Shown here: piece by piece, positions 1-64,000 of the stretch | How positions within the stretch are numbered: the first letter of the stretch is position 1 | How the letters are laid out: each line of letters opens with the position of its first letter | Source: Kineosporia sp. NBRC 101731 | Lineage (GTDB): Bacteria; Actinomycetota; Actinomycetes; Actinomycetales; Kineosporiaceae | DNA length: 64,000 nucleotides | Assembly: GCF_030269305.1 (NCBI RefSeq) | Contig: NZ_BSTC01000018.1 | Span: 1 to 64,000, forward strand | Direction: 5' to 3' | Made by a program: the position numbers and the translations under genes | Notes under the pieces: model-generated | What the model saw: only the letters and a program-made list of their open reading frames with translations | What the model was told of the DNA's origin: nothing | Databases searched by the model: none

Positions 1-59
1 AGGGCGGACAGCGACCGGAGATCGACCTCCGGCCACGCCGACAGCAGAGCTTCTCCCAT
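1..59 (-). CDS. Possible 5' end of a leftward gene (partial)
   Basis: On the minus strand an ATG at 59-57 opens a frame that stays open to the window edge (MGEALLSAWPEVDLRSLSA). A GGAG-like sequence lies about 15 bases upstream, which is rather far. Only 19 codons are visible, so neither coding status nor function can be judged. An imperfect LexA-box-like sequence (TCGAACAGGTGTCC, about 83-96) lies just upstream, but its right half is poor. Confidence 0.25.
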   Translation of the reverse strand, partial: MGEALLSAWPEVDLRSLSA

Positions 60-520
60 GACCGCGCCCCCGCACTCCTGGTTCGAACAGGTGTCCACAG
101 TCTACGTCACTTTTGCGTAGGCAAGACGATTCGCATGTGGAGGGACGCGTGGCGATTTCTGGGATGAGAGGTGGCTCGGGTTAATTGGAAAGATTCATTT
201 TGCAAGAGTTTTCGAGCTTGTGAAGTCGAGGCGAGGGTGCTGTAGTAGTCGGGACGGATTCGAACACACTTGCGAACGAGGCGGGTGATGCTTTGCGGAG
301 GTGGCTATCTTGGTCGGATGCCGACTGATCGGTCGCTTGATCGGTTGTGGCGGGGTGGGGTGGCGCGGACTACGCGATGCTCTGCTGGCATCGGGACTGC
401 AATGGGGTCGTCGCCAACGAGTCAGCTACTTGAGAGTTATCTATAGCCTCACTGTGATTGGGCTTTTAATTGATCTATACGTAACTTGTTTTATTTAAAC
501 GGAATTGGAGGAACCTGGCC
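60..520. other. Intergenic region upstream of the kinase-like gene
   Basis: I see no convincing gene in this 460-bp stretch. A 65-codon open frame at 301-498 has no good ribosome binding site, an unusual composition and no recognisable motif. The last 100 bases (about 415-505) are clearly more AT-rich than the surroundings and probably hold the promoter of the gene starting at 521. I could not fix -35 and -10 boxes with confidence. A GGAGG at 507-511 serves as the ribosome binding site for the GTG at 521. Confidence 0.5.
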
Positions 521-1855
<1,335 letters not shown>

Positions 1856-1869
1856 AGATGAACCGGGGC

Positions 1870-2523
1870 TCAGGCTTCCAAGCTCACCCAAAGAGCCTGG
1901 GCCGGTTCCGGGCCACGGTTGACGATGCGGTGCGGCCGGGACGACAGGTAGGCGATCGAGTCACCGGGGTTGAGGGTGTGCACGTCGCCGTCCAGCTCGA
2001 CGGTGAGCTGCCCGGAGATCAGCACACCGACCTCACGACCGTCGGAGTGCTCGGGTACCCCAGAACTGGCACCACCCGGAACGTACTGCTGCACAGTCAT
2101 CTCCACCCCGGCCCGCGGGTCGCGGTACGCGATGCGGTGCACCCCGCCGGCTCCCGTGGTGGCCGTCACCTGCTCGTCGACGCGGGTCACGGGGGAGCGG
2201 GTGACCTCGTCACCGGGCCCGAACAGGTCGGACATGTGTACGCCGAGCGCGGTCGACACCGACACCAGGGTGCCCACCGACGCACTGGCCAGGCCACGCT
2301 CCACCATGCTGAGCATCGAGACGCTGACCCCGGTGCGGTCGGCGAGCGATTTCAGGGTGAGGTTCTGCTGCTTGCGCAGCAGCCGTACGCGTGCGCCCAT
2401 CATCCGGATGGTCCGTTCGGCCTCGAAACTGCCCGCCGGTCTGCTGGCCGGCACCGTGCGTGCCTGCGCGATCGGCCTGACTGTTCCGGGAACCCCCGCG
2501 TCCGCCATTTTCGTGTCGTCCAT
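1870..2523 (-). CDS. XRE-family transcriptional regulator with C-terminal cupin domain
   Basis: A 217-residue regulator. An HTH_3-type helix-turn-helix covers roughly residues 40-100 (RVRLLRKQQNLTLKSLADRT, then GVSVSMLSMVERG). A cupin_2 barrel follows (GVPEHSDGREVGVLISGQL, then NPGDSIAYLSSRPHRIVN). This XRE-cupin layout is typical of small regulators that sense a metabolite in the cupin and repress neighbouring amino-acid, amine or sugar genes; the ligand here cannot be inferred. The frame is open back to an ATG at 2697, but the 58 extra residues are low quality and exceed the usual family length (about 190-200). I therefore prefer the ATG at 2523, although its GAGAA upstream is weak. The convergent neighbour is the kinase-like gene. 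Confidence 0.85.
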   Translation of the reverse strand: MDDTKMADAGVPGTVRPIAQARTVPASRPAGSFEAERTIRMMGARVRLLRKQQNLTLKSLADRTGVSVSMLSMVERGLASASVGTLVSVSTALGVHMSDLFGPGDEVTRSPVTRVDEQVTATTGAGGVHRIAYRDPRAGVEMTVQQYVPGGASSGVPEHSDGREVGVLISGQLTVELDGDVHTLNPGDSIAYLSSRPHRIVNRGPEPAQALWVSLEA

Positions 2524-2903
2524 TTCTCGCAACGTTGTGAAAACCGGAAATTGTGGCTGGAACGACACGGATCGTGCCACATCCTTCTTCGTTGATGTTC
2601 TTTTCAAGGACACAGCCGGGCAACTTGCGCTCTGGGTAGGCATGTCGTCACTCGTTGCTGATAATTCCGACGGTAAGTGTGGGTGATACGGAGGCAATCG
2701 GGGCGAAATTCATCGGATGAAAGGGTCATTCATGCAGGCCAAAGCCAGCGACGGTTGCGCCACCAGTGGTGATCTTGTCCGGCTGCGATATACGTTCTGT
2801 GACGTCAGACCACTAACCGTGACCGATTAACGTCGGGACGCGGTTTCTGGCCGGGGATGTCGCGGTCCGGGTCTCGGAGCCCGGCCGGAACGGGGGAACA
2901 AGT

Positions 2904-4595
2904 ATGCGGAATCAGCGAGACAGATCCGATGTCAGGACGATTCGCCGGAGTACCGGCTGCCTGGTGGCGGTCGGCCTGGCCGCCGGCTCGGTGTTCGCCG
3001 CCGGGGTGGGGCCGGCCTCGGCCTCCAGCCATCGCGAAGCACCACTGACGGCCGGTGACCCGAAGATCGACAACACGGACGTGTACGCGTTCGTCAGCCC
3101 CGACAAGAGCGACACGGTGACGTTGATCGGCACCTGGATCCCGTTCGAGGAGCCCAACGGCGGCCCGAACTTCTACCCGTTCCAGGACGGCGCGCACTAC
3201 GACATCAACATCGACAATGACGGTGACGCGGTCGCCGACCTGACCTATCGCTGGACCTTCACCACCGAGGACTCCCGCGGCACCGACACGTTCCTCTACG
3301 CGAACGGCCCGGTCACCTCGCTGGACGACGAGAACCTGCTGTTCAAGCAGACCTACACGCTGGAGAAGATCGTGGACGGCGATGTCGCCGGGGCCACCAC
3401 GATCGCCTCCGGTCAGGCCGCGCCCTCGAACATCGGCAACTCGACGATCCCGAACTACGGCAAGCTGCGCACCGCCTCGTTCGAGACGGTCGACGGCGGC
3501 GGCCGGACCTTCGCGGGTCAGTCCGACGACCCGTTCTTCCTCGACCTGCGAGTCTTCGACCTGCTCTACGGCGGCAACCTGAAGAAGGTCGGCACTGACA
3601 CCCTGGCCGGGTACAACGTCAACTCCATCGCCCTTCAGGTGCCCAAGTCGGCGCTGGCGATCAACGGTGACGCCACGAAGAACCCGGTAGTCGGCATCTG
3701 GAGCAGCACCGAGAAGCAGACCATGACGCTGACGCCAGGTCAGGCCGAGGCGAGCGGCGACTACGTGCAGGTGTCCCGGCTGGGGAACCCGCTGGTCAAC
3801 GAGGTGGTCGTACCGGCGGGGCTGAAGGACGCCTTCAACTCGATCAAGCCGGAGACCGACCACACGGTGACGCCGGTGGTGGAGAAGGTGCTCGACCCTG
3901 AGCTGCCTCACCTGCTGAACGCGATCTACAAGCTCAAGATCCCGACCACGCCGCGCAACGACCTGGTCGAGATCTACCTGACCGGGATCGCCAAGAACGC
4001 GCCGACGCTCGACAACTCGACGCCGCCGATCCAGGCCGATCTGAACTCCCAGGTGCTGAACGCAGATGCGGACGCCGCCGAGTTCGTGCCCTCCGAGATG
4101 CTGCGCCTGAACATGGGTGTGCCCTCGGCCAAGAACCCGAACCGGCTCGGCGTCATCGGCGGTGACTTCCAGGGCTTCCCGAACGGTCGCCGGCTCACTG
4201 ACGACGTCATCGACATCTCGCTCCAGGCCGTGGCCGGTGCGGCGCAGTCGGGCAAGATCGTGGCTCCGCTGAAGGACGGCGACAAGGTCGACGTCAACGG
4301 CCAGAAGTTCGGCAAGGTCTTCCCGTACCTGCCGCTGCCGAACACGATGATGACGAACGGCTGGAAGGCCAAGCAGGCGCAGATGGAGTCGGCCTCGGCG
4401 GTCGCGGCACCGGGTGCGTCCGGTGGCCCGTCGGCCTCGGACCCGGCCTCGTCGTTGCTGGGTGGCCAGGCCGGGCAGAGCCTCGCGGGTGGGCTCGGGC
4501 TGCTGTTCGTCAGCGGCGGCGCCCTCGTGCTGGCCCGGGGACGCAAGCTGCGCCCGGGTTCACGGGCTCAGCGTCCCTCGGCTCAGCCGGCCTGA
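2904..4595 (+). CDS. Secreted DUF4331 domain protein
   Basis: A 563-residue exported protein. Residues 1-41 form a long signal peptide (Arg-rich n-region, hydrophobic LVAVGLAAGSVFAAGVG, cleavage after ASA). The mature protein starts SSHREAPLTAGDPKIDNTDV, the hallmark opening of DUF4331, and that domain fills most of it. A C-terminal hydrophobic stretch (about 522-545) followed by Arg/Lys residues looks like a membrane anchor; there is no LPXTG. The molecular role of DUF4331 is not established. The gene sits 12 bp upstream of a TPR gene and, through it, of a NicO-type metal transporter, so the three are probably one operon linked to metal handling at the envelope. The ATG has a purine-rich GGGGGA in front of it. 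Confidence 0.85.
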   Translation: MRNQRDRSDVRTIRRSTGCLVAVGLAAGSVFAAGVGPASASSHREAPLTAGDPKIDNTDVYAFVSPDKSDTVTLIGTWIPFEEPNGGPNFYPFQDGAHYDINIDNDGDAVADLTYRWTFTTEDSRGTDTFLYANGPVTSLDDENLLFKQTYTLEKIVDGDVAGATTIASGQAAPSNIGNSTIPNYGKLRTASFETVDGGGRTFAGQSDDPFFLDLRVFDLLYGGNLKKVGTDTLAGYNVNSIALQVPKSALAINGDATKNPVVGIWSSTEKQTMTLTPGQAEASGDYVQVSRLGNPLVNEVVVPAGLKDAFNSIKPETDHTVTPVVEKVLDPELPHLLNAIYKLKIPTTPRNDLVEIYLTGIAKNAPTLDNSTPPIQADLNSQVLNADADAAEFVPSEMLRLNMGVPSAKNPNRLGVIGGDFQGFPNGRRLTDDVIDISLQAVAGAAQSGKIVAPLKDGDKVDVNGQKFGKVFPYLPLPNTMMTNGWKAKQAQMESASAVAAPGASGGPSASDPASSLLGGQAGQSLAGGLGLLFVSGGALVLARGRKLRPGSRAQRPSAQPA

Positions 4596-4607
4596 TCCGC
4601 CCACCTG

Positions 4608-5963
4608 GTGACGACCCGTTCGCTCACCCCGATCATCGCCGCGGCCGCCGGGGTTCTCCTCCTGGCGGCCGCGGGGGTGTCCGTGCTGAGGAACCCCGAC
4701 AACCCCCACAGCCAGGTCAGCCAGGCACGTCAGGGCAGCCTGGAAAGCCTGGAAAGCCTGGCCGCCGCCCCGTTCGACCATTCACTCACCGGGGCCGTCG
4801 CCCGCACCCAGGCCCATCTGCGGGAGTACCCGAAGGACGCGACCGGCTGGGCCACGCTCGGCGCTGCCTATGTGCAGCAGGCCCGGATCAGCGGTGACCC
4901 CACCTACTACCCGAAGGCCGAGGGTGCGCTGAAAACGTCTCTGGCGCAAAAGCCGCACGAGAACGTCGCCGCGCTGACCGGTCTCGGGGCCCTGGCCAAC
5001 GCCCGGCACGACTTCGCGCAGGCCCTCAACCGGGCCCGCGAGGCCGAGAAGGCCGATCCGTTCGACGCCACCGCCCGAGGGGTGGAGGACGACGCTCTGA
5101 CCCAGCTCGGCGACTACGCCGGTGCCCGCCGGGCGGCCCAGAAGATGCTTGACCTGGCGCCCGGCATCCCGTCGTTCACCCGGGCCTCGTACCACCTCGA
5201 GATGGCCGGCGACGTGAAGGCCGCCGGGCAGGCTCTGGAGCGGGCTCTGGCCGAGGCCTCGCAACCGGCCGACATTGCCTACTGCCGCCGCTATCTCGGT
5301 GAGCTGGCATTCAACGAGGGAGACCCGGCGCAGGCCCTGCGGCACTACCGCGCGGGTCTGAAGGCCGATCCCACCGACGCCTCCCTGATCGCCGGGCGGG
5401 CCCGGGCCCGGGTCGCGACGGGTGACCTGGACGCCGCCCGCACCGACTACGTCACCGTGGTCGCCCGGCTGCCCCTGCCCCAGTACCTGCTGGAGTACGC
5501 CGAGCTGCTCCAGCTGATGCACCGCCCCGACGAGGCCCGGCAGCAGTTCGACCTGATCGACGCCCAGACCCGGCTCCAGGCGGCCAACGGTGTGGTGGAC
5601 GACCTGATGGTCTCCCAGGTGGCCGCCGATCACGGTTCGCCGACCGAGGCGGTACGGTCTGCCCGGGCCGAATGGTCGCGCCGCAAGAGTGTTCTGGTGG
5701 CCGACGCGCTGGCGTGGGCCTTGCACCGGGCCGGAAACGACCAGGAGGCTCAGCGGTACACGCAGGTCGCGGGTCGTCTCGGCTGGCGGAACGCGACCTT
5801 CAGCTACCACCGCGGCATGATCGAGCGGGCGCTGGGCAACCGGGCCGCCGCCCGCACCCATCTGGAACGGGCCCTGCACATCAACCCGTACTTCTCGCCG
5901 GCCGGGTCGAAGCAGGCCGCAGCGGCTCTGGCAGAACTGAAATCACAGAACGGTGGACGATGA
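4608..5963 (+). CDS. TPR-repeat membrane-anchored protein
   Basis: A 451-residue protein with an N-terminal hydrophobic segment (residues 8-27, PIIAAAAGVLLLAAAGVSVL) without a lipobox. It is therefore probably anchored and facing the cell exterior. The rest is a series of tetratricopeptide-like helix pairs, for example ATGWATLGAAYVQQARISGD and DPAQALRHYRAGLKADPTDA. It begins 12 bp after the DUF4331 gene with GTG, and its TGA overlaps the ATG of the nickel transporter (ATGA at 5960-5963), so translational coupling is likely. The TPR scaffold may bring together the DUF4331 protein and the transporter; this is inference from gene order only. Confidence 0.8.
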   Translation: MTTRSLTPIIAAAAGVLLLAAAGVSVLRNPDNPHSQVSQARQGSLESLESLAAAPFDHSLTGAVARTQAHLREYPKDATGWATLGAAYVQQARISGDPTYYPKAEGALKTSLAQKPHENVAALTGLGALANARHDFAQALNRAREAEKADPFDATARGVEDDALTQLGDYAGARRAAQKMLDLAPGIPSFTRASYHLEMAGDVKAAGQALERALAEASQPADIAYCRRYLGELAFNEGDPAQALRHYRAGLKADPTDASLIAGRARARVATGDLDAARTDYVTVVARLPLPQYLLEYAELLQLMHRPDEARQQFDLIDAQTRLQAANGVVDDLMVSQVAADHGSPTEAVRSARAEWSRRKSVLVADALAWALHRAGNDQEAQRYTQVAGRLGWRNATFSYHRGMIERALGNRAAARTHLERALHINPYFSPAGSKQAAAALAELKSQNGGR

Positions 5964-7795
5964 AACGCCTCGTGACGGTTCTCGCCGCCGGTGTGCTGGC
6001 GACCGTGCCACTCCTTCTCGGAGCCGAGGCGGCGCAGGCCCATCCGCTGGGCAACTTCACCGTGAATCACTACGACGGGCTGCGGATCTCACCCGGAACG
6101 ATCCATGATCTGGCCGTCGTCGACACGGCCGAGATCCCGACGGTTCAAGAGCGGCCGATGGTGGACGCGGATCACGACGGAGTCGTGTCGGTCACCGAGC
6201 GCTCCGCCCACGCCGTCCGGTCCTGCGCGGAACTGGCCCTCGCGACCCGCACCGAGGTGGATGGAACCACCGTGTCGTTCTCGGTGCGGCGCAGCGGGTT
6301 CGCGTACCGGCCCGGGGCCGCCGGACTGGAGACCAGCCGGCTGGAGTGCGCCCTGGAGGCGGACCTCCCGGACCTGAGCGGGTCGTCCCGGATCGAGTTC
6401 CGGAACACCTACCGGACCGACCGGGTCGGCTGGCGCGAGATCACGGCCACGGCCGGGGCCGGTGTGCGACTGGCCGCTTCCTCGGTGCCGGCCACGACGG
6501 TCAGCCAGGAGCTGCGGGCCTATCCCGACGACCTGCTCAGCTCGCCCCTCTCCCTGACCACCGCCTCCCTGGAGGTGGTTCCGGGATCGGGAGTCGACGC
6601 GTCCTCTGCTGTTGATCTGCCGACCACCGGAATCCTGGGCCGCTGGACCGGTGCGCTCAGCCAACGCTTCGACGAGCTGGCCGCCACCCGCCACCTGACC
6701 CCGGCGGTGGGGCTGCTCGCCGTGCTGCTGTCCCTGCTGCTCGGCGCCTCCCACGCGGCTCTGCCCGGGCACGGGAAGACCGTGATCGCAGCCTATCTCG
6801 CCGGCCGAAACGGCACCGTGCGCGACGCCCTCACCGTCGGCCTGACCGTGACGGTCACCCACACCGCGGGCGTGATCGTGCTCGGGCTCCTGCTCAGCGC
6901 GGCGGCCGCCGTGGCGGGCGAGACCGTGCTGGCCTACCTCGGCGTGGTCAGTGGGCTGCTGATCGCGGCCGTCGGCGCCGGGCTCCTCGTGGGGGCGATC
7001 CGGGCCCGCCGGTCGATGAAGGACGCGGATGGGCACGTCATCGACCTGACCGAAAGTCCCGATCAGGAAGACGAAACCGGCCACGGACACGGACATGGTC
7101 ATGAGCACGGGCATGGGCACGGCGATATCGGGAGCGAGCAAGTTCCCTCCAACCTTGTCCGTGATCATGCCGACCTTCCCCGGAAGGCGGAGTCATCGGG
7201 GAAGGTTCGCATGATCACGGAAGAAGCCGTGGCGGTCCCCGAAGTCGAGCACGGGCACGGACATGGGCACGGCCACGGACATGGGCACGGCCACGGACAT
7301 GGGCACGGCCACGGACATGGGCACGGCCACGGACATGGGCACGGCCACGGACATGGGCACGGCCACGGACATGGGCACGGCCACGGACATGGCCACGGCC
7401 ACGGCCACAGGTTTTTCGAGCTTGCCACCGCCTCCCGTACACCCCTGGGCCGGATGACCCTGGTGGGTATGGGCGTGGCGGGAGGACTGGTCCCGAGTCC
7501 GTCCGCGCTGGTTGTCCTGCTCGGCGCGATCGGGATGGGGCGGACCTGGTTCGGCATCCTGCTGGTGATCGGTTACGGCGTGGGCATGGCCGGACTGCTC
7601 ACCGCGGTCGGGCTGCTCCTGGTCCGGTTCGCCGACCGGCTGCGCGACGCCGAACACCACAGCGCCCTGCTCAGGTTCCGGATCGCGGGGAACCTGGCAG
7701 GGCACTGGACGCGCTGGGCGCCGTGGGGAACGGCGTCCCTCGTTCTGGTCGTCGGTCTGGCTCTCACCGTGCGAGCCGTGGGACCCCTGATCTAG
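5960..7795 (+). CDS. NicO/RcnA-type nickel/cobalt transporter with very long His-Gly loop
   Basis: A 611-residue protein. A signal peptide (residues 1-27, ending AQAHPLG) precedes an extracytoplasmic domain of about 190 residues. Next come membrane helices carrying the NicO motif HAALPGHGKT, a huge cytoplasmic or periplasmic loop rich in His, and the second half with GGLVPSPSALVVLLGAIGMG. Members export or import Ni2+/Co2+; direction cannot be told from sequence. The ATG at 5960 overlaps the upstream stop and starts a clean signal peptide; the frame is open further upstream inside the TPR gene, but that is shadow. The loop contains roughly 30 His-Gly pairs encoded by an 18-bp tandem repeat, interrupted by a non-His segment encoded by a 64-bp palindrome (7158-7221). 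Confidence 0.85.
   Translation: MKRLVTVLAAGVLATVPLLLGAEAAQAHPLGNFTVNHYDGLRISPGTIHDLAVVDTAEIPTVQERPMVDADHDGVVSVTERSAHAVRSCAELALATRTEVDGTTVSFSVRRSGFAYRPGAAGLETSRLECALEADLPDLSGSSRIEFRNTYRTDRVGWREITATAGAGVRLAASSVPATTVSQELRAYPDDLLSSPLSLTTASLEVVPGSGVDASSAVDLPTTGILGRWTGALSQRFDELAATRHLTPAVGLLAVLLSLLLGASHAALPGHGKTVIAAYLAGRNGTVRDALTVGLTVTVTHTAGVIVLGLLLSAAAAVAGETVLAYLGVVSGLLIAAVGAGLLVGAIRARRSMKDADGHVIDLTESPDQEDETGHGHGHGHEHGHGHGDIGSEQVPSNLVRDHADLPRKAESSGKVRMITEEAVAVPEVEHGHGHGHGHGHGHGHGHGHGHGHGHGHGHGHGHGHGHGHGHGHGHGHGHGHGHRFFELATASRTPLGRMTLVGMGVAGGLVPSPSALVVLLGAIGMGRTWFGILLVIGYGVGMAGLLTAVGLLLVRFADRLRDAEHHSALLRFRIAGNLAGHWTRWAPWGTASLVLVVGLALTVRAVGPLI
7158..7221. repeat. Palindromic hairpin element, copy A (in frame inside the nickel transporter gene)
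   Basis: The arms 7158-7182 and 7197-7221 are inverted repeats matching at 23 of 25 positions, with a 14-base loop. The outer part is CGTGATCATGC and the inner part CCTTCCCCG. The same architecture recurs at 13597-13680, 25248-25330 and 43336-43395. Here it lies in the coding frame and encodes a non-histidine peptide that splits the His-Gly loop, which suggests insertion of an element into a tolerant linker. Confidence 0.85.
7247..7410 (+). repeat. 18-bp tandem repeat encoding the His-Gly loop
   Basis: The unit GGACATGGGCACGGCCAC (six codons, GHGHGH-type) is repeated about eight times almost without change, with shorter partial units at both ends. An earlier, less regular His-rich stretch lies at about 7078-7125. 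Such near-identical copies point to recent expansion by slippage or unequal recombination, so copy number is likely to vary. Confidence 0.9.
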
Positions 7796-7802
7796 CCAGA
7801 CA

Positions 7803-8797
<995 letters not shown>

Positions 8798-8801
<4 letters not shown>

Positions 8802-8917
8802 TGCTCTTCACCGTCCTGCTCGACAGCTGCCGCCGCGTCAGCGGGCACCGAGGCGGGCGATCCGTAGTAATACGTGATGCGCCTGCCGTCGTCCATGGTC
8901 GTCTCGTCGCGGATCAT
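8798..8917 (-). CDS. 39-codon ORF overlapping galT start; GalT N-terminal-like segment
   Basis: An ATG at 8917 (GGTGG upstream) encodes 39 residues, MIRDETTMDDGRRITYYYGS and then an Ala/Glu-rich end. Its TGA (8800-8798) overlaps the GTG of galT. A good promoter (8936-8964) lies directly upstream and would start the mRNA about a dozen bases before this ATG, so this looks like the true 5' end of the galT message. The DDGRRITYYY stretch resembles the LADGRELIYFD-like segment I recall from intact actinobacterial GalT N-termini. It may be a real split gene, an ancestral frameshift or a sequencing indel. Confidence 0.55.
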
Positions 8918-8935
8918 CGCCACCGCAAACCCTCG

Positions 8936-8964
8936 CTAATCGCTGGTCCTGACTCTGCTGTCAA
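8936..8964 (-). promoter_or_regulatory. Candidate galT promoter
   Basis: Read on the minus strand, TTGACA (8964-8959), a 17-base spacer and GATTAG (8941-8936) form a good sigma-70/HrdB-like promoter. It lies about 19 bases upstream of the ATG at 8917, in the gap between the deoR-type gene and galT. Start-site mapping would be needed to confirm it. Confidence 0.55.
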
Positions 8965-9013
8965 GACTCGAACATAATCTGTCACGATCGATCGGAAAGT
9001 GACAACAGGTGCG

Positions 9014-9799
9014 TCACTCCTCCACCTCGTCGGCGCACTGCGCCACCAGTACCTCGGTCCCTGTCGTACGGAACTGATCGATCGCGTCCCCCGCCGTGCG
9101 GTCACTGGTGACCAGGTGCCCGATCTGGTCGGACGGCACCGTCTGCGCCATCGTCTCCAGGCCGATCTTGGTGTGGTCGGCCAGCACCACGATCTCCTCG
9201 GCCGCCGCGGCCATCGCCCGGTCCATCCCGGCCACCACCAGATTGGGTGTCGACAGCCCGCGCTCCGGAGTGAGCCCGTTGCCGGACATGAACACCCGCC
9301 GCACCCGCATCCCGGACAGGGCCTGCTCGGCCACCGACCCGACCAGTGCGTAGATCGACCCGCGCAGCGTGCCGCCGGTCATCACCACCTCGATCCCGCG
9401 GGAGCGGGCCAGCTCCTGCGCCACCAAGACCGAGTTGGTCATCACGGTGAGCTCGCGGAACCCGGCCAGATGCCGTGCGAAGGCCTGCGTGGTGGTGCCG
9501 GCGCCGACGCAGATCGCGTCGCCCTCCTCCACCAGGCCCGCGGCCAGCGCCCCGATCGCGACCTTTTCCCGGGCCGCCACCACGGACTTCTCCGAGTAGC
9601 TGGGCTCGTGATTCAGGCCACCGGTGGAGACGGCGCCGCCGTGCCGCCGGTCGAGCAGCCCCTGCGACTCCAGCAGCCGCAGGTCGCGGCGCACCGTGAC
9701 CTCGGAACTGCTCACGACCCTGGCGAGTTCACGCAGGGAAACCGCGCCGTTGGCCCGGACCAGCTCGAGAATCTTCTGGCGGCGCTCATCGGCGAACAT
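9014..9799 (-). CDS. DeoR/GlpR-family sugar-responsive repressor
   Basis: A 261-residue regulator. The N-terminal DeoR helix-turn-helix (FADERRQKILELVRANGAVS, then LRELARVVSSSEVTVRRDL) is followed by the DeoRC sugar-phosphate-binding fold with GAGTTTQAFARHL and VMTNSVLVAQEL. These proteins bind phosphorylated sugars and release DNA. It lies between galT (same strand, downstream) and divergent galK, so control of galactose genes is the natural guess. The divergent spacer carries three phased 21-bp repeats that fit as operators. The ATG at 9799 places the helix-turn-helix at the expected distance from the N-terminus. Confidence 0.9.
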   Translation of the reverse strand: MFADERRQKILELVRANGAVSLRELARVVSSSEVTVRRDLRLLESQGLLDRRHGGAVSTGGLNHEPSYSEKSVVAAREKVAIGALAAGLVEEGDAICVGAGTTTQAFARHLAGFRELTVMTNSVLVAQELARSRGIEVVMTGGTLRGSIYALVGSVAEQALSGMRVRRVFMSGNGLTPERGLSTPNLVVAGMDRAMAAAAEEIVVLADHTKIGLETMAQTVPSDQIGHLVTSDRTAGDAIDQFRTTGTEVLVAQCADEVEE

Positions 9800-9831
9800 C
9801 CGGCGAGCATAGACCGGACAGGTGGAAGAAC

Positions 9832-9893
9832 GGTCCTAACCGATCAGAAGAAGGTCCAACCCGATCAACATCAGGTTCAAGAGCAGTCATAAT
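9832..9893. promoter_or_regulatory. Three phased 21-bp repeats, likely DeoR-type operators
   Basis: The sequences GGTCCTAACCGATCA (9832), GGTCCAACCCGATCA (9853) and the weaker GGTTCAAGAGCAGTCA (9874) begin exactly 21 bases apart, two helical turns. They lie in the 179-bp spacer between the divergent DeoR-type gene and galK. Direct repeats on one helix face are typical of DeoR-family operators. Confidence 0.5.
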
Positions 9894-9978
9894 CTGGTGT
9901 AGCCCGAGCTCGTGGGCCACGATGTGGGCCCGAGCAGAACCGTGCCGTTGACCGTGCACCCGTCGCCGAAGGCGTGTC

Positions 9979-11142
9979 GTGACCCAGAACAATGATGTTG
10001 AACCGGCCCAGGCCGTCGCTGCCGCCTTCACCGACCTCTACGGGACCGCTCCGCAGGGCATCTGGTCCTCCCCCGGCCGGGTGAACCTGATCGGTGAGCA
10101 CACCGACTACAACAACGGCTTCGTGATGCCCTGCGCGATCCCCGACCGGGTCACCGTCGGGGCCTCGAAGAACGAGGGCCGGGTGCTGCGCGTCGCCTCC
10201 GCCCAGCAGGAGGGCACGGCGCAGATCGACCTGGACACGCTCGAGCCGGGTTCGGCGCAGGGCTGGGTCGCCTACGTCGCCGGTGTCGCCTGGGCGCTGC
10301 AGAGCAAGGGCTTCGCCCTGCCGGGTGCCGACCTGTTCCTGGACGGCCGGGTTCCGCTGGGCGCGGGCCTGTCCTCGTCCGCCGCGCTCGAGTGCGCCGT
10401 GGCCATTGCCCTGGTCGACCTGGCCGAGCTGCCCGCGCCGCCGCAGGGCCTGGCCCTGGCGCAGCTCGCGCAGTTCGCCGAGAACGAGTACGTCGGCGCC
10501 AAGACCGGTCTGCTCGACCAGGCCGCGTCCATCCTCTGCACCGAGGGTCACGCCCTGCTCTTCGACGTGCAGGACCTCAGCACCCAGCAGGTCCCGTTCG
10601 ACCTCGGGGCCGCCGGTCTGTCCCTGGTCGTGATGGACACCCGGGTCGCGCACAGCCACGCGGGTGGTGAGTACGGCGACCGCCGCCGCTCCTGCGAGCA
10701 GGCCGCCGCCGAGCTCGGCGTGCCCGCGCTGCGCCAGGCGACCGTCGCGGACCTGGACCGGCTGACCGACCCGGTGCTGAAGAAGCGCGCCCGCCACATC
10801 GTCACCGAGAACGACCGGGTGGTGGCCGCCGGCCAGGCGATGAGCAACGACGACTGGACCACGTTCGGCCGCCTGATGGTCGAGTCGCACGCCTCGATGC
10901 GCGACGACTTCGAGATCACCTGCGAGGAGATCGACGTGACCGTGGAGGTCGCGCTGGCCAACGGGGCCGTGGGCTCGCGGATGACCGGTGGTGGGTTCGG
11001 CGGTTCGGCGATCGCCCTGGTGCCGGTCGAGAAGGTGACGTCACTGGGCGAGGCGGTTCTCGCCACCTTCGCCGAGAAGGGCTGGGTCACGCCGATCATC
11101 CGCGTGATGGAGCCCTCCCGGGGTGCAGGGCGCGACCAGTAG
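9979..11142 (+). CDS. galK: Galactokinase
   Basis: A 387-residue GHMP kinase that phosphorylates galactose at C1, the first Leloir step. The galactokinase signature PGRVNLIGEHTDYNNGFVMP is near residue 35, the ATP-binding motif PLGAGLSSSAALE is about residue 126, and the third GHMP motif GSRMTGGGFGGSAIALVP lies near the C-terminus. Length is normal for the family. The GTG at 9979 has GAAGG upstream; the nearby ATGs are out of frame. The gene is divergent from the DeoR-type repressor and shares its operator region. A strong terminator follows. Confidence 0.95.
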   Translation: MTQNNDVEPAQAVAAAFTDLYGTAPQGIWSSPGRVNLIGEHTDYNNGFVMPCAIPDRVTVGASKNEGRVLRVASAQQEGTAQIDLDTLEPGSAQGWVAYVAGVAWALQSKGFALPGADLFLDGRVPLGAGLSSSAALECAVAIALVDLAELPAPPQGLALAQLAQFAENEYVGAKTGLLDQAASILCTEGHALLFDVQDLSTQQVPFDLGAAGLSLVVMDTRVAHSHAGGEYGDRRRSCEQAAAELGVPALRQATVADLDRLTDPVLKKRARHIVTENDRVVAAGQAMSNDDWTTFGRLMVESHASMRDDFEITCEEIDVTVEVALANGAVGSRMTGGGFGGSAIALVPVEKVTSLGEAVLATFAEKGWVTPIIRVMEPSRGAGRDQ

Positions 11143-11163
11143 GGCATTGTTCGTTGCCCGGAC

Positions 11164-11210
11164 GGACAAAAGGCACCTCACCGAAAGGGTAGGTGCCTTT
11201 TGTCCGTTTT
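11164..11210 (+). terminator. Rho-independent terminator after galK
   Basis: A perfect 15-bp inverted repeat, GGACAAAAGGCACCT at 11164-11178 and its complement at 11191-11205, encloses a 12-base loop and is followed by GTTTT. It separates galK from the GH2 gene. Confidence 0.9.
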
Positions 11211-11246
11211 CCTGATGTGCTGACGCTACCGGCGAAGGGAGCTCGC

Positions 11247-13580
11247 ATGCGTCAGCAGTCATTCCGGAGAGCCAGATTCACACGGGGGACGTCGGTCGCG
11301 GCAGCGGTCGTCCTCGTGGTGGGCACGTTGCTGGCGGGTGGGGCCGCGCCGGCCTCGGCCGCCGCCGTCTGGGAACCCAAGACCCCACCGATGACCACCC
11401 CGTGGACCGACCAGGTGTCCACCGATAAACCCCTACCCGAGTACCCGCGTCCTCAATTGACCCGTGCGCAGTGGCAGAACCTCAACGGGATCTGGGACTT
11501 CGAGGTCACCCCGAGCAGCCGCACCACCCCGCCGGAGAGTTTCAGCGAGAAGATCCGCGTGCCCTTCGTGGCCGAGTCGGCGCTGTCAGGCATCCAACGG
11601 CGTATCACTGGGGACGACAAACTCTGGTACCAGCGGACGTTCGTGGTTCCGTCGGGCTGGAAGGACCGGGTGCGACTGAACTTCGACGGTGTCGACAACC
11701 GCACCGACGTCTGGGTGAACGGCCGGAAGGCCGGCGCCACGCACGACGGCGGTTACGACGCCTTCGGTTACGACATCACCGACCTGCTGAAGACGGGTGA
11801 CAACACGCTGACCGTCGGGGTCTGGGACCCGGGCAACGCGGGAACGCAGGCGGTGGGCAAGCAGGAGCTCCAGGGCGTGCAGCCGGAGACCGGTGGCGGC
11901 ATCTTCTACACTTCTGCCTCGGGGATCTGGCAGACCGTCTGGCTCGAGCCGGTCAACGCCACGTACATCACCAAGGTCGATCTGACCCCCGATCTCGCGT
12001 CGTCCACGCTGAAGGTCAAGGCGGCGGTCACGGGCCAGGGGACGTCGGTGGTCACCGTCTCCTCGAACGGCCAGAAGGTGGTCAGCGCGAGTGGGGCGGC
12101 CGGGCAGACCGTTTCGCTGAAGATCCCGAAACCCCACCTCTGGACGCCGGACGACCCCTTCCTCTACGACGTCAAGGTGGAACTGCGCAAGGGGCAGAAC
12201 ACCGTGGACACGGTGGGCTCGTACGCCGGTATGCGCTCGATCGCGGTGAAGCAGGTCGACGGGAAGCAGCGTCTCGTACTCAACGGTGACTTCCTCTTCC
12301 AATCGGGCACTCTCGACCAGGGTTACTGGCCCGACGGGATCTATACCGCCCCCACCGACGAGGCCCTGAAGTACGACCTGGAGCTGCTGAAATCGACCGG
12401 CTTCAACATGGTGCGCAAGCACATCAAGGTCGAACCGCAGCGCTGGTACTACTGGGCCGACCGGCTGGGCCTGATGGTCTGGCAGGACATGCCCTCCATG
12501 CGCCCCGACTACAAGGCCGACGCAGCCGCGAAGGCGCAGTGGGAAAAGGAATTCAAGGCGATCATCGACCAGCACCGCAGCTCCCCGTCGGTGGTGCTGT
12601 GGGTGGCGCAGAACGAGGGCTGGGGGCAGTACGAGCAGGCCCGCATCGCCGACCTGGTCAAGGCCTACGACCCGACCCGGCTCGTCGACAACATGAGCGG
12701 CGTGAACTGTTGCGGCGCGGTCGACGGCGGTAACGGCGACGTGCTCGACAACCACAACTACACCGGGCCCGGAACGGCGCGGCCGACCGCAACCCGGGCC
12801 GGGGTGGTCGGTGAGTTCGGCGGACTGGGCCTGAAGGTCGCCGGGCACGAATGGTTCCCGGGCGGTGGCTTCAGTTACGAGGACCAGGGCACGGCGGACC
12901 GCCTGAACCGCCGGCTGGTCGGCTTGTGGACCCAGATGACCACCTCCGGCGTGCCGTCCGGGCTCTCGGCCTCGGTCTACACCGAGACGACCGACGTGGA
13001 GAACGAGGTCAACGGTCTGGCCACCTACGACCGGCAGGTGGTCAAGGTGGACGTGGCCCGGCTGAAGGCGGCCAACGAGAAGCTGATCGCGGCATCTCCC
13101 TCACCGGCCCCGGTCACGGTCGAGAAGGGCCGGCACTCGATCCGGGTCACCACCGACGGGTTCGCCAACCGCTACATCCGGCACCGGGAAGGTCTCGGCT
13201 ACACCGAGGTCGTCGAGACGGCCAGCTCCGACCTGCTCAAGCAGGACGCGACCTGGAACGTCGTGCCGGGCCTGGCCGACAGCTCGTGCTACTCGCTGGA
13301 GTCCGTCAACTATCCGGGAACCTACCTGCGGCACCAGGCCTTCCGGGTGAAGCAGAACAAGAGTGACGGATCGGCGCTGTTCGCCGCGGATGCCACCTGG
13401 TGCGCGGAGAAGGGTACCAACGGGGTGAAACTGAGCTCCTGGAACTACCCCGGCCAGTACCTGCGGCACTACAACGCCGAACTCTGGCTGGCGACCCCGG
13501 GCGGGAACTCGGCCTACGACGCCGATCCCTCGTTCGACGCCGACACCACCTGGGCCGTGGAAGCCCCCTGGGCCCCCTGA
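11247..13580 (+). CDS. Secreted glycoside hydrolase family 2 enzyme with C-terminal AbfB domain
   Basis: A 777-residue exported enzyme. The signal peptide is about residues 1-37 (cleavage near PASAAA). GH2 sugar-binding, immunoglobulin-like and TIM-barrel domains follow (PQLTRAQWQNLNGIWDFEV; LWYQRTFVVP; GFNMVRKHIKVEPQRWYYWA). The likely acid/base Glu is in WVAQNEGWG (about residue 457) and the likely nucleophile in VGEFGG (about 523). From about residue 630 the sequence matches an AbfB/CBM42 arabinose-binding module (NRYIRHREGLGYTEVV; NYPGTYLRHQAFRV; NYPGQYLRHYNAELWL). It probably releases galactose or a related sugar from arabinose-decorated plant polysaccharide; exact specificity is uncertain. 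The ATG at 11247, behind GAAGGGAG, gives a clean signal peptide. Confidence 0.88.
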   Translation: MRQQSFRRARFTRGTSVAAAVVLVVGTLLAGGAAPASAAAVWEPKTPPMTTPWTDQVSTDKPLPEYPRPQLTRAQWQNLNGIWDFEVTPSSRTTPPESFSEKIRVPFVAESALSGIQRRITGDDKLWYQRTFVVPSGWKDRVRLNFDGVDNRTDVWVNGRKAGATHDGGYDAFGYDITDLLKTGDNTLTVGVWDPGNAGTQAVGKQELQGVQPETGGGIFYTSASGIWQTVWLEPVNATYITKVDLTPDLASSTLKVKAAVTGQGTSVVTVSSNGQKVVSASGAAGQTVSLKIPKPHLWTPDDPFLYDVKVELRKGQNTVDTVGSYAGMRSIAVKQVDGKQRLVLNGDFLFQSGTLDQGYWPDGIYTAPTDEALKYDLELLKSTGFNMVRKHIKVEPQRWYYWADRLGLMVWQDMPSMRPDYKADAAAKAQWEKEFKAIIDQHRSSPSVVLWVAQNEGWGQYEQARIADLVKAYDPTRLVDNMSGVNCCGAVDGGNGDVLDNHNYTGPGTARPTATRAGVVGEFGGLGLKVAGHEWFPGGGFSYEDQGTADRLNRRLVGLWTQMTTSGVPSGLSASVYTETTDVENEVNGLATYDRQVVKVDVARLKAANEKLIAASPSPAPVTVEKGRHSIRVTTDGFANRYIRHREGLGYTEVVETASSDLLKQDATWNVVPGLADSSCYSLESVNYPGTYLRHQAFRVKQNKSDGSALFAADATWCAEKGTNGVKLSSWNYPGQYLRHYNAELWLATPGGNSAYDADPSFDADTTWAVEAPWAP

Positions 13581-13596
13581 CCCACACCCTTCTGTT

Positions 13597-13680
13597 CGTG
13601 ATCATGCAAAACCTCCCCGGACTTCTAGAACTCTGAGAGTGGAGAGTTCTAGAACACTGGGGAGGTTTTGCATGATCACG
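13597..13680. repeat. Palindromic hairpin element, copy B
   Basis: Perfect 22-bp arms (13597-13618 and 13659-13680) begin with CGTGATCATGC and end at CCTCCCC. A second, inner inverted repeat (TTCTAGAACTCT at 13623-13634 with its complement at 13643-13654) extends the hairpin. It lies 16 bp after the GH2 stop and upstream of the giant IPT/TIG gene. It has no U-tract, so it is not a classic terminator on the plus strand, though it could still block transcription. Confidence 0.92.
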
Positions 13681-13852
13681 GCGGTTTGGGTGGCGAATCG
13701 CTCGCAGTTAACGATCTTGCTGCGGACGGGCGACGACGCAACTGTCCCTGTCCATCCCTCTAGAACCTGGTCGCTGCGACCGAGTGTGACTGAACCGGGG
13801 CAGTTTCCCGGAACGGTCGAGCCGCGGCCGGGTTCACTGGTGGGGGTGTGGG

Positions 13853-16800
13853 ATGTCGTCGTCTCGCTCCTCGGGGACGGCTGCACCCTGGCTGGTCAGA
13901 GCGCTCGTCGTTCTGCTCCTGGCCCTCGTGCTGGTCCCGCTCACCGCCCGTCGCAGTGACGCTTTCGCCGGCACGGTGATGGCCAGTGCCTACGGTGGTC
14001 GCGACCTGGGCAGCGCGGCCAGTCCGGCGAACACGATCTACTCGCAGTCCAGTTATCCCTCCACCCCCACTGCGAGCCAAGGGTCGGTGGGCGGCCTGAT
14101 CACGCTCGGGGCCATGAGCAGTACGGCCACGGCCGACCCCCTGGCCGATACCGCCTCCTCGACGGCCACCTCCGGTGGCCTCTCCATCGCGGGCGTCCTC
14201 AGCCTGGCCGCGGCCTCGGCGACGTGTACGGCGACCCCGAGCGGGGCGACCGCCACCGTTCAGGCCTCGGGGCTGACGCTGCTCGGGCTCCCGCTGAACA
14301 CCGTCCCGTCCGGCAACATCCCGCCGAACACGACCATTCAGCAGACCAACCTGTTCGGCCAGAACACCGGTTACATCACGTTCAACGAGCAGACCTACAC
14401 CACCTCGGGTGGGCAGTACTACCTGGTCACCAACGCGGTACACCTGGTCAACAAGACCACCGGCGGGGTGGTCACCGGCAACATCGAGCTGTCCCACGTG
14501 GAGTGCGGCACGACCGCGCCGATCACCCCGATCATCAGCTCGATCACGCCGAACCAGGGTCCGGAGACGGGCGGCACCACGGTGACCGTCACCGGGATCA
14601 ACCTGTTTGCCATCACCAGCGTGACGTTCGGCGCGGCCAATGCCACGAGCTACACGATGAACGCCAGCCAGACGACCCTGACCGCGATTGCCCCGGTGGG
14701 CACCGGCACCGCGAGCATCCGGATCACGAACGTGGCCGGCACCTCGGCCGACACCGTAGCGGACGACTTCTCCTACATACCCAAACCCACCGTCACAGGC
14801 ATCAATCCGACCATCGGGCCGACCGCCGGGGGCACCTCTGTCGTCATCACCGGGACGAACCTCGCAACCGCGACGGGGGTGAAGTTCGGGGCGAACGCCG
14901 CAACCAGCTACCTGGTGAACAGCAACGCGCAGATCACGGCGGTGGCCCCGGCCCGTTCGGCGGGGCAGATCGACGTCACGGTGACGACGGTGGGCGGCAC
15001 CTCGGGCGCCGTGACGGCCGACCAGTACACCTACATCGCCCAGCCCACGGTGACGAACGTGTCGCCCGCGAACGGACCGCTCACCGCCGGTACGGGCGTC
15101 ACCGTCACCGGTACCGACTTCACCGGGGTCACGGCCGTGCGGTTCGGCGCCACGAACGCCAGTTACACCCTCAACAGCGCCACCCAGCTCACCGCGGTCG
15201 CTCCCGCCGGCAGTGTGGGACCGGTCGATGTCACCGTGACGGCAGCCGGGGGCACCTCGGCCACCAGCCCCGCCGACCTCTACACCTACGCCGCCGGGCC
15301 GACCGTGGTCGCCGTGGTGCCGTCCTCCGGACCCACCTCGGCGGGCACCAGCGTCGTCATCACCGGCACGGCCCTGAGCGGGGCGACCGTGGTGAAGTTC
15401 GGGACCACCGCCGCGCCCGGATTCACGGTGAACTCCGCCACCCAGATCACCGCGACCGCCCCGGCCGGTAGCGCGGGGACGGTCGACGTCACCGTGACCA
15501 CACCGGGCGGCACCTCCCCGACCTCCGCCGCCGACCAGTACACCTTCGTGACCGCGCCGGCCGTGACGTCCATCAGTCCCACCCGGGGCCAGCTCGCCGG
15601 GGGCACCACGGTGGTAATCACCGGCACCACCCTGGGCGGGGCGTCGGCCGTGAAGTTCGGTGCCCTGAACGCGACCTCGTTCGTGCAGAACAGCCCCACC
15701 CAGATCACCGCCGTGGCCCCGGCCGGGACCGCCGGCACCGTCGACGTGACCGTGGCGACCGTGGGCGGCACCTCGGCCACCTCGTTCACCGACCGGTTCA
15801 CCTACGTCGCCGCCCCGACGGTCACGAACGTCTCGCCCACCGTGGGCCCGATCGCGGGTGGCACCAGCGTGACGCTGACGGGCACGAACTTCACCGGCGC
15901 GACGGGTGCGACCTTCGGCGGCACGGCCGCCACCTCGGTCACGGTCAGCAGCGACACCCAGATGGTCGTCACCGCCCCGGCCCGCACCGCCGGCACGGTG
16001 GACATCGTCGTGACCGCTCCCGGAGGCGTCTCGGCGACCAGTAGCGCCGACCAGTTCACCTACGCCAACGCCCCCACGGTGACCGCTCTCGCGCCGGCCT
16101 CCGGGCCCACCACGGCGGGTGCCGTTGCCGTCATCACCGGCACCGACCTGAGCGGGGCGACGGCGGTGACGTTCGGCGCCAACCCCGCGAGCAGCTTCGT
16201 CGTCAACAGCTCCACGCAGATCACGGCCGTCGCGCCCTCCGGGAGCGTGGGCCCGGTCGATGTCACGGTGACCACGCCCGGCGGCATCTCGGCCCTCACC
16301 CCGGCCGATCAGTACACCTATCTCGGGGCGCCGACCGTCTCCTCCGTCAGCCCTGGGCGGGGACCGCTCGGCGGGGGCGACGCGGTGGTCATCATCGGTG
16401 CGAACCTGACCGGCGCGTCCGTGGTGAAGTTCGGTGCGACGAACGCCTCGTCGTTCACGGTGAACAGCGCCACCCAGATCACCGCCGTGGCCCCGGCCGG
16501 CCCGCTGGGAACGGTCGACGTGACTGTGACCACCCTGGGCGGCACCTCTCCCACGTCGTCGTCCGACCAGTACAGCTACGTGGCCGCGCCCACGGTGACG
16601 GCGATCTCGCCCACCACCGGCAGCACCACGGGCGGAACCACCGTCACCGTGACCGGAACCGGCTTCACCGGCGCGACCTCGGTGTCGTTCGGCGGTGCCC
16701 CGGCCGCCGGGCTCATCACGGTCAGCTCGGACACCCAGATCACCGCCGTCGCCCCGGCGCACGCGGCAGGTCCGGTCGACGTGACCGTGACCGCACCGGG

Positions 16801-19800
16801 CGGGATCTCGGCCACCAGCGCGGCCGACCGGTTCACCTTCGTCGCCCCGCCCGCCGTCATCGGCCTCAGCCCGAGCGGCGGCGCGGCCATCGGCAGCCTG
16901 ACCCAGGTGGTCACCATCACCGGAACGGGTTTCACCGGGGCCACCGGCGTGACCTTCGACGGCTACCCGACCATCCAGATCCTCAGTGTCACCCCCACCC
17001 AGATCCAGATCCGCGGTATCCCACCGCATCCCACCGGCCAGGTGCACGTCCAGGTCACCAACCCCTACGGCACGAGCGACGCCACCCCGGCCGACCTGTA
17101 TACCTACCAGGGTCTGCCTACGGTGACCGCGGTCTCGCCCTCGGCCGGGCCCCTGTCCGGGGGCGCCACGGTGGTTGTCACGGGTACCGGATTCACCGGG
17201 GCATCGGCGGTCTCGTTCGGTTCCGGGCCGGCCACCTCTTACACGGTCGACTCGGCCACGCAGATCACCGCCGTGACTCCTTCCGGAACCGCCGGAACAG
17301 TGGACGTCCGGGTCACCGCGGTCGGCGGCATCTCTTCGGTGGTGGTCGCCGATCGGTACACCTACCAGGCCGCCCCCGTCATCACCGGGCTCTCACCCAC
17401 GCACGGGCCCGTCGCCGGCGGGATCCTGGTGTCCATCACCGGTTCCCGTTTCAGCGGCGCGACCACGGTGACGTTCGACGGGGTCGCGGCGGCCGGGGTG
17501 ATCACGGTCAGCAGTGACACGCAGATCTTCGCCCAGACCCCGGCTCACGTCGCGGGTCCGGTGGCCGTGGTGGTGACGGCGCCGGGCGGTACTTCTCCGG
17601 CGGCCGGCTACCTGTACGTCGGCACACCCACGGTTTCCGGTCTGTCGCCGGTGAACGGGCCGATCGCGGGCGGTACCCCGGTCGTCATCACCGGTACGGG
17701 ATTCACCACCGTGTCCGGGGCGACGGCCGTGCAGTTCGGTGGAACGAACGCTTCGACGTATACGGTGAACAGCGATACCCAGATCACGGCGGTGACCCCG
17801 CCGCACGGGGCCGGGGCGGTCGGGGTCACGGTCACGACCATCGACGGTGGAACCTCGGCACCCGGCTCCTTCACCTATATTCCGGTGCCCGTCGTCACCG
17901 GGATCTTGCCCGCCCAGGGGCCCGAGGCGGGCGGCACCAATGTGACCGTCAGCGGGACCGGTTTCACCACCGCCAGTTCCGTGCGCTTCGACGGGAGTCC
18001 GGCCTCCTTCACGGTAGACTCGGACACCCGGATCACCGCTGTCGCCCCGGCCGGTACCGGCCTGGCCGACGTCACGGTGACCACGGCCGGCGGGGTCTCG
18101 GCCACCGGCACGGCCGATCAGTTCCGGTACGTGGGGACGCCCAACCTGACCTCGGTGAGTCCCACCAGTGGTCCGGTGGCCGGGGGAACCTCGGTGACGA
18201 TCACCGGCACGCAGTTCTACGGGGTCACCGGGGTTACGTTCGGTGGGACTGCGGCGACGTCGTACACCGTGGTGAGCCCGACGCAGATCACCGCTACCGC
18301 CCCGGCGGGTAGCGCGGGCCCGGTGGACGTCCGGGTGGCCACCACCGATGGTGGAACTTCCTCTGCCGAAACTGTCTTTACCTACCTTGCGGATCCGGTG
18401 GTCGCGGGCCTCTCGCCCGCCAGTGGTACCACGGGTGGCGGGACTGTGGTCCTCATCAGTGGTTCCGGGTTCAGCGTGGCGACAGCTGTGCGTTTCGGGT
18501 CGGTGCCGGCCGCGTCGTTCACCGTCAACAGCGGCTCGCAGATCACCGCGGTCAGCCCGGCCGGTGCGGTCGGGACGGTCGACGTGACCGTGGTGGGCCC
18601 GTACGCGACCTCGGCCACCTCGTCCTCTGATCGATTCACCTACGCCGCCGGACCCACCCTCACCGGCGTGACCCCCTCGGCCGGGCCGTTGGCCGGTGGC
18701 ACCACGGTGAGCATTGCCGGAACCGGCTTCACCCTGACCTCGACCGTGACCGTCGGGGGAAATGCCGCTACCTCGGTGCAGTACGTGTCGCCGACCCAGC
18801 TGACGGTCATGGTGCCGGCGGGCAGTGCCGGCCCGGCCGACGTGGTGGTGGTCACGCAGTACGGCCAGGACTCGCTGACCGGTGGATACGTTTACCGCAC
18901 AGCACCTTCGGTTTCGGCCTTGGCTCCCGACACCGGCCCGGAGTCCGGCGGCACCGTGGTCACGATCACCGGCACCGGGTTCACCGATGCCACCCAGGTG
19001 CGGTTCGGGTCGTCCGTGGCCACCTTCACCGTCTCCACGGACACCCGAATCACCGCCACCGCTCCGGCCGGTACTGGCAGCGTTGATGTGACGGTGACTG
19101 GGCCGGGCGGTGTTTCGGTTCTCTTGGGGGCCGATCGGTACCGTTACGCGCCGGTGCCGGTGGTGGCCTTGCTGTCGCTCAGCTTCGGCCCCACGGGCGG
19201 GGGGACCGCGGTCACGGTGACGGGTTCTGGTTTCACCGGTGCCACCGCGGTTGCGGTCAACGGTTCCTCTGTGCCCTTCACCGTGCTCAACGACACCACG
19301 CTCACCTTTACCTCGCCGGGTGGCGCGGGCGACGTTCCGGTCGTCGTCACCACGCCGGGCGGCAGCAGCGCCCCGCTGCTGTTCACCTACGCGAACGCTC
19401 CCACCGTTACCAGTCTCTCGCCCGACCGGGGTCCGGTCGCCGCCGGAACCTCCGTGACAATTACCGGAACCGGCTTCACCAGTGGCTCTTCCGTTGCCTT
19501 CGGCGCTGTTCCGGCCGCCTCCGTGCAGTTCGTCAGCGCCACGCGGCTCGTCACGGTCGCACCCGCCGGATCCGGTGCCGGGCCGGTCGACGTCACGGTG
19601 ACGACCGCCGGCGGGACGTCCTCCACGTCGGCTGCGGATGTCTACACCTACCTCGCTGCACCGGTTCTCGCCTCAGTATCGCCTCCGTCCGGCCCGGTTG
19701 GCGGGGGGAACACCGTGGTGATATCCGGAACCGATTTTACCGCTGGATCTTCCGTGACCTTTGACGGGGCGGTCGCGACCTCGGTGCAGTACGTCAGCGC

Positions 19801-22800
19801 CACTGAGCTCAGGGCAGTTGTTCCCGCGGGAGCTTCCGGGCCGGTGCTGGTGCGGGTGACGACGCCGGGCGGTTCGGACAGTGGGGTTTACACCTACCGG
19901 GTGGCTCCTGCGGTCGGCTCGATCGCTCCGGGGGCCGGTCCGGAGGCCGGCGGCACCGCGGTGACCATCGACGGCACCGGCTTCACCGGGGCAACCTCTG
20001 TGCTCTTCGGTTCTGCATCAGCCGGTTTCACCGTGGTCAACGATACCCGGATCGCTGCGACCGCCCCGGCCGGCAGCGGGACCGTGGACGTGCGGGTGAC
20101 GGGGCCCGGCGGTACTTCCGCCGTGTCGTCGGCTGACCGCTTCCGTTACGTGCCGGTGCCGGTGGTCACGTCCCTGTCTCCCGCCCTCGGGCCGACTGCG
20201 GGTGGAACGGCGCTGACCTTGACCGGTACCGGTCTGACGGATGTCAGTTCGGTTACAGTGGGCGGTAGTTCGGTTGCTTTTACCGTGATCAGTGATTCTG
20301 TCGTCACGCTGGTCACTCCGCCTGGGGTGCCGGGGAACGCGGCGGCGGTGGTGGTGGCCACGGCCGGTGGATCGTCCGCGCCGATCTCGTTCCTGTACGC
20401 GGACGCACCTTCGGTGAGCGGTCTTTCGCCGGATGCCGGGCCACCCGGTGGTGGTACCGCAGTGACGATCACCGGTACCGATTTCACCCCGGTTTCGGCG
20501 GTGACGTTCGGGGGCGTGGCCGCTGTCGTGCAGTACGTGAGCCCGACGCGGCTCATTGCGGACTCGCCGGTGCGGGGGTCAGCGGGAGCCGTGAACGTGG
20601 TGGTGGCTACTGCCTACGGCACATCTGCCACCGGAAATCTTTTCACCTATACGGTTTCCCCGACTTTCAGTGGGGTTTCACCGTCGGCCGGACCGGTGCT
20701 GGGCGGGACTACCATCGTCATTGCGGGATCTGGGTTGACCGGGGTTTCGGAGGTGACTATTGGCGGAGTTCCGGCTGCCTCGTACACGGTGAACAGTGAT
20801 TCTTCCATCACGGCAGTCACTCCGGCGGGCTCACCGGGTAATGCTGTGGTGCGGGTGGCGACTGTTGGCGGTTTCGACACGGGTGTCTTCCGGTATGCGA
20901 ATGTGCCCGTCATTTCGGGGGTCTCGCCGGGTTCTGGGCCTGAGGCCGGGGGAACGCTGGTGACCGTTGATGGTTCTGGGTTTACCGGGGCTTCGGTGGT
21001 TTCGTTCGGTGGGGTGGCCGGGACCGGCCTGACGGTCAGTAGTGATACGCGGATCACTGTTTTCGCTCCTCTTGGTACGGGGATGGTGGACGTTGTTGTC
21101 ACCGCCCCTGGTGGAGTTTCGGCTGCTTCGGTGGCTGATCGGTATTGGTATGCGCCGGTTCCTGTTGTCGCTCAAGTGAATCCCTCGTCCGGGCCGTTGG
21201 CCGGCGGGACTTCGATGACTGTCGGCGGGTCTGGGTTCTCGGGCGCTACAGATGTCACCCTGGATGGTGTCTCCGTTGGATTCAGTCTGGTCGACGGCTC
21301 GACGCTCACCCTGACCACGCCCTCTCATGCGGCCGGGGCCGTGCCAGTGGTGGTAGTCACGCCGGGTGGGGCCTCGGCTCCATTGACCTTCACCTACACC
21401 GATGCCCCCACCGTCTCGTCAGTTTCGCCGGGAGCCGGGCCACTCTCGGGTGGCATCACGGTCACCCTTGCGGGTTCCGGGCTGACCGGGGCTTCGGGGG
21501 TGACCTTCGACGGGGTGGCGGCTGTCTCGTACACGGTGAACAGCGACGCTTCGATCACCGCGGTCGCTCCGGCGGGTTCCCCGGGTCATGCGGTGGTGCG
21601 GGTGACGACCGTGGGTGGTTCCAGTACCGGTGTCTTCCGCTATGCGAATGTGCCGGTCGTTTCCGGGGTCTCGCCGGTCGCCGGGCCGGAGGCCGGCGGA
21701 ACGCTGGTCACGGTCGACGGCTCGGGCTTCTCCGGCGCGACCGTCGTGCGCTTCGGGGCGGTGGCGGCCTCGAGTTTCACTGTGAGCAGCGATTCCCGGA
21801 TCTCGGTCTTCGCGCCACCCGGAACCGGGACCGTTGATGTCGTGGTGGCGGCTCCTGGCGGAGTCTCCGCGTCGTCCTCTGCTGATCGTTACCGCTACGC
21901 CCCGGTGCCCGCGATCGGCACCGCGGGACCGGACACCGGGCCGCTCGGCGGCGGCTCCGTGGTGACGCTCTCGGGCAGCGGGTTCACCGGGGCGACGGAC
22001 CTCACCGTCGGCGGCGTCCCCGTGGCGTTCACCGTGGTGGACGACTCGACGATCACCTTCACCACCCCGCCGGGAGCGGCGGGTTCCACTGACATCGTCG
22101 TGACCACACCGGGCGGAGCCACTGCCCCGGTGGTGTTCACTTATGCCGATATTCCGGCCGTCAATAGTGTTTCGCCCGACGAAGGCCCGATCGCCGGGGG
22201 CACGATCGTCACGATCACCGGGAGCGGGTTCGGTGGTGCCACGGCCGTCGCGTTCGGTGGGGTGCCCGCCACCGGGTTCGCGGTGAACAGCCCCACCGAG
22301 ATCACCGCGACCAGCCCGGCCCAGGCGGCGGGCGTGGTCGACGTGCGGGTGACCGGGCCGGGCGGACCCACGGCGACCAGCAGCGCCGACCGGTTCACCT
22401 ATCGTCCGGTGCCGGTCGTCGGTGCGCTCTCGCCCAGCTCCGGGCCGGTGACGGGCGGTACCCCGATCACCCTGTCGGGCAGCGGGTTCGGTGGTGCGAC
22501 CAGTGTGAGCGTCGGGGGAGTGGCCGTCCCCTTCAGTGTGGCCGACGACTTCACCGTCACCTTCACCACGCCGGCGGGTACTGGTGCGACCGCGGTGGTC
22601 ATCTCGACCGCCGGTGGATCAGCAATCTCCACCTTCACTTTCGCGGACGGACCGACCGTCACGGCCCTCGCGCCGGCGGCCGGCCCGCTCTCCGGCGGGA
22701 CATCGGTGACCATCGACGGCACCGGGTTCACGCTGGCGTCCACGGTCGCCTTCGGTGCCCAGCCGGCCGTATCCGTCCAGTTCGTCGGGCCGGCCCGGCT

Positions 22801-25207
22801 CGTGGCGGTCGCACCCGCGGTGGCCTCGGCGAGCACCGTGAGCGTGGTCGTGACCACCGCCTACGGCAACTCCGGGGTGGCCGGCACCGCCAATGACTTC
22901 ATCTACACCGACGTTCCGGTGATCACGGACGTCCAGCCCGCATCGGGCCCGTTGAACGGGGGGAATACGTTAGTGATCAGTGGATTTGATTTCAACAGCG
23001 CCACCGGGGTCAGTTTCGGCACGGTGGCGGCGGTGAGTTACTCGGTCATCAGTGACACCGAGATCACGGCCGTGGTGCCCGCCCAGGGGGCTGGGCCCGT
23101 GGACGTGCGGATCAGCGGAACCGGGGGCACATCACCGATCACGATCGGTGGCCGCTACCTCTACCTGGCCGTGCCGGTGGTCTCGGGCCTGGCTCCGGAT
23201 ATGGGCCCGACGGCCGGGGGCACCAGCGTCACGATCACCGGCACCGGCTTCACCAGCGGCTCGCAGGTGACGTTCGACGGTACGCCCGCCGGTTCGGTGC
23301 AGTTCGTCTCGGCTACCGAGCTGGTCGCGACCAGTCCCGCGCACGCGGCTGGAACGGTGGACGTCGTGGTGACCACGGCGGGAGGGTCATCCTTGCTGGG
23401 TGGTGCCTTCGAGTACCAGGTCGCACCGGCGGTGAGTGGTTTCTCGCCGTCGTCAGGTCCGTTGACCGGTGGAACTGCCGTCACGGTCTCGGGTTCCGGT
23501 TTCACCCCGGCGTCGACGGCGAAGTTCGGGTCCCTGGCGGCCTCGGTGCAGTACGTTTCCCCGACCCGCCTGGATGTGGTCAGCCCGGCGGGTGCGCCGG
23601 GGCCGGTGAATGTGGTGGTCACGACGGCCGGGGGTGATTCCGCACCGGGAACCTTCACCTACGTCCCGGTGCCCCTGATCGTGACGCTCTCACCCGATGC
23701 CGGCCCGACCGCGGGCGGAACCACCCTGACGGTTGGTGGTTCCGGCCTGGCCGGGGGCACCGTGACCGTCGACGGCATTGCTGTCACACCGGACTCGGTG
23801 ACCGATTCGTCCATCGTTCTCCGCACTCCCGCCCATCCCGCAGGGACGGTGACCGTGCGGGTGGCGACCGTCGGAGGTGCGACGGAGGGCGCCTTCACCT
23901 ACGTGGCACCGCAGTCCACGCCGGTGCTGTCGGCGGTCGAACCGGCGAGCGGTCCGGAGGCGGGCGGTAATACGGTCACGCTGACCGGGGTGGGATTCAC
24001 CGGCGCCACCGAGGTGAAGTTCGGGGGCGGTGCGGCGAGTTTCACCGTGGTCGACGATTCCACGATCACGGCGGTCGTTCCGGCCGGAACCGTTGGTGCG
24101 GTGCTGGTTTCCGTGACCACGCCGAACGGTACGACCGGCGGGACGGTGAGCTACTCCTACCTCGAGCCGCCGGTGGCGCCGACCATCACCGGGGTGGAGC
24201 CGACCGTCGGGCCGGTCGCCGGGGGTACCCGCATCACCATCACCGGAACCGGTTTCGACGCGGACACGACGGTGACGTTCGACGGAGTGCCGGGTTCGGA
24301 GGTGGTGATCGGGGCCTCGGCAACCCGCCTGCTCCGGGCCCTACCGAGCGGGATCCGGGCCGCCTCGTCCACCTCGCTGACCGTTCTGACCCCCGCGCAC
24401 GCCGAGGGACCGGCCGCGGTCACCGTGACGAACACGGCCGGAAGTGCGGATGCCGAAATTGATTTCACCTACGTTCCGCCGCTGCTGGAGACCACGGTCA
24501 ATCTTGAGGTGGAGGTGAACGCGGCCACGGCGGTGGCCCCGCAGGGTTCGTTGTACGCCGGCCTGACGGTGCAGGCGTGCTCGACGCCGAACCGGGGTTC
24601 CAGTTCGATCGGAACCGACGCGGCCTTCTGCCGCTACACCGCCCCGGACCGGGCGGGCGTCGACGCCTTCACGATGCGGGTCACCGACGAGATCGGGCAG
24701 ACCGCGACGCAGGCCGTGCGGATCACGGTGATCGAGAACGATCCGGGCGGGGAGGGCACCGGCGGGGACGGGGGTGACGACGGTGGCACCGGCTCGGGCG
24801 GTGGCGGCGGCAATGACAACAACGGTGGTTCGGACGGTGACAACTCGGGTGGTGACAACTCGGGCGGCGGTGATTCGGGATCCGGTGGTTCGGGATCCGG
24901 GGGTGGTGGGGGCAACGACACCCCGGGCCGGGGCAATCCCACGATCGGGGTCCCCACCCCGACCACGTCACCCGTTCCCCCTGTCCCGACCACATCCCCC
25001 GTCCCCACCGTCGCCGCGACCCCGAGCCCGACCCCGGCTCCCACGGTGTTCAACGGGGCCCTGCCCAAGAGCCTGCTGATCCCGCTGATCATCGGTATCA
25101 GCACCCTGCTGGCGGCGGTGCTGGCGGCGAGTACCTGGTATCTGTGGTGGCCTTGGCTACTCCTGCTGCTGGCCCGTCGCCGGCGGCGGAAGCACGGCGA
25201 GGACTAG
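13853..25207 (+). CDS. Giant membrane-anchored surface protein with 39 IPT/TIG repeats
   Basis: A 3784-residue protein. It has a signal peptide (about 1-38), then an N-terminal domain (about 39-222) resembling 'choice-of-anchor P' modules. From about 14521 to 24470 I count 39 IPT/TIG immunoglobulin-like repeats of about 85 residues, each opening with a P.V..[ILV]SP..GP..GGT-like motif and containing TQITAVAPAG and FTY-like strands. The tail is a Cys-containing domain, a Gly/Asp/Ser-rich linker, a Pro/Thr-rich stretch, a membrane helix (about 3738-3772) and a basic cytoplasmic end RRRRRKHGED. No LPXTG is present. It is probably a long stalk-like adhesin. In repeats 18-32 a higher-order order of types recurs; repeats 25-27 and 28-30 are close copies. 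Codon use is more T-rich around 20.6-21.4 kb, and a rare TTA codon occurs near 22969. Confidence 0.9.
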   Translation: MSSSRSSGTAAPWLVRALVVLLLALVLVPLTARRSDAFAGTVMASAYGGRDLGSAASPANTIYSQSSYPSTPTASQGSVGGLITLGAMSSTATADPLADTASSTATSGGLSIAGVLSLAAASATCTATPSGATATVQASGLTLLGLPLNTVPSGNIPPNTTIQQTNLFGQNTGYITFNEQTYTTSGGQYYLVTNAVHLVNKTTGGVVTGNIELSHVECGTTAPITPIISSITPNQGPETGGTTVTVTGINLFAITSVTFGAANATSYTMNASQTTLTAIAPVGTGTASIRITNVAGTSADTVADDFSYIPKPTVTGINPTIGPTAGGTSVVITGTNLATATGVKFGANAATSYLVNSNAQITAVAPARSAGQIDVTVTTVGGTSGAVTADQYTYIAQPTVTNVSPANGPLTAGTGVTVTGTDFTGVTAVRFGATNASYTLNSATQLTAVAPAGSVGPVDVTVTAAGGTSATSPADLYTYAAGPTVVAVVPSSGPTSAGTSVVITGTALSGATVVKFGTTAAPGFTVNSATQITATAPAGSAGTVDVTVTTPGGTSPTSAADQYTFVTAPAVTSISPTRGQLAGGTTVVITGTTLGGASAVKFGALNATSFVQNSPTQITAVAPAGTAGTVDVTVATVGGTSATSFTDRFTYVAAPTVTNVSPTVGPIAGGTSVTLTGTNFTGATGATFGGTAATSVTVSSDTQMVVTAPARTAGTVDIVVTAPGGVSATSSADQFTYANAPTVTALAPASGPTTAGAVAVITGTDLSGATAVTFGANPASSFVVNSSTQITAVAPSGSVGPVDVTVTTPGGISALTPADQYTYLGAPTVSSVSPGRGPLGGGDAVVIIGANLTGASVVKFGATNASSFTVNSATQITAVAPAGPLGTVDVTVTTLGGTSPTSSSDQYSYVAAPTVTAISPTTGSTTGGTTVTVTGTGFTGATSVSFGGAPAAGLITVSSDTQITAVAPAHAAGPVDVTVTAPGGISATSAADRFTFVAPPAVIGLSPSGGAAIGSLTQVVTITGTGFTGATGVTFDGYPTIQILSVTPTQIQIRGIPPHPTGQVHVQVTNPYGTSDATPADLYTYQGLPTVTAVSPSAGPLSGGATVVVTGTGFTGASAVSFGSGPATSYTVDSATQITAVTPSGTAGTVDVRVTAVGGISSVVVADRYTYQAAPVITGLSPTHGPVAGGILVSITGSRFSGATTVTFDGVAAAGVITVSSDTQIFAQTPAHVAGPVAVVVTAPGGTSPAAGYLYVGTPTVSGLSPVNGPIAGGTPVVITGTGFTTVSGATAVQFGGTNASTYTVNSDTQITAVTPPHGAGAVGVTVTTIDGGTSAPGSFTYIPVPVVTGILPAQGPEAGGTNVTVSGTGFTTASSVRFDGSPASFTVDSDTRITAVAPAGTGLADVTVTTAGGVSATGTADQFRYVGTPNLTSVSPTSGPVAGGTSVTITGTQFYGVTGVTFGGTAATSYTVVSPTQITATAPAGSAGPVDVRVATTDGGTSSAETVFTYLADPVVAGLSPASGTTGGGTVVLISGSGFSVATAVRFGSVPAASFTVNSGSQITAVSPAGAVGTVDVTVVGPYATSATSSSDRFTYAAGPTLTGVTPSAGPLAGGTTVSIAGTGFTLTSTVTVGGNAATSVQYVSPTQLTVMVPAGSAGPADVVVVTQYGQDSLTGGYVYRTAPSVSALAPDTGPESGGTVVTITGTGFTDATQVRFGSSVATFTVSTDTRITATAPAGTGSVDVTVTGPGGVSVLLGADRYRYAPVPVVALLSLSFGPTGGGTAVTVTGSGFTGATAVAVNGSSVPFTVLNDTTLTFTSPGGAGDVPVVVTTPGGSSAPLLFTYANAPTVTSLSPDRGPVAAGTSVTITGTGFTSGSSVAFGAVPAASVQFVSATRLVTVAPAGSGAGPVDVTVTTAGGTSSTSAADVYTYLAAPVLASVSPPSGPVGGGNTVVISGTDFTAGSSVTFDGAVATSVQYVSATELRAVVPAGASGPVLVRVTTPGGSDSGVYTYRVAPAVGSIAPGAGPEAGGTAVTIDGTGFTGATSVLFGSASAGFTVVNDTRIAATAPAGSGTVDVRVTGPGGTSAVSSADRFRYVPVPVVTSLSPALGPTAGGTALTLTGTGLTDVSSVTVGGSSVAFTVISDSVVTLVTPPGVPGNAAAVVVATAGGSSAPISFLYADAPSVSGLSPDAGPPGGGTAVTITGTDFTPVSAVTFGGVAAVVQYVSPTRLIADSPVRGSAGAVNVVVATAYGTSATGNLFTYTVSPTFSGVSPSAGPVLGGTTIVIAGSGLTGVSEVTIGGVPAASYTVNSDSSITAVTPAGSPGNAVVRVATVGGFDTGVFRYANVPVISGVSPGSGPEAGGTLVTVDGSGFTGASVVSFGGVAGTGLTVSSDTRITVFAPLGTGMVDVVVTAPGGVSAASVADRYWYAPVPVVAQVNPSSGPLAGGTSMTVGGSGFSGATDVTLDGVSVGFSLVDGSTLTLTTPSHAAGAVPVVVVTPGGASAPLTFTYTDAPTVSSVSPGAGPLSGGITVTLAGSGLTGASGVTFDGVAAVSYTVNSDASITAVAPAGSPGHAVVRVTTVGGSSTGVFRYANVPVVSGVSPVAGPEAGGTLVTVDGSGFSGATVVRFGAVAASSFTVSSDSRISVFAPPGTGTVDVVVAAPGGVSASSSADRYRYAPVPAIGTAGPDTGPLGGGSVVTLSGSGFTGATDLTVGGVPVAFTVVDDSTITFTTPPGAAGSTDIVVTTPGGATAPVVFTYADIPAVNSVSPDEGPIAGGTIVTITGSGFGGATAVAFGGVPATGFAVNSPTEITATSPAQAAGVVDVRVTGPGGPTATSSADRFTYRPVPVVGALSPSSGPVTGGTPITLSGSGFGGATSVSVGGVAVPFSVADDFTVTFTTPAGTGATAVVISTAGGSAISTFTFADGPTVTALAPAAGPLSGGTSVTIDGTGFTLASTVAFGAQPAVSVQFVGPARLVAVAPAVASASTVSVVVTTAYGNSGVAGTANDFIYTDVPVITDVQPASGPLNGGNTLVISGFDFNSATGVSFGTVAAVSYSVISDTEITAVVPAQGAGPVDVRISGTGGTSPITIGGRYLYLAVPVVSGLAPDMGPTAGGTSVTITGTGFTSGSQVTFDGTPAGSVQFVSATELVATSPAHAAGTVDVVVTTAGGSSLLGGAFEYQVAPAVSGFSPSSGPLTGGTAVTVSGSGFTPASTAKFGSLAASVQYVSPTRLDVVSPAGAPGPVNVVVTTAGGDSAPGTFTYVPVPLIVTLSPDAGPTAGGTTLTVGGSGLAGGTVTVDGIAVTPDSVTDSSIVLRTPAHPAGTVTVRVATVGGATEGAFTYVAPQSTPVLSAVEPASGPEAGGNTVTLTGVGFTGATEVKFGGGAASFTVVDDSTITAVVPAGTVGAVLVSVTTPNGTTGGTVSYSYLEPPVAPTITGVEPTVGPVAGGTRITITGTGFDADTTVTFDGVPGSEVVIGASATRLLRALPSGIRAASSTSLTVLTPAHAEGPAAVTVTNTAGSADAEIDFTYVPPLLETTVNLEVEVNAATAVAPQGSLYAGLTVQACSTPNRGSSSIGTDAAFCRYTAPDRAGVDAFTMRVTDEIGQTATQAVRITVIENDPGGEGTGGDGGDDGGTGSGGGGGNDNNGGSDGDNSGGDNSGGGDSGSGGSGSGGGGGNDTPGRGNPTIGVPTPTTSPVPPVPTTSPVPTVAATPSPTPAPTVFNGALPKSLLIPLIIGISTLLAAVLAASTWYLWWPWLLLLLARRRRRKHGED
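20640..22150 (+). repeat. Higher-order duplication of three IPT/TIG repeats
   Basis: Repeats 25, 26 and 27 (from about 20640) and repeats 28, 29 and 30 (from about 21400) form two consecutive triplets with matching order. Shared stretches include SYTVNSD-SITAV-PAGSPG, GVFRYANVPV-SGVSP, GPEAGGTLVTVDGSGF and DRY-YAPVP. The unit is about 750 bp. The first copy uses visibly more T-ending codons than the second, so the two copies have diverged silently or have different origins. Confidence 0.7.
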
Positions 25208-25247
25208 GACGACGCGAGGGTGGGGGGCGAGGACCCCCTCCTTCGTT

Positions 25248-25330
25248 CGTGATCATGCAAAACCTCCCCGGCGTTCTAGAACTCTGGCCTCGACAGTTCT
25301 AGAAGTCCGGGGAGGTTTTGCATGATCACG
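25248..25330. repeat. Palindromic hairpin element, copy C
   Basis: Perfect 24-bp arms (25248-25271 and 25307-25330) with the same sequence as copy B over 22 positions, and an inner TTCTAGAACT / AGTTCTAGAA inverted repeat. It lies between the convergent giant surface-protein gene and the alditol oxidase gene. A T-rich tract follows (GGGTTTTCTTTTTTAG), so on the plus strand it can act as an intrinsic terminator for the 11.4-kb gene. Confidence 0.92.
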
Positions 25331-25345
25331 GAAGGGTTTTCTTTT

Positions 25346-26596
25346 TTAGTTCCTCAGGTCCAGGTAGCGGGACGTGAACTCGTTGGTGAACTTGCCGGCC
25401 GGGTCGGTGCGGTGCACCAGGTCCTCGAAGTCGGCCAGGCGCGGGTAGAGGGCGCGCACCCGGTCGCGGCCCAGGCCGAACACCTTGCCCCAGTGCGGGC
25501 GGGCATCGAAGTCGGACAGGGCCCCCTCGAGCGCCGCGAGGGCGGGCGTCACCTTGGTCATGTCGTCGACCCAGGTGAAGTGCAGGGCCACCGTGGTGCG
25601 TCCGTAGCAGGGGCTGAGCCACAGGTCGTCGCCCGCGATCGTGCGGATCTCGGCCACCTGCAGGGCATCCGCGAACTGGGCCGACACCGCGTGCACGGCG
25701 GCCAGCGCGGCCCCGGCCTGCTCGACGGGCAGCAGGTACTCGGACTGCACCTCGTCACCGCGGGAGGGAGTGAACTCGAAGCGGAAGTGCGGCAGCCGCT
25801 CGTGCCAGGGGCCGGGCACGCCGAGCTGCTGGGTGGCGTTCTCCGTGGGCATACCGACGATCGGGTGGCGGGGCGAATCGGCCAGGGAGGCGCCGAAGTA
25901 GCTTGCCGAGGGCTCGGGGGCCGAGGCCAGCTGCTTGCGCCAGAGCATGTCGATCACCGGCCGTCGCCAGTGGGTGAAGGCGCTGACGCTGTAGGCGCTG
26001 CCCATGATCTCGTCGAAGTCCGCGATCAGGGCGTCCAGCGGCAGGTCGTCGTACACGTACTGGCGCACGTCGAAGGTGGGCTGCGCCTTCAGGGTCAGCG
26101 CCGTCACCACCCCGGCCAGCCCCATCGCGATGACCGAGCCGTGGAAGTCCTGGTCACCGGTGTCGAGGGTGCGTAGTTCGCCGTCCGGCCCGATCAGCTC
26201 GATCCCGATCACCCCGGCAGCCAGGCAGGGGTTGCCCGTCCCCGATCCGTGGGTACCGGTGGCCGCGGCTCCGGCGACCGAGATGTGCGGCAGCGATCCG
26301 GTGTTGTGCAGGGCCAGCCCGGCGGCGTGCAGGGCGGGCATCACGTGGGCGAAGCGGGCGCTGGCCGTGACCCGGGCGCTGGACGTGGCGGTGTCGACGT
26401 CCACGCTCAGTGGCAGGTCCTCGAGGCTGAGCAGGAGCCCGTCCGTGGCCGCGACCTCGCTGAACGAGTGGCCGCTCCCGAGCACCCGTACCCGCCGGGC
26501 CCCGGCGACGAGTTCCTGCACCTGCTGGACACTGCTCGCCCGCACGTAGCGTTCCGGGGTGAAGACCACGTTCCCGGCCCAGTTGGTCAGCGTCAT
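25346..26596 (-). CDS. FAD-linked alditol (xylitol/sorbitol) oxidase
   Basis: A 416-residue flavoprotein of the VAO/PCMH family, close in length and motif order to the 418-residue alditol oxidase AldO of Streptomyces. GSGHSFSEVA (about residue 46) carries the histidine that in AldO covalently binds FAD. ISVAGAAATGTHGSGTGN is the second FAD-binding stretch, and the C-terminal domain resembles aldonolactone oxidases (HWGKVFGLGRDRVRALYPRL). It would oxidise a terminal alcohol of polyols and make H2O2. No signal peptide is seen. The ATG at 26596 has GAGAGGAAC upstream; the frame continues 30 codons further but with non-family sequence. The gene is divergent from the nitrate operon. Confidence 0.87.
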   Translation of the reverse strand: MTLTNWAGNVVFTPERYVRASSVQQVQELVAGARRVRVLGSGHSFSEVAATDGLLLSLEDLPLSVDVDTATSSARVTASARFAHVMPALHAAGLALHNTGSLPHISVAGAAATGTHGSGTGNPCLAAGVIGIELIGPDGELRTLDTGDQDFHGSVIAMGLAGVVTALTLKAQPTFDVRQYVYDDLPLDALIADFDEIMGSAYSVSAFTHWRRPVIDMLWRKQLASAPEPSASYFGASLADSPRHPIVGMPTENATQQLGVPGPWHERLPHFRFEFTPSRGDEVQSEYLLPVEQAGAALAAVHAVSAQFADALQVAEIRTIAGDDLWLSPCYGRTTVALHFTWVDDMTKVTPALAALEGALSDFDARPHWGKVFGLGRDRVRALYPRLADFEDLVHRTDPAGKFTNEFTSRYLDLRN

Positions 26597-26724
26597 GCCG
26601 CGTTCCTCTCGATCCCTGCCACAACCGCGTGGCGCTGGGAGCGATCCTGCCACCCACCCGACCCGAGCGGGACAGGGAAACCTCACAGCGCCGGGCCGGA
26701 CTGTGCGGACAACGTAGCTACTGG

Positions 26725-26751
26725 GTAATGGCAGCGGGACGACGGGGTAAC
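26725..26751 (+). promoter_or_regulatory. Candidate GlnR-type operator upstream of the nitrate operon
   Basis: The pattern GTAAT-n6-GGGAC-n6-GTAAC keeps the a-site/b-site spacing of actinobacterial GlnR boxes (gTnAC-n6-GaAAC repeated). The first and third elements match well and the GGGAC only partly; the next expected b-site is poor. It lies 66 bases before the transporter start, where nitrogen control would be expected. Confidence 0.4.
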
Positions 26752-26816
26752 ACGCACTTCGTAGCGTCGACGACGAGTTGACCGCGCGTCACCCGGACCA
26801 GCTGAGGAGCCTCCCG

Positions 26817-28175
26817 ATGGCCGAGACCATCACGACGTCCAGCAGCATCAGCACCACTCGACGGCGGGGGCGCTGGATCGATCACTGGGACCCGGAGAAC
26901 CCGGACTTCTGGAGGGAAACCGGTCGGACCGTGGCCCGGCGCAACCTCATCTGGTCGATCTTCGCCGAGCACATCGGGTTCTCCGTGTGGTTGCTCTGGA
27001 GCATCGTCGTCGTTCGACTCGGCGACGTCGGCTGGAACCTCTCCACCAGCCAGACCCTCTGGCTGACGGCCGTTCCCAGCGGCGTCGGCGCGGTTCTGCG
27101 CCTGCCCTACACCTTCGCCGTGCCCACCTTCGGCGGCCGGAACTGGACCGTGGTCTCGGCCCTGCTGCTGATCATTCCCTGCTCCGGTCTGGCCTGGGCC
27201 GTGCAGAGACCCGAGATCGGTTACGGGATGCTTCTTCTCATCGCCGCAACGGCCGGGTTCGGCGGTGGCAACTTCGCCTCCAGCATGGCCAACATCTCGT
27301 TCTTCTACCCGGAGAGGGAGAAGGGTTTCGCCCTCGGGCTGAACGCGGCCGGCGGCAACCTCGGCGTGGCCGTGGTGCAGAAGCTGGTCCCGCAGGTGAT
27401 CGTGCTCGGCGGCGGCCTGATGCTGGCTTACGCCGGGCTCGTGTACATCCCGCTGGCGGTGATCGCCGCGGTCTGCGCCTTCCTCTTCATGGACAATCTC
27501 AGCGAGGCCAAGACCGACGTGAAACCGGTCTGGCGCTCGCTGTGGTACACCGACACCTGGGTGATGTCGCTGCTGTACATCGGCACGTTCGGCTCGTTCA
27601 TCGGTTACTCCTCGGCCTTCCCGACCTTGCTCGTGGCGGTGTTCGACCGCCAGGACATCGCTCTCGCCTGGGCCTTCCTCGGCGCGGGGATCGGCTCCCT
27701 GGCCCGTCCGGCCGGTGGCTGGCTGTCGGACCGGATCGGGGGCGCGCAGATCACCATGGCGAGCTTCGCCGGGCTGGCCGTCGGCGCCGGTGCCGCCCTG
27801 TGGGCGGTGCAGCACCGGAGTCTCGGCCTGTTCTTCGTGAGCTTCATGTTCCTGTTCGTCGCCACCGGGGTCGGCAACGGCTCCACCTACCGGATGATCT
27901 CGAGGATCTTCCAGCTCAAGGGTCTTCGGGCCGGGGGAGCGCCGGCCACGATGCTGCAGATGCGTCGTGAGGCGGCCGGGGCGCTGGGCGTGATCAGTTC
28001 GGTCGGTGCCTTCGGCGGGTTCCTCGTGCCGATCTGCTATGCGTGGTCGAAGTCCGAGTTCGGCAACATCCAGCCCGCGCTGAAGTTTTACCTGGTCTTC
28101 TTCATCGTTCTTCTGTTCGTGACCTGGTTCCGCTATGCCCGCCGGGGAAGTTCGCCGGCGCGCGAAGGGGTCTGA
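26817..28175 (+). CDS. Nitrate/nitrite MFS transporter (NarK/NasA family)
   Basis: A 452-residue, 12-helix major facilitator protein of the nitrate/nitrite porter family. Conserved features visible are WSIFAEHIGFSVWLLWS in helix 1, the Gly-rich nitrate signature GFGGGNFASSMANISFFYP and GLNAAGGNLGV in helix 5, and a second GxGNGSTYRMI in the C-terminal half. It imports nitrate for the assimilatory enzymes encoded directly downstream. The ATG at 26817 follows GAGGAG with good spacing. A GlnR-like site lies upstream and the HemD/DNA-binding regulator gene starts 57 bp after its stop. Confidence 0.92.
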   Translation: MAETITTSSSISTTRRRGRWIDHWDPENPDFWRETGRTVARRNLIWSIFAEHIGFSVWLLWSIVVVRLGDVGWNLSTSQTLWLTAVPSGVGAVLRLPYTFAVPTFGGRNWTVVSALLLIIPCSGLAWAVQRPEIGYGMLLLIAATAGFGGGNFASSMANISFFYPEREKGFALGLNAAGGNLGVAVVQKLVPQVIVLGGGLMLAYAGLVYIPLAVIAAVCAFLFMDNLSEAKTDVKPVWRSLWYTDTWVMSLLYIGTFGSFIGYSSAFPTLLVAVFDRQDIALAWAFLGAGIGSLARPAGGWLSDRIGGAQITMASFAGLAVGAGAALWAVQHRSLGLFFVSFMFLFVATGVGNGSTYRMISRIFQLKGLRAGGAPATMLQMRREAAGALGVISSVGAFGGFLVPICYAWSKSEFGNIQPALKFYLVFFIVLLFVTWFRYARRGSSPAREGV

Positions 28176-28232
28176 ATCATCCGATCAGCACTAGGCTTTG
28201 GCATTCGTTCCCCTCGGGAGGTACGCACCGCC

Positions 28233-29336
28233 ATGGCCACCGAGACCCTTCGCGGATTCTCCGTCCTGCTCACCTGCGACCGCCGCGCCGACGAACTGGC
28301 CGCCAACTTCGTCCGGCGTGGCGCCACCGTGATCCAGGCGCCGACCCTGCGGTTCCTGCCGCTCGAGGAGGATGACGCATTGATCGACGTCACCAGAACC
28401 GTGGTGGAGCGACCACCGGACGTCGTGATCGTGACCACGGCCATCGGGTTCCGCGGCTGGATCGAGACCGCCGACGCGGCGGGCCTGGCGCCACACCTGC
28501 TCGAGGTGCTCGCGGAGTCGCACATCATGGCCCGGGGTCCGAAGGCTCGCGGGGCGATCCGCGCGGCCGGGCTGATCGAGAGCTGGTCCGCCGCTTCGGA
28601 AACCATCTCCGAGGTGGTGGAAGCCCTTGTTTCCCAGGGGGTTGCGGGGAGACGGGTGGTGATCCAGTTGCACGGGGCCACGGACGAGACCGCCATCGGC
28701 CGGCTCCGGGCCGCCGGGGCCGACGTGGTGCCCGTTCCGGTGTATCGGTGGGGTGCGGCGCCCGATCCGGGGGCAGTGGAGAAATCGATCGAAGCCACCT
28801 GCAACAGAACGGTGGACGCGGTCGTGTTCACCAGTGCCCCTGGCGCCCAGGCGTTTCTGGATGCGGCTGCGCGGATGGGACTGCTGGATCGTCTGGTCGA
28901 GGCACTGCAGGAAGACGTGGTTCCCGCCGCAGTCGGTCTGGTCACGGCGAGACCGTTGCTCGATGCGGGGGTGCGACCGCTGGTTCCGGACCGCAGCCGG
29001 CTCGGGGCCCTCATCCGCACGACGGTGGACCATCTCAGCACCTCCTGCGTGCGCAGCTGGCCCACCGCCGGGGGAGAGCTCGAGCTGCGCGGGCAGATGG
29101 CTGTGCTCGACGGCGAGCCGCTGGTGCTCTCACCGGCCCCGATGGCCATTCTGCGGGAACTGGCCCGCCGGCCCGGTCACGTGGTCGATCGCGCCACCCT
29201 GCTGGCGGCCCTGCCCGGGGCGGGCGATCTGCACGCCGTGGAGATGGCCGTGGGGCGGTTGCGCTCGGCCCTGGGCACGCCCGGGCTGGTGCAGACCGTG
29301 GTGAAGCGTGGTTACCGGCTGGTGGTCCAGTCATGA
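28233..29336 (+). CDS. nnaR: HemD-like/winged-helix nitrate regulator (NnaR type)
   Basis: A 367-residue protein. Residues 1-255 have the uroporphyrinogen-III synthase (HemD) fold (FSVLLTCDRRADELAANFVR; VTTAIGFRGWIE; VVFTSAPGAQAFLDAA). Residues 265-367 form an OmpR-type winged helix (LSPAPMAILRELARRPGHVV; TVVKRGYRLVV). This fusion is known in actinobacteria as NnaR, a co-activator of nitrate/nitrite assimilation genes together with GlnR. The placement inside the nitrate operon agrees. Whether the HemD half has any synthase activity or only senses tetrapyrrole is unresolved. Its TGA overlaps the nitrate reductase ATG (ATGA at 29333-29336). Confidence 0.88.
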   Translation: MATETLRGFSVLLTCDRRADELAANFVRRGATVIQAPTLRFLPLEEDDALIDVTRTVVERPPDVVIVTTAIGFRGWIETADAAGLAPHLLEVLAESHIMARGPKARGAIRAAGLIESWSAASETISEVVEALVSQGVAGRRVVIQLHGATDETAIGRLRAAGADVVPVPVYRWGAAPDPGAVEKSIEATCNRTVDAVVFTSAPGAQAFLDAAARMGLLDRLVEALQEDVVPAAVGLVTARPLLDAGVRPLVPDRSRLGALIRTTVDHLSTSCVRSWPTAGGELELRGQMAVLDGEPLVLSPAPMAILRELARRPGHVVDRATLLAALPGAGDLHAVEMAVGRLRSALGTPGLVQTVVKRGYRLVVQS

Positions 29337-31783
29337 CGGGCATGACGGGCATGGCGGGCATGACCGGGCTGCTCACCACGACCAGGACACACTGCCCCTA
29401 CTGCTCCCTCCAGTGCGGGATCGAGCTGACCGCCGGAGACCGGCCGGTGACGCTGCAACCCCAGCCGGGGGTCGGGCTCTGCTCGAAGGGCTGGACCGCG
29501 GCCGAACTGCTCGATCATCCGGACCGGCTGTTGCGTCCGCTCGTGCGCGGACCGGACGGTGAGTTGCACGGGGCAAGCTGGGACGAGGCGATGGAACGCA
29601 TCGCCGACGGCATCCGGCAGGCTCAGGAACGCTACGGCGCCGACGCCGTCGGATGCTTCGGCGGTGGCGGTCTGACGAATGAGAAGGCCTACGCCCTGGG
29701 CAAGTTCGCCCGGGTGGCCTTGCGTACACCGGCGATCGACTACAACGGCCGCTGGTGCATGTCGTCGGCCGCGGCCGCCGCCAACAGCATGCTCGGTATC
29801 GACCGGGGGCTGCCCTTCCCGCTGGCCGACATCGCCGGTGCCGAGGCCGTCCTGCTCGTCGGTTCCAACGTGGCCGAGACGATGCCGCCGGCCATGCAGT
29901 ACTTCGACGCCGGCCGGGCCGAGGGGGCCAGGCACATCGTGGTGGACACCCGGGCGACGCCCACAGCCCGTGGGTCCCACCTGCATCTCCAGCCTCGACC
30001 GGGCACGGATCTGGCGCTGGCGAACGGGCTGCTGCACCTGGCGATCCGGCGCGGGCTCTGCGATCACGACTACATCGCCGCCCGGACGAAGAACTTCGAG
30101 AAGGCCCGCGCCGCGGTGATGTCCTTCTGGCCCGATCGGGTCGAGCGCATCACCGGCATTCCCGAGGCCCAACTGCACGAGACTCTCGACATCCTGACCA
30201 CGGCCCGCTCGGCCATGATCCTGACCGCGCGGGGCGCGGAGCAGCACAGTGCGGGCACGCGCACCGCCCAGGCCTTCCTCAATCTCGCCCTGGCCCTCGG
30301 CCTGCCGGGCCGCCCCCACAGCGGCTGGGGCACCCTGACCGGGCAGGGCAACGGGCAGGGTGGGCGGGAACACGGGCAGAAGGCCGACCAGTTGCCGGGA
30401 TACCGCAAGCTCGACGACCCGGCGGCGAGGGAGCACGTGGCCGGGGTGTGGGGCATCCATCCCGACGAACTGCCGCAGCCCGGTCTGTCGGCGTACGAGA
30501 TGCTCGACCGGATGGGCGCTCCCGGTGGGGTGCGGGCCCTGCTGGTGATGGCGTCCAACATCGCCGTGAGCGCCCCGAACGCGCGGCACGTCCGGGACCG
30601 GCTGAAGGCCCTCGACCTGCTGGTGGTCAGCGACATCTTCCTGACTGAGACCGCCGCCCTGGCCGACGTGGTGCTACCGACCGCGCAGTGGGCCGAGGAG
30701 GAGGGCACGATGACGAACCTGGAGGGCCGGATCATCCGGCGCCGCCGGGCCCTTGCACCGCCCGAAGGAGTACGGGACGACCTGACGTTCCTGGCCGACC
30801 TGGCGGGAAGGCTGGGCCGCGGGGAGTTCTTCAGCGAAGACCCGCGAACCGTCTTCGCGGAGTTGAAAGAGGCCAGCCGGGGCGGTGTCGCCGACTACAG
30901 CGGGGTGGACTACGAGGGGTCGGACCAGTTCTGGCCCCGCCCGGAGGGCTCCACCGTCGACAGCTCGAGGCTCTTCGCCGACGGTTTCCCCACGGCTGAC
31001 GGTCGCGCCACCTTCATGCGCACCGACTACCGGGAACCCGCCGAGCCGGCCGATGCTGCCTATCCGTACCTGCTCACCACCGGCCGGGTGATGCAGCACT
31101 ACCAGAGCGGCGCCCAGACCCGCCGGGTCAGGTCGTTGCGCCTGGCCCAGCCCGAGGCATTCGCCGAGATCCACCCGGACCTGGCGCGGCGCAACGGCAT
31201 CGGGTCGGGCGACATGGTCGAGCTGAGCACCCGGCGGGGCCGTGCGCAGTTCCGGGCCCGGCTGACCGACACGGTGCGCCCGGACACGATCTTCGTGCCG
31301 TTCCACTGGAGCGGCCGCGCGAATGCCAACGACCTGACCAACCCGGTACTCGACCAGTTCTCCCGGATGCCGGCCTTCAAGGTCTGCGCCGTCGCGGTCC
31401 GTAGAGCCGAAACGCCAGTTGAGGAGCGAACAGTCATGCACAGCAGTCCGCGGTTCCTGCAAGGGATCTTCCGTTTCACCGGCCACGGTCTCCAGAAGCC
31501 TGCGCCGGTCGACCCGGCGCTGTCGTTCACCGTTCCGGCCGGGAAGGCGGCCCAGGCGCTGTACTTCCGGGGCGGCAACTCGAGCTCCGAGCTGATCACG
31601 GTGGTGCTCCTGCGGGACGGTGCCCCCATGCGGTACTTCCCGATCGGGGCGCGGTCCGACGTGCACGTGCCGTTGCGCGTGGTGGAGGACCTGACCGGCG
31701 GCACCCTGCTCGAACTGCACCTGGCCGCGCCCGCGGAGCTCGAGGGCACGCTGGTGATCGACTTCGGGCTGGTCGAGGTATGA
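29333..31783 (+). CDS. Assimilatory nitrate reductase, molybdopterin catalytic subunit, with C-terminal extension
   Basis: An 816-residue enzyme reducing nitrate to nitrite in the cytoplasm. The N-terminus has the [4Fe-4S] ligands CPYCSLQC and CSKGW (residues about 20-50). Molybdopterin-guanine-dinucleotide-binding domains follow (YNGRWCMSSAAAAANSMLG; LVGSNVAETMPPAMQYF; GTLTGQGNGQGGREHGQKAD), and the C-terminal MopB barrel is near LTTGRVMQHYQSGAQTRR. After about residue 700 there is an extra domain of about 115 residues (PRFLQGIFRFTG to the end), preceded by an internal GAGGAG and ATG at 31436. In some relatives I recall an equivalent piece as a separate ORF. The TGA overlaps nirB (31780-31783). 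Confidence 0.92.
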   Translation: MTGMTGMAGMTGLLTTTRTHCPYCSLQCGIELTAGDRPVTLQPQPGVGLCSKGWTAAELLDHPDRLLRPLVRGPDGELHGASWDEAMERIADGIRQAQERYGADAVGCFGGGGLTNEKAYALGKFARVALRTPAIDYNGRWCMSSAAAAANSMLGIDRGLPFPLADIAGAEAVLLVGSNVAETMPPAMQYFDAGRAEGARHIVVDTRATPTARGSHLHLQPRPGTDLALANGLLHLAIRRGLCDHDYIAARTKNFEKARAAVMSFWPDRVERITGIPEAQLHETLDILTTARSAMILTARGAEQHSAGTRTAQAFLNLALALGLPGRPHSGWGTLTGQGNGQGGREHGQKADQLPGYRKLDDPAAREHVAGVWGIHPDELPQPGLSAYEMLDRMGAPGGVRALLVMASNIAVSAPNARHVRDRLKALDLLVVSDIFLTETAALADVVLPTAQWAEEEGTMTNLEGRIIRRRRALAPPEGVRDDLTFLADLAGRLGRGEFFSEDPRTVFAELKEASRGGVADYSGVDYEGSDQFWPRPEGSTVDSSRLFADGFPTADGRATFMRTDYREPAEPADAAYPYLLTTGRVMQHYQSGAQTRRVRSLRLAQPEAFAEIHPDLARRNGIGSGDMVELSTRRGRAQFRARLTDTVRPDTIFVPFHWSGRANANDLTNPVLDQFSRMPAFKVCAVAVRRAETPVEERTVMHSSPRFLQGIFRFTGHGLQKPAPVDPALSFTVPAGKAAQALYFRGGNSSSELITVVLLRDGAPMRYFPIGARSDVHVPLRVVEDLTGGTLLELHLAAPAELEGTLVIDFGLVEV

Positions 31784-34320
31784 AACGGCGGCTGGTGATC
31801 GTCGGGAACGGGATGGCGGCGGCCCGCACGGTCGAGGAGATCCTCGAGCGGGGCGGTGGCGAGCAGTTCGACATCACGATGTTCGGTGACGAGCCGTACG
31901 GCAACTACAACCGCATCATGCTCTCCCACGTGCTCTCCGGGGAGGAGGACGAGTCCGGCATCTTCCTCAACGATCTTGCCTGGTACGAGGAGAACGACAT
32001 CACCCTGCGGGTGCCGGTGCGGGTCACGCGGATCGACCGGTTCGCCAAGATGGTCGACGGGGACGACGGAAGTTCCACGCCCTACGACATTCTCGTCATC
32101 GCGACCGGCAGCCGGTCGTTCGTCCCGCCGATGGAGGGCATCTTCCGCCCGGACGGCGGCCTGCTGGGTGGAGTGCTGGGTTTTCGCAGCATCGACGACA
32201 CCCGCGAGATCGTGCGACTGGCCCGGCAGCACGAGAAGGCCGTGGTGATCGGGGGTGGGCTGCTCGGCCTGGAGGCCGCCCGGGGTCTGCAGTCGCACGG
32301 TGTGCACGTCGAGGTGCTGCACGCGGCCGATCACCTGATGAACCAGCAGCTCGACGCCGCCGGGGGAGGAATCCTGAAGAAGGGTGTCGAGGACCTCGGC
32401 ATCGTCGTGCGCACCGGGGCGCGCAGCACGGCCGTGTCGGGAGACGAACACGTGACCGGGGTGCGGCTCCTGGACGGCACCGAGATTCCCTGTGATCTGG
32501 TGGTGCTCGCGGCCGGCGTCCGTCCCAACACCGAGGTGGCGGCGAGCAGCGGATTCACCGTCGAGCGGGCGATCGTGGTGGACGACCGGATGGGTACGGT
32601 CGAGGATCCGGACGTGTTCGCCGTGGGTGAGTGTGCCCAGCACCGCGGTGAGGTCTACGGCCTGGTGGCGCCGCTGTGGGAACAGGCCCGGGTGCTCGCC
32701 GACCATCTGACCGGTGCGAACCCGGACGCCCAGTACCACGGCTCGCGGACCAGCACGAAGCTCAAGGTGGCGGGCGTCGACGTGGCCTCGATGGGGATCA
32801 CCGTCCCGGAGCGCGACGACGACGAGTTCGTGGTGTTCAGCGAGCCGCGCCGGGGTGTGTACAAGAGCGTCGTCATCCGCGACGACCGGCTGATCGGGGC
32901 CACGCTCGTCGGCGACGTGAAGAAGGTGGCCTTCCTGATCCAGGCCTTCGACCGGGCCCTGCCTCTGCCGGAGGAACGCGTTGGCCTGCTCTTCGACCTG
33001 GGGACCGCCACCGGCGAGCCGAGCGTGCCGGAGATGCCGGACGACACCCAGGTCTGCAACTGCAACGGGGTCAGTAAGGGAACGATCGTGAAAGCCGTCG
33101 CCGGAGGCCAGAAGACCGTGCCCGGCGTGATGGACTGCACCCGGGCCGGCAAGGGCTGCGGCTCGTGCAAGTCACTGGTGAAGCAGATCGTGGAGTGGGC
33201 CGCGGGCGACGACATGCGGGCCGACCCGGCCGAGCACTACTACGTACCCGGCATCCCGCTGGCCAAACCCGAGCTGATGGCCGCCATCACCCAGCAGCGG
33301 CTGTACTCGGTCTCCGCCGTGTTCAGTGCCCTCGCCCCCGGTGGCACCGAAGACGCGAAGAGCAAGATGGGCCTGACCTCCCTGCTGCGCACCCTGTGGC
33401 CGCAGGACTTCGTGGACGAGCGCGACGGCCGGTTCATCAATGACCGGGTGCACGCGAACATCCAGCGGGACGGCACCTTCTCGGTGGTGCCCCAGATGAA
33501 GGGCGGCGTCACCTCGATCGAGCAGCTGCGCACGATCGCCGACGTCGCCGAGAAGTACCGGATCCCGATGATCAAGCTGACCGGAGGCCAGCGGATCGAT
33601 CTGCTGGGCATCCCCAAGGAAGACCTGCCCCGGATCTGGGCCGACCTGGACATGCCCTCCGGCTACGCCTACGGCAAGAGCTTCCGCACGGTGAAGACCT
33701 GTGTCGGCTCCGACTTCTGCCGCTTCGGCCTGGGTGACTCCACCGCTCTCGGGGTCGCGATCGAGACCCGGTTCCAGGGCATCGAGTCGCCCGCCAAGGT
33801 GAAGATGGCCGTCAGCGGCTGCCCTCGCAACTGTGCCGAGTCGCTGGTCAAGGACATCGGCGTGGTCGCGGTCGAGGGCGGCCGGTGGGAGATCTACATC
33901 GGCGGGGCGGCCGGGGCCCACATCCGCAGAGGTGACCTGCTCGTCACCGTGGACACCCCGGAGGAGGTGCTCACGATCAGCGGCCGGTTCCTGCAGTACT
34001 ACCGCGAGAACGCCAAGTGGCTGGAGCGTACCTACGCGTTCGTGCCCCGCTTCGGGCTCGAGCAGATCCGCGACGTCGTGGTGAACGACTCCGAGGGCAT
34101 CGCCGCCGACCTCGACGCCCGGATGCAGCAGACCGTCGAGGGATATCGCGATCCCTGGAAGGAAGGGCGGGAACCGGCGGTGCCCGGTCAGTTCCGCACG
34201 TCGCTGCCGCTGGTGGCCCTACCCCAGGTGCCGGTGCGCGACGGCAGCACCGCTCTCGGCGGCCGGGCCGGGCGGTCGGTCACCACCGATCCGCGTCAGG
34301 CGCCGGGTGCGGACCGATGA
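31780..34320 (+). CDS. nirB: Nitrite reductase [NAD(P)H], large subunit
   Basis: An 846-residue sirohaem enzyme reducing nitrite to ammonium with six electrons. An N-terminal FAD/NAD(P) oxidoreductase (VIVGNGMAAARTVEEIL; VVIGGGLLGLEAARGLQ) is followed by a BFD-like [2Fe-2S] domain with CNCNG (about residue 425) and CGSC (about 457). Nitrite/sulfite reductase half-domains then carry the sirohaem/[4Fe-4S] cysteines TCVGSDFC (about 640) and GCPRNC (about 680). It overlaps the reductase upstream and nirD downstream by 4 bp each, so the stoichiometry is probably kept by translational coupling. Confidence 0.95.
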   Translation: MKRRLVIVGNGMAAARTVEEILERGGGEQFDITMFGDEPYGNYNRIMLSHVLSGEEDESGIFLNDLAWYEENDITLRVPVRVTRIDRFAKMVDGDDGSSTPYDILVIATGSRSFVPPMEGIFRPDGGLLGGVLGFRSIDDTREIVRLARQHEKAVVIGGGLLGLEAARGLQSHGVHVEVLHAADHLMNQQLDAAGGGILKKGVEDLGIVVRTGARSTAVSGDEHVTGVRLLDGTEIPCDLVVLAAGVRPNTEVAASSGFTVERAIVVDDRMGTVEDPDVFAVGECAQHRGEVYGLVAPLWEQARVLADHLTGANPDAQYHGSRTSTKLKVAGVDVASMGITVPERDDDEFVVFSEPRRGVYKSVVIRDDRLIGATLVGDVKKVAFLIQAFDRALPLPEERVGLLFDLGTATGEPSVPEMPDDTQVCNCNGVSKGTIVKAVAGGQKTVPGVMDCTRAGKGCGSCKSLVKQIVEWAAGDDMRADPAEHYYVPGIPLAKPELMAAITQQRLYSVSAVFSALAPGGTEDAKSKMGLTSLLRTLWPQDFVDERDGRFINDRVHANIQRDGTFSVVPQMKGGVTSIEQLRTIADVAEKYRIPMIKLTGGQRIDLLGIPKEDLPRIWADLDMPSGYAYGKSFRTVKTCVGSDFCRFGLGDSTALGVAIETRFQGIESPAKVKMAVSGCPRNCAESLVKDIGVVAVEGGRWEIYIGGAAGAHIRRGDLLVTVDTPEEVLTISGRFLQYYRENAKWLERTYAFVPRFGLEQIRDVVVNDSEGIAADLDARMQQTVEGYRDPWKEGREPAVPGQFRTSLPLVALPQVPVRDGSTALGGRAGRSVTTDPRQAPGADR

Positions 34321-34634
34321 CGACGCACGGACCGGTGACGGCTCTGGGACCCGCCCGGAGCATCCCTCCCGGCGAAGGGCGGGCCTATCAGGTCGGCGGC
34401 CGCACCGTGGCCGTGTTCCGTCTGCGGTCCGGTGCGCTGCGGGCCGTGCCGGGTGTCTGCCCGCACGCCGCCGGCCCACTGGCCGACGGTCAGATCGACG
34501 AGACGGTACTGATCTGCCCGCTGCACCTGAACACCTGGGACCTCACCACCGGCTGCTCGACGTCCGGCCAGCCCGACCTCGAGGTGATCGAGGTGCGGGA
34601 GGTGGACGGGCAGATCGTGCTTCCCGAGCGATGA
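34317..34634 (+). CDS. nirD: Nitrite reductase small subunit (Rieske-like)
   Basis: A 105-residue partner of NirB with a Rieske [2Fe-2S] fold. The ligands appear as CPHAAGPLADG and CPLHLNTWD, the CxH...CxxH pattern. Many NirD proteins lack these ligands; here they are kept, so a cluster is likely. The ATG overlaps the nirB stop (34317-34320). The TGA at 34632-34634 directly abuts the stop of the convergent DUF742 gene, leaving no intergenic base and no visible terminator. Confidence 0.92.
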   Translation: MTTHGPVTALGPARSIPPGEGRAYQVGGRTVAVFRLRSGALRAVPGVCPHAAGPLADGQIDETVLICPLHLNTWDLTTGCSTSGQPDLEVIEVREVDGQIVLPER

Positions 34635-34997
34635 TCACAACCGTTTCAGTCCTTCGAGGATCAGCATGAGGAGCCGCGGATCCCGTTCCTGGGCCGTGGT
34701 GCCCGCCGTCAGATAGTTGTTGTCCAGAAGATCGTTGATGATGGTCTTGGCCACCGCCATCGGCAGACCGGAGTAGGCAGCCACTTCGGCGACCGACATC
34801 GGGTTCCGGCACAGGGCCAGCACCTTGTGATACTCGGCATCCGGCACCTGCGGGTCGTTCACACCGGCGGTGGTCTCGAGCATGAGGAAGAGGTCCAGCT
34901 CACGGTGGCTGGGCCGGGTGCGGCCCCGGACCACCGAGAACGGTCGTACCAGCTTGCCCCCGGCGTCGTCCATCCAGACGAATTCGTCATCGTCCAC
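34635..34997 (-). CDS. DUF742 protein (conservon C-type) paired with the NIT sensor kinase
   Basis: A 120-residue DUF742 protein. Visible features are GGKLVRPFSVVRGRTRPSHR and the winged-helix-like SVAEVAAYSGLPMAVAKTII near the C-terminus. DUF742 proteins are the third component of conservons, multi-protein modules with a sensor-kinase-like protein, a Roadblock protein and a small GTPase. Here only the kinase-like partner is adjacent (3-bp gap, same strand). The GTG start follows directly on the kinase stop. It might link the kinase to the Roadblock/GTPase encoded at 56.9-58.3 kb, but that is speculation. Confidence 0.85.
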   Translation of the reverse strand: MDDDEFVWMDDAGGKLVRPFSVVRGRTRPSHRELDLFLMLETTAGVNDPQVPDAEYHKVLALCRNPMSVAEVAAYSGLPMAVAKTIINDLLDNNYLTAGTTAQERDPRLLMLILEGLKRL

Positions 34998-35000
34998 GGA

Positions 35001-37043
35001 TCACGTTTCCTGCACGCCGCTCGGGGTGGCGGAAGCGCGGAAGAGCTGCGCCTGGGACACACCCGGCATCTGGATGGCGCCACTGTTCATGACCGGAAAA
35101 CCACCGGTGGGAGGGCTGATCGGGTTCGGTGGCCCGACCAGGACGGCCGTCGGCAGCAGGACCACGGCCACCGTGCCGCCGTAGGAGAGCGACTCCCGCA
35201 GCGTGACCCGGATGTCGTGACGGCTCGCCAGGCGGCCGACGACGAACAGGCCGAGACGGGTGTCGGACGACAGTGCCACGTCGCCGAAGTCCGGGACCTC
35301 GATCAGCTGACGGTTCAGCTGTTCCCGCTGGTCGGCACTCATGCCCAGACCGCGGTCTTCGATCTCGACCACCATGCCCTTGCCGACCATCTCGCCGCTC
35401 ACCTCCACAGTGGATCCGGGAGGGCCGAAACTGGTGGCGTTGTCGATAAGTTCGGCCAGGATGTGGATGACGTCGGCGGCCCGGTCGGAGGCGATGGAGA
35501 CGTCCGGGATCCGCCGCGCCACCACCTGCTCGTAATTGATCGTCTCGCCGGTCGCCCCGCGCACCACGTCGATCAGCGGTACCGGGCGGCTCCAGCGCCG
35601 GCCGGGCTGCTTGCCGCCGAGGATGACCAGGTTCTCGGCGTGCCGCCGGGCCCGGGTGGCCAGGTGGTCCAGCTGGAAGAGCAGCTTCAGGTGAACCGGG
35701 TCCTCGACGTGTTCCTGGGCCTGGTCGAGGAGCTTCAGCTGCTGGTAGGCGATGCCCTGGGTCCGGCGGGCGATGTTCAGGAACACGTCGCGCGTACCGG
35801 CCCGGGACTTGGCCTCCTCCGCCGCCGCGCGCACGGCCATGTCCTGCGCCTCGTTGAAGGCCTGGGCCACCTCACCGATCTCGTCGTCACCGTGGCGCAG
35901 CGGCGAGATCGTGCTGCCCGGCTCCTTACCGTGCCGGAGCAGCTCGACGGCCTCCGGCAGCTTGCTGCCGGCCATCCGGCGGGTGTCGTCACGCAGGTTC
36001 CGCAATCGCTGAGCCACCCGTCCCGACATCTGCACCGCCACCAGCACCACGAGAAGACCTGCCATCAGCAGGATCGCACCGACCGTCCAGGCCCGCACCT
36101 CCTCGTCGTGCACGGTCGTCGCGCTGCGGTCGGCCGCGTTCTGGGCGTGCTGCCCGTAGAGCGAGGCGAGCTGCTCACCGACCTGTGCCACGGCGGCCCG
36201 CCACTGGTCGAGCGTGACCGGGGACCAGTTCTTCGGGAGCTTGCCCCCGTCGGCCAGCTGCCGGCTCAGGGCCGTCTGGGTCTGGTCGAGCAGCAGCCAG
36301 TTCGCGCCGCTCATCAGGGTCTGCAACTGGGCGCGCTCGCTGTCACCGAGCACCTCACCGATGGAGGCCAGCTGGGAATGATAGGCGCCGTACCGCTGCT
36401 GGAAGTCCGCGGCCAGTGTGTCCGGCAGGTTCTCGCCGAGCATCGCCACCTCGGTGAGACTCGTGCTGCGCCAGAGCGACTCGGCGCCGTAGAAGAGGTC
36501 GACCGAGGTCAGCTGGTCGTAGGCCGAGGGGGCGTTCGGGGCCTCCTGGGTGGCGGTGCGCAGACTGGCACCGAACGCGGTGATCACCTGACCGTAGGCC
36601 AGGTAGGTGGTGGGGATGTCGACCCGGCCGGAGTCGACCCCGGCCCGCAGCTGGTTCAGCTGGTCACCCTGCTGGGTCAGCGCGCCCATCTGGCGCTGCA
36701 CGCCGGTGGAGTCGGAATTCGTGATCAGCGGGCCGATCACGGCGGCCAGGTCGGTCAGGGAGGTGTCCACCTGCTGCCGGGTCGCGTCGAGCCCGGCCTG
36801 GGGACCGCCGGCCAGCAGGGCCATCGACAATCGGCGTTCCTCCTGGAGACCGAGGATGGCCCGGGCCGCGGGGGAGGAGGCGTCCGACACCGACTGCTGC
36901 AGCGAACTGCTGTTCCGGGCGTCGACGGCGAGATAGCCCGTGACGGTCAGCGCTACCGCGATCAGCGTGATCGAGGGAACCAGCGCGATGGCGAGCAACT
37001 GCCGCCGGATCGTGGGACGGCGGTGCACGAGCAGTCGAACCAT
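35001..37043 (-). CDS. Membrane sensor histidine kinase-like protein with nitrate/nitrite-sensing (NIT) domain
   Basis: A 680-residue protein. TM1 (about 14-36) precedes an all-helical extracellular NIT-type domain (about 40-320, including LGLQEERRLSMALLAGG, the conserved E-R patch). TM2 (about 324-347) leads to HAMP and a helical dimer region with LDHLATRARRHAENLVILGG, which supplies a non-canonical histidine. The HATPase_c domain carries ELIDNATSFGPPGS and EIEDRGLGM. The Pro/Gly-rich tail has no obvious domain. It is the likely extracellular nitrate/nitrite sensor of the locus because the assimilation operon lies convergent to it. Two LuxR-type genes are divergent. No classical receiver partner is adjacent. 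Confidence 0.85.
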   Translation of the reverse strand: MVRLLVHRRPTIRRQLLAIALVPSITLIAVALTVTGYLAVDARNSSSLQQSVSDASSPAARAILGLQEERRLSMALLAGGPQAGLDATRQQVDTSLTDLAAVIGPLITNSDSTGVQRQMGALTQQGDQLNQLRAGVDSGRVDIPTTYLAYGQVITAFGASLRTATQEAPNAPSAYDQLTSVDLFYGAESLWRSTSLTEVAMLGENLPDTLAADFQQRYGAYHSQLASIGEVLGDSERAQLQTLMSGANWLLLDQTQTALSRQLADGGKLPKNWSPVTLDQWRAAVAQVGEQLASLYGQHAQNAADRSATTVHDEEVRAWTVGAILLMAGLLVVLVAVQMSGRVAQRLRNLRDDTRRMAGSKLPEAVELLRHGKEPGSTISPLRHGDDEIGEVAQAFNEAQDMAVRAAAEEAKSRAGTRDVFLNIARRTQGIAYQQLKLLDQAQEHVEDPVHLKLLFQLDHLATRARRHAENLVILGGKQPGRRWSRPVPLIDVVRGATGETINYEQVVARRIPDVSIASDRAADVIHILAELIDNATSFGPPGSTVEVSGEMVGKGMVVEIEDRGLGMSADQREQLNRQLIEVPDFGDVALSSDTRLGLFVVGRLASRHDIRVTLRESLSYGGTVAVVLLPTAVLVGPPNPISPPTGGFPVMNSGAIQMPGVSQAQLFRASATPSGVQET

Positions 37044-37387
37044 GAGGCAGCCTCTCGGAAGCAGTGCGGCGGATCCGGCACGGTCGGGTGCCTCGCGGTG
37101 CGGGGGTGAACCCCTAGTCCGCCCATGATGTTGCCGCAGGCTGCTTAACCGATATGGAACGCATTGTTACAAAATGTGATTGGCAAGAGGTCTGCACGAA
37201 AAGTCAAACTTTGAACAAATGTCTTGATTTGCCGATTGGAAATCGGTAAGGGCTCTGGCGGCCGGTGAACTCTGCGTGATGGTTCACGTACGCCTCCCGT
37301 TGGGTTTTGAACCCGTTCGAGCCTCTGTCGCGTGATGGGGGAAAGGACCGGCGAACAACGCGGAGGGTGCTCGATGGAGGTCTCGCG
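37044..37387. promoter_or_regulatory. Divergent control region between NIT kinase and LuxR genes
   Basis: This 344-bp stretch has no gene. It is AT-richer at 37140-37230. A palindrome CCGATT-gga-AATCGG at 37232-37246 is a candidate operator, and GTTACAAAATGTGA (about 37166-37179) is another dyad-like sequence. GGAGG at 37376-37380 is the ribosome binding site of the LuxR gene at 37388. Confidence 0.4.
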
Positions 37388-38065
37388 ATGAGCCGGGCGC
37401 AGGCTGCCCCGCACCCGGCCGGGATCGCGGCGGTACCCCGGGTCAGTCAGGTGCGGATCGTGCTGGTCGCGGCCGACCCGCTGAGTCAGGCCGGGGTGGA
37501 GGGCATGCTCGCGACGCATCCCCGTCTGCGCCTGGTGCCGGTCTCCCGGGCCGGCGACGCCCACCTGCTCGTGCTGGTCGCTTCCCGGCCGGACCCACAG
37601 ATCGCCGACGTCGTCCGCGCCGTCACCCGGGCCCGGCCGCTACCGGTCCTGGCGGTGCTCGACGAACCGGGCGAGCAGGCGCAGGCGCGACTGTCGGCGC
37701 TGGGTGTGGTGGCCTGCCTCTGGCGCGCCGACGTCTCCGCCCAGCGACTGGTCGCGGAGATCGCGGACGTCCACGCCCTCCTCTCGCACCCGGCCTCGCA
37801 GCCACTACTGGCGGCCCGGCCGGCCCGCGACCTGGACGAGTACCGGCGGCGGCACGCCCCGGACACGGCCGACAGTGCCCCCCACGGGCGTGAGGCCGAC
37901 GTGCTGAGGCTGCTCGCCGAAGGGCTCGCGATCCCCGAGATCGCCAGGCGCCTGAGATATTCCGAGCGAACGGTGCAGAAGACACTGTTCGCGGTCACTT
38001 CCCGGTTGCGTCTGCGCAACCGCACCCAGGCCATGGCCTACGCCTGGCGAAAGGGCCTTCTGTGA
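37388..38065 (+). CDS. LuxR-type regulator with degenerate receiver domain (first of tandem pair)
   Basis: A 225-residue regulator. Residues about 22-135 have a receiver-like alternation (VRIVLVAADPLSQAGVEGML), but the position of the phosphoacceptor Asp reads LLVLVAS, so it is probably not phosphorylated. The C-terminal GerE/LuxR helix-turn-helix is clear (READVLRLLAEGLAIPEIAR, then RLRYSERTVQKTL). The start at 37388 is fixed by GGAGG seven bases upstream; the frame opens earlier at 37307 but without a site. The TGA overlaps the GTG of the second LuxR gene. Both may act with the divergent NIT kinase; this is inferred from position. Confidence 0.82.
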   Translation: MSRAQAAPHPAGIAAVPRVSQVRIVLVAADPLSQAGVEGMLATHPRLRLVPVSRAGDAHLLVLVASRPDPQIADVVRAVTRARPLPVLAVLDEPGEQAQARLSALGVVACLWRADVSAQRLVAEIADVHALLSHPASQPLLAARPARDLDEYRRRHAPDTADSAPHGREADVLRLLAEGLAIPEIARRLRYSERTVQKTLFAVTSRLRLRNRTQAMAYAWRKGLL

Positions 38066-38733
38066 TACCTACCCCGATCGGCACCGCCACCACCGCCCAG
38101 GCCCAGGCCATGTCACTGCTGCGCATCAGTGTGCTGGCGGCCGATCAGCTCGACGAGGCCGGCGTGGTCAACCTGGTCGGCCGGCGACCCGAGTTGATCC
38201 TGCAGCCGATGAACCGTCTGGCCGAGGCGGACGTGCTGGTGGTGGTCGCCCATGCCCTCACCGCCCAGCTGCTGCGCCAGACCCGCGACCTGGTGGCCGG
38301 GCGGGACCTCCCGATCGCCACGATCCTCGAGCGTTTCGGCGAGGTCGACCTGCTCACGGCGGTCGAGGTGGGGTTGCGGGGCGTGCTCTGGCGCTCGCAG
38401 GTCACCGCCCACCGGTTCACCTCGCTGATCCGCACGGTCTCGACCGGCGACAGCGATCTGCCCCGCGAGGTGCAGAGCCGTCTGGTGCGCGACATGGCCG
38501 AGCTCCAGCGGTCGGTGCTGATCCCTCGCGGCCTCACCCCCTCAGGGCTGGAGCGCCGGGAGGTAGAGGTGCTCGCACTCATCGCCGACGGTCTCGACAC
38601 CGCCGAGATTGCCGAGCGCATGCAGTATTCCGAGCGCACGGTGAAGAATATCCTGTCCGGGGTGATGGCCCGGCTGGGCCTGCGCAACCGCTCTCACGCG
38701 GTGGCCTACGCACTGAGGGCCGGTTTGCTCTAG
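38062..38733 (+). CDS. LuxR-type regulator with degenerate receiver domain (second of tandem pair)
   Basis: A 223-residue paralogue of the preceding protein. It has a receiver-like N-terminus (LRISVLAADQLDEAGVVNLV) again lacking the acceptor Asp (DVLVVVAHAL) and a C-terminal LuxR helix-turn-helix (EVEVLALIADGLDTAEIAER, then MQYSERTVKNIL). The GTG overlaps the upstream stop by 4 bp, so the pair is translationally coupled and could form a heterodimer. Confidence 0.82.
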   Translation: MIPTPIGTATTAQAQAMSLLRISVLAADQLDEAGVVNLVGRRPELILQPMNRLAEADVLVVVAHALTAQLLRQTRDLVAGRDLPIATILERFGEVDLLTAVEVGLRGVLWRSQVTAHRFTSLIRTVSTGDSDLPREVQSRLVRDMAELQRSVLIPRGLTPSGLERREVEVLALIADGLDTAEIAERMQYSERTVKNILSGVMARLGLRNRSHAVAYALRAGLL

Positions 38734-38755
38734 TCGATGACCCGCAGGACAGGTC

Positions 38756-39358
38756 CTAGCAGCCGTTCTGCAGGGCGACCTTCGCGTAGCCCAGGGTCTG
38801 GCGCACGTACTGGTAGGTCCAGTTCAGCGGGCGGATGCTCAGGGGTGCCTCGAGCATCAGCAAAGTGCCCGGGTAGCAGCGGTCCACGATCGATCGGGTA
38901 CGGCTGATGTGATATGTGGCCGCCACCACGCCCACCCGGTCCCAGCCGTTCTCCTGCGCCAGGCGTCCTAGTTCGCGGGCTTCGCCCCGGGTGGTCATCG
39001 GGTCGGGCCGGAAGCAGATCAGCTGGTAATCGGCCGGTTTCGAGGCGCACAGGTCGTGCACCGGCTGGAAGTCCGGATCGTCGGTGGGGTAGGGGTCGGA
39101 CACGATCAGTACGGACGCCTTGCCCTGCTCCACCAGTTGCTGCGCGTAGAAGGCCGTCTCGGTGCGGCCACCGAGAGCCAGGATCGCGTCGACGCTCTCG
39201 CCGTCTGCCAGCGTGTCGGTGCGGGGGAACGAGTACAGCCGGCCTCCGGTCGGCACGATCACCAGCACGGCCACCACCAGGAAAATCGCCAGACGCCGGG
39301 GCCAGCGGCGCGGGGGCAGGCTCGTGACGGCGCCGCGATTCTCAGGCTTCTCAGGCAT
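38756..39358 (-). CDS. DUF218 (YdcF/SanA-like) membrane protein
   Basis: A 200-residue protein with one N-terminal membrane helix (about residues 20-38, RLAIFLVVAVLVIVPTGG) and an extracellular DUF218 domain (ILALGGRTETAFYAQQLVEQ; VGVVAATYHISRTRSIV). DUF218 proteins are implicated in envelope integrity; the reaction is unknown. The ATG at 39358 overlaps the end of the fructosamine-kinase gene by 8 bp. The longer open frame upstream is shadow of that gene. Confidence 0.78.
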   Translation of the reverse strand: MPEKPENRGAVTSLPPRRWPRRLAIFLVVAVLVIVPTGGRLYSFPRTDTLADGESVDAILALGGRTETAFYAQQLVEQGKASVLIVSDPYPTDDPDFQPVHDLCASKPADYQLICFRPDPMTTRGEARELGRLAQENGWDRVGVVAATYHISRTRSIVDRCYPGTLLMLEAPLSIRPLNWTYQYVRQTLGYAKVALQNGC

Positions 39359-40157
39359 ACGACCGGGCCACCCGGGTCGCCTGCTCTCCGTACGACGCCC
39401 CGAACAGCACCGCGTGCACCAGCAACGGGTGCACCTGGTGCAGGGGCCGGCGGTCTCGCCAGCCGTCCGCCAAGGGGGCCGTCTCCTGGTACCCGTCGAG
39501 CACGCTCTCCAGGTGGGGCAGGCCGAACAGGGCGAGCATGGCCAGGTCGGTCTCCGGGTGGCCACCGTGGGCGGCGGGATCGATGACCACGGCGCCCACC
39601 GGCGTCCACAAGACGTTGCCCGACCACAGATCTCCGTGCAGGCGGGCAGGTTTCGTTTCCGGGCCGGTCAGTGCCGGGTCACCTTCGCGCAGTCGGTCGC
39701 ACAGATTGAGGACGAGGTTCAGCCCGCTCCCGCTCAGCCCTCCGCAAGCCTGCGCGGCGCGTGCGAAGGGCTCCACGCGGCTGCGCGCGTAGAAGTCCCC
39801 CCAGTGCGGCGGGGGTTCGGTGAGGTGCGGCAGGGGCAGCGTGGCGATGAACCCGTCGGCGACGCCCGGAGGTGCGCAGCCGTGGTGCGGTGCCCCCGCG
39901 CGGTGGGTGAGGGCGAGTCGACGGCCGAACTCACGGGCCGCCTCGGGCGTCGGGCTCACGATGGGGTAGCGGGGCAGAATGATGGACGAGGTGGTCACCT
40001 CGAGCACGTCGGCCACCGGTGTGCCACCGGCCTGGGTGGCTGCGCCGAGCCAGCGTAGGCCGGCCGCCTCGACCGGGTAGAAACCGGCCGGGGCGTTCGG
40101 GTCCTGCTTGGTGAAGGTGGTCACGTTGGTCACATTGGTCAGGTGGGGGAAGACCAT
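39351..40157 (-). CDS. Fructosamine-3-kinase family protein
   Basis: A 268-residue kinase-fold protein. The family signature RLHGDLWSGNVLW carries the catalytic Asp, and VIDPAAHGGHPETDLAML carries the metal-binding Asp and the characteristic ETDLAM. Members phosphorylate sugar-protein adducts (fructosamine/ribulosamine) and lead to their removal. The ATG at 40157 directly follows the TAA of the phosphatase gene. This pairing with a low-Mr phosphatase is known: such phosphatases can supply or repair ribulosamine/erythrulosamine substrates, so a joint protein-repair role is a reasonable guess. Confidence 0.88.
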   Translation of the reverse strand: MVFPHLTNVTNVTTFTKQDPNAPAGFYPVEAAGLRWLGAATQAGGTPVADVLEVTTSSIILPRYPIVSPTPEAAREFGRRLALTHRAGAPHHGCAPPGVADGFIATLPLPHLTEPPPHWGDFYARSRVEPFARAAQACGGLSGSGLNLVLNLCDRLREGDPALTGPETKPARLHGDLWSGNVLWTPVGAVVIDPAAHGGHPETDLAMLALFGLPHLESVLDGYQETAPLADGWRDRRPLHQVHPLLVHAVLFGASYGEQATRVARSYA

Positions 40158-40673
40158 TTACGCGGGGTGCCCCTGACGCTCGTCGAGGTAGTCGACGATG
40201 CCGTCGACCGCGGCCTCGATCTGCTCGATCATCTCGACGAACTCGGAGTTCTGGGCGCTGCGGTCGTAGTACGGGTCGGGTACGTCGAGGCGCCGGTCGT
40301 CGTCGGACACGTCTTCCAGGTCGAAGTCGAACGAGCGCAGCAGCCGGATCTTCGCCGCCGACTCCGCGTCGGGCGCCATCGCGTGCAGCTGCCGGAAGTG
40401 GCCGCGGTCGAGGGCGACGATCAGGTCGCGCTCGGCGAACAGGCTCTCGTGGAACTGCTGGGCCACGTGCTCGCTGCCGTCGTACCCGGCCCGCTTCAGA
40501 GCCCACACCGCACGCTCGTCGGCGCCGTCACCCACGTGATAGCTGTCGAGGCCCGTCGAGTCGACCTGTGCGGCCAACCCGGCGTCGTGGATGCGGGCCC
40601 GTGCGATCACCTCGGCCGAGGGAGAACGGCAGATGTTCCCCGTGCAGACAAAACAGATCCGGTACGGCGCCAT
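40158..40673 (-). CDS. Low molecular weight protein-tyrosine phosphatase
   Basis: A 171-residue cytoplasmic phosphatase. The active-site loop CTGNICRSP (C-x5-R) is near the N-terminus and the general-acid Asp is in VPDPYYD. A GAGGGAG lies one base before an ATG at 40682 but ten bases before the ATG at 40673, so the latter is preferred; the difference is three residues. The gene leads a leftward run with the fructosamine-kinase and DUF218 genes. Confidence 0.92.
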   Translation of the reverse strand: MAPYRICFVCTGNICRSPSAEVIARARIHDAGLAAQVDSTGLDSYHVGDGADERAVWALKRAGYDGSEHVAQQFHESLFAERDLIVALDRGHFRQLHAMAPDAESAAKIRLLRSFDFDLEDVSDDDRRLDVPDPYYDRSAQNSEFVEMIEQIEAAVDGIVDYLDERQGHPA

Positions 40674-40715
40674 GTCGGCCATTCTCCCTCAGTCTTCCCT
40701 CAACCCGTGGCCCGG

Positions 40716-41729
40716 TCAGATGACCGGCTCGGACTCCGGGAACAGTCGCGCCAGCAGGTCGGAGAGGGTGATGACCCCGACGAACTGGCCGCCGTCCGTC
40801 ACCGTGGCCAGGTGACTGCGGGTCTCCCGCATCTGGTTCATCGCCTGGAACACCTTGGTCTGCGCCGGCAGCGTGTACACCGGGCGGGCCAGCGACTGCG
40901 CGGGGGCGTCGTCCGGGGCCAGCAGGGTGTCGCGCACGTGCACCACGGCGTTCATCGTGGCGCCCTCACCGATCAGGATGCGCAGGTGACCCGACGACAG
41001 CGAGGCCTCCCGCACGGCCCGCACGTCCGCGTCCGGCAGCACACTGGTCGTGCCCCCGTCGCGTCGCACCAGGTCACCCACGGTCAGGGTCTCCAGGTGC
41101 AGGGCGTTGTTCAGCCGGTCCGAGTACCCCGCCTCGAGCGATCCGACGCTGGCCGAGTGCTCGACCAGGCTGCGCAGCGCGGCCGGGTCGCGGCCCGAGG
41201 CGACCTGCTCGGCCGGGTCGACGTTCACCCGGCGCAGACACCAGTTGGCGATCGCGTTCAGCCCGTTCAGCAGCGGCCGGGTGAGCGCCATGAAACCCCG
41301 CATCGGCAGCGCCAGCAGCACGGCCGAGGTCTCGGGGTGCGCGATGGCCCACGACTTCGGCGCCATCTCACCCACCACCAGGTGCAGGAAGGTGACGATG
41401 ATCAGGGCCAGCACGAAACCGGCCACGTCGGCGGGCAGCTCACCCAGGCCCCAGTGCTCGAACATCGGGGTGAGCCAGTGGTGCACGGCCGGTTTGGTGA
41501 CCGCGCCGAGAGCCAGGGTGCAGGCTGTGATGCCGAGCTGTGAACCGGCCAGCAACACGGTCAGCTCGCTCGAGCTGCGCAGTGCGGCCCGGGCCGAACG
41601 GCTCGACGTGGCCAGGTCTTCCAGCCGGTGACGGCGGGCGGCCAGCAGCGCGAACTCGATCGCCACGAAGAAGGCGGACAGGGCGATCAGCGCGAAGGTC
41701 ACCGCGACGACCACGAACGGGTTGCTCAT
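40716..41729 (-). CDS. CNNM-domain/CBS-pair membrane protein (second of pair)
   Basis: A 337-residue protein of the TlyC/CorC family. The N-terminal CNNM/DUF21 domain has 3-4 membrane helices (FALIALSAFFVAIEFALLAA; LTVLLAGSQLGITACTLALG) and the conserved LVVGEMAPKSWAIAHPE. A CBS pair follows (about 215-335). No CorC_HlyC domain is seen, so it is shorter than its neighbour. Relatives are tied to Mg2+ or Na+/Mg2+ transport. The ATG overlaps the upstream stop by 4 bp, and the two proteins probably form a heteromer. Confidence 0.87.
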   Translation of the reverse strand: MSNPFVVVAVTFALIALSAFFVAIEFALLAARRHRLEDLATSSRSARAALRSSSELTVLLAGSQLGITACTLALGAVTKPAVHHWLTPMFEHWGLGELPADVAGFVLALIIVTFLHLVVGEMAPKSWAIAHPETSAVLLALPMRGFMALTRPLLNGLNAIANWCLRRVNVDPAEQVASGRDPAALRSLVEHSASVGSLEAGYSDRLNNALHLETLTVGDLVRRDGGTTSVLPDADVRAVREASLSSGHLRILIGEGATMNAVVHVRDTLLAPDDAPAQSLARPVYTLPAQTKVFQAMNQMRETRSHLATVTDGGQFVGVITLSDLLARLFPESEPVI

Positions 41730-43105
41730 GCCTCCACCTCCTCGTCGGTCTTCTTCTCGTCGATGCGCAGGCGCAGTTCGACCGGCACGTGCCGCTCCAC
41801 CCGCATCACCTCCGCGGACATCACGTAGACGGGTGGGTCGCCGTCGAGGGCCAGCAGGGCCGGGTCGGTGGGCAGTTCCACCTCGACCACCGTGCCCACC
41901 CCCGGTAGCGAACCGTGGCGGGCGATGACCAGACCGGCCAGGGTCTCGAAGTCACCCCGCGGAAGTTCGCTGTCCACGGCCCGTTCCGCCTCGTCCAGCG
42001 GCGTTGAACCGGCCAGCAGCCAGGTGCCGTCGTCGGCCTGCGGCCGCCGCAGACGCTTGCCCGCATCCGCCGGGTCGTGCTCGTCGGTGATCTCGCCGAC
42101 CAGTTCCTCGGCCAGGTCTTCCGACGTGATCAGACCGGCGAGACCGCCCCACTCGTCGAGCACGCAGGCCAGCTGGGCGCGTTTGATCACCAGCAGTTGC
42201 AACAGGGAGGTCAGCGGCATGGTGGTCGGTACCAGGGTGGCGGGACGCATGATGTCCGTCGCCGTTCCGGCGTGATCGGCCGGCAGCACCAGCACGTCCT
42301 GCAGGTGCACGACACCGAGGACCTCGTCGTCGGGTCCGAGCACCGGGTAACGACTGTGGCCCTTGCTCATCAGCTCGCGCACCCGGGTGATCGGGTCGTC
42401 GGAGTGCACCACCCCGACCGCGGTGCGCGGGATCATCGCGTGCTGCACGTCTTGCTGCGGGAAGTCGAGAATGCGGTCGAGCAGCAGGGACAGCTCCGGG
42501 GGCAGGTCACCGCTCTGCGCCGACTCCGCCACGATGTGCTCCAGGTCGCGGGCCGTGGCCGAGTGCTCCACGTCGTGCGCCGGCTCGATGCCCAGCACCT
42601 TCAGCAGGGCGTTCGAGGACTTGTCGAAGATCTGGATCAGCCAGCCGAAGACGGTCAGGTAGGCGCTGGTCGATCCGGCCAGCCAGAGGGCGACCGGGTC
42701 GGGGCGGGCGATGGCCAGGTTCTTCGGGAACAGCTCACCGAAGATCATCTGCACGGCGGTGGAGAACAGCAGGGCCAGCACGGTGCCGATGGCGATGCCG
42801 ACACCCGTGGGTACGCCGACGCCGCCCAGTGCCTCACCCAGGGCCTCGCCGATCAGCGGTTCGGCCACGTACCCGACGAGCAGGCCGGTGATCGTGATGC
42901 CCAGCTGGGCGCCCGACAACATGAACGACGTGCGCTGCGTGACCGTCAGGGCCCGCTCGGCCGCCGTGTCACCGGCGTCGGCCCGGGCCTTCAGCGCCGA
43001 CCGGTCCACCGCCATGTACGCGAATTCCTGGGCCACGAAGTATCCGGTGACGGCGGTGATCGCCAGTACCACCAGCACACCCAGGAGCAGGGACAGGACC
43101 CACAT
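41726..43105 (-). CDS. CNNM/CBS/CorC_HlyC membrane protein (first of pair)
   Basis: A 459-residue protein. It has a CNNM domain with four helices (TAVTGYFVAQEFAYMAVDRS; LSGAQLGITITGLLVGYVAE; MIFGELFPKNLAIARPD), a CBS pair (about 200-330, including IPRTAVGVV and LVGEITDEHDP after it) and a CorC_HlyC transporter-associated domain (about 350-440, LAGSTPLDEAERAVDSELPR). The family is associated with Mg2+ efflux or homeostasis. The ATG at 43105 overlaps the TAA of a 23-codon leader ORF (TAATG) and has GGGGGG just upstream, inside that ORF. Confidence 0.88.
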   Translation of the reverse strand: MWVLSLLLGVLVVLAITAVTGYFVAQEFAYMAVDRSALKARADAGDTAAERALTVTQRTSFMLSGAQLGITITGLLVGYVAEPLIGEALGEALGGVGVPTGVGIAIGTVLALLFSTAVQMIFGELFPKNLAIARPDPVALWLAGSTSAYLTVFGWLIQIFDKSSNALLKVLGIEPAHDVEHSATARDLEHIVAESAQSGDLPPELSLLLDRILDFPQQDVQHAMIPRTAVGVVHSDDPITRVRELMSKGHSRYPVLGPDDEVLGVVHLQDVLVLPADHAGTATDIMRPATLVPTTMPLTSLLQLLVIKRAQLACVLDEWGGLAGLITSEDLAEELVGEITDEHDPADAGKRLRRPQADDGTWLLAGSTPLDEAERAVDSELPRGDFETLAGLVIARHGSLPGVGTVVEVELPTDPALLALDGDPPVYVMSAEVMRVERHVPVELRLRIDEKKTDEEVEA

Positions 43106-43176
43106 TAGTTCGTTCCCCCCTTCACCGCGTCAGGATCGGCACAGTTCCGGGGGCCGGGATAGTCGTGGTCGTCCAT
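43105..43176 (-). CDS. Putative 23-codon Asp/Pro-rich leader peptide of the CNNM pair
   Basis: An ATG at 43176 opens a short frame, MDDHDYPGPRNCADPDAVKG plus three residues, whose TAA overlaps the ATG of the CNNM gene. Six of 23 residues are Asp and four Pro. The purine-rich stretch serving as the CNNM ribosome binding site lies inside it. A stop/start overlap implies that its translation affects the downstream gene. Asp/Pro-rich leaders are known in enterobacterial Mg2+ control, where they destabilise ribosomes at low Mg2+. The upstream ribosome binding site here (GAGAGCGAG) is only fair, and chance is possible. Confidence 0.4.
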   Translation of the reverse strand: MDDHDYPGPRNCADPDAVKGGTN

Positions 43177-43335
43177 CGCTCGCTCTCATAGGGGCTGTAT
43201 CTCCCGGGCACAACGCGTCATCGGCGCAGGCAGTTCCCAGGTTCACCCGGATTGCGCAGAGAGCTGGCGGGATCAGGGCCCGCGCCCCAGGCCCGCCCTG
43301 GGCATCGTGACGGTGCTGCTCCCCCCAACTTCGTT

Positions 43336-43395
43336 CGTGATCAGGCAAAGTGTCCCCGGGGTGCCAGAACGCCGGGGACACTTTGCCTGATCACG
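43336..43395. repeat. Palindromic hairpin element, copy D
   Basis: Perfect 24-bp arms (43336-43359 and 43372-43395) with a 12-base loop. The ends CGTGATCA and the inner CCCCGG are as in copies B and C, while four internal positions differ in a compensatory way on both arms. It lies 8 bp after the aldo/keto reductase stop on that gene's 3' side. Confidence 0.92.
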
Positions 43396-43403
43396 AGAGG
43401 GCT

Positions 43404-44267
43404 TTAGATGCCGATGGCGTCCAGCTCGGCCACCGTGGCCGCGTCCAGGGAGATACCGGCCGCGGCCACGTTCTCGTGCAGGTGCGCCACGCTCGAAGTG
43501 CCCGGGATCAGCAGGATGTTCGGTGAGCGCTGGAGCAACCAGGCCAGGGCCACGGCCATCGGCCGGGTCCCGAGCCGCTGCGCCACGGCGCTCAGCGTGT
43601 CCGACTGCAAGGGCGAGAAGCCACCCAGCGGGAAGTACGGCGCATACGAGATGCCCTGCACCGCGAGCGACTCGATGAGCGCATCGTCTTCGCGGTGGGC
43701 CAGGTTGTAGAGGTTCTGCACCGTCACCACCGGCGCGATGCCCTGAGCCTGGGCCACCTGCCCGGCCGTCACCGTGCTCACCCCGAGGTGCCGGATCTTG
43801 CCCTCGGCCTGGAGCTGCGCCAGAGCGGTGAACTTGTCCTCGATCGAGCCGGGCACCGGGGAGTGCTCACCGCCGACCCGCAGGTTGACCACATCCAGCG
43901 TGTCCACCCCGAGCCGCCGCAGGTTGTCGTGCACCTGCTGCTTCAGCTGCTCCGGCTCCCGGTGCTGGAGCCAGCCGCCGGTCTCGTCGCGCACCGCACC
44001 GACCTTGGTGACCACCGTGAGGCCGTCGTAGGGGTGCAGCGCCTCGCGGATCAGTTCGTTGGTGATGTGCGGACCGTAGAAGTCGGCCGTGTCGATGTGG
44101 GTGATACCGATCTCGGGCAGTGCGCGCAGCACGGCCAGGGCCTCGTCACGGTCCTTCGGGGGACCGAACACCCCCGGACCCGCGAGCTGCATGGCGCCGT
44201 AGCCCGTCCGGGTCACGGTCAGATCGCCCATCGGATAGGTGCCACCGGGAAGAGTTGTCTGCGTCAT
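43404..44267 (-). CDS. Aldo/keto reductase
   Basis: A 287-residue NADPH-dependent (alpha/beta)8-barrel enzyme. The catalytic tetrad region ITHIDTADFYGPHITNELIR contains Asp and Tyr, with VVTKVG supplying Lys, and the cofactor-binding C-terminal LLIPGTSSVAHLHENV is clear. The usual His of the tetrad appears to be replaced (VVNLRVGG), as in a subset of the family. Substrate unknown. The ATG at 44267 has GGAG ten bases upstream; a GTG at 44276 would sit too close to it. The gene is divergent from the ribokinase-like gene. Confidence 0.87.
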   Translation of the reverse strand: MTQTTLPGGTYPMGDLTVTRTGYGAMQLAGPGVFGPPKDRDEALAVLRALPEIGITHIDTADFYGPHITNELIREALHPYDGLTVVTKVGAVRDETGGWLQHREPEQLKQQVHDNLRRLGVDTLDVVNLRVGGEHSPVPGSIEDKFTALAQLQAEGKIRHLGVSTVTAGQVAQAQGIAPVVTVQNLYNLAHREDDALIESLAVQGISYAPYFPLGGFSPLQSDTLSAVAQRLGTRPMAVALAWLLQRSPNILLIPGTSSVAHLHENVAAAGISLDAATVAELDAIGI

Positions 44268-44371
44268 GACCGCCACTCTCCGCCTGACCTGCGAGTACAG
44301 GGAGTGCCCCCGCCACCCTGGGAGTGTCAGGACCTAGGCTGTCGTCCTTTCTCGCCAAGGAGGCTGTAGGG

Positions 44372-45277
44372 ATGTCCGTCGTGGTCGTCGGCAGTGTGAA
44401 TCTTGACCATGTGGTTCGCGCGCCCCGGATCCCCGGGCCGGGGGAGACCATCCTCGGCACCGACGTCGCCGAGCACCCGGGCGGCAAGGGCGCGAACCAG
44501 GCCGTCGGGGCAGGTCGCAGCGGCGCGCAGACGGTTTTCGTCGGGGCCTTGGGAGACGACGCGGCGGCTGCCCGCCTGCTGTCCGAACTGCGCGGGGCCG
44601 GTGTGGACACCCGCACCCGCACGGCGTCGGTCCCGACCGGCACGGCCTGGATCACGGTCGGCGACGACGGTGAGAACGTCATCATCGTGGTGCCCGGCGC
44701 CAACGCGTCCATCACCGAACTCACCGAACCCGAACGCGAGATCGTCGCCTCGGCGCGCATTCTGCTGATGCAGCAGGAGATTCCGCAGAGCTCGATGGTA
44801 GACGCCGCCCGCACCGCCCAGGGCCTGGTCCTCCTCAACGCGGCCCCCACCCGGGAGGTCTCTCCCGATCTGCTCGCGCTCGTCGACGTCCTCATCGTCA
44901 ACGAGCACGAGGCGGCCGACCTGAACGGCGCTCCCGCCCCCGCCGGAGAGCTCATAGTCCGCCTGCTGGAACAGGTTCCGGCCGTGGTGCTGACGCTGGG
45001 CGCACAGGGATCGATGATCGCGGTGCGGGGGAGCGACCCGGTCGCGATCCCCGCCCACCGGGTGCGCGCCGTCGACACCACCGGAGCGGGCGACGCGTTC
45101 TGCGGCGCGCTCGCGGCCGAGCTCGACCGCTCCGAATCCGCCGTTGACCTGCTCGAACGACTCACGGCGGCGGCCCGTTTCGCCACCTCGGTGAGCGCGC
45201 TGGCGGTACAGCGACCGGGCGCGGCCAGTGGCATCCCGACCCGCGACGAGGTGCTGAAGGCCTACCCGGCAGGCTGA
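44372..45277 (+). CDS. rbsK: PfkB-family sugar kinase, probable ribokinase
   Basis: A 301-residue kinase. The first PfkB signature is GGKGANQAVGAGRSGAQTVF, and the second is DTTGAGDAFCGALAAEL with the catalytic Asp. GSVNLDHVVR near the N-terminus and the length fit ribokinase, which phosphorylates D-ribose at O5. The ATG at 44372 follows AAGGAGG with 8-base spacing. It could equally act on another pentose; no ribose transporter is adjacent, although a multi-sugar ABC system lies 3 kb downstream. Confidence 0.85.
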   Translation: MSVVVVGSVNLDHVVRAPRIPGPGETILGTDVAEHPGGKGANQAVGAGRSGAQTVFVGALGDDAAAARLLSELRGAGVDTRTRTASVPTGTAWITVGDDGENVIIVVPGANASITELTEPEREIVASARILLMQQEIPQSSMVDAARTAQGLVLLNAAPTREVSPDLLALVDVLIVNEHEAADLNGAPAPAGELIVRLLEQVPAVVLTLGAQGSMIAVRGSDPVAIPAHRVRAVDTTGAGDAFCGALAAELDRSESAVDLLERLTAAARFATSVSALAVQRPGAASGIPTRDEVLKAYPAG

Positions 45278-45618
45278 TGCGCCAGCAGCATCACGACCGC
45301 GATGGCCAGATCACAACCGACCACCCAGTAACAGGTTTCGGTCAGCAGCTGGCGGTAGTGCAGGACCGACCGGGTCAGGACGAGCGACACCAGGCCCGCG
45401 GTGACGAACGGTGCGACGACCAGGCCTGCTGTGAGCAGGGCCGCGTCGATCGACTCGGCGCCGCGGGCCCGGTCGTCCGCGGTGAGCAGGACGATCGCCT
45501 CCAGGGTCACGGTGAGGGTCAGGGTGCCGACGGTGAGCAGACCCGCTCTGAGGGTGTCGATGTACTGCCGGTACTGCCGGTAGCGCACAGGCCGGCGAGG
45601 TGTCCCTGCCTTGTTCAC
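45262..45618 (-). CDS. Small membrane protein of unknown function
   Basis: A 118-residue protein with about three predicted membrane helices (LLTVGTLTLTVTLEAIVLL; LLTAGLVVAPFVTAGLVSLV; CYWVVGCDLAIAVVMLLA) after a short basic N-terminus (NKAGTPRRPVRYRQYRQY). I do not recognise a family. The GTG at 45618 has GAGGAT upstream; the frame opens at an ATG at 45705 with a less protein-like extension. The 3' end overlaps that of the convergent ribokinase gene by 16 bp. Confidence 0.6.
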   Translation of the reverse strand: MNKAGTPRRPVRYRQYRQYIDTLRAGLLTVGTLTLTVTLEAIVLLTADDRARGAESIDAALLTAGLVVAPFVTAGLVSLVLTRSVLHYRQLLTETCYWVVGCDLAIAVVMLLAHQPAG

Positions 45619-46096
45619 GCGCCATCCTCGATCCCCGCTGCGAACTGCTCCGATAGCGCTCAGTTTATGGTGCGTCACGGGGTGTTTCGGCAAGGACGAG
45701 GGCATGAACGGTGCATCGCGGACATCCGGTGCGCCCGACGCTCGCCAACCGCTGGTGGTCTTGAATCGTCCATTCGTCGCGCTTGGGCTACCGTTCGTCG
45801 TGCGGTGACCAAATCGTTGTCACTTCAGCCACATCCGTTCCGGTTTCAGAGTCGCCAAAAGACCCGGATGGCGCGGGACTCGTTAACGGTCACAAATGCG
45901 CAGCTCAGAGTGCAGTACCCGTTACAACACGAAGAGTTTTGCCCCTTTTGAGCTGCGGTGCAGCCCCTGCCGAGGGTTGCGCGCAAGGGCCGAAAGGTGT
46001 CCTTGACAGCGGTGTGGCGCGTACCTCAAGCTCACACCCCAGCGAGCGTTGTTAACGTTCACAATGTTGGTGTTGAGTACGTCGAAGGAGACGACC
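45619..46096. promoter_or_regulatory. Arabinose-locus control region with two LacI-type operators
   Basis: This 478-bp stretch has no convincing gene. TGTTAACGTTCACA at 46050-46063 is a near-perfect dyad around AACGTT, matching 12 of 14 positions to its own complement and typical of LacI/AraR-family operators. CGTTAACGGTCACA at 45881-45894 is a related second site about 170 bp upstream, so looping is possible. TTGACA at 46003-46008 is a candidate -35 box, but no good -10 follows. A LacI-family gene lies at the far end of the same locus (53249). Confidence 0.6.
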
Positions 46097-46378
46097 ATGG
46101 CAGCGGTACCGCTGTACGACGATCTGGTGGCTGTGGCCGTCGGCGTCGGCACCGGAGCCCTGTTGCCGGGGACCCACCCGCACACCGTGGTCGAGCACGT
46201 TCTCCCCGGTGTGATGGTCCCCGCCGCCCGTACCCCGAAAACTGCGGCAGCCGATGCGCTGATCCGTCAGAACACCGTGCCGCAGGACCGCTTCGCGCGC
46301 CACGGCAACGCCGTACCGAAGAGATTGACGGCTCTGCCGCACCAGGTGCGCGCCGGGCAGATTGCTGGGAAGCCGTGA
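46097..46378 (+). CDS. 93-residue protein of unknown function at the araB position
   Basis: The ATG has a strong AAGGAG six bases upstream, codon use is GC3-rich, and the TGA overlaps the araD GTG (46375-46378), so it appears to be a translated first gene of the arabinose operon. In ara operons this place is usually held by araB (ribulokinase, about 550 residues). The start VAVAVGVGTGALLPGTHPH and the end DRFARHGNAVPKRLTAL recall, loosely, the first strand and last helix of ribulokinase. The catalytic core is absent. It may be an internally deleted araB remnant or an unrelated small protein. Confidence 0.6.
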   Translation: MAAVPLYDDLVAVAVGVGTGALLPGTHPHTVVEHVLPGVMVPAARTPKTAAADALIRQNTVPQDRFARHGNAVPKRLTALPHQVRAGQIAGKP

Positions 46379-47049
46379 CCATCACCGAAGACATCCGCGC
46401 CACGATCTCCTCCGTCCGCGAAGAGGTCGCTGCACTGCACGCCGAACTGCCGGCCAACGGCCTGGTGGTCTGGACCGCCGGCAACGTGTCGGCCCGCGTG
46501 CCTGGTGCCGACCTGCTCGTGATCAAGCCGTCGGGCGTGCGCTACGACGAGCTCGACGCGGAGTCGATGGTGGTGGTCGACTTCGACGGGAATCTGGTGG
46601 AGGGCAACCACTCCCCGTCGTCCGACACCGCCGCGCACGCCTACGTGTACAAGCACATGGCGCACGTCAACGGGGTGGTGCACACGCACTCGACCTACGC
46701 CACCGCCTGGGCGGCCCGGCGCGAGTCGATCCCGTGCGTGCTGACGATGATGGCGGACGAGTTCGGCGGTGACATCCCGGTCGGCCCGTTCGCGCTGATC
46801 GGTGACGACTCCATCGGCCGCGGCATCGTCGAGACGCTGACCGGGCACAACTCCCCGGCCGTCCTGATGGCCCAGCACGGACCGTTCACGATCGGCAAGA
46901 GCGCCAAGGCTGCGGTCAAGGCCGCGGTGATGCTGGAGGAGGTCGCGCGCACCGTGCACATCGCCCGCACCCTCGGCCCGGTGAACCGCCTCGACCAGAC
47001 CGACATCGACAGCCTCTACGCCCGCTACCAGAACGTCTACGGCCGCTGA
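46375..47049 (+). CDS. araD: L-ribulose-5-phosphate 4-epimerase
   Basis: A 224-residue class II aldolase-fold enzyme converting L-ribulose-5-phosphate to D-xylulose-5-phosphate. Motifs seen are TAGNVSARVPGADLLVIKPS (phosphate binding), HTHSTYATAWA with the zinc-binding His pair, and AQHGPF supplying the third His. The GTG at 46375 overlaps the upstream stop and has GGGAAG before it. It is followed by araA after 82 bp. Confidence 0.92.
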   Translation: MTITEDIRATISSVREEVAALHAELPANGLVVWTAGNVSARVPGADLLVIKPSGVRYDELDAESMVVVDFDGNLVEGNHSPSSDTAAHAYVYKHMAHVNGVVHTHSTYATAWAARRESIPCVLTMMADEFGGDIPVGPFALIGDDSIGRGIVETLTGHNSPAVLMAQHGPFTIGKSAKAAVKAAVMLEEVARTVHIARTLGPVNRLDQTDIDSLYARYQNVYGR

Positions 47050-47131
47050 CCGCGTCGGTCCCTGGGGCGTCCATCGTCGTTCCAGGGGCCTTCGCATCCT
47101 GTAACCGGCCTGCGTGACAAGGATTCCTGAT

Positions 47132-48637
47132 ATGACGAAAACGACCACCCGCACCATCTGGTTCCTCACGGGCAGCCAGAACCTATACGGCGACGACGTG
47201 CTCGACCAGGTCGCCTCCCAGTCGCAGACCATCGCCCGGGCGCTGAACGACGCGGCCGAGGTTCCGGTCGAGATCGTCTGGAAGCCGGTCCTGAAGGACT
47301 CTTCCTCGATCCGCCGTCTGATGCTCGAGGCCAACGCCGACGACAGCGTCATCGGGCTGATCGCCTGGATGCACACGTTCTCCCCGGCCAAGATGTGGAT
47401 CTCCGGTCTGGACGCGCTCGACAAGCCCCTGCTGCACCTGCACACGCAGGCGAACGAGGGCCTGCCCTGGGCGCAGATCGACATGGACTTCATGAACCTG
47501 AACCAGGCCGCCCACGGCGACCGCGAGTTCGGTTACATCCAGACCCGTCTCGGCACCCCGCGCAAGACCGTCGCCGGTCACGTCAGCTCCCCGCGCACCC
47601 TGGCCAAGGTCGGTGTCTGGGCGCACGCGGCGGCCGGCCGCCACGCCATGCGCACGCTGCGCCTGGCCCGGTTCGGCGACAACATGCGTAATGTCGCGGT
47701 GACCGAGGGCGACAAGGTCGAGGCCGAGCTGAAGTTCGGTACCTCGGTGAACACCTACGGCGTCAACGACCTGGTCGAGGTCGTGGACGCGGTGGACGAC
47801 GCCGCGATCACCGCCCTGGTCGCGGAGTACGAAGACCTCTACGACGTGGCCCCCGAGCTGCGGGTGGGTGGCGAGCGGCACGAGTCGCTGCGCTACGGTG
47901 CCCGCATCGAGGTCGGGCTGCGGACCTTCCTGGCCGAGGGTGACTTCAAGGCCTTTACCACGAACTTCGAAGACCTCGGCGGTCTACGCCAGCTGCCCGG
48001 CCTGGCCGTGCAGCGGCTGATGGCCGACGGTTTCGGCTTCGGAGGCGAAGGCGACTGGAAGACCTCGGTCCTCCTCCACACCCTGAAGGCGACGGCGCAG
48101 GGCCTGCCCGGCGGCACGTCGTTCATGGAGGACTACACCTACCACCTGGTGCCTGGCCAGGAGCTCATTCTCGGTGCGCACATGCTCGAGGTCTGCCCGA
48201 GCATCGCCGTCGGCACACCGAGGATCGAGATCCATCCGCTGGGTATCGGAGGCCGTGAGGACCCGGTGCGCATGGTGTTCGACGCCGCGCCGGGCGAGGC
48301 GGTCACGATCGGTATCGCCGACATGGGCGACCGGTTCCGGTTCGTCGCCAACCAGATCGAGGTTGTCGAACCACTCGAAGCACTACCGAACCTCCCCGTT
48401 GCCCGGGCCGTCTGGAAGCCCCAGCCGGACCTGGCGACGTCTGCCGAGGCCTGGCTCACCGCCGGTGGTCCGCACCACACGGTGCTGTCCACGGCTCTCA
48501 CCGGTGAACACCTCGGCGACCTCGCGGACATGCTCGAGACCGAGCTCGCAATGATCGACGCCTCGACCGACGTCCGTTCGTTCGGCCGTGAACTGAGGTG
48601 GAACCAGGCGTACTACCGCCTGGCGCAAGGCTTCTGA
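47132..48637 (+). CDS. araA: L-arabinose isomerase
   Basis: A 501-residue enzyme converting L-arabinose to L-ribulose. The N-terminus [12 protein letters not shown] is diagnostic. [35 protein letters not shown] and the metal-binding [12 protein letters not shown] are all present, with length normal for the family. The ATG at 47132 follows AAGGA. Together with araD it makes two of the three canonical arabinose steps; no intact ribulokinase is visible in the window. Confidence 0.96.
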
Positions 48638-48708
48638 CGTAACGCTCCCCTGTATCACAAACTGCCCGGCGGCCGAAGACGGCCGTCTCAGAGCACCGGA
48701 GAGAACAG

Positions 48709-49836
48709 ATGCAACGCAGCAGAGTTACCCGGATCGTCGCTGGCTTCACCCTGATGGCGGCCCTGGCCGCTTGTGGGTCGGCCGAGAAGACCGGTGGAGA
48801 TGCCCCCAAGGCGGGCGAGGACGTCGCGGGCTCGCTCGTCGGCGTGACCATGCCGACCCGGTCGTCCGAGCGCTGGATCAACGACGGTGACAACGTCAAG
48901 GCCGCGCTCGAGAAGCTCGGTTACAAGGTCAGCCTCGAGTACGCCGAAGACAAGATCCCGACCCAGGTCGAGCAGATCGAGAACCAGATCGCCCAGGGCG
49001 CTCGGGTTCTCATCGTCGCCGCGATCGACGGCACCGCGCTCACCACGCAGCTGGAGTCGGCCAAGGAGCAGGGCGTCAAGGTCATCTCCTACGACCGCCT
49101 GATCCGCGACACCGACGCTGTCGACTACTACGCCAGCTTCGACAACTACAAGGTCGGCGTGCAGCAGGCCACCTCCCTCCTCGTGGGCCTCGGCCTGAAG
49201 AAGGAGGACGGTTCCGACGGCGACGCCAAGGGTCCGTTCAACATCGAGCTGTTCGCCGGTTCGCCCGACGACAACAACGCCACGTTCTTCTTCAACGGCG
49301 CGATGGACACCCTGAAGCCGTACCTCGACGACAAGACCCTCGTGGTCCAGAGCGGCGAGACGGACTTCAAGACGGTTGCCACCCTCCAGTGGAAGCCGGA
49401 GACGGCTCAGGCCCGCATGGAGAACGTCATCACCAAGGCGTACAAGGGCGACACCAAGGTTGACGGTGTGCTGTCCCCGTACGACGGCATGAGCATCGGC
49501 ATCCTCTCCGCCCTGAGCAGCGCCGGCTACGGCAAGGGCGAGGCTTTCCCGGTCGTCACCGGCCAGGACGCCGAGCTGGCGTCGGTCAAGTCGATCATCA
49601 AGGGCGAGCAGTACGCGACCATCTACAAGGACACGCGTGAGCTGGCCGACGTTGCGGTCGACATGGCCGACAAGGTCATGAAGGGCGAAGAGCCCGAGGT
49701 GAACAACACCAAGGACTACGACAACGGCAAGAAGGTCGTTCCGTCGAAGCTCCTGGAGCCGGTCATCGTCTACAAGGACAACTACGAGAAGACCCTCGTG
49801 GACTCTGGCTACTACAAAGAGTCTGACCTCAAGTAG
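48709..49836 (+). CDS. chvE: Sugar ABC transporter substrate-binding lipoprotein (ChvE/MmsE type)
   Basis: A 375-residue periplasmic-binding-protein-like lipoprotein. The signal peptide ends in a lipobox LAAC (Cys at about 22). The type I sugar-binding fold follows ([60 protein letters not shown]). It closely resembles ChvE-type proteins of multiple-monosaccharide uptake systems, which bind arabinose, galactose, glucose or xylose. Its place behind araA favours L-arabinose. A stable intercistronic hairpin separates it from the ATPase gene. Confidence 0.9.
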
Positions 49837-49851
49837 CTGATACCCCCAGCT

Positions 49852-49898
49852 GCCGGTTCGCCCACAGGCCAGCTCTTCCGGTCTGTGGGCGGACCGGC
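49852..49898 (+). promoter_or_regulatory. Intercistronic hairpin between binding protein and ATPase genes
   Basis: The sequences 49852-49870 and 49880-49898 can pair over 19 positions in RNA (17 Watson-Crick and 2 G-U) around a 9-base loop. No U-tract follows. A structure here would protect the upstream binding-protein mRNA or partly attenuate transcription, giving the excess of binding protein usually seen in ABC uptake systems. Confidence 0.65.
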
Positions 49899-49920
49899 GC
49901 ATCCCCCTTGAGGAGCGCGG

Positions 49921-51456
49921 ATGCCCAGCAATATTCTTGAAATGCGTAACATCACGAAGACCTTCCCGGGCGTGAAGGCTCTGCAGAACGTCACTTTCAC
50001 GGTGGCGGAAGGCGAGATCCACGCCATCTGCGGTGAGAACGGCGCCGGGAAGTCGACCCTGATGAAGGTTCTGTCAGGGGTCTACCCGCACGGTGAGTAC
50101 GACGGCGACATCGTCTTCGAAGGCAAGACCTCCGAGTTCTCCGGTATCCGGGACAGCGAAGAGCGCGGAATCGTCATCATTCACCAGGAACTCGCCCTGG
50201 TGCCTGAGCTGTCGATCGCGGAGAACATCTTCCTGGGCAACGAGACGGCCAAGCGTGGCCTGATCAACTGGGACGAGACGAACGCGCGCGCAGCGAAACT
50301 GCTGCAGCGCGTCGGCCTGACCGAGAATCCCACCACCAAGATCATTGAGCTCGGTGTGGGTAAGCAGCAGCTCGTCGAGATCGCCAAGGCGATGTCGAAG
50401 AAGGTCCGGATGCTCATCCTTGACGAGCCCACCGCGGCTCTCAACGACGACGACTCCGCACACCTGCTCGACCTGCTGCGCGGCCTGCGTGACGAGGGCA
50501 TCACCTGTGTGATCATCTCGCACAAGCTGAACGAGATCAAAGCGATTGCCGACCAGGTCACGATCATCCGTGACGGTCAGACGATCGACACCCTGCACAT
50601 GAAGCATGACGAGGTCACCGAAGACCGGATCATCTCGCTGATGGTCGGCCGTTCGCTCGAGAACCGCTACCCCGATCGCGATCCCAGTATCGAGATCGGC
50701 GAGGAGGTTCTGCGGATCGAGAACTGGACCGTGCACAGCCCGGTCCAGCGGGGTCGGGTGCTGATCCGGAATGCCAACCTGAACCTGCGTAAGGGCGAGG
50801 TTGTCGGCCTGGCCGGTCTGATGGGCGCCGGTCGCACCGAGCTCGCCATGAGCGTGTTCGGTCGCAGCTATGGGACGAACATCAGCGGTCAGCTCTACAA
50901 GTTCGGCAAGCCGATCGAGGCGAAGAACGTTCAGCAGGCCATTCAGCACGGCCTCGCCTACGCCACCGAGGACCGGAAGCGCTACGGCCTCAACCTGATC
51001 GACAACATTCAGCGGAACGTGTCGGCCGCGGCCCTGGGCAAGCTGGCCAAGGCCGGCTGGGTGGACGACAACCAGGAGCTGGCTGTCGCCGAGGGATTCC
51101 GCAAGAGCCTGCGGATCAAGGCGCCCACCGTGGCCTCGATCACCGGCAAGCTCAGTGGTGGTAACCAGCAGAAGGTCGTGCTGGCCAAGTGGATCTACAC
51201 CAATCCCGACGTTCTGATCCTCGACGAGCCGACGCGCGGTATCGACGTCGGCGCCAAGTACGAGATCTACCAGATCATCAACCAGCTCGCGGCGGAGGGA
51301 AAGGCGATCCTGGTGATCTCCTCCGAACTGCCTGAGCTGCTGGGTATCTGCGACCGGATCTACACCCTCTCCGAGGGGCGGATCACCGGTGAGGTGCCCC
51401 GTGAAAAAGCCAACCAGGAGCTGCTCATGCAGTACATGACCAGAGGGCAGGAGTGA
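49921..51456 (+). CDS. mmsA: Sugar ABC transporter ATP-binding protein (two ABC domains)
   Basis: A 511-residue tandem ATPase. The first domain has Walker [13 protein letters not shown], signature region [16 protein letters not shown] and Walker [12 protein letters not shown]. The second has a degenerate Walker A ([12 protein letters not shown]), signature LSGGNQQKV and Walker [15 protein letters not shown]. This asymmetric pattern is typical of RbsA/GguA/MmsA-type carbohydrate importers. The ATG at 49921 has GAGGAG upstream. The permease gene starts 6 bp after the stop. Confidence 0.93.
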
Positions 51457-51462
51457 GCCACG

Positions 51463-53094
51463 ATGGCCAGCACTGATTCCTCCTCCAAGCCCGACACCGA
51501 GAAGCCCGACGAGGTCACCTCCGAGGGAACACCGGTCACGGAGCCCACGGACGAGGTCACGACGAAGGTCACCCCGAAGACCGGGGACGCCGTCACGGTG
51601 GACGAGCCGGCGAAGGCCGAGGAGCCGGTCAAGACTGAGGACGCGGTCAAGACTGAGGACGCGGTCAAGACTGAGGACGCGGTCAAGGCCGAGGACGCGG
51701 TCAAGGCCGAGGACGCGGTCAAGACTGAGGACGCGGTCAAGACTGAGGACGCGGTCAAGACTGAGGACGCGGTCAAGACTGAGGACGCGGTCAAGGTCGA
51801 GGAGCCCGCGAAGGTCGAGGAGCCCGCCCTGGTGGCGGCTTCCACGTCTGCCGCCCCGGCGCCCAAGGCCCCGGCCCCCGCCCCGAAGGCCCCGGCCGCC
51901 GCGCGCAGCCGGTTCTCGTTCAACGCGAGCAGCCTGCGCCAGAACGGCATCTACATCGCGTTCGCGCTCATCGTGGTGCTCTTCGCGGTTCTGACCGGTG
52001 GCGACCTGCTGCAGCCGCAGAACCTGTCGAACATCATCGTGCAGAAGAGCTACATCCTGATCCTCGCGATCGGGATGATCCTGATCATCATCGCGGGTCA
52101 CATCGACCTGTCGGTGGGATCGGTGCTCGCCGCGACCGGTGCCTTCTCCGCCGTGCTCATGGTGAATCATGATGTGCACTGGGCGATCGCGATTCCGCTC
52201 ACCCTGCTGATGGGTGGTCTGATCGGCGCCTGGCAGGGCTACTGGGTGGCCTACTTCGGCATTCCGGCCTTCATCGTCACCCTGGCCGGCATGCTCGTCT
52301 TCCGTGCACTCACCCTGGTGATCCTGAGCAACCAGGGCATCGGCCCGTTCCCGGACACGGTGCGGGACATGGCCAACGGCTTCACCCCGGGCTGGCTGGG
52401 GAATGTCGCGCTGGGCTCGCTCGGTGGCGCCGACCTGATCACTCTGCTCGTCGGTGTGGCTCTGGTCATCTCGATCGTCTGGACGCAGTGGCGGGGTCGC
52501 ACGGCTCGTCAGAAGCTCGGTCAGAGCGTCGATTCGATGACCGTGTTCCTGCTCAAGATCATCGCGCCGTCCCTGGTGCTGATGTTCGTCGTCGTGCAGC
52601 TCGCCCGGTTCAAGAACCTGCCCTGGGTGCTGCTCCTGCTCGGCGCACTGGTCATCATCTACTCGTTGATCACCGCCCGCGCCGTGTTCGGCCGTCACAT
52701 CTACGCCATCGGTGGCAACCTCAACGCCGCAACGCTTTCCGGTGTCAAGGTCAAGTCGGTGACGTTCTGGCTGTTCGTCAACATGGGTGTGCTGGCCGCG
52801 GTGGCGGGCATCATCTTCTCCGGCCGCCTGAACCTGGCCGGTCCGACCGCCGGTAACAGCTTCGAGCTGGACGCCATCGCGGCCGCCTTCATCGGTGGTG
52901 CGGCGGTGCAGGGTGGTGTCGGCAAGGTGATCGGCGCCATCACCGGTGGTCTGATCATGGCCGTCATCGACAACGGAATGTCCCTGCTGGGCGCCGGTAG
53001 CGAGCAGGTCATGCTGGTCAAGGGTCTGGTGCTGCTCGCCGCGGTTGCCTTCGACGTCTGGACCAAGCGTCGGGCGGGTGCGAGCTCACGCTAG
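51463..53094 (+). CDS. mmsB: Sugar ABC transporter permease with repetitive acidic N-terminal extension
   Basis: A 543-residue permease of the GguB/MmsB family (BPD_transp_2), about ten membrane helices from residue about 163. IIIAGHIDLSVGSVLAATGA and GAAVQGGVGKVIGAITGGLI are family motifs. The first 150 residues are an unusual cytoplasmic extension with nine hexapeptide copies of K(T/A)EDAV flanked by KAEEPV and KVEEPA, and then an Ala/Pro-rich linker. Family members normally start near the first helix. The extension is encoded by an 18-bp tandem array. Confidence 0.92.
   Translation: MASTDSSSKPDTEKPDEVTSEGTPVTEPTDEVTTKVTPKTGDAVTVDEPAKAEEPVKTEDAVKTEDAVKTEDAVKAEDAVKAEDAVKTEDAVKTEDAVKTEDAVKTEDAVKVEEPAKVEEPALVAASTSAAPAPKAPAPAPKAPAAARSRFSFNASSLRQNGIYIAFALIVVLFAVLTGGDLLQPQNLSNIIVQKSYILILAIGMILIIIAGHIDLSVGSVLAATGAFSAVLMVNHDVHWAIAIPLTLLMGGLIGAWQGYWVAYFGIPAFIVTLAGMLVFRALTLVILSNQGIGPFPDTVRDMANGFTPGWLGNVALGSLGGADLITLLVGVALVISIVWTQWRGRTARQKLGQSVDSMTVFLLKIIAPSLVLMFVVVQLARFKNLPWVLLLLGALVIIYSLITARAVFGRHIYAIGGNLNAATLSGVKVKSVTFWLFVNMGVLAAVAGIIFSGRLNLAGPTAGNSFELDAIAAAFIGGAAVQGGVGKVIGAITGGLIMAVIDNGMSLLGAGSEQVMLVKGLVLLAAVAFDVWTKRRAGASSR
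51628..51790 (+). repeat. 18-bp tandem repeat encoding K(T/A)EDAV units
   Basis: Nine copies of an 18-bp unit based on AAGACTGAGGACGCGGTC, two of them with GCC in place of ACT at the second codon. The frame is kept because the unit is six codons. Near identity indicates recent expansion. Confidence 0.9.
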
Positions 53095-53123
53095 GAAGTT
53101 CCGCAGTCTCGGGTTGACACCCT

Positions 53124-53190
53124 GGCACGTGGCGCCGTGAGGGCGCCCGTGCCGGGGTTCCTCCTCCCGATCCGGCCAAGGATCGGGAGG
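53124..53190 (+). terminator. Tandem hairpins ending the arabinose/ABC operon
   Basis: Two hairpins follow the permease stop: 53124-53153 (GGCACG.GGCGCC with its complement) and 53163-53173/53180-53190, a perfect 11-bp stem (CCTCCCGATCC) with a 6-base loop. No U-tract is present, as is common for actinobacterial terminators. Confidence 0.65.
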
Positions 53191-53248
53191 GGATACCCAC
53201 CCCACGAGCGATCCCGCGCGTGAAACCCACGACGTTAGGATCAGATTC

Positions 53249-54325
53249 ATGACTCCTCCGTCCCGGGCGTCGGCCCCGGCCGGCAGCGATCCAGGGAACT
53301 CCGGCGGTCCGGGCAGTGTGGGGCAACGCAAGCGGCCCGGTATGCATGACGTCGCCAAACTCGCCGGGGTTTCTCACCAGACCGTCTCGCGAGTGCTCAA
53401 CGGTAGCGACGGCGTCAGTTCCCGCACTCGGGCCGTCGTTCTGGCGGCCATCGACCAACTGGGCTATCGCCCGAACTCGGCGGCGCGCACACTCGTGACC
53501 GGCCGGTCAAAAGTGCTGGGCCTGGTCACTATAGGAGGCGCGCTCTACGGGCCGATGTCGATGCTCTACGGCGTCGAAGCGGCTGCCCGTGAAGAAGGCT
53601 ACATCCTCACCGTGGTGAACGTCGGCTGGGGTGAGGGTGGTTCGGTCGAGAGAGCCGTCACCCGTCTGGAGCGCCAGGGCGTCGACGGCATCGTCGTGGT
53701 GGCACCTCTCACCTCGGTGGGGGAGTCGCTCACCACGATGGCCCGCCACCTTCCCCTGGTCGCGGTCGAGAGTTCGCTGAAAAGCACGCTGCCGGTGATC
53801 TCGGTGGACCAGATCGCCGGGGCCCGGCTCGCCACGGAGCATCTGCTCGGCCTCGGGCACAGCACGGTGTGGCACGTCTCCGGTCCTGGTCACTTCTACG
53901 AGGCCCAGGACCGGGTGGTCGGCTGGACCGCGGCGCTCGAGGATGCCGGGGCGGAAGTGCCGCCCCTGCTGCACGGTGACTGGAGTGCGGCGACGGGTTA
54001 TGACGCCGGTCAGATCCTGAGCCGCATGCGAGATGTCACCGCGGTGTTCGTGGCCAACGACTCGATGGCCGTCGGCGTGTTGCGTGCGCTGCGGGAGAAC
54101 GGTCGCGACCTGCCGGGTGACATCAGCGTGGTCGGTTTTGACGACATTCCCGAGGCCGGGTACTTCAGCCCGCCCCTCACCACCGTGCGCCAGCCGTTCG
54201 AAGAGGTCGGCCGGCGCAGCCTCAAGGCACTGCTGGCACAGATCGAGACCGGCGTGGGCGAACCCGGCCGCACGGTCATCGGGCCGGAACTCGTGATCCG
54301 CGAGAGCACCGCGGCCCCCCGGTAG
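53249..54325 (+). CDS. LacI-family transcriptional repressor, probable arabinose regulator
   Basis: A 358-residue regulator. After a Gly/Pro/Ser-rich leader of about 30 residues comes the LacI helix-turn-helix (MHDVAKLAGVSHQTVSRVLN), the hinge (YRPNSAARTLVTGRSKVLGL) and a type I periplasmic-binding-protein-like ligand domain (GDISVVGFDDIPEAGYFSPP). It is the last gene of the arabinose locus, and LacI-type dyads lie in front of the operon at 45881 and 46050, so it is the natural candidate to bind them with arabinose or a catabolite as inducer. Confidence 0.9.
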   Translation: MTPPSRASAPAGSDPGNSGGPGSVGQRKRPGMHDVAKLAGVSHQTVSRVLNGSDGVSSRTRAVVLAAIDQLGYRPNSAARTLVTGRSKVLGLVTIGGALYGPMSMLYGVEAAAREEGYILTVVNVGWGEGGSVERAVTRLERQGVDGIVVVAPLTSVGESLTTMARHLPLVAVESSLKSTLPVISVDQIAGARLATEHLLGLGHSTVWHVSGPGHFYEAQDRVVGWTAALEDAGAEVPPLLHGDWSAATGYDAGQILSRMRDVTAVFVANDSMAVGVLRALRENGRDLPGDISVVGFDDIPEAGYFSPPLTTVRQPFEEVGRRSLKALLAQIETGVGEPGRTVIGPELVIRESTAAPR

Positions 54326-54358
54326 CGAGACAGCGAGACAGCGAGACAGCGAGACAGC
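54324..54358 (+). repeat. 8-bp tandem repeat (AGCGAGAC)
   Basis: Four consecutive copies of AGCGAGAC and a partial fifth start at the stop codon of the LacI gene. It is a short slippage-prone microsatellite without evident function. Confidence 0.85.
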
Positions 54359-54400
54359 GGGGCCCAGGCAGGAACACGGCGAGTCCTGGGCAAGAACATA

Positions 54401-54439
54401 GGAGCGCGGTCCCTCCCCCGTCAGCAGGGACCGCGCTCC
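54401..54439 (+). terminator. Terminator hairpin after the LacI gene
   Basis: A perfect 14-bp inverted repeat, GGAGCGCGGTCCCT at 54401-54414 and its complement at 54426-54439, with an 11-base loop and no U-tract. Confidence 0.75.
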
Positions 54440-54804
54440 GGTGTTGTGCGCCGCTGCCCCTTCGGCGCCCGGCCCACCCGCAGGGCGTCCGGCATCCGCG
54501 ATCTGGGGCGGTGCCGGGGGCGGGTGGCGCATCTCCAGTAAGCCGTGTCCAGCCCAACCGGACAATCCGTCGTATGCGGACATCAAGGCTGTCCCCTTTG
54601 GTCGTTTACACCCGGAACCGGCGCACCACGTCCGGCAACTCCTGGGACGAGGCGTCGAGGGCCACCGCTGCGGCCGATCCGGAACGGCCGCAGCTGCATG
54701 AGCAGGGTCCTCCCGGTGAAGCCGATCTTCGTTCATCGGGTCACCCGTGAGGGGGTTGAGCTCCGGCCGGTGGGAGCGAGGGCGCGCTCCGGGGAGGTGA
54801 GGCC
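54440..54804. other. Non-coding stretch with a possible chemoreceptor relic
   Basis: I see no intact gene in these 365 bases. On the minus strand a frame ending with TAA at 54606-54604 reads ALDASSQELPDVVRRFRV, which looks like the extreme C-terminus of a methyl-accepting chemotaxis protein (helix ending in a V..FRV motif). Upstream of about 54680 the same frame turns into non-protein-like sequence, so at most about 25 codons of a decayed gene remain. Confidence 0.35.
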
Positions 54805-55173
54805 CTACTGGATCCGGAAGGCGTCGAGCTGGCGGCGTTCGCGCTTGGTCGGCCGGCCCGCCCCGCGATCGCGCACGGCCACGTGCACGATCTCCTCCTT
54901 CGGCGGGGGAGCAGGCGTCAGGTCTTCGAAACAGGTCACGGCCACGGCCGCGCCCACCCGCTTCTGGATCAGCTTGCGCACGATCGCGATGCGCTCACCG
55001 CCGGGCGTGACCGCCTCCACCTTGTCGCCCACGCGCACCACCGTCGACGGTTTCGCCTTATGGCCGTTGACCGACACGTGCCCGCCGCGGCAGGCGGTCG
55101 AGGCCGCCGACCGGGTCTTGAACAGCCGTACGGACGAGACCCAGACGTCCAGTCGTACCTCTGCCGTATCCAC
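54805..55173 (-). CDS. S4-domain RNA-binding protein (Hsp15/RlbA-like)
   Basis: A 122-residue basic protein. The S4 domain is at the N-terminus (VRLDVWVSSVRLFKTRSAAS, then GGHVSVNGHKAKPSTVVRVG), and the tail is rich in Arg/Lys (GAGRPTKRERRQLDAFRI). Hsp15-type proteins bind stalled 50S subunits carrying peptidyl-tRNA. The size and composition fit, but other small S4 proteins are possible. The gene is divergent from the conservon operon. Confidence 0.85.
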   Translation of the reverse strand: MDTAEVRLDVWVSSVRLFKTRSAASTACRGGHVSVNGHKAKPSTVVRVGDKVEAVTPGGERIAIVRKLIQKRVGAAVAVTCFEDLTPAPPPKEEIVHVAVRDRGAGRPTKRERRQLDAFRIQ

Positions 55174-55329
55174 GTGCCCAGCCTACGGGTGGTCGGTCTC
55201 CAAGACACCTGTGCTAGGTTTTCCGCCCATTAGTCCGATACGGCGTATATAGGTCGGCTCGAAGACCGCCATTTGCGTATGGGATTTACCTGAACGCTTG
55301 ATCCGACCATCGGCGATGAAGGGTGTCCA

Positions 55330-56889
55330 TTGACGAGTCCAGCGCGATCTCCTCGTCGTTCCCCGTCCCCGTGGCTGGTCGGGGCGCTGGTCGCGGGAGC
55401 CGCGGCCTGGGCCCGCCACCGCGGCGCGATCTCCTGGCCCCCGGCACAGGCCCCCACGTTCGGCCCTCACACCGGCACCCACAATGCCACCCACACCCCC
55501 GCCCTCCCGTCGGCCCCCTCGCCGTCCCGTCTCGCCGAGATCGAGGCCACGGCCGCCTTCGACCGGCAGCGCCTGGCCCAGATGCAGCACGAACTGGAAC
55601 ACCTGGTGAAGGTGCGGCTGCCCGCGGCCCTGGCCGGTCGTGACGTGCCCGGCGCCCGGTACACCGCCGACCTGCTGCCGGAGGCCTCGACCACGATCGA
55701 CGACCTGCTCTCGCAGGTGACCTCCGCGCTGGTCGAGCGCGAGGAGTCGCGGCGCCTGGCCCTGGTCGAACTGGCCGGGCGGGTACAGACCTCGGCCCAC
55801 CGCATCCAGCAGGCCATGAGTGGCCTGGCCGAGCAGCACCCGGGTGACCCGGCCCTGCTCGAGACCACGATGCGCGTCGACCACGCCGCCACCCAGCAGG
55901 CCCGCCACGCCCAGAGCGTGAAGGTGCTGTGCGACGAGTGGCCGGGCCAGCAGTGGCCCGCCGCACTGGCTCTGGTCGACGTGGTGCGCGCCGCCTCGGG
56001 GCGCATCGTCGCCTTCGGCCGGGTCCAGGTGACCGGAGACCAGACCGCGGCCGTCGTCCCGTCGGTCGTCGAGCCGCTCATCCACCTGGTGGCCGAGCTG
56101 CTGGCCAACGCCACCGAGTACTCCGCCCCGTCCGCCCCGGTCGCCGTATCGGTGCGCGGTGTGCAGCGCGGCGCCGTGATCGAGATCGACGACAGCGGTT
56201 TCGGCCTGGACGAGTACCGCCTGGCGCAGGCCCGGGAGATCGTCTCGGGCCGTCGTCTGCTGGGCGTCGGCGACGTCGGCGAGATCCCGCAGACCGGCTT
56301 CGCCGTCGTCGGTCGTTTCGCCCGCCGTCACGGGTTCACCGTAGACCTGGGCATCTCGCCCTACGGTGGCGTGCGGGCCGTGGTGCTGGTTCCCGCAGCC
56401 CTGGTGGAGACGGTCGAACTGCCGGCCCCCGCGTCCGTCCGTGACCCGAAACCCGCGGCGGAACCCGAGCCGGCGCCGCCCGAGGCGCCTGCCACCCCGA
56501 AACTCATCGACACCCGCGTTGCCCCAGCGGTCGGCCTCGCGTCGGCCGAAGACCTGTTCGGATCCGGCGACGGATCGGAAGTGCGCCTGCCGCAACGACG
56601 TTCGGCCCGACGGAAAGACGCGGGCCGTTCCGGAGGAGAAACTGCGGCCGGCCGACCCCGGCCCGTGGTCCCGTCCGCCCCTGAGGTCGCCCCCGAAGAG
56701 GCAGGCGACTGGATGGAGCGGTTCTTCGAGGGGTCCCAGCCGATCCCGGTGACCCCCGTCGCTCCGGCCGGTGCTGACCCGACGGAGAACCCGTCGCCAG
56801 AACCCACGAGCACCCCGACCACGCATGACTTCGATCTCGAGGGGAACGTGAAACCCTCGACCGCCGGGAAGGACGCCGCCCAGGGATGA
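55330..56889 (+). CDS. Conservon sensor-kinase-like protein (CvnA type)
   Basis: A 519-residue histidine-kinase-like protein. One short hydrophobic N-terminal segment (about 15-27) may anchor it. A helical region (about 60-230) leads to a HATPase_c domain with AELLANATEYSAPSAPV and EIDDSGFGLDEY. The remaining 150 residues are a Pro/Ala/Glu-rich disordered tail. No NIT domain and no clear phosphorylatable H-box are present. Conservon A proteins work with Roadblock, DUF742 and GTPase partners in a eukaryote-like G-protein module. It starts with TTG at 55330 and overlaps the Roadblock gene by 4 bp. Confidence 0.85.
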   Translation: MTSPARSPRRSPSPWLVGALVAGAAAWARHRGAISWPPAQAPTFGPHTGTHNATHTPALPSAPSPSRLAEIEATAAFDRQRLAQMQHELEHLVKVRLPAALAGRDVPGARYTADLLPEASTTIDDLLSQVTSALVEREESRRLALVELAGRVQTSAHRIQQAMSGLAEQHPGDPALLETTMRVDHAATQQARHAQSVKVLCDEWPGQQWPAALALVDVVRAASGRIVAFGRVQVTGDQTAAVVPSVVEPLIHLVAELLANATEYSAPSAPVAVSVRGVQRGAVIEIDDSGFGLDEYRLAQAREIVSGRRLLGVGDVGEIPQTGFAVVGRFARRHGFTVDLGISPYGGVRAVVLVPAALVETVELPAPASVRDPKPAAEPEPAPPEAPATPKLIDTRVAPAVGLASAEDLFGSGDGSEVRLPQRRSARRKDAGRSGGETAAGRPRPVVPSAPEVAPEEAGDWMERFFEGSQPIPVTPVAPAGADPTENPSPEPTSTPTTHDFDLEGNVKPSTAGKDAAQG

Positions 56890-57302
56890 GCGACTCGCAG
56901 AACTACGGACAGCAGGACCGCGGCTGGATGATCGCCGAGGTGAGCATCGTCCCGGGCGTGCGAGACGTCGTGGTCTTCAGTGTGGACGGCCTGCTCCTGG
57001 CCGGCTCACCGGGCCTCGCGCGCGACCGGGCCGAGCGACTGGCTGCGACCTGTTCCGGGCTGCAGTCGCTGGGGCGTGCCCTCGGCCACGAGTTCGGCAC
57101 CGGTGACGGCCTCGTACGCCACCAGATGATCGAGTTCGACGGTGGTTTCCTGTTCCTGCGCAGCGCCGACGGTGCCCATCTGGCCGTCGTCGCCGACCCG
57201 GTGGTCGACCCCCGCCAGGTGGCCCGCGCGATGCAGGCCCAGGTACTGAAGATCGGCGCCGCGAACCTCAGCAGTCCGGCCCGCCAGGAACCCGTCCAGT
57301 GA
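56886..57302 (+). CDS. Roadblock/LC7 domain protein (CvnB type)
   Basis: A 138-residue Roadblock/LC7 protein (GVRDVVVFSVDGLLLAGSPG; RLAATCSGLQSLGRALGHEF; VRHQMIEFDGGFLFLR). In bacteria such proteins act as activators or effectors of small Ras-like GTPases. Overlaps of 4 bp on both sides join it to the kinase-like and DUF742 genes. Confidence 0.92.
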   Translation: MSDSQNYGQQDRGWMIAEVSIVPGVRDVVVFSVDGLLLAGSPGLARDRAERLAATCSGLQSLGRALGHEFGTGDGLVRHQMIEFDGGFLFLRSADGAHLAVVADPVVDPRQVARAMQAQVLKIGAANLSSPARQEPVQ

Positions 57303-57667
57303 CGAGGTCTGGGGAACCAGACTTCTCGGCGCGGGCCCTGCGTCCCTACGTCATCACCCGGGGCCGGGCCCGCGCCACCCGTAACACGGTCGGTGTGGAG
57401 ACTCTGCTCATCGCACCCGATCCCACCCGGGAGCTGCCGGTCACGGCCTCCCGGGAGGAGCGGGCGCTGGTGCAGATGTGTGCACGCCTCATCTCCCTGG
57501 TCGAGGCCTGCGCCCATCTCGACCTGCCGGTGAGTGTGGTCGGTGTGCTGGCCTCCGACCTCATCGACGCCGGATACCTCTCGGCCCGCTCGGGTACCCC
57601 GAAGCAGGCCGCTCCCGACTCCCAGCTCCTGCAGGAGGTGCTGCATGGACTCCGCGGGATCCGCTGA
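57299..57667 (+). CDS. DUF742 protein (CvnC type)
   Basis: A 122-residue DUF742 protein with the RPYVITRGRARATR opening and the helix-turn-helix-like LPVSVVGVLASDLIDAGYL. It is a paralogue of the DUF742 protein at 34635-34997. The GTG overlaps the Roadblock stop, and its own 3' end overlaps the GTPase start by 23 bp. Confidence 0.9.
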   Translation: MTRSGEPDFSARALRPYVITRGRARATRNTVGVETLLIAPDPTRELPVTASREERALVQMCARLISLVEACAHLDLPVSVVGVLASDLIDAGYLSARSGTPKQAAPDSQLLQEVLHGLRGIR

Positions 57668-58253
57668 CCGGTATCTGCCCGACACCGTCATCCGCTCCGC
57701 GAAGATCCTCGTCGTCGGCGCGTTCGCCGTCGGCAAGACGACCCTCGTCGGTTCCGTCAGTGAGATCACCCCGCTGCGCACCGAGGAGGTGATGACCGAG
57801 GCCAGCGTCGGGGTGGACCATCTCGCCGTGAACAGCGACAAGCGCACCACCACCGTCGCCATGGACTTCGGCCGCATCACCATCAACTCTGAACTGGTGC
57901 TCTACCTGTTCGGGGCGCCCGGCCAGCGGCGGTTCTGGGATCTGTGGACCGACCTCGCCGTGGGCGCCATCGGGGTGCTGGTGATAGTCGATGTGCGGCG
58001 TCTGGAACAGAGTTTCGATGTCCTGGAGCAGCTGGAGGAGCGCGACCTGCCGTTCGCGGTCGCGGTCAACCGCTTCCCCGACAGCCCTGACGTCACGCTG
58101 GACGAGGTCGCGTCGGCGCTCGATCTCCTGCCCGACACCCCGGTCGTCGACTGTGACGCCCGTGACCGCAAGTCCTCGGCCGGCGCCCTGCTCGCCCTGG
58201 TCGAGTACGTCGCCACCCACGACCCGCGTTCCGCCCAGGAGTACGCCACGTGA
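57645..58253 (+). CDS. Small Ras-like GTPase (CvnD type)
   Basis: A 202-residue GTP-binding protein. The P-loop is GAFAVGKTTLVG, the switch region contains TTTVAMDFGRI, and the G3-like FGAPGQRRFW and G4-like AVNRFPDS follow. DFGR and the missing TKxD-type G4 are typical of conservon GTPases of the MglA/Rab-like group. The ATG at 57645 has AGGAGG six bases upstream; the longer open frame is shadow. It overlaps the P450 gene by 4 bp. Confidence 0.92.
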   Translation: MDSAGSADRYLPDTVIRSAKILVVGAFAVGKTTLVGSVSEITPLRTEEVMTEASVGVDHLAVNSDKRTTTVAMDFGRITINSELVLYLFGAPGQRRFWDLWTDLAVGAIGVLVIVDVRRLEQSFDVLEQLEERDLPFAVAVNRFPDSPDVTLDEVASALDLLPDTPVVDCDARDRKSSAGALLALVEYVATHDPRSAQEYAT

Positions 58254-59515
58254 CCACTTCACCGCCTCCCGGCTGCCCGGCTCACGCGCACCCGCCTCTC
58301 CTGCCCCTGATCGAGGCGACCGGTGCGCCTGACCACCGCGTCGTCTTCCGCCGCCTGCGCGACGAGCACGGCCCGGTGGTGAAGGTCGAGCTGGAGCCGG
58401 GCGTGGCAGCCTGGCTGGTGATGGGCTACCGCGAGCTGCTCACGGTCACCCGCGACGAACGCCTGTTCAGCCACGACGCCCGTCACTGGCGTGACCTGAA
58501 CGACGGTGTGGTGGCTCCGGACTCGGGTCTGCTGCCGATGATGGGCTGGCGGCCCAACCTCTTCCAGGCCGACGGCGAGGAACACCGCCGGCTGCGCCGA
58601 CCCGTCGACGAGGCGATCGCGGGCATCGACCAGCGGGCGATCCGCCGCGAGGTCGAGGAGATGTGCGCCGACCTGATCGCCGGGTTCTCCGAACGCGGTG
58701 CGGCCGACCTGATCTCCGAGTACGCCCAGGTGATCCCCACCCTGGCCCTGGCCAGCCTGTTCGGGCTCGACCGGGAGGGCGGCCAGGAGCTGCGCCGCGC
58801 CCTGATCGCGTTGTTCGGCAGCCAGACCGACTCGCAACTCGGTGACCGTGCGTTCGACCAGATCCTCGTCGACCTGGTGCAGAGCCGCCAGGACGGCCCG
58901 GCCCGCCACGACGTCACCAGCGTGATCGTGCGGCACGAGTCGATGACGAGTCTCGAGGAGCGCGTGCAGTCGCTGGTCCCGCTGATCGGGGCCGGCAACG
59001 AGACGATGACCTCGTGGATCGCGCACACGCTGCGCCTGCTGCTCACCGACCCGCGGTTCTCGGCCCAGTTGCGCGGCGGCAGCCTGGGGGTGGACGACGC
59101 CCTGGACGAGGCGCTCTGGCGGGAACCCCCGATGAACGTCATGCCCGCTCGTTATGCCCTGCAGGACACCGAACTCGGCGGTCAGAAGATCCTCGAGGGC
59201 GACGTGGTGGTGCTCGGGCTGGGTGCTGTCGTCGACGACCCGATGATGCAGACCGGCCACGGCCCGGTGGCCGAGCCGGGCAACCGCGCCCACCTGGCCT
59301 TCGCCGCCGGTCCGCACTCCTGCCCGGCCCGGGTGCCGGCCCGGGTGATCGTGCGCACGGCGGTCGGCACCGTGCTGAATCTGCTACCCGACATGCGGTT
59401 GAGTATCCCCGCGGAAGAACTCACCTGGTTCCCCTCACCCTGGACCCGGGTTCCCACGGCCCTGCCGGTCGAGTTCTCCACGGTGGCCCTGAACGCACCA
59501 CTGGCCCGTAGCTGA
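58250..59515 (+). CDS. Cytochrome P450-like protein (CvnE type)
   Basis: A 421-residue P450. The haem-ligand loop FAAGPHSCPA keeps the Cys, although the usual Gly after it is Ala. The I-helix region LIGAGNETMTSWI replaces the common A/GGxDTT with GNETM. The ExxR motif reads EALWREPP with Glu and Arg kept. Conservon P450s are the last component of these operons and their substrates are mostly unknown. The 4-bp overlap with the GTPase gene shows it belongs to the module. Confidence 0.9.
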   Translation: MTTSPPPGCPAHAHPPLLPLIEATGAPDHRVVFRRLRDEHGPVVKVELEPGVAAWLVMGYRELLTVTRDERLFSHDARHWRDLNDGVVAPDSGLLPMMGWRPNLFQADGEEHRRLRRPVDEAIAGIDQRAIRREVEEMCADLIAGFSERGAADLISEYAQVIPTLALASLFGLDREGGQELRRALIALFGSQTDSQLGDRAFDQILVDLVQSRQDGPARHDVTSVIVRHESMTSLEERVQSLVPLIGAGNETMTSWIAHTLRLLLTDPRFSAQLRGGSLGVDDALDEALWREPPMNVMPARYALQDTELGGQKILEGDVVVLGLGAVVDDPMMQTGHGPVAEPGNRAHLAFAAGPHSCPARVPARVIVRTAVGTVLNLLPDMRLSIPAEELTWFPSPWTRVPTALPVEFSTVALNAPLARS

Positions 59516-59571
59516 CCCGGCTCACGGAAGAGACCGGGGCTCAGACAAAATCACCTTGCCAGGAGGCCACT

Positions 59572-60807
59572 TTGTCCGAAAGTACGATCCCCCTTGTAGA
59601 ACTCGACCCGGTCGGCCGTGACCACCAGGGCGAGGCGGCCCGGTTGCGGGAACTCGGCCCGGTGGTGCGGGTCAAGCTCCCCGGTGACGTGATCGCCTGG
59701 AGCATCGCCGATCACGCGCTGCTCACCGAGGTGATCAACGACCCCCGGTTCAGCAAGAACTGGCAGAACTGGAACGACATCCAATCCGGTCACGTGGGCG
59801 ACGACTGGCCGCTGATCGGCATGGTCAAGGTGACGAACATGCTCACCGCCGACGGGTCTGAGCACCGCCGCCTGCGCAAGCTGGTCACCGGCACGCTGAC
59901 GCCGCGCCGGGTCGAGGCGCTGCGCCCGCGCGTCGAGGAGATCGTCACCCGTCTGCTCGACGAGCTGCCCGGCCACGTCGACGAGGACGGGGTGGTCGAC
60001 CTGCGCAAGTACTACTCCGACGTGGTGCCGGTGCTGGTCATCTCCGAGCTGATGGGCCTGCCCGAGGAGTCCCGGCCTGATCTGAAGGCGTTCATGGACA
60101 ACGTCTTCCGGTCTGACCTGACCCCCGAGCAGGTGCTGGCCAACCAGATGGGCCTGTACCAGCTGCTGGCGAACCAGGTGCAGTACCGGCGTGAGCACCC
60201 GGGCCCCGACCTGACCAGCGCCCTGATCGCGACGCAGGCCGAAGACCCGCAGGCCGTGAGCGACGAGGAGCTGGTCGGCACCCTGCTGATCATGCTCGGC
60301 GCCGGCCAGGAGACCACGGTGGCCCTGATCACCAACGCCGTGCGGGCCCTGTGCACCCACCCCGACCAGCGGAAGATCGCGGTCGCCGGAGGGCCTCGGG
60401 AATGGGCCGGGGTGGTCGAGGAGACACTGCGGTGGGACGCGCCGATCGGCAACTTCCCGTTCCGCTATCCGCTGGAAGACGTCGAGATCGCCGGGGTCAC
60501 GATCCCGAAGGGCGAGGCCGTCATGGCGCCCTACAGCGCCGTCGGCCGCGACGAGAAGCAGCACGGTGCCGACGCCGGCGAGTTCGACATCACCCGGGAA
60601 CAGCGCAAGAACCTGGCCTTCGGCGGGGGCGCGCATGTCTGCGTGGGCGCGGCCCTCGGCCGGATGGAGGGAAACCTCGCGATCCCGGCTGTTTTCGAGC
60701 GGTTCCCGGACATCGAACTGGCCGTGGACGAGAACGACCTGGTGCCGATCCCGTCGCTGTTCTCGAACAGCTCGTCCACCCTGCCGGTACGGCTCACGAA
60801 GATCTGA
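59572..60807 (+). CDS. Cytochrome P450 (second P450 of the conservon)
   Basis: A 411-residue P450 with canonical motifs: haem loop FGGGAHVCVGAALGRME, I-helix MLGAGQETTVALI and ETLRWDAP (ExxR). It is better conserved than the preceding P450. It starts with TTG at 59572 behind AGGAGG, 56 bp after the previous stop. Two P450 genes at the end of a conservon occur in other actinobacteria; electron partners are not encoded here. Confidence 0.93.
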   Translation: MSESTIPLVELDPVGRDHQGEAARLRELGPVVRVKLPGDVIAWSIADHALLTEVINDPRFSKNWQNWNDIQSGHVGDDWPLIGMVKVTNMLTADGSEHRRLRKLVTGTLTPRRVEALRPRVEEIVTRLLDELPGHVDEDGVVDLRKYYSDVVPVLVISELMGLPEESRPDLKAFMDNVFRSDLTPEQVLANQMGLYQLLANQVQYRREHPGPDLTSALIATQAEDPQAVSDEELVGTLLIMLGAGQETTVALITNAVRALCTHPDQRKIAVAGGPREWAGVVEETLRWDAPIGNFPFRYPLEDVEIAGVTIPKGEAVMAPYSAVGRDEKQHGADAGEFDITREQRKNLAFGGGAHVCVGAALGRMEGNLAIPAVFERFPDIELAVDENDLVPIPSLFSNSSSTLPVRLTKI

Positions 60808-62797
60808 CGCAGCGCACCACACCCGACGTCAGGTCCCGGTAGTTCGAGTACCCGTCGTCGTAGTTCAGTGCCCAGTGTGAATCCTTCTCCGGGGCAGCCC
60901 GGTTCGCGGCCCAGTACCAGCCGCGAGCCGGGGTGTCGGGGAAGGCCTTCCGGTTGATCGCCGGCCCGACGAGCGATTCGTCGACCAGGGTGGCGAGTTC
61001 CTGGACGCCCGGCAGTCGCCACTTCTTGCCACCCAGGGCAAGGTTCGAGCAGTAGGCGGAGGCCTTCGGTGCGGCCATCGAGCTCGAGCTGGCGCGCTGC
61101 CAGACCAGGCCGGTCATCGGGTCTTTGACCTGACCGTCGGCGATCGTGTATTTCACCGCCCCGGAGCCGGCTGGGGACTGCACGCAGCGCACCGCGAACT
61201 TGCCCGACTGGTCGGCCGCGTTGCTGGTCAGTCCCTCGAAGAAGTTCACGATCCAGGCGAAGGCCGGATCGTGCTCCGTGGCCCACGGGGACGACGTCCA
61301 GAAGAAGGCCACGGGGGTGTCGGGGAAGGCCTTGGTGTCGATGGCCGGACCGGAGCGGGTGGTGTCGATCAGCGAGGTCAGCTCGACCCGGGTCGGCACG
61401 CTCCAGTTGCCGCCTGCGAGCTTCAGGTTCTTGCAGTAACTCTGGGCACCCGCATAGGTGTAGGAGTTCGCTGCGCTCGAGCGCTGCCAGACCAGACAGG
61501 TCACCTCGTCCACCACCGTGCCGTCCTGGCGCACCGTGTAGCGGTGCTGGTTCGGCAGACCTTCACCGGAGTTCGGCATGGTCCAGCCGGCCCACACCGC
61601 ATCGGGGACGCCCGTGCGGGCGCAGCGGTCGGTGGCCACGGCTTTCTTACGAGGGGACGTCCTGGTCGGTTCGGGTGTCGGACCCACCGAGGTGGCGGCC
61701 GAGGTGGCGACCGGTGCCGGGGTGGGGGAGATCGTCGACAGCGCGGCGCTCACGGCCGAGGTGTCGCGGGGCACCTCCTGCCGCACCGGAGGGGTCTGGC
61801 TCACGTCGTAGAGGAAGCCACCGACGAAGAGCAGCAGGGTGGCGGCGGTGGTCACGGTGGCGACCCGACCCGCCCAGCGCACGGTGCTCCAGGCGGTGTG
61901 ATCCTCGGGCAGGTCGTGCCGGGGGTCGTCGGGGTCGTCGGGCCCGGCGGTGGAGGCGGCCACCAGTTCGGCGTCCTCCCACTGTTCCGCCGTCAGCAGG
62001 CCCTTCTCCACCAGCGCGGCGATGAGCGCGGCGGGCAGCGGCAGCAGTTGCAGCCCGGCGATCAGCCGGGAGGTCGGGACCTGGTGCTCGGCCTCCCGCA
62101 GGCACACCACGCAGGTGCGCACATGCTTGGTGATGCGCTTGCGCCACAGCGTGTTCGGGTCGCCGTCCCAGTCGGTCACGACCGCGGCCAGGCCGTCGCA
62201 GAGCGGCCGGCGTTCCAATGCCACCACCGCGACCCGGCACTGCTCCAGCTGTTCCCGCATGCGTTGCAGGCGCACCGCGGTGTGGGCCTCTCCCAGGTCC
62301 AGCGCGGCGGCGATCTCGGTGCGGGTGATCCGCCCGGCGCATTCCTCCCACCAGAGGGCGAGCAGGGCGCGGTGTTCCTCGTCGAGCCACTGACCGGCCC
62401 GCACCAGGTCACGGTGCTGACCCTTGAGATCCAGCCAGAGCACGGCGAGATCCTCGAACTCCAGCGAGATCTCGCCGCGCCCACCGACGTCCGCAAGCCA
62501 GTCGTCGCTCACCGGAGCGGGCACCTCGGTGACGGGACGACGGAAGTGATCACCGATCTGGTGCACGGTGATGGTCACGAGCCACGACCGGAAGCTGGCG
62601 GGGCTCTCCAGACCGGACAGGTCCCGCACGACGCGCAGCAGCACTTCCTGCGTCACGTCGTCCACGTCGGCCGGCCGGCTCACCGACCGGCCGACGAGGT
62701 TGTAGACCAGAGGAACGTACCGGGCCAGGAGCTCCCGAAGGGCGTCGTGATCACCGGCCTGGGCGTCGCGCACCAGACCCGGTTCGTCCTCTTGCAT
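60794..62797 (-). CDS. ECF sigma factor fused to ZAS-like segment, membrane helix and two DUF1566 domains
   Basis: A 667-residue protein. Residues 1-90 match sigma region 2 (DVDDVTQEVLLRVVRDLSGL; FRSWLVTITVHQIGDHFRRP), and 138-195 match region 4 with a helix-turn-helix (TRTEIAAALDLGEAHTAVRL). At about 225-232 HVRTCVVC fits the HxxxCxxC zinc-associated anti-sigma motif. A membrane helix (about 308-326) and a Pro/Ser/Thr-rich linker lead outside to two DUF1566/Lcl domains, each with VWQR, YC.NL, W..P...EL and a terminal RCV(Q/R)S. Its ATG is 20 bp after the PL11 lyase stop with AAGGGA upstream, so the two are probably co-transcribed and extracellular pectin fragments are possible ligands (inference). 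The 3' end overlaps that of the convergent P450 gene by 14 bp. Confidence 0.85.
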   Translation of the reverse strand: MQEDEPGLVRDAQAGDHDALRELLARYVPLVYNLVGRSVSRPADVDDVTQEVLLRVVRDLSGLESPASFRSWLVTITVHQIGDHFRRPVTEVPAPVSDDWLADVGGRGEISLEFEDLAVLWLDLKGQHRDLVRAGQWLDEEHRALLALWWEECAGRITRTEIAAALDLGEAHTAVRLQRMREQLEQCRVAVVALERRPLCDGLAAVVTDWDGDPNTLWRKRITKHVRTCVVCLREAEHQVPTSRLIAGLQLLPLPAALIAALVEKGLLTAEQWEDAELVAASTAGPDDPDDPRHDLPEDHTAWSTVRWAGRVATVTTAATLLLFVGGFLYDVSQTPPVRQEVPRDTSAVSAALSTISPTPAPVATSAATSVGPTPEPTRTSPRKKAVATDRCARTGVPDAVWAGWTMPNSGEGLPNQHRYTVRQDGTVVDEVTCLVWQRSSAANSYTYAGAQSYCKNLKLAGGNWSVPTRVELTSLIDTTRSGPAIDTKAFPDTPVAFFWTSSPWATEHDPAFAWIVNFFEGLTSNAADQSGKFAVRCVQSPAGSGAVKYTIADGQVKDPMTGLVWQRASSSSMAAPKASAYCSNLALGGKKWRLPGVQELATLVDESLVGPAINRKAFPDTPARGWYWAANRAAPEKDSHWALNYDDGYSNYRDLTSGVVRCVRSS

Positions 62798-62817
62798 GGT
62801 TGTTTCCCTTGTGAGGC

Positions 62818-64000
62818 TTACTTCTGGAGGGCGTAGCTCAGGTGCGGCGGCTGGTTGTAGGCGGTGTTCTGCCAGGCCAGTGCCACCCGGTACATCGAGT
62901 CCTGGGTGAGAGTGACCAGGCGGGTGGAGGTCTCGATCGGCGTGCTGAAGATGCGCAGCGCGGTGTCGTCCGACTCCGGCAGGATCACTTCTTCACGCCA
63001 GTCACCGAGGATGTCGCCCGAGAGCGAGGGCGTGGCCTTGGTGCTGTTGTTGGAGTGAACGCCCGAGGCGGTCAGCAGACGGGTCTCGCCCGTCGGCGTC
63101 CACTTGCTGATCTTGTTGCTGTCGAGCAGCTCGCGGGAGAGATCGCCGTCCCACCACACCAGGAAGTTGGTGGAACTGGGCTTGGAGCCGATCTTGGTGC
63201 CGCTGGTGTTGCGCACGCCGTCGACGCTGGACGACCACTGCTCGGCACCCGCGCTGCCCGCGTAGATGTCTTCCGCGACGCCGCGACCGGTGTCGCAGCC
63301 GCAGCTGGCCGCCTTGCTGATGATCGCGCCGGTGGCCGCGTCGGCGATGAAGTCGGCCGGGCCGCTGTTCTTCTCCTCGCGGACCTTGAACACCTCGAGG
63401 CCGGCGCGGGTCGGGATCAGGTCACCCACGTGCAGGGTGTCGCCGTGACCCAGCTTCGTCGTCCACAGGCCCTTGCCGGTGTCGTCGAGAGCCATCGAGC
63501 CGTAGATGATCTCGTCTTTACCGTCGCTGTCCACGTCGGCCACGGAGAGCTGGTGGTTGCCCTGGCCGGCCCAGTTGGCCGGTGTGGTCTGCTTGCTGGA
63601 GTCGAACTGCCAGCGCTGGGTGAGCTTTCCGCCCTTGTAGTCCCAGGCCGTGACGACCGAGCGGGTGTAGTAGCCGCGCGCCTCGATCAGGCTGGGCGTG
63701 CTGCCGCTGAGGTAGGCGGTGCCGGCCAGGAAGCGGTCGACGCGGTTGCCGTAGCTGTCGCCCCAGCTGGAGACCGTGCCGCGGGCGGGCATGTAGTTGA
63801 CGGTCGAGGCGGCGGCGCCGGTCTGGCCGTTGAACATGGTCAGGTACTCGGGCCCGGTGAGGACGTAGCCGCTGCTGTTGCGGTAGTCGGCGCTCGAGCT
63901 GCCGATCACCGTGCCCTTGCCGTCCTTGGTGCCGTCGGCCGTCTTCATCGCGACCTCGGCCTTGCCGTCACCGTCGTAGTCGTAGGCCTGGAACTGCGTG
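62818..64000 (-). CDS. Rhamnogalacturonan lyase, polysaccharide lyase family 11 (partial, 5' end outside window)
   Basis: At least 393 C-terminal residues are visible and the frame runs off the right edge. The beta-propeller shows repeated calcium-binding-like loops (DYDGDGKAEVA; DVDSDGKDEIIYG) and PL11 motifs such as WGDSYGNRVDRFLAGTAYL, WDGDLSRELLD and GDILGDWREEVILP. The enzyme cleaves the alternating rhamnose-galacturonate backbone of pectin by beta-elimination, usually secreted. It fits the arabinose and galactose functions elsewhere in the window. It is followed by the membrane sigma fusion. Confidence 0.92.
   Translation of the reverse strand, partial: TQFQAYDYDGDGKAEVAMKTADGTKDGKGTVIGSSSADYRNSSGYVLTGPEYLTMFNGQTGAAASTVNYMPARGTVSSWGDSYGNRVDRFLAGTAYLSGSTPSLIEARGYYTRSVVTAWDYKGGKLTQRWQFDSSKQTTPANWAGQGNHQLSVADVDSDGKDEIIYGSMALDDTGKGLWTTKLGHGDTLHVGDLIPTRAGLEVFKVREEKNSGPADFIADAATGAIISKAASCGCDTGRGVAEDIYAGSAGAEQWSSSVDGVRNTSGTKIGSKPSSTNFLVWWDGDLSRELLDSNKISKWTPTGETRLLTASGVHSNNSTKATPSLSGDILGDWREEVILPESDDTALRIFSTPIETSTRLVTLTQDSMYRVALAWQNTAYNQPPHLSYALQK

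Follow-up and report, generated by a model that had tools for sequence, protein, structure and literature searches.

Gene-end palindromes with conserved ends in Kineosporia and other Actinobacteria: a REPIN-like repeat family without RAYT

The palindromic repeats of Kineosporia sp. NBRC 101731 described here form a real family. Its end sequence is present in two actinobacterial orders or more, and the family would amount to a REPIN-like repeat without a RAYT. Our preferred reading, which we consider fairly probable, is that of a multi-copy gene-end hairpin that lies 7-30 nt behind stop codons, serves mostly as a bidirectional terminator (perhaps as a 3'-end protector), and has its ends kept for a putative factor. 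This sequence-specific constraint on the 11-nt ends goes beyond both readings offered in a preliminary description of the same DNA. The starting point was a window of 64,000 nt, which corresponds to bases 1-64000 of contig 18 of the 8.26-Mb genome.

Four hairpins in the window and their family in the genome

All four inverted repeats that had been reported in the window were confirmed. The arm length of 22-25 bp given for them holds for element A (7158-7221; 25-nt arms, 92% paired) but not for elements B, C, and D, in which the arms are longer (38, 36, and 28 nt). Element A has its end boxes at 7160-7170, reading CGTGATCATGC, and at 7209-7219, where the reverse complement stands. Element B (13597-13680; 84-nt class, 92% paired) has two TTCTAGAAC boxes and a variable centre; its left end box (13597..13607, + strand) reads CGTGATCATGC, a box that recurs across families, its right end box lies at 13670..13680 (- strand), and the element begins 16 nt past the stop of a GH2-type gene (11193-13580). 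Element C (25248-25330; 83-nt class, 94% paired), with end boxes at 25248..25258 (+) and 25320..25330 (-), is followed by GAAGGGTTTTCTTTTTT and sits between convergent stops, 40 nt past that of a 3784-aa TIG-repeat ORF and 15 nt from that of a convergent FAD-oxidase-type gene. Element D (43336-43395, inverted repeat 43335-43396; 60-nt class, 96% paired, AAAGTGT arms) has the CAGGC variant of the end box in both arms (left, 43336..43346, +, CGTGATCAGGC; right, 43385..43395, -), and lies 8 nt from where a minus-strand aldo/keto reductase gene (43404-44276) stops. The arms of B/C and D differ at positions 9, 15, 16, and 17, and at each of these the change affects both arms, as originally described. 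TTCGTT precedes the left arm of C and D and partly that of B. RNA folding z-scores for A to D were -5.8, -10.8, -9.3, and -8.5, respectively, and for each element none of 200 shuffles folded as well. In the window, CGTGATCAKGC occurred 14 times with at most one mismatch, against 3.8 occurrences expected, and no Rfam family matched above its gathering cut-off.

A genome-wide pattern search returned hundreds of copies, which excludes the possibility that there are just four unrelated ones. The pattern CGTGATCANGCN8CCCC matched 204+208 = 412 times at one mismatch or fewer, and this is an undercount since its spacer is one base too long and a typical arm thereby spends its mismatch; the reversed pattern gave 0 matches. 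Full palindromes, counted with one strict pattern of limited span, numbered 102 in this genome and 0 in the control. In 1.284 Mb of the genome we counted 46 hairpins, which by simple proportion suggests a total of about 300, and Kineosporia mesophila holds 53-76 elements depending on the pattern used. The base form consists of CGTGATCATGC, 7 variable nt, and CCCC, followed by the mirror image (44 nt). The 60-nt form has one central TTCTAGAA, and the 83-nt form has two TTCTAGAA boxes around a centre of about 7 nt that is different in nearly every copy. In some elements a 30-nt hairpin module is present in one arm only (about 112 nt in total); the four module-bearing elements with a readable K. 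mesophila orthologue have a plain arm there. Inside-out and single-arm forms also occur. Outside the end boxes the flanks are C-poor and G/T-rich outward over about 16 nt.

The copies display true covariation and a REP/BIME-like architecture, as had been proposed. Using 58 of 71 elements (13 with the insert module were dropped), which comprise 39 distinct arm pairs, we found 86.4% Watson-Crick pairing between arms, compared with 76.5% for shuffled partners and 80.7% for the best of 2000 shuffles. Loops, on the other hand, were seldom common to unrelated copies (4 of 528 pairs within one mismatch, 2 of these 4 being orthologous). The suggestion that these are ordinary terminators of independent origin did not hold up, given that copies share 22-36 nt of arm and that their ends recur across families. 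Short motifs that form many inverted pairs at gene ends are also known from the uptake sequences of Neisseria and Haemophilus, and accumulation through transformation bias would produce a similar picture. However, 69 of 93 exact GTGATCATGC occurrences in 1.2 Mb of the genome are in convergent pairs, several of the others being decayed hairpins, and the inner arms are shared as well; with too few solitary copies in genes, a DNA uptake sequence was rejected, and we hold it to be very improbable indeed.

Placement behind stop codons and comparison with relatives

The position of the elements relative to gene ends was mapped in C1, a stretch of the genome with 42 elements for which genes were called with a purpose-built simple caller. 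A terminator-like placement turned out to be well supported: 31 of the 40 C1 elements outside genes had a stop codon no more than 30 nt away, while random intergenic placement gave a mean of 2.8 and a maximum of 10 in 1000 trials; for the other 9, no called stop was that close. Since a stable stem directly behind the stop codon is one of the traits of an intrinsic terminator, and since the large majority of intergenic elements have this position, most of them are probably two-way transcription terminators. Downstream positions 5-14 contain 28% T compared with 16% genome-wide, and a TTT run was present in 14 of 41 downstream flanks versus 21 of 293 control sites. Such a run thus follows a minority of elements, an observation that speaks against termination. 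A simple terminator scan called none at C or D, although both may fall outside the loop limit of 8 that it applies.

Of 25 elements that we tried to place in K. mesophila, 18 were alignable, 5 were absent there, and 2 were not judgeable. In the 18 orthologous pairs the end boxes were 94% identical (373/396), compared with 303/396 for arm positions 12-22, 354/522 for the inside, and 71% (771/1080) for the 30-nt flanks, a comparison that carries a selection bias, since the boxes had served to detect the elements and TGATCA to judge whether they are present in K. mesophila. Among 308 base pairs of 14 hand-paired orthologues, 19 had changed on both sides and were still Watson-Crick, 29 had changed on one side, and 3 on both sides otherwise. 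The loop of element B is nearly identical in K. mesophila. For element D, the syntenic right flank was not found in the stretches of five genomes (G001-G005) that were compared.

K. mesophila and the relatives G004, G003, and G001 all lack an element at the place orthologous to that of C; TGATCA occurs nowhere in the corresponding segment, and the flanking genes nearly abut in the latter three genomes. The most plausible reading is that the NBRC 101731 lineage gained element C, although it may also have been gained before the split from K. mesophila and then lost there. Element-free sites are available for C and for the element at 808259, and no clean target duplication was seen at either.

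Segments from G004, G003, or G001 were obtained for 12 loci, in which hairpins were judged by eye. At 5 of these (740299, 764599, 767695, 785600, and 840966), the corresponding slot of at least one relative is occupied by a perfect or near-perfect hairpin that is unrelated, and at locus 616763 this is the case for K. mesophila with an unrelated perfect hairpin. Boxes of the family itself were found at four loci (738107, 797419, and 858170 in G004, and 840966 in G003), with the arms direct or inside-out at two of these loci, and no hairpin was seen by eye at locus 805856 in G004, G003, or G001. That the loops of unrelated copies differ could be taken as proof of loop renewal at each copying. 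This argument was dropped, since orthologous insides are also of low identity and decayed members are present at the G004 and G003 loci, so that old copies explain the differences too.

Taken together, the position, the stem, and the same-slot hairpins in relatives make bidirectional termination the likeliest job of the elements in Kineosporia. In the mechanism we propose, the hairpin would stop transcription in both directions at gene ends, and the two 11-nt ends (CGTGATCAKGC) would be under selection for a putative sequence-specific factor. The inner arms would chiefly need to pair, and their sequence could drift with both sides often changing together, be it because selection acts on the stem, because one arm serves as template for its partner, or because further copies convert them. 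Fresh copies do appear, as element C indicates.

A few elements lie within genes, all of them in frame: 2 of the 42 C1 elements plus element A (3 of 46 elements overall). Element A is located within ORF 5672-7795, a NicO-type nickel-transport gene rich in His and Gly, a location that had escaped the preliminary description, and K. mesophila has a related element at the same place. The element at C1:825815 is in the linker of a methylmalonyl-CoA-mutase/MeaB fusion gene (IcmF-like), and that at C1:758011 is inside an acyltransferase-SGNH gene (both Pfam-checked); the relatives G004 and G003 have shorter mutase-fusion proteins without the C1:825815 element. Termination inside a coding sequence would be harmful, and the genic copies therefore count against the terminator reading. 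Compared with K. mesophila, the C1:825815 element has 1 compensatory base pair and 3 one-sided changes, which means that a paired change was seen, once, where a terminator would do harm; no compensatory pairs were found in the other two genic copies (A and C1:758011). Genic copies could separate selection on an RNA stem from arm-to-arm correction, for which one compensatory pair in a gene is available so far. This pair, together with the inside-out and single-arm forms, is what could be expected if the palindromes were a functionless mutational artefact, with template switching at hairpins both correcting and propagating them. We consider that improbable, however, because the placement behind stops and the conservation of boxes above that of the flanks need selection.

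Conserved ends across orders and the phased arrays of Planotetraspora

With the pattern GTGATCATGCN{10,60}GCATGATCAC, elements were found in 20 of 396 genomes and 11 of 109 genera of a sample of the order, and in 2 of 396 genomes of a sample of the phylum, both in the order of Kineosporia (the NBRC 101731 genome being counted each time). A pattern with the A/T variant matched 8 of 394 genomes and 7 of 138 genera of a class sample. Named genomes among the matches listed were those of Kineococcus, Kineosporia, Planotetraspora, Bailinhaonella, Actinomadura, and Microbispora, along with several MAGs. The family is therefore present in at least two orders, Kineosporiales and Streptosporangiales, and the idea that it is confined to one order was wrong in view of Planotetraspora, Actinomadura, Bailinhaonella, Microbispora, and others. 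Copy numbers ranged from 1 to 72 over 27 element-bearing genome entries, of which at least two (G536 and G781) are one genome, with 0 for the reversed control. The end sequence GTGATCATGC(A) turns up in scattered genomes, copies per genome are either many or close to nil, and the inner arms are lineage-specific (CTTTCGA, GAAGACCCGCAC, ATCCCGCCACC, CGTTCGCCCC, GGTA, and others). Among 114 elements of named loci, 4 were between divergent genes, 5 overlapped called genes, and 12 were at locus edges.

In Planotetraspora, the ends are paired around a mostly unpaired centre of 8-38 nt, and the box repeats on each side, with CGAACTTC ahead and GCAGGTCA between boxes, to form inverted arrays. For exact GTGATCATGC at 41 loci, 196 of 226 gaps between neighbours of the same orientation (up to 130 nt) were exactly 53 nt, these counts taking in orthologous loci and thus not being all independent; the remaining gaps were of 106 nt (10), 52 nt (9), 54 nt (4), and other lengths (7). 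Left and right linkers had little or no complementarity relative to the control in 32 arrays (0.404 vs 0.360, 0.331 vs 0.343, and 0.346 vs 0.349). In five orthologous array pairs, 398 of 407 box positions were identical compared with 1055 of 1463 for the rest, and in the two most diverged pairs the values were 0.97 and 0.98 for boxes versus 0.51 and 0.59 for the rest, although the second locus was chosen by its central boxes, so that the bias-free comparison is that of the outer boxes only. We infer that a fixed spacing with unpaired linkers agrees more readily with 5 turns of the DNA helix, to which 53 nt corresponds, than with a stem in RNA.

Termination by itself accounts neither for the constancy of the ends nor for the 53-nt phasing. 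The elements may instead be sites at which a factor binds DNA or RNA through GTGATCATGCA and so insulates gene ends or terminates transcription there, for example as a bound roadblock, with the hairpin being secondary. Such a role is possible, if some way from probable. It agrees with the recurrence of the box across families and its conservation in place, and with the helical phasing in Planotetraspora, where the linkers hardly pair, the boxes are inverted about a centre, many arrays fill the space between genes, and 0 of 35 judged elements lie between divergent genes. The spacing between boxes is freely variable in Kineosporia, however, and there would be no need for the inner arms to pair as strongly as they do in Kineosporia, Kineococcus, and Actinomadura. 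Moreover, part of the gap counts is non-independent, and no such factor was found among the 25 neighbour clusters listed. We tentatively combine these observations in the proposal that GTGATCATGCA is the recognition site of a putative, patchily inherited actinobacterial factor for termination or insulation at gene 3' ends. In Kineosporia and Kineococcus this factor would read single hairpins, in Planotetraspora the inverted arrays with their 53-bp phasing, and it may also drive the copying of elements.

Origin of copies and relation to known repeats

The preliminary description had suggested a TnpA-REP (RAYT) transposase as the mover. Y1_Tnp (PF01797) had 0 matches in the NBRC 101731 genome and was absent from 20 of 23 element-bearing genomes, which excludes Y1/RAYT as a general mover. 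By eye, no candidate mover or factor was recognized among the 25 neighbour clusters listed (two nearest genes on each side), which consisted of short-chain dehydrogenases, ABC transporters, CoA ligases, and ribosomal and rpoA-like neighbours. A phage, virus, or plasmid origin was likewise rejected: the exact element pattern and the 30-nt module had no match in IMG/VR, and element C had none in plasmid and phage records.

The elements could nevertheless be REPIN-like non-autonomous mobile DNA that is copied by a non-RAYT enzyme and survives mainly behind stops, a place in which it is nearly harmless or of some use. We regard this as a serious contender, while stopping a little short of calling it probable. 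REPINs have conserved inverted ends, a less conserved hairpin-forming spacer with compensatory changes, and many copies that are mostly extragenic and lineage-specific (PMC3116915); inverted conserved ends, a variable pairing spacer, and compensatory changes are also what we observed. Mobility would further account for the presence of element C in NBRC 101731 alone, the in-frame elements within genes, the genomes with many copies or nearly none, and the 30-nt module in one arm of four elements whose K. mesophila orthologues are without it. The missing Y1_Tnp, the ordinary families among the neighbour clusters, the lack of a clean target duplication at C and 808259, the rarity of shared loops in unrelated copies, the presence in K. 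mesophila of 18 of 23 judgeable elements, and the null results for viruses, plasmids, and phages all weigh against it. The spread of the module, the switch of both arms of a locus to another version, and the inside-out forms would fit a putative conversion of a single arm by another copy, with arm-to-arm correction thereafter.

Returning to the gene-end hairpin with its putative factor, the single end sequence kept over families and the existence of the arrays call for something that reads GTGATCATGCA, or else for an enzyme by which the elements are moved. As the end sequence is held by selection, some factor must read it, and finding it would reveal a new gene-end system for termination or insulation, or a new enzyme that spreads palindromes.

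Among known systems, the TRIT hairpins of mycobacteria are long, sequence-conserved terminators behind stop codons; we know of no end box that they share with the Kineosporia elements. No description of the present family was among the literature matches listed from sequence-string and topic searches. Rickettsia palindromic elements (RPEs) are palindromic repeats that sit in frame within protein-coding genes (PMC10969869). Window element A and the elements at C1:825815 and C1:758011 resemble them in this respect, but RPEs are about 150 bp and often genic, whereas in-frame insertion is not the main niche of the Kineosporia elements, most of which lie behind genes. The SPRITE, RUP, and BOX repeats of Streptococcus pneumoniae are described as dispersed short repeats with terminator-like hairpins that insert into one another (PMC10969869; PMC3049150). 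Dispersed short repeats with terminator-like hairpins are also what the Kineosporia elements are, in another host. SPRITE, RUP, and BOX are not known to have sequences in common with these elements, nor to have an end box that is common to several genera.

REP sequences carry a GTAG- or CGTC-type tag at the repeat end, according to PMC3733652, the main text of which has no match for actinobacteria, cgtg, or tgatca. The ends of the Kineosporia elements read CGTG...CACG instead. Further differences from REPINs are that families have the element ends in common but not the inside, that the elements are precisely placed behind stops, that they form 53-nt phased arrays in Planotetraspora, and that the Kineosporia genome and most of the element-bearing genomes tested are without the Y1 transposase. 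With two inverted conserved ends, a variable pairing spacer, and many copies, the elements do share the layout of REPIN/RAYT systems. Altogether, because the defining RAYT is missing we do not file the family as a REPIN, but REPINs are the closest known kind and the elements work like one.

Inside-out pairs and inverted arrays

Three pairs in C1, a stretch of the Kineosporia sp. NBRC 101731 genome outside the window, were found to be inside out (356049-356106, 616764-616831 and 1057958-1058004): their conserved ends point inward and face each other, while the CCCC ends lie outward. These pairs look as if the element had been circularly permuted. At the position corresponding to the 616764 pair, the neighbour genome G002 (matching Kineosporia mesophila JCM 16902) has a perfect hairpin of unrelated sequence. 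Inverted arrays of GTGATCATGCA boxes, spaced at 53 nt and with a second box, GCAGGTCA, lying between them, were observed in Planotetraspora (loci L112-L220), where they are intergenic.

Genes beside the elements

At two loci from RYN MAGs (L158 and L176), the element is flanked by rpoA-like and ribosomal L17-like genes, as judged by eye on translations. Its position between these putative genes suggests that the element can occupy the interior of an essential operon. Within the window, the NicO-type gene contains a long tandem repeat coding for HGHGHG (7240-7520), which adjoins element A (7158-7221). The TIG ORF (13853-25207) is unusually long at 3784 aa, with 39 matched IPT/TIG stretches, and the solitary exact CGTGATCAGGC box within it, on the minus strand (14094-14104), is possibly a chance occurrence.

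A 30-nt module in one arm

In many of the Kineosporia sp. NBRC 101731 elements, one arm holds a 30-nt module that reads TGGGGGCACCTCCCGGCCGAAGGCTGGGGGA on one strand (for instance at C1 636056, 638934, 663296, 805856 and 808259); an example from the neighbour genome is G002:C1:205791. A hairpin similar to this module, GGGGGCACCTCCCAGCGGTAGCTGGGGGA with its variants, was present in 9 of the 384 class genomes sampled, with at most 19 matches per genome, and all nine belong to a single genus, presumably Streptomyces.
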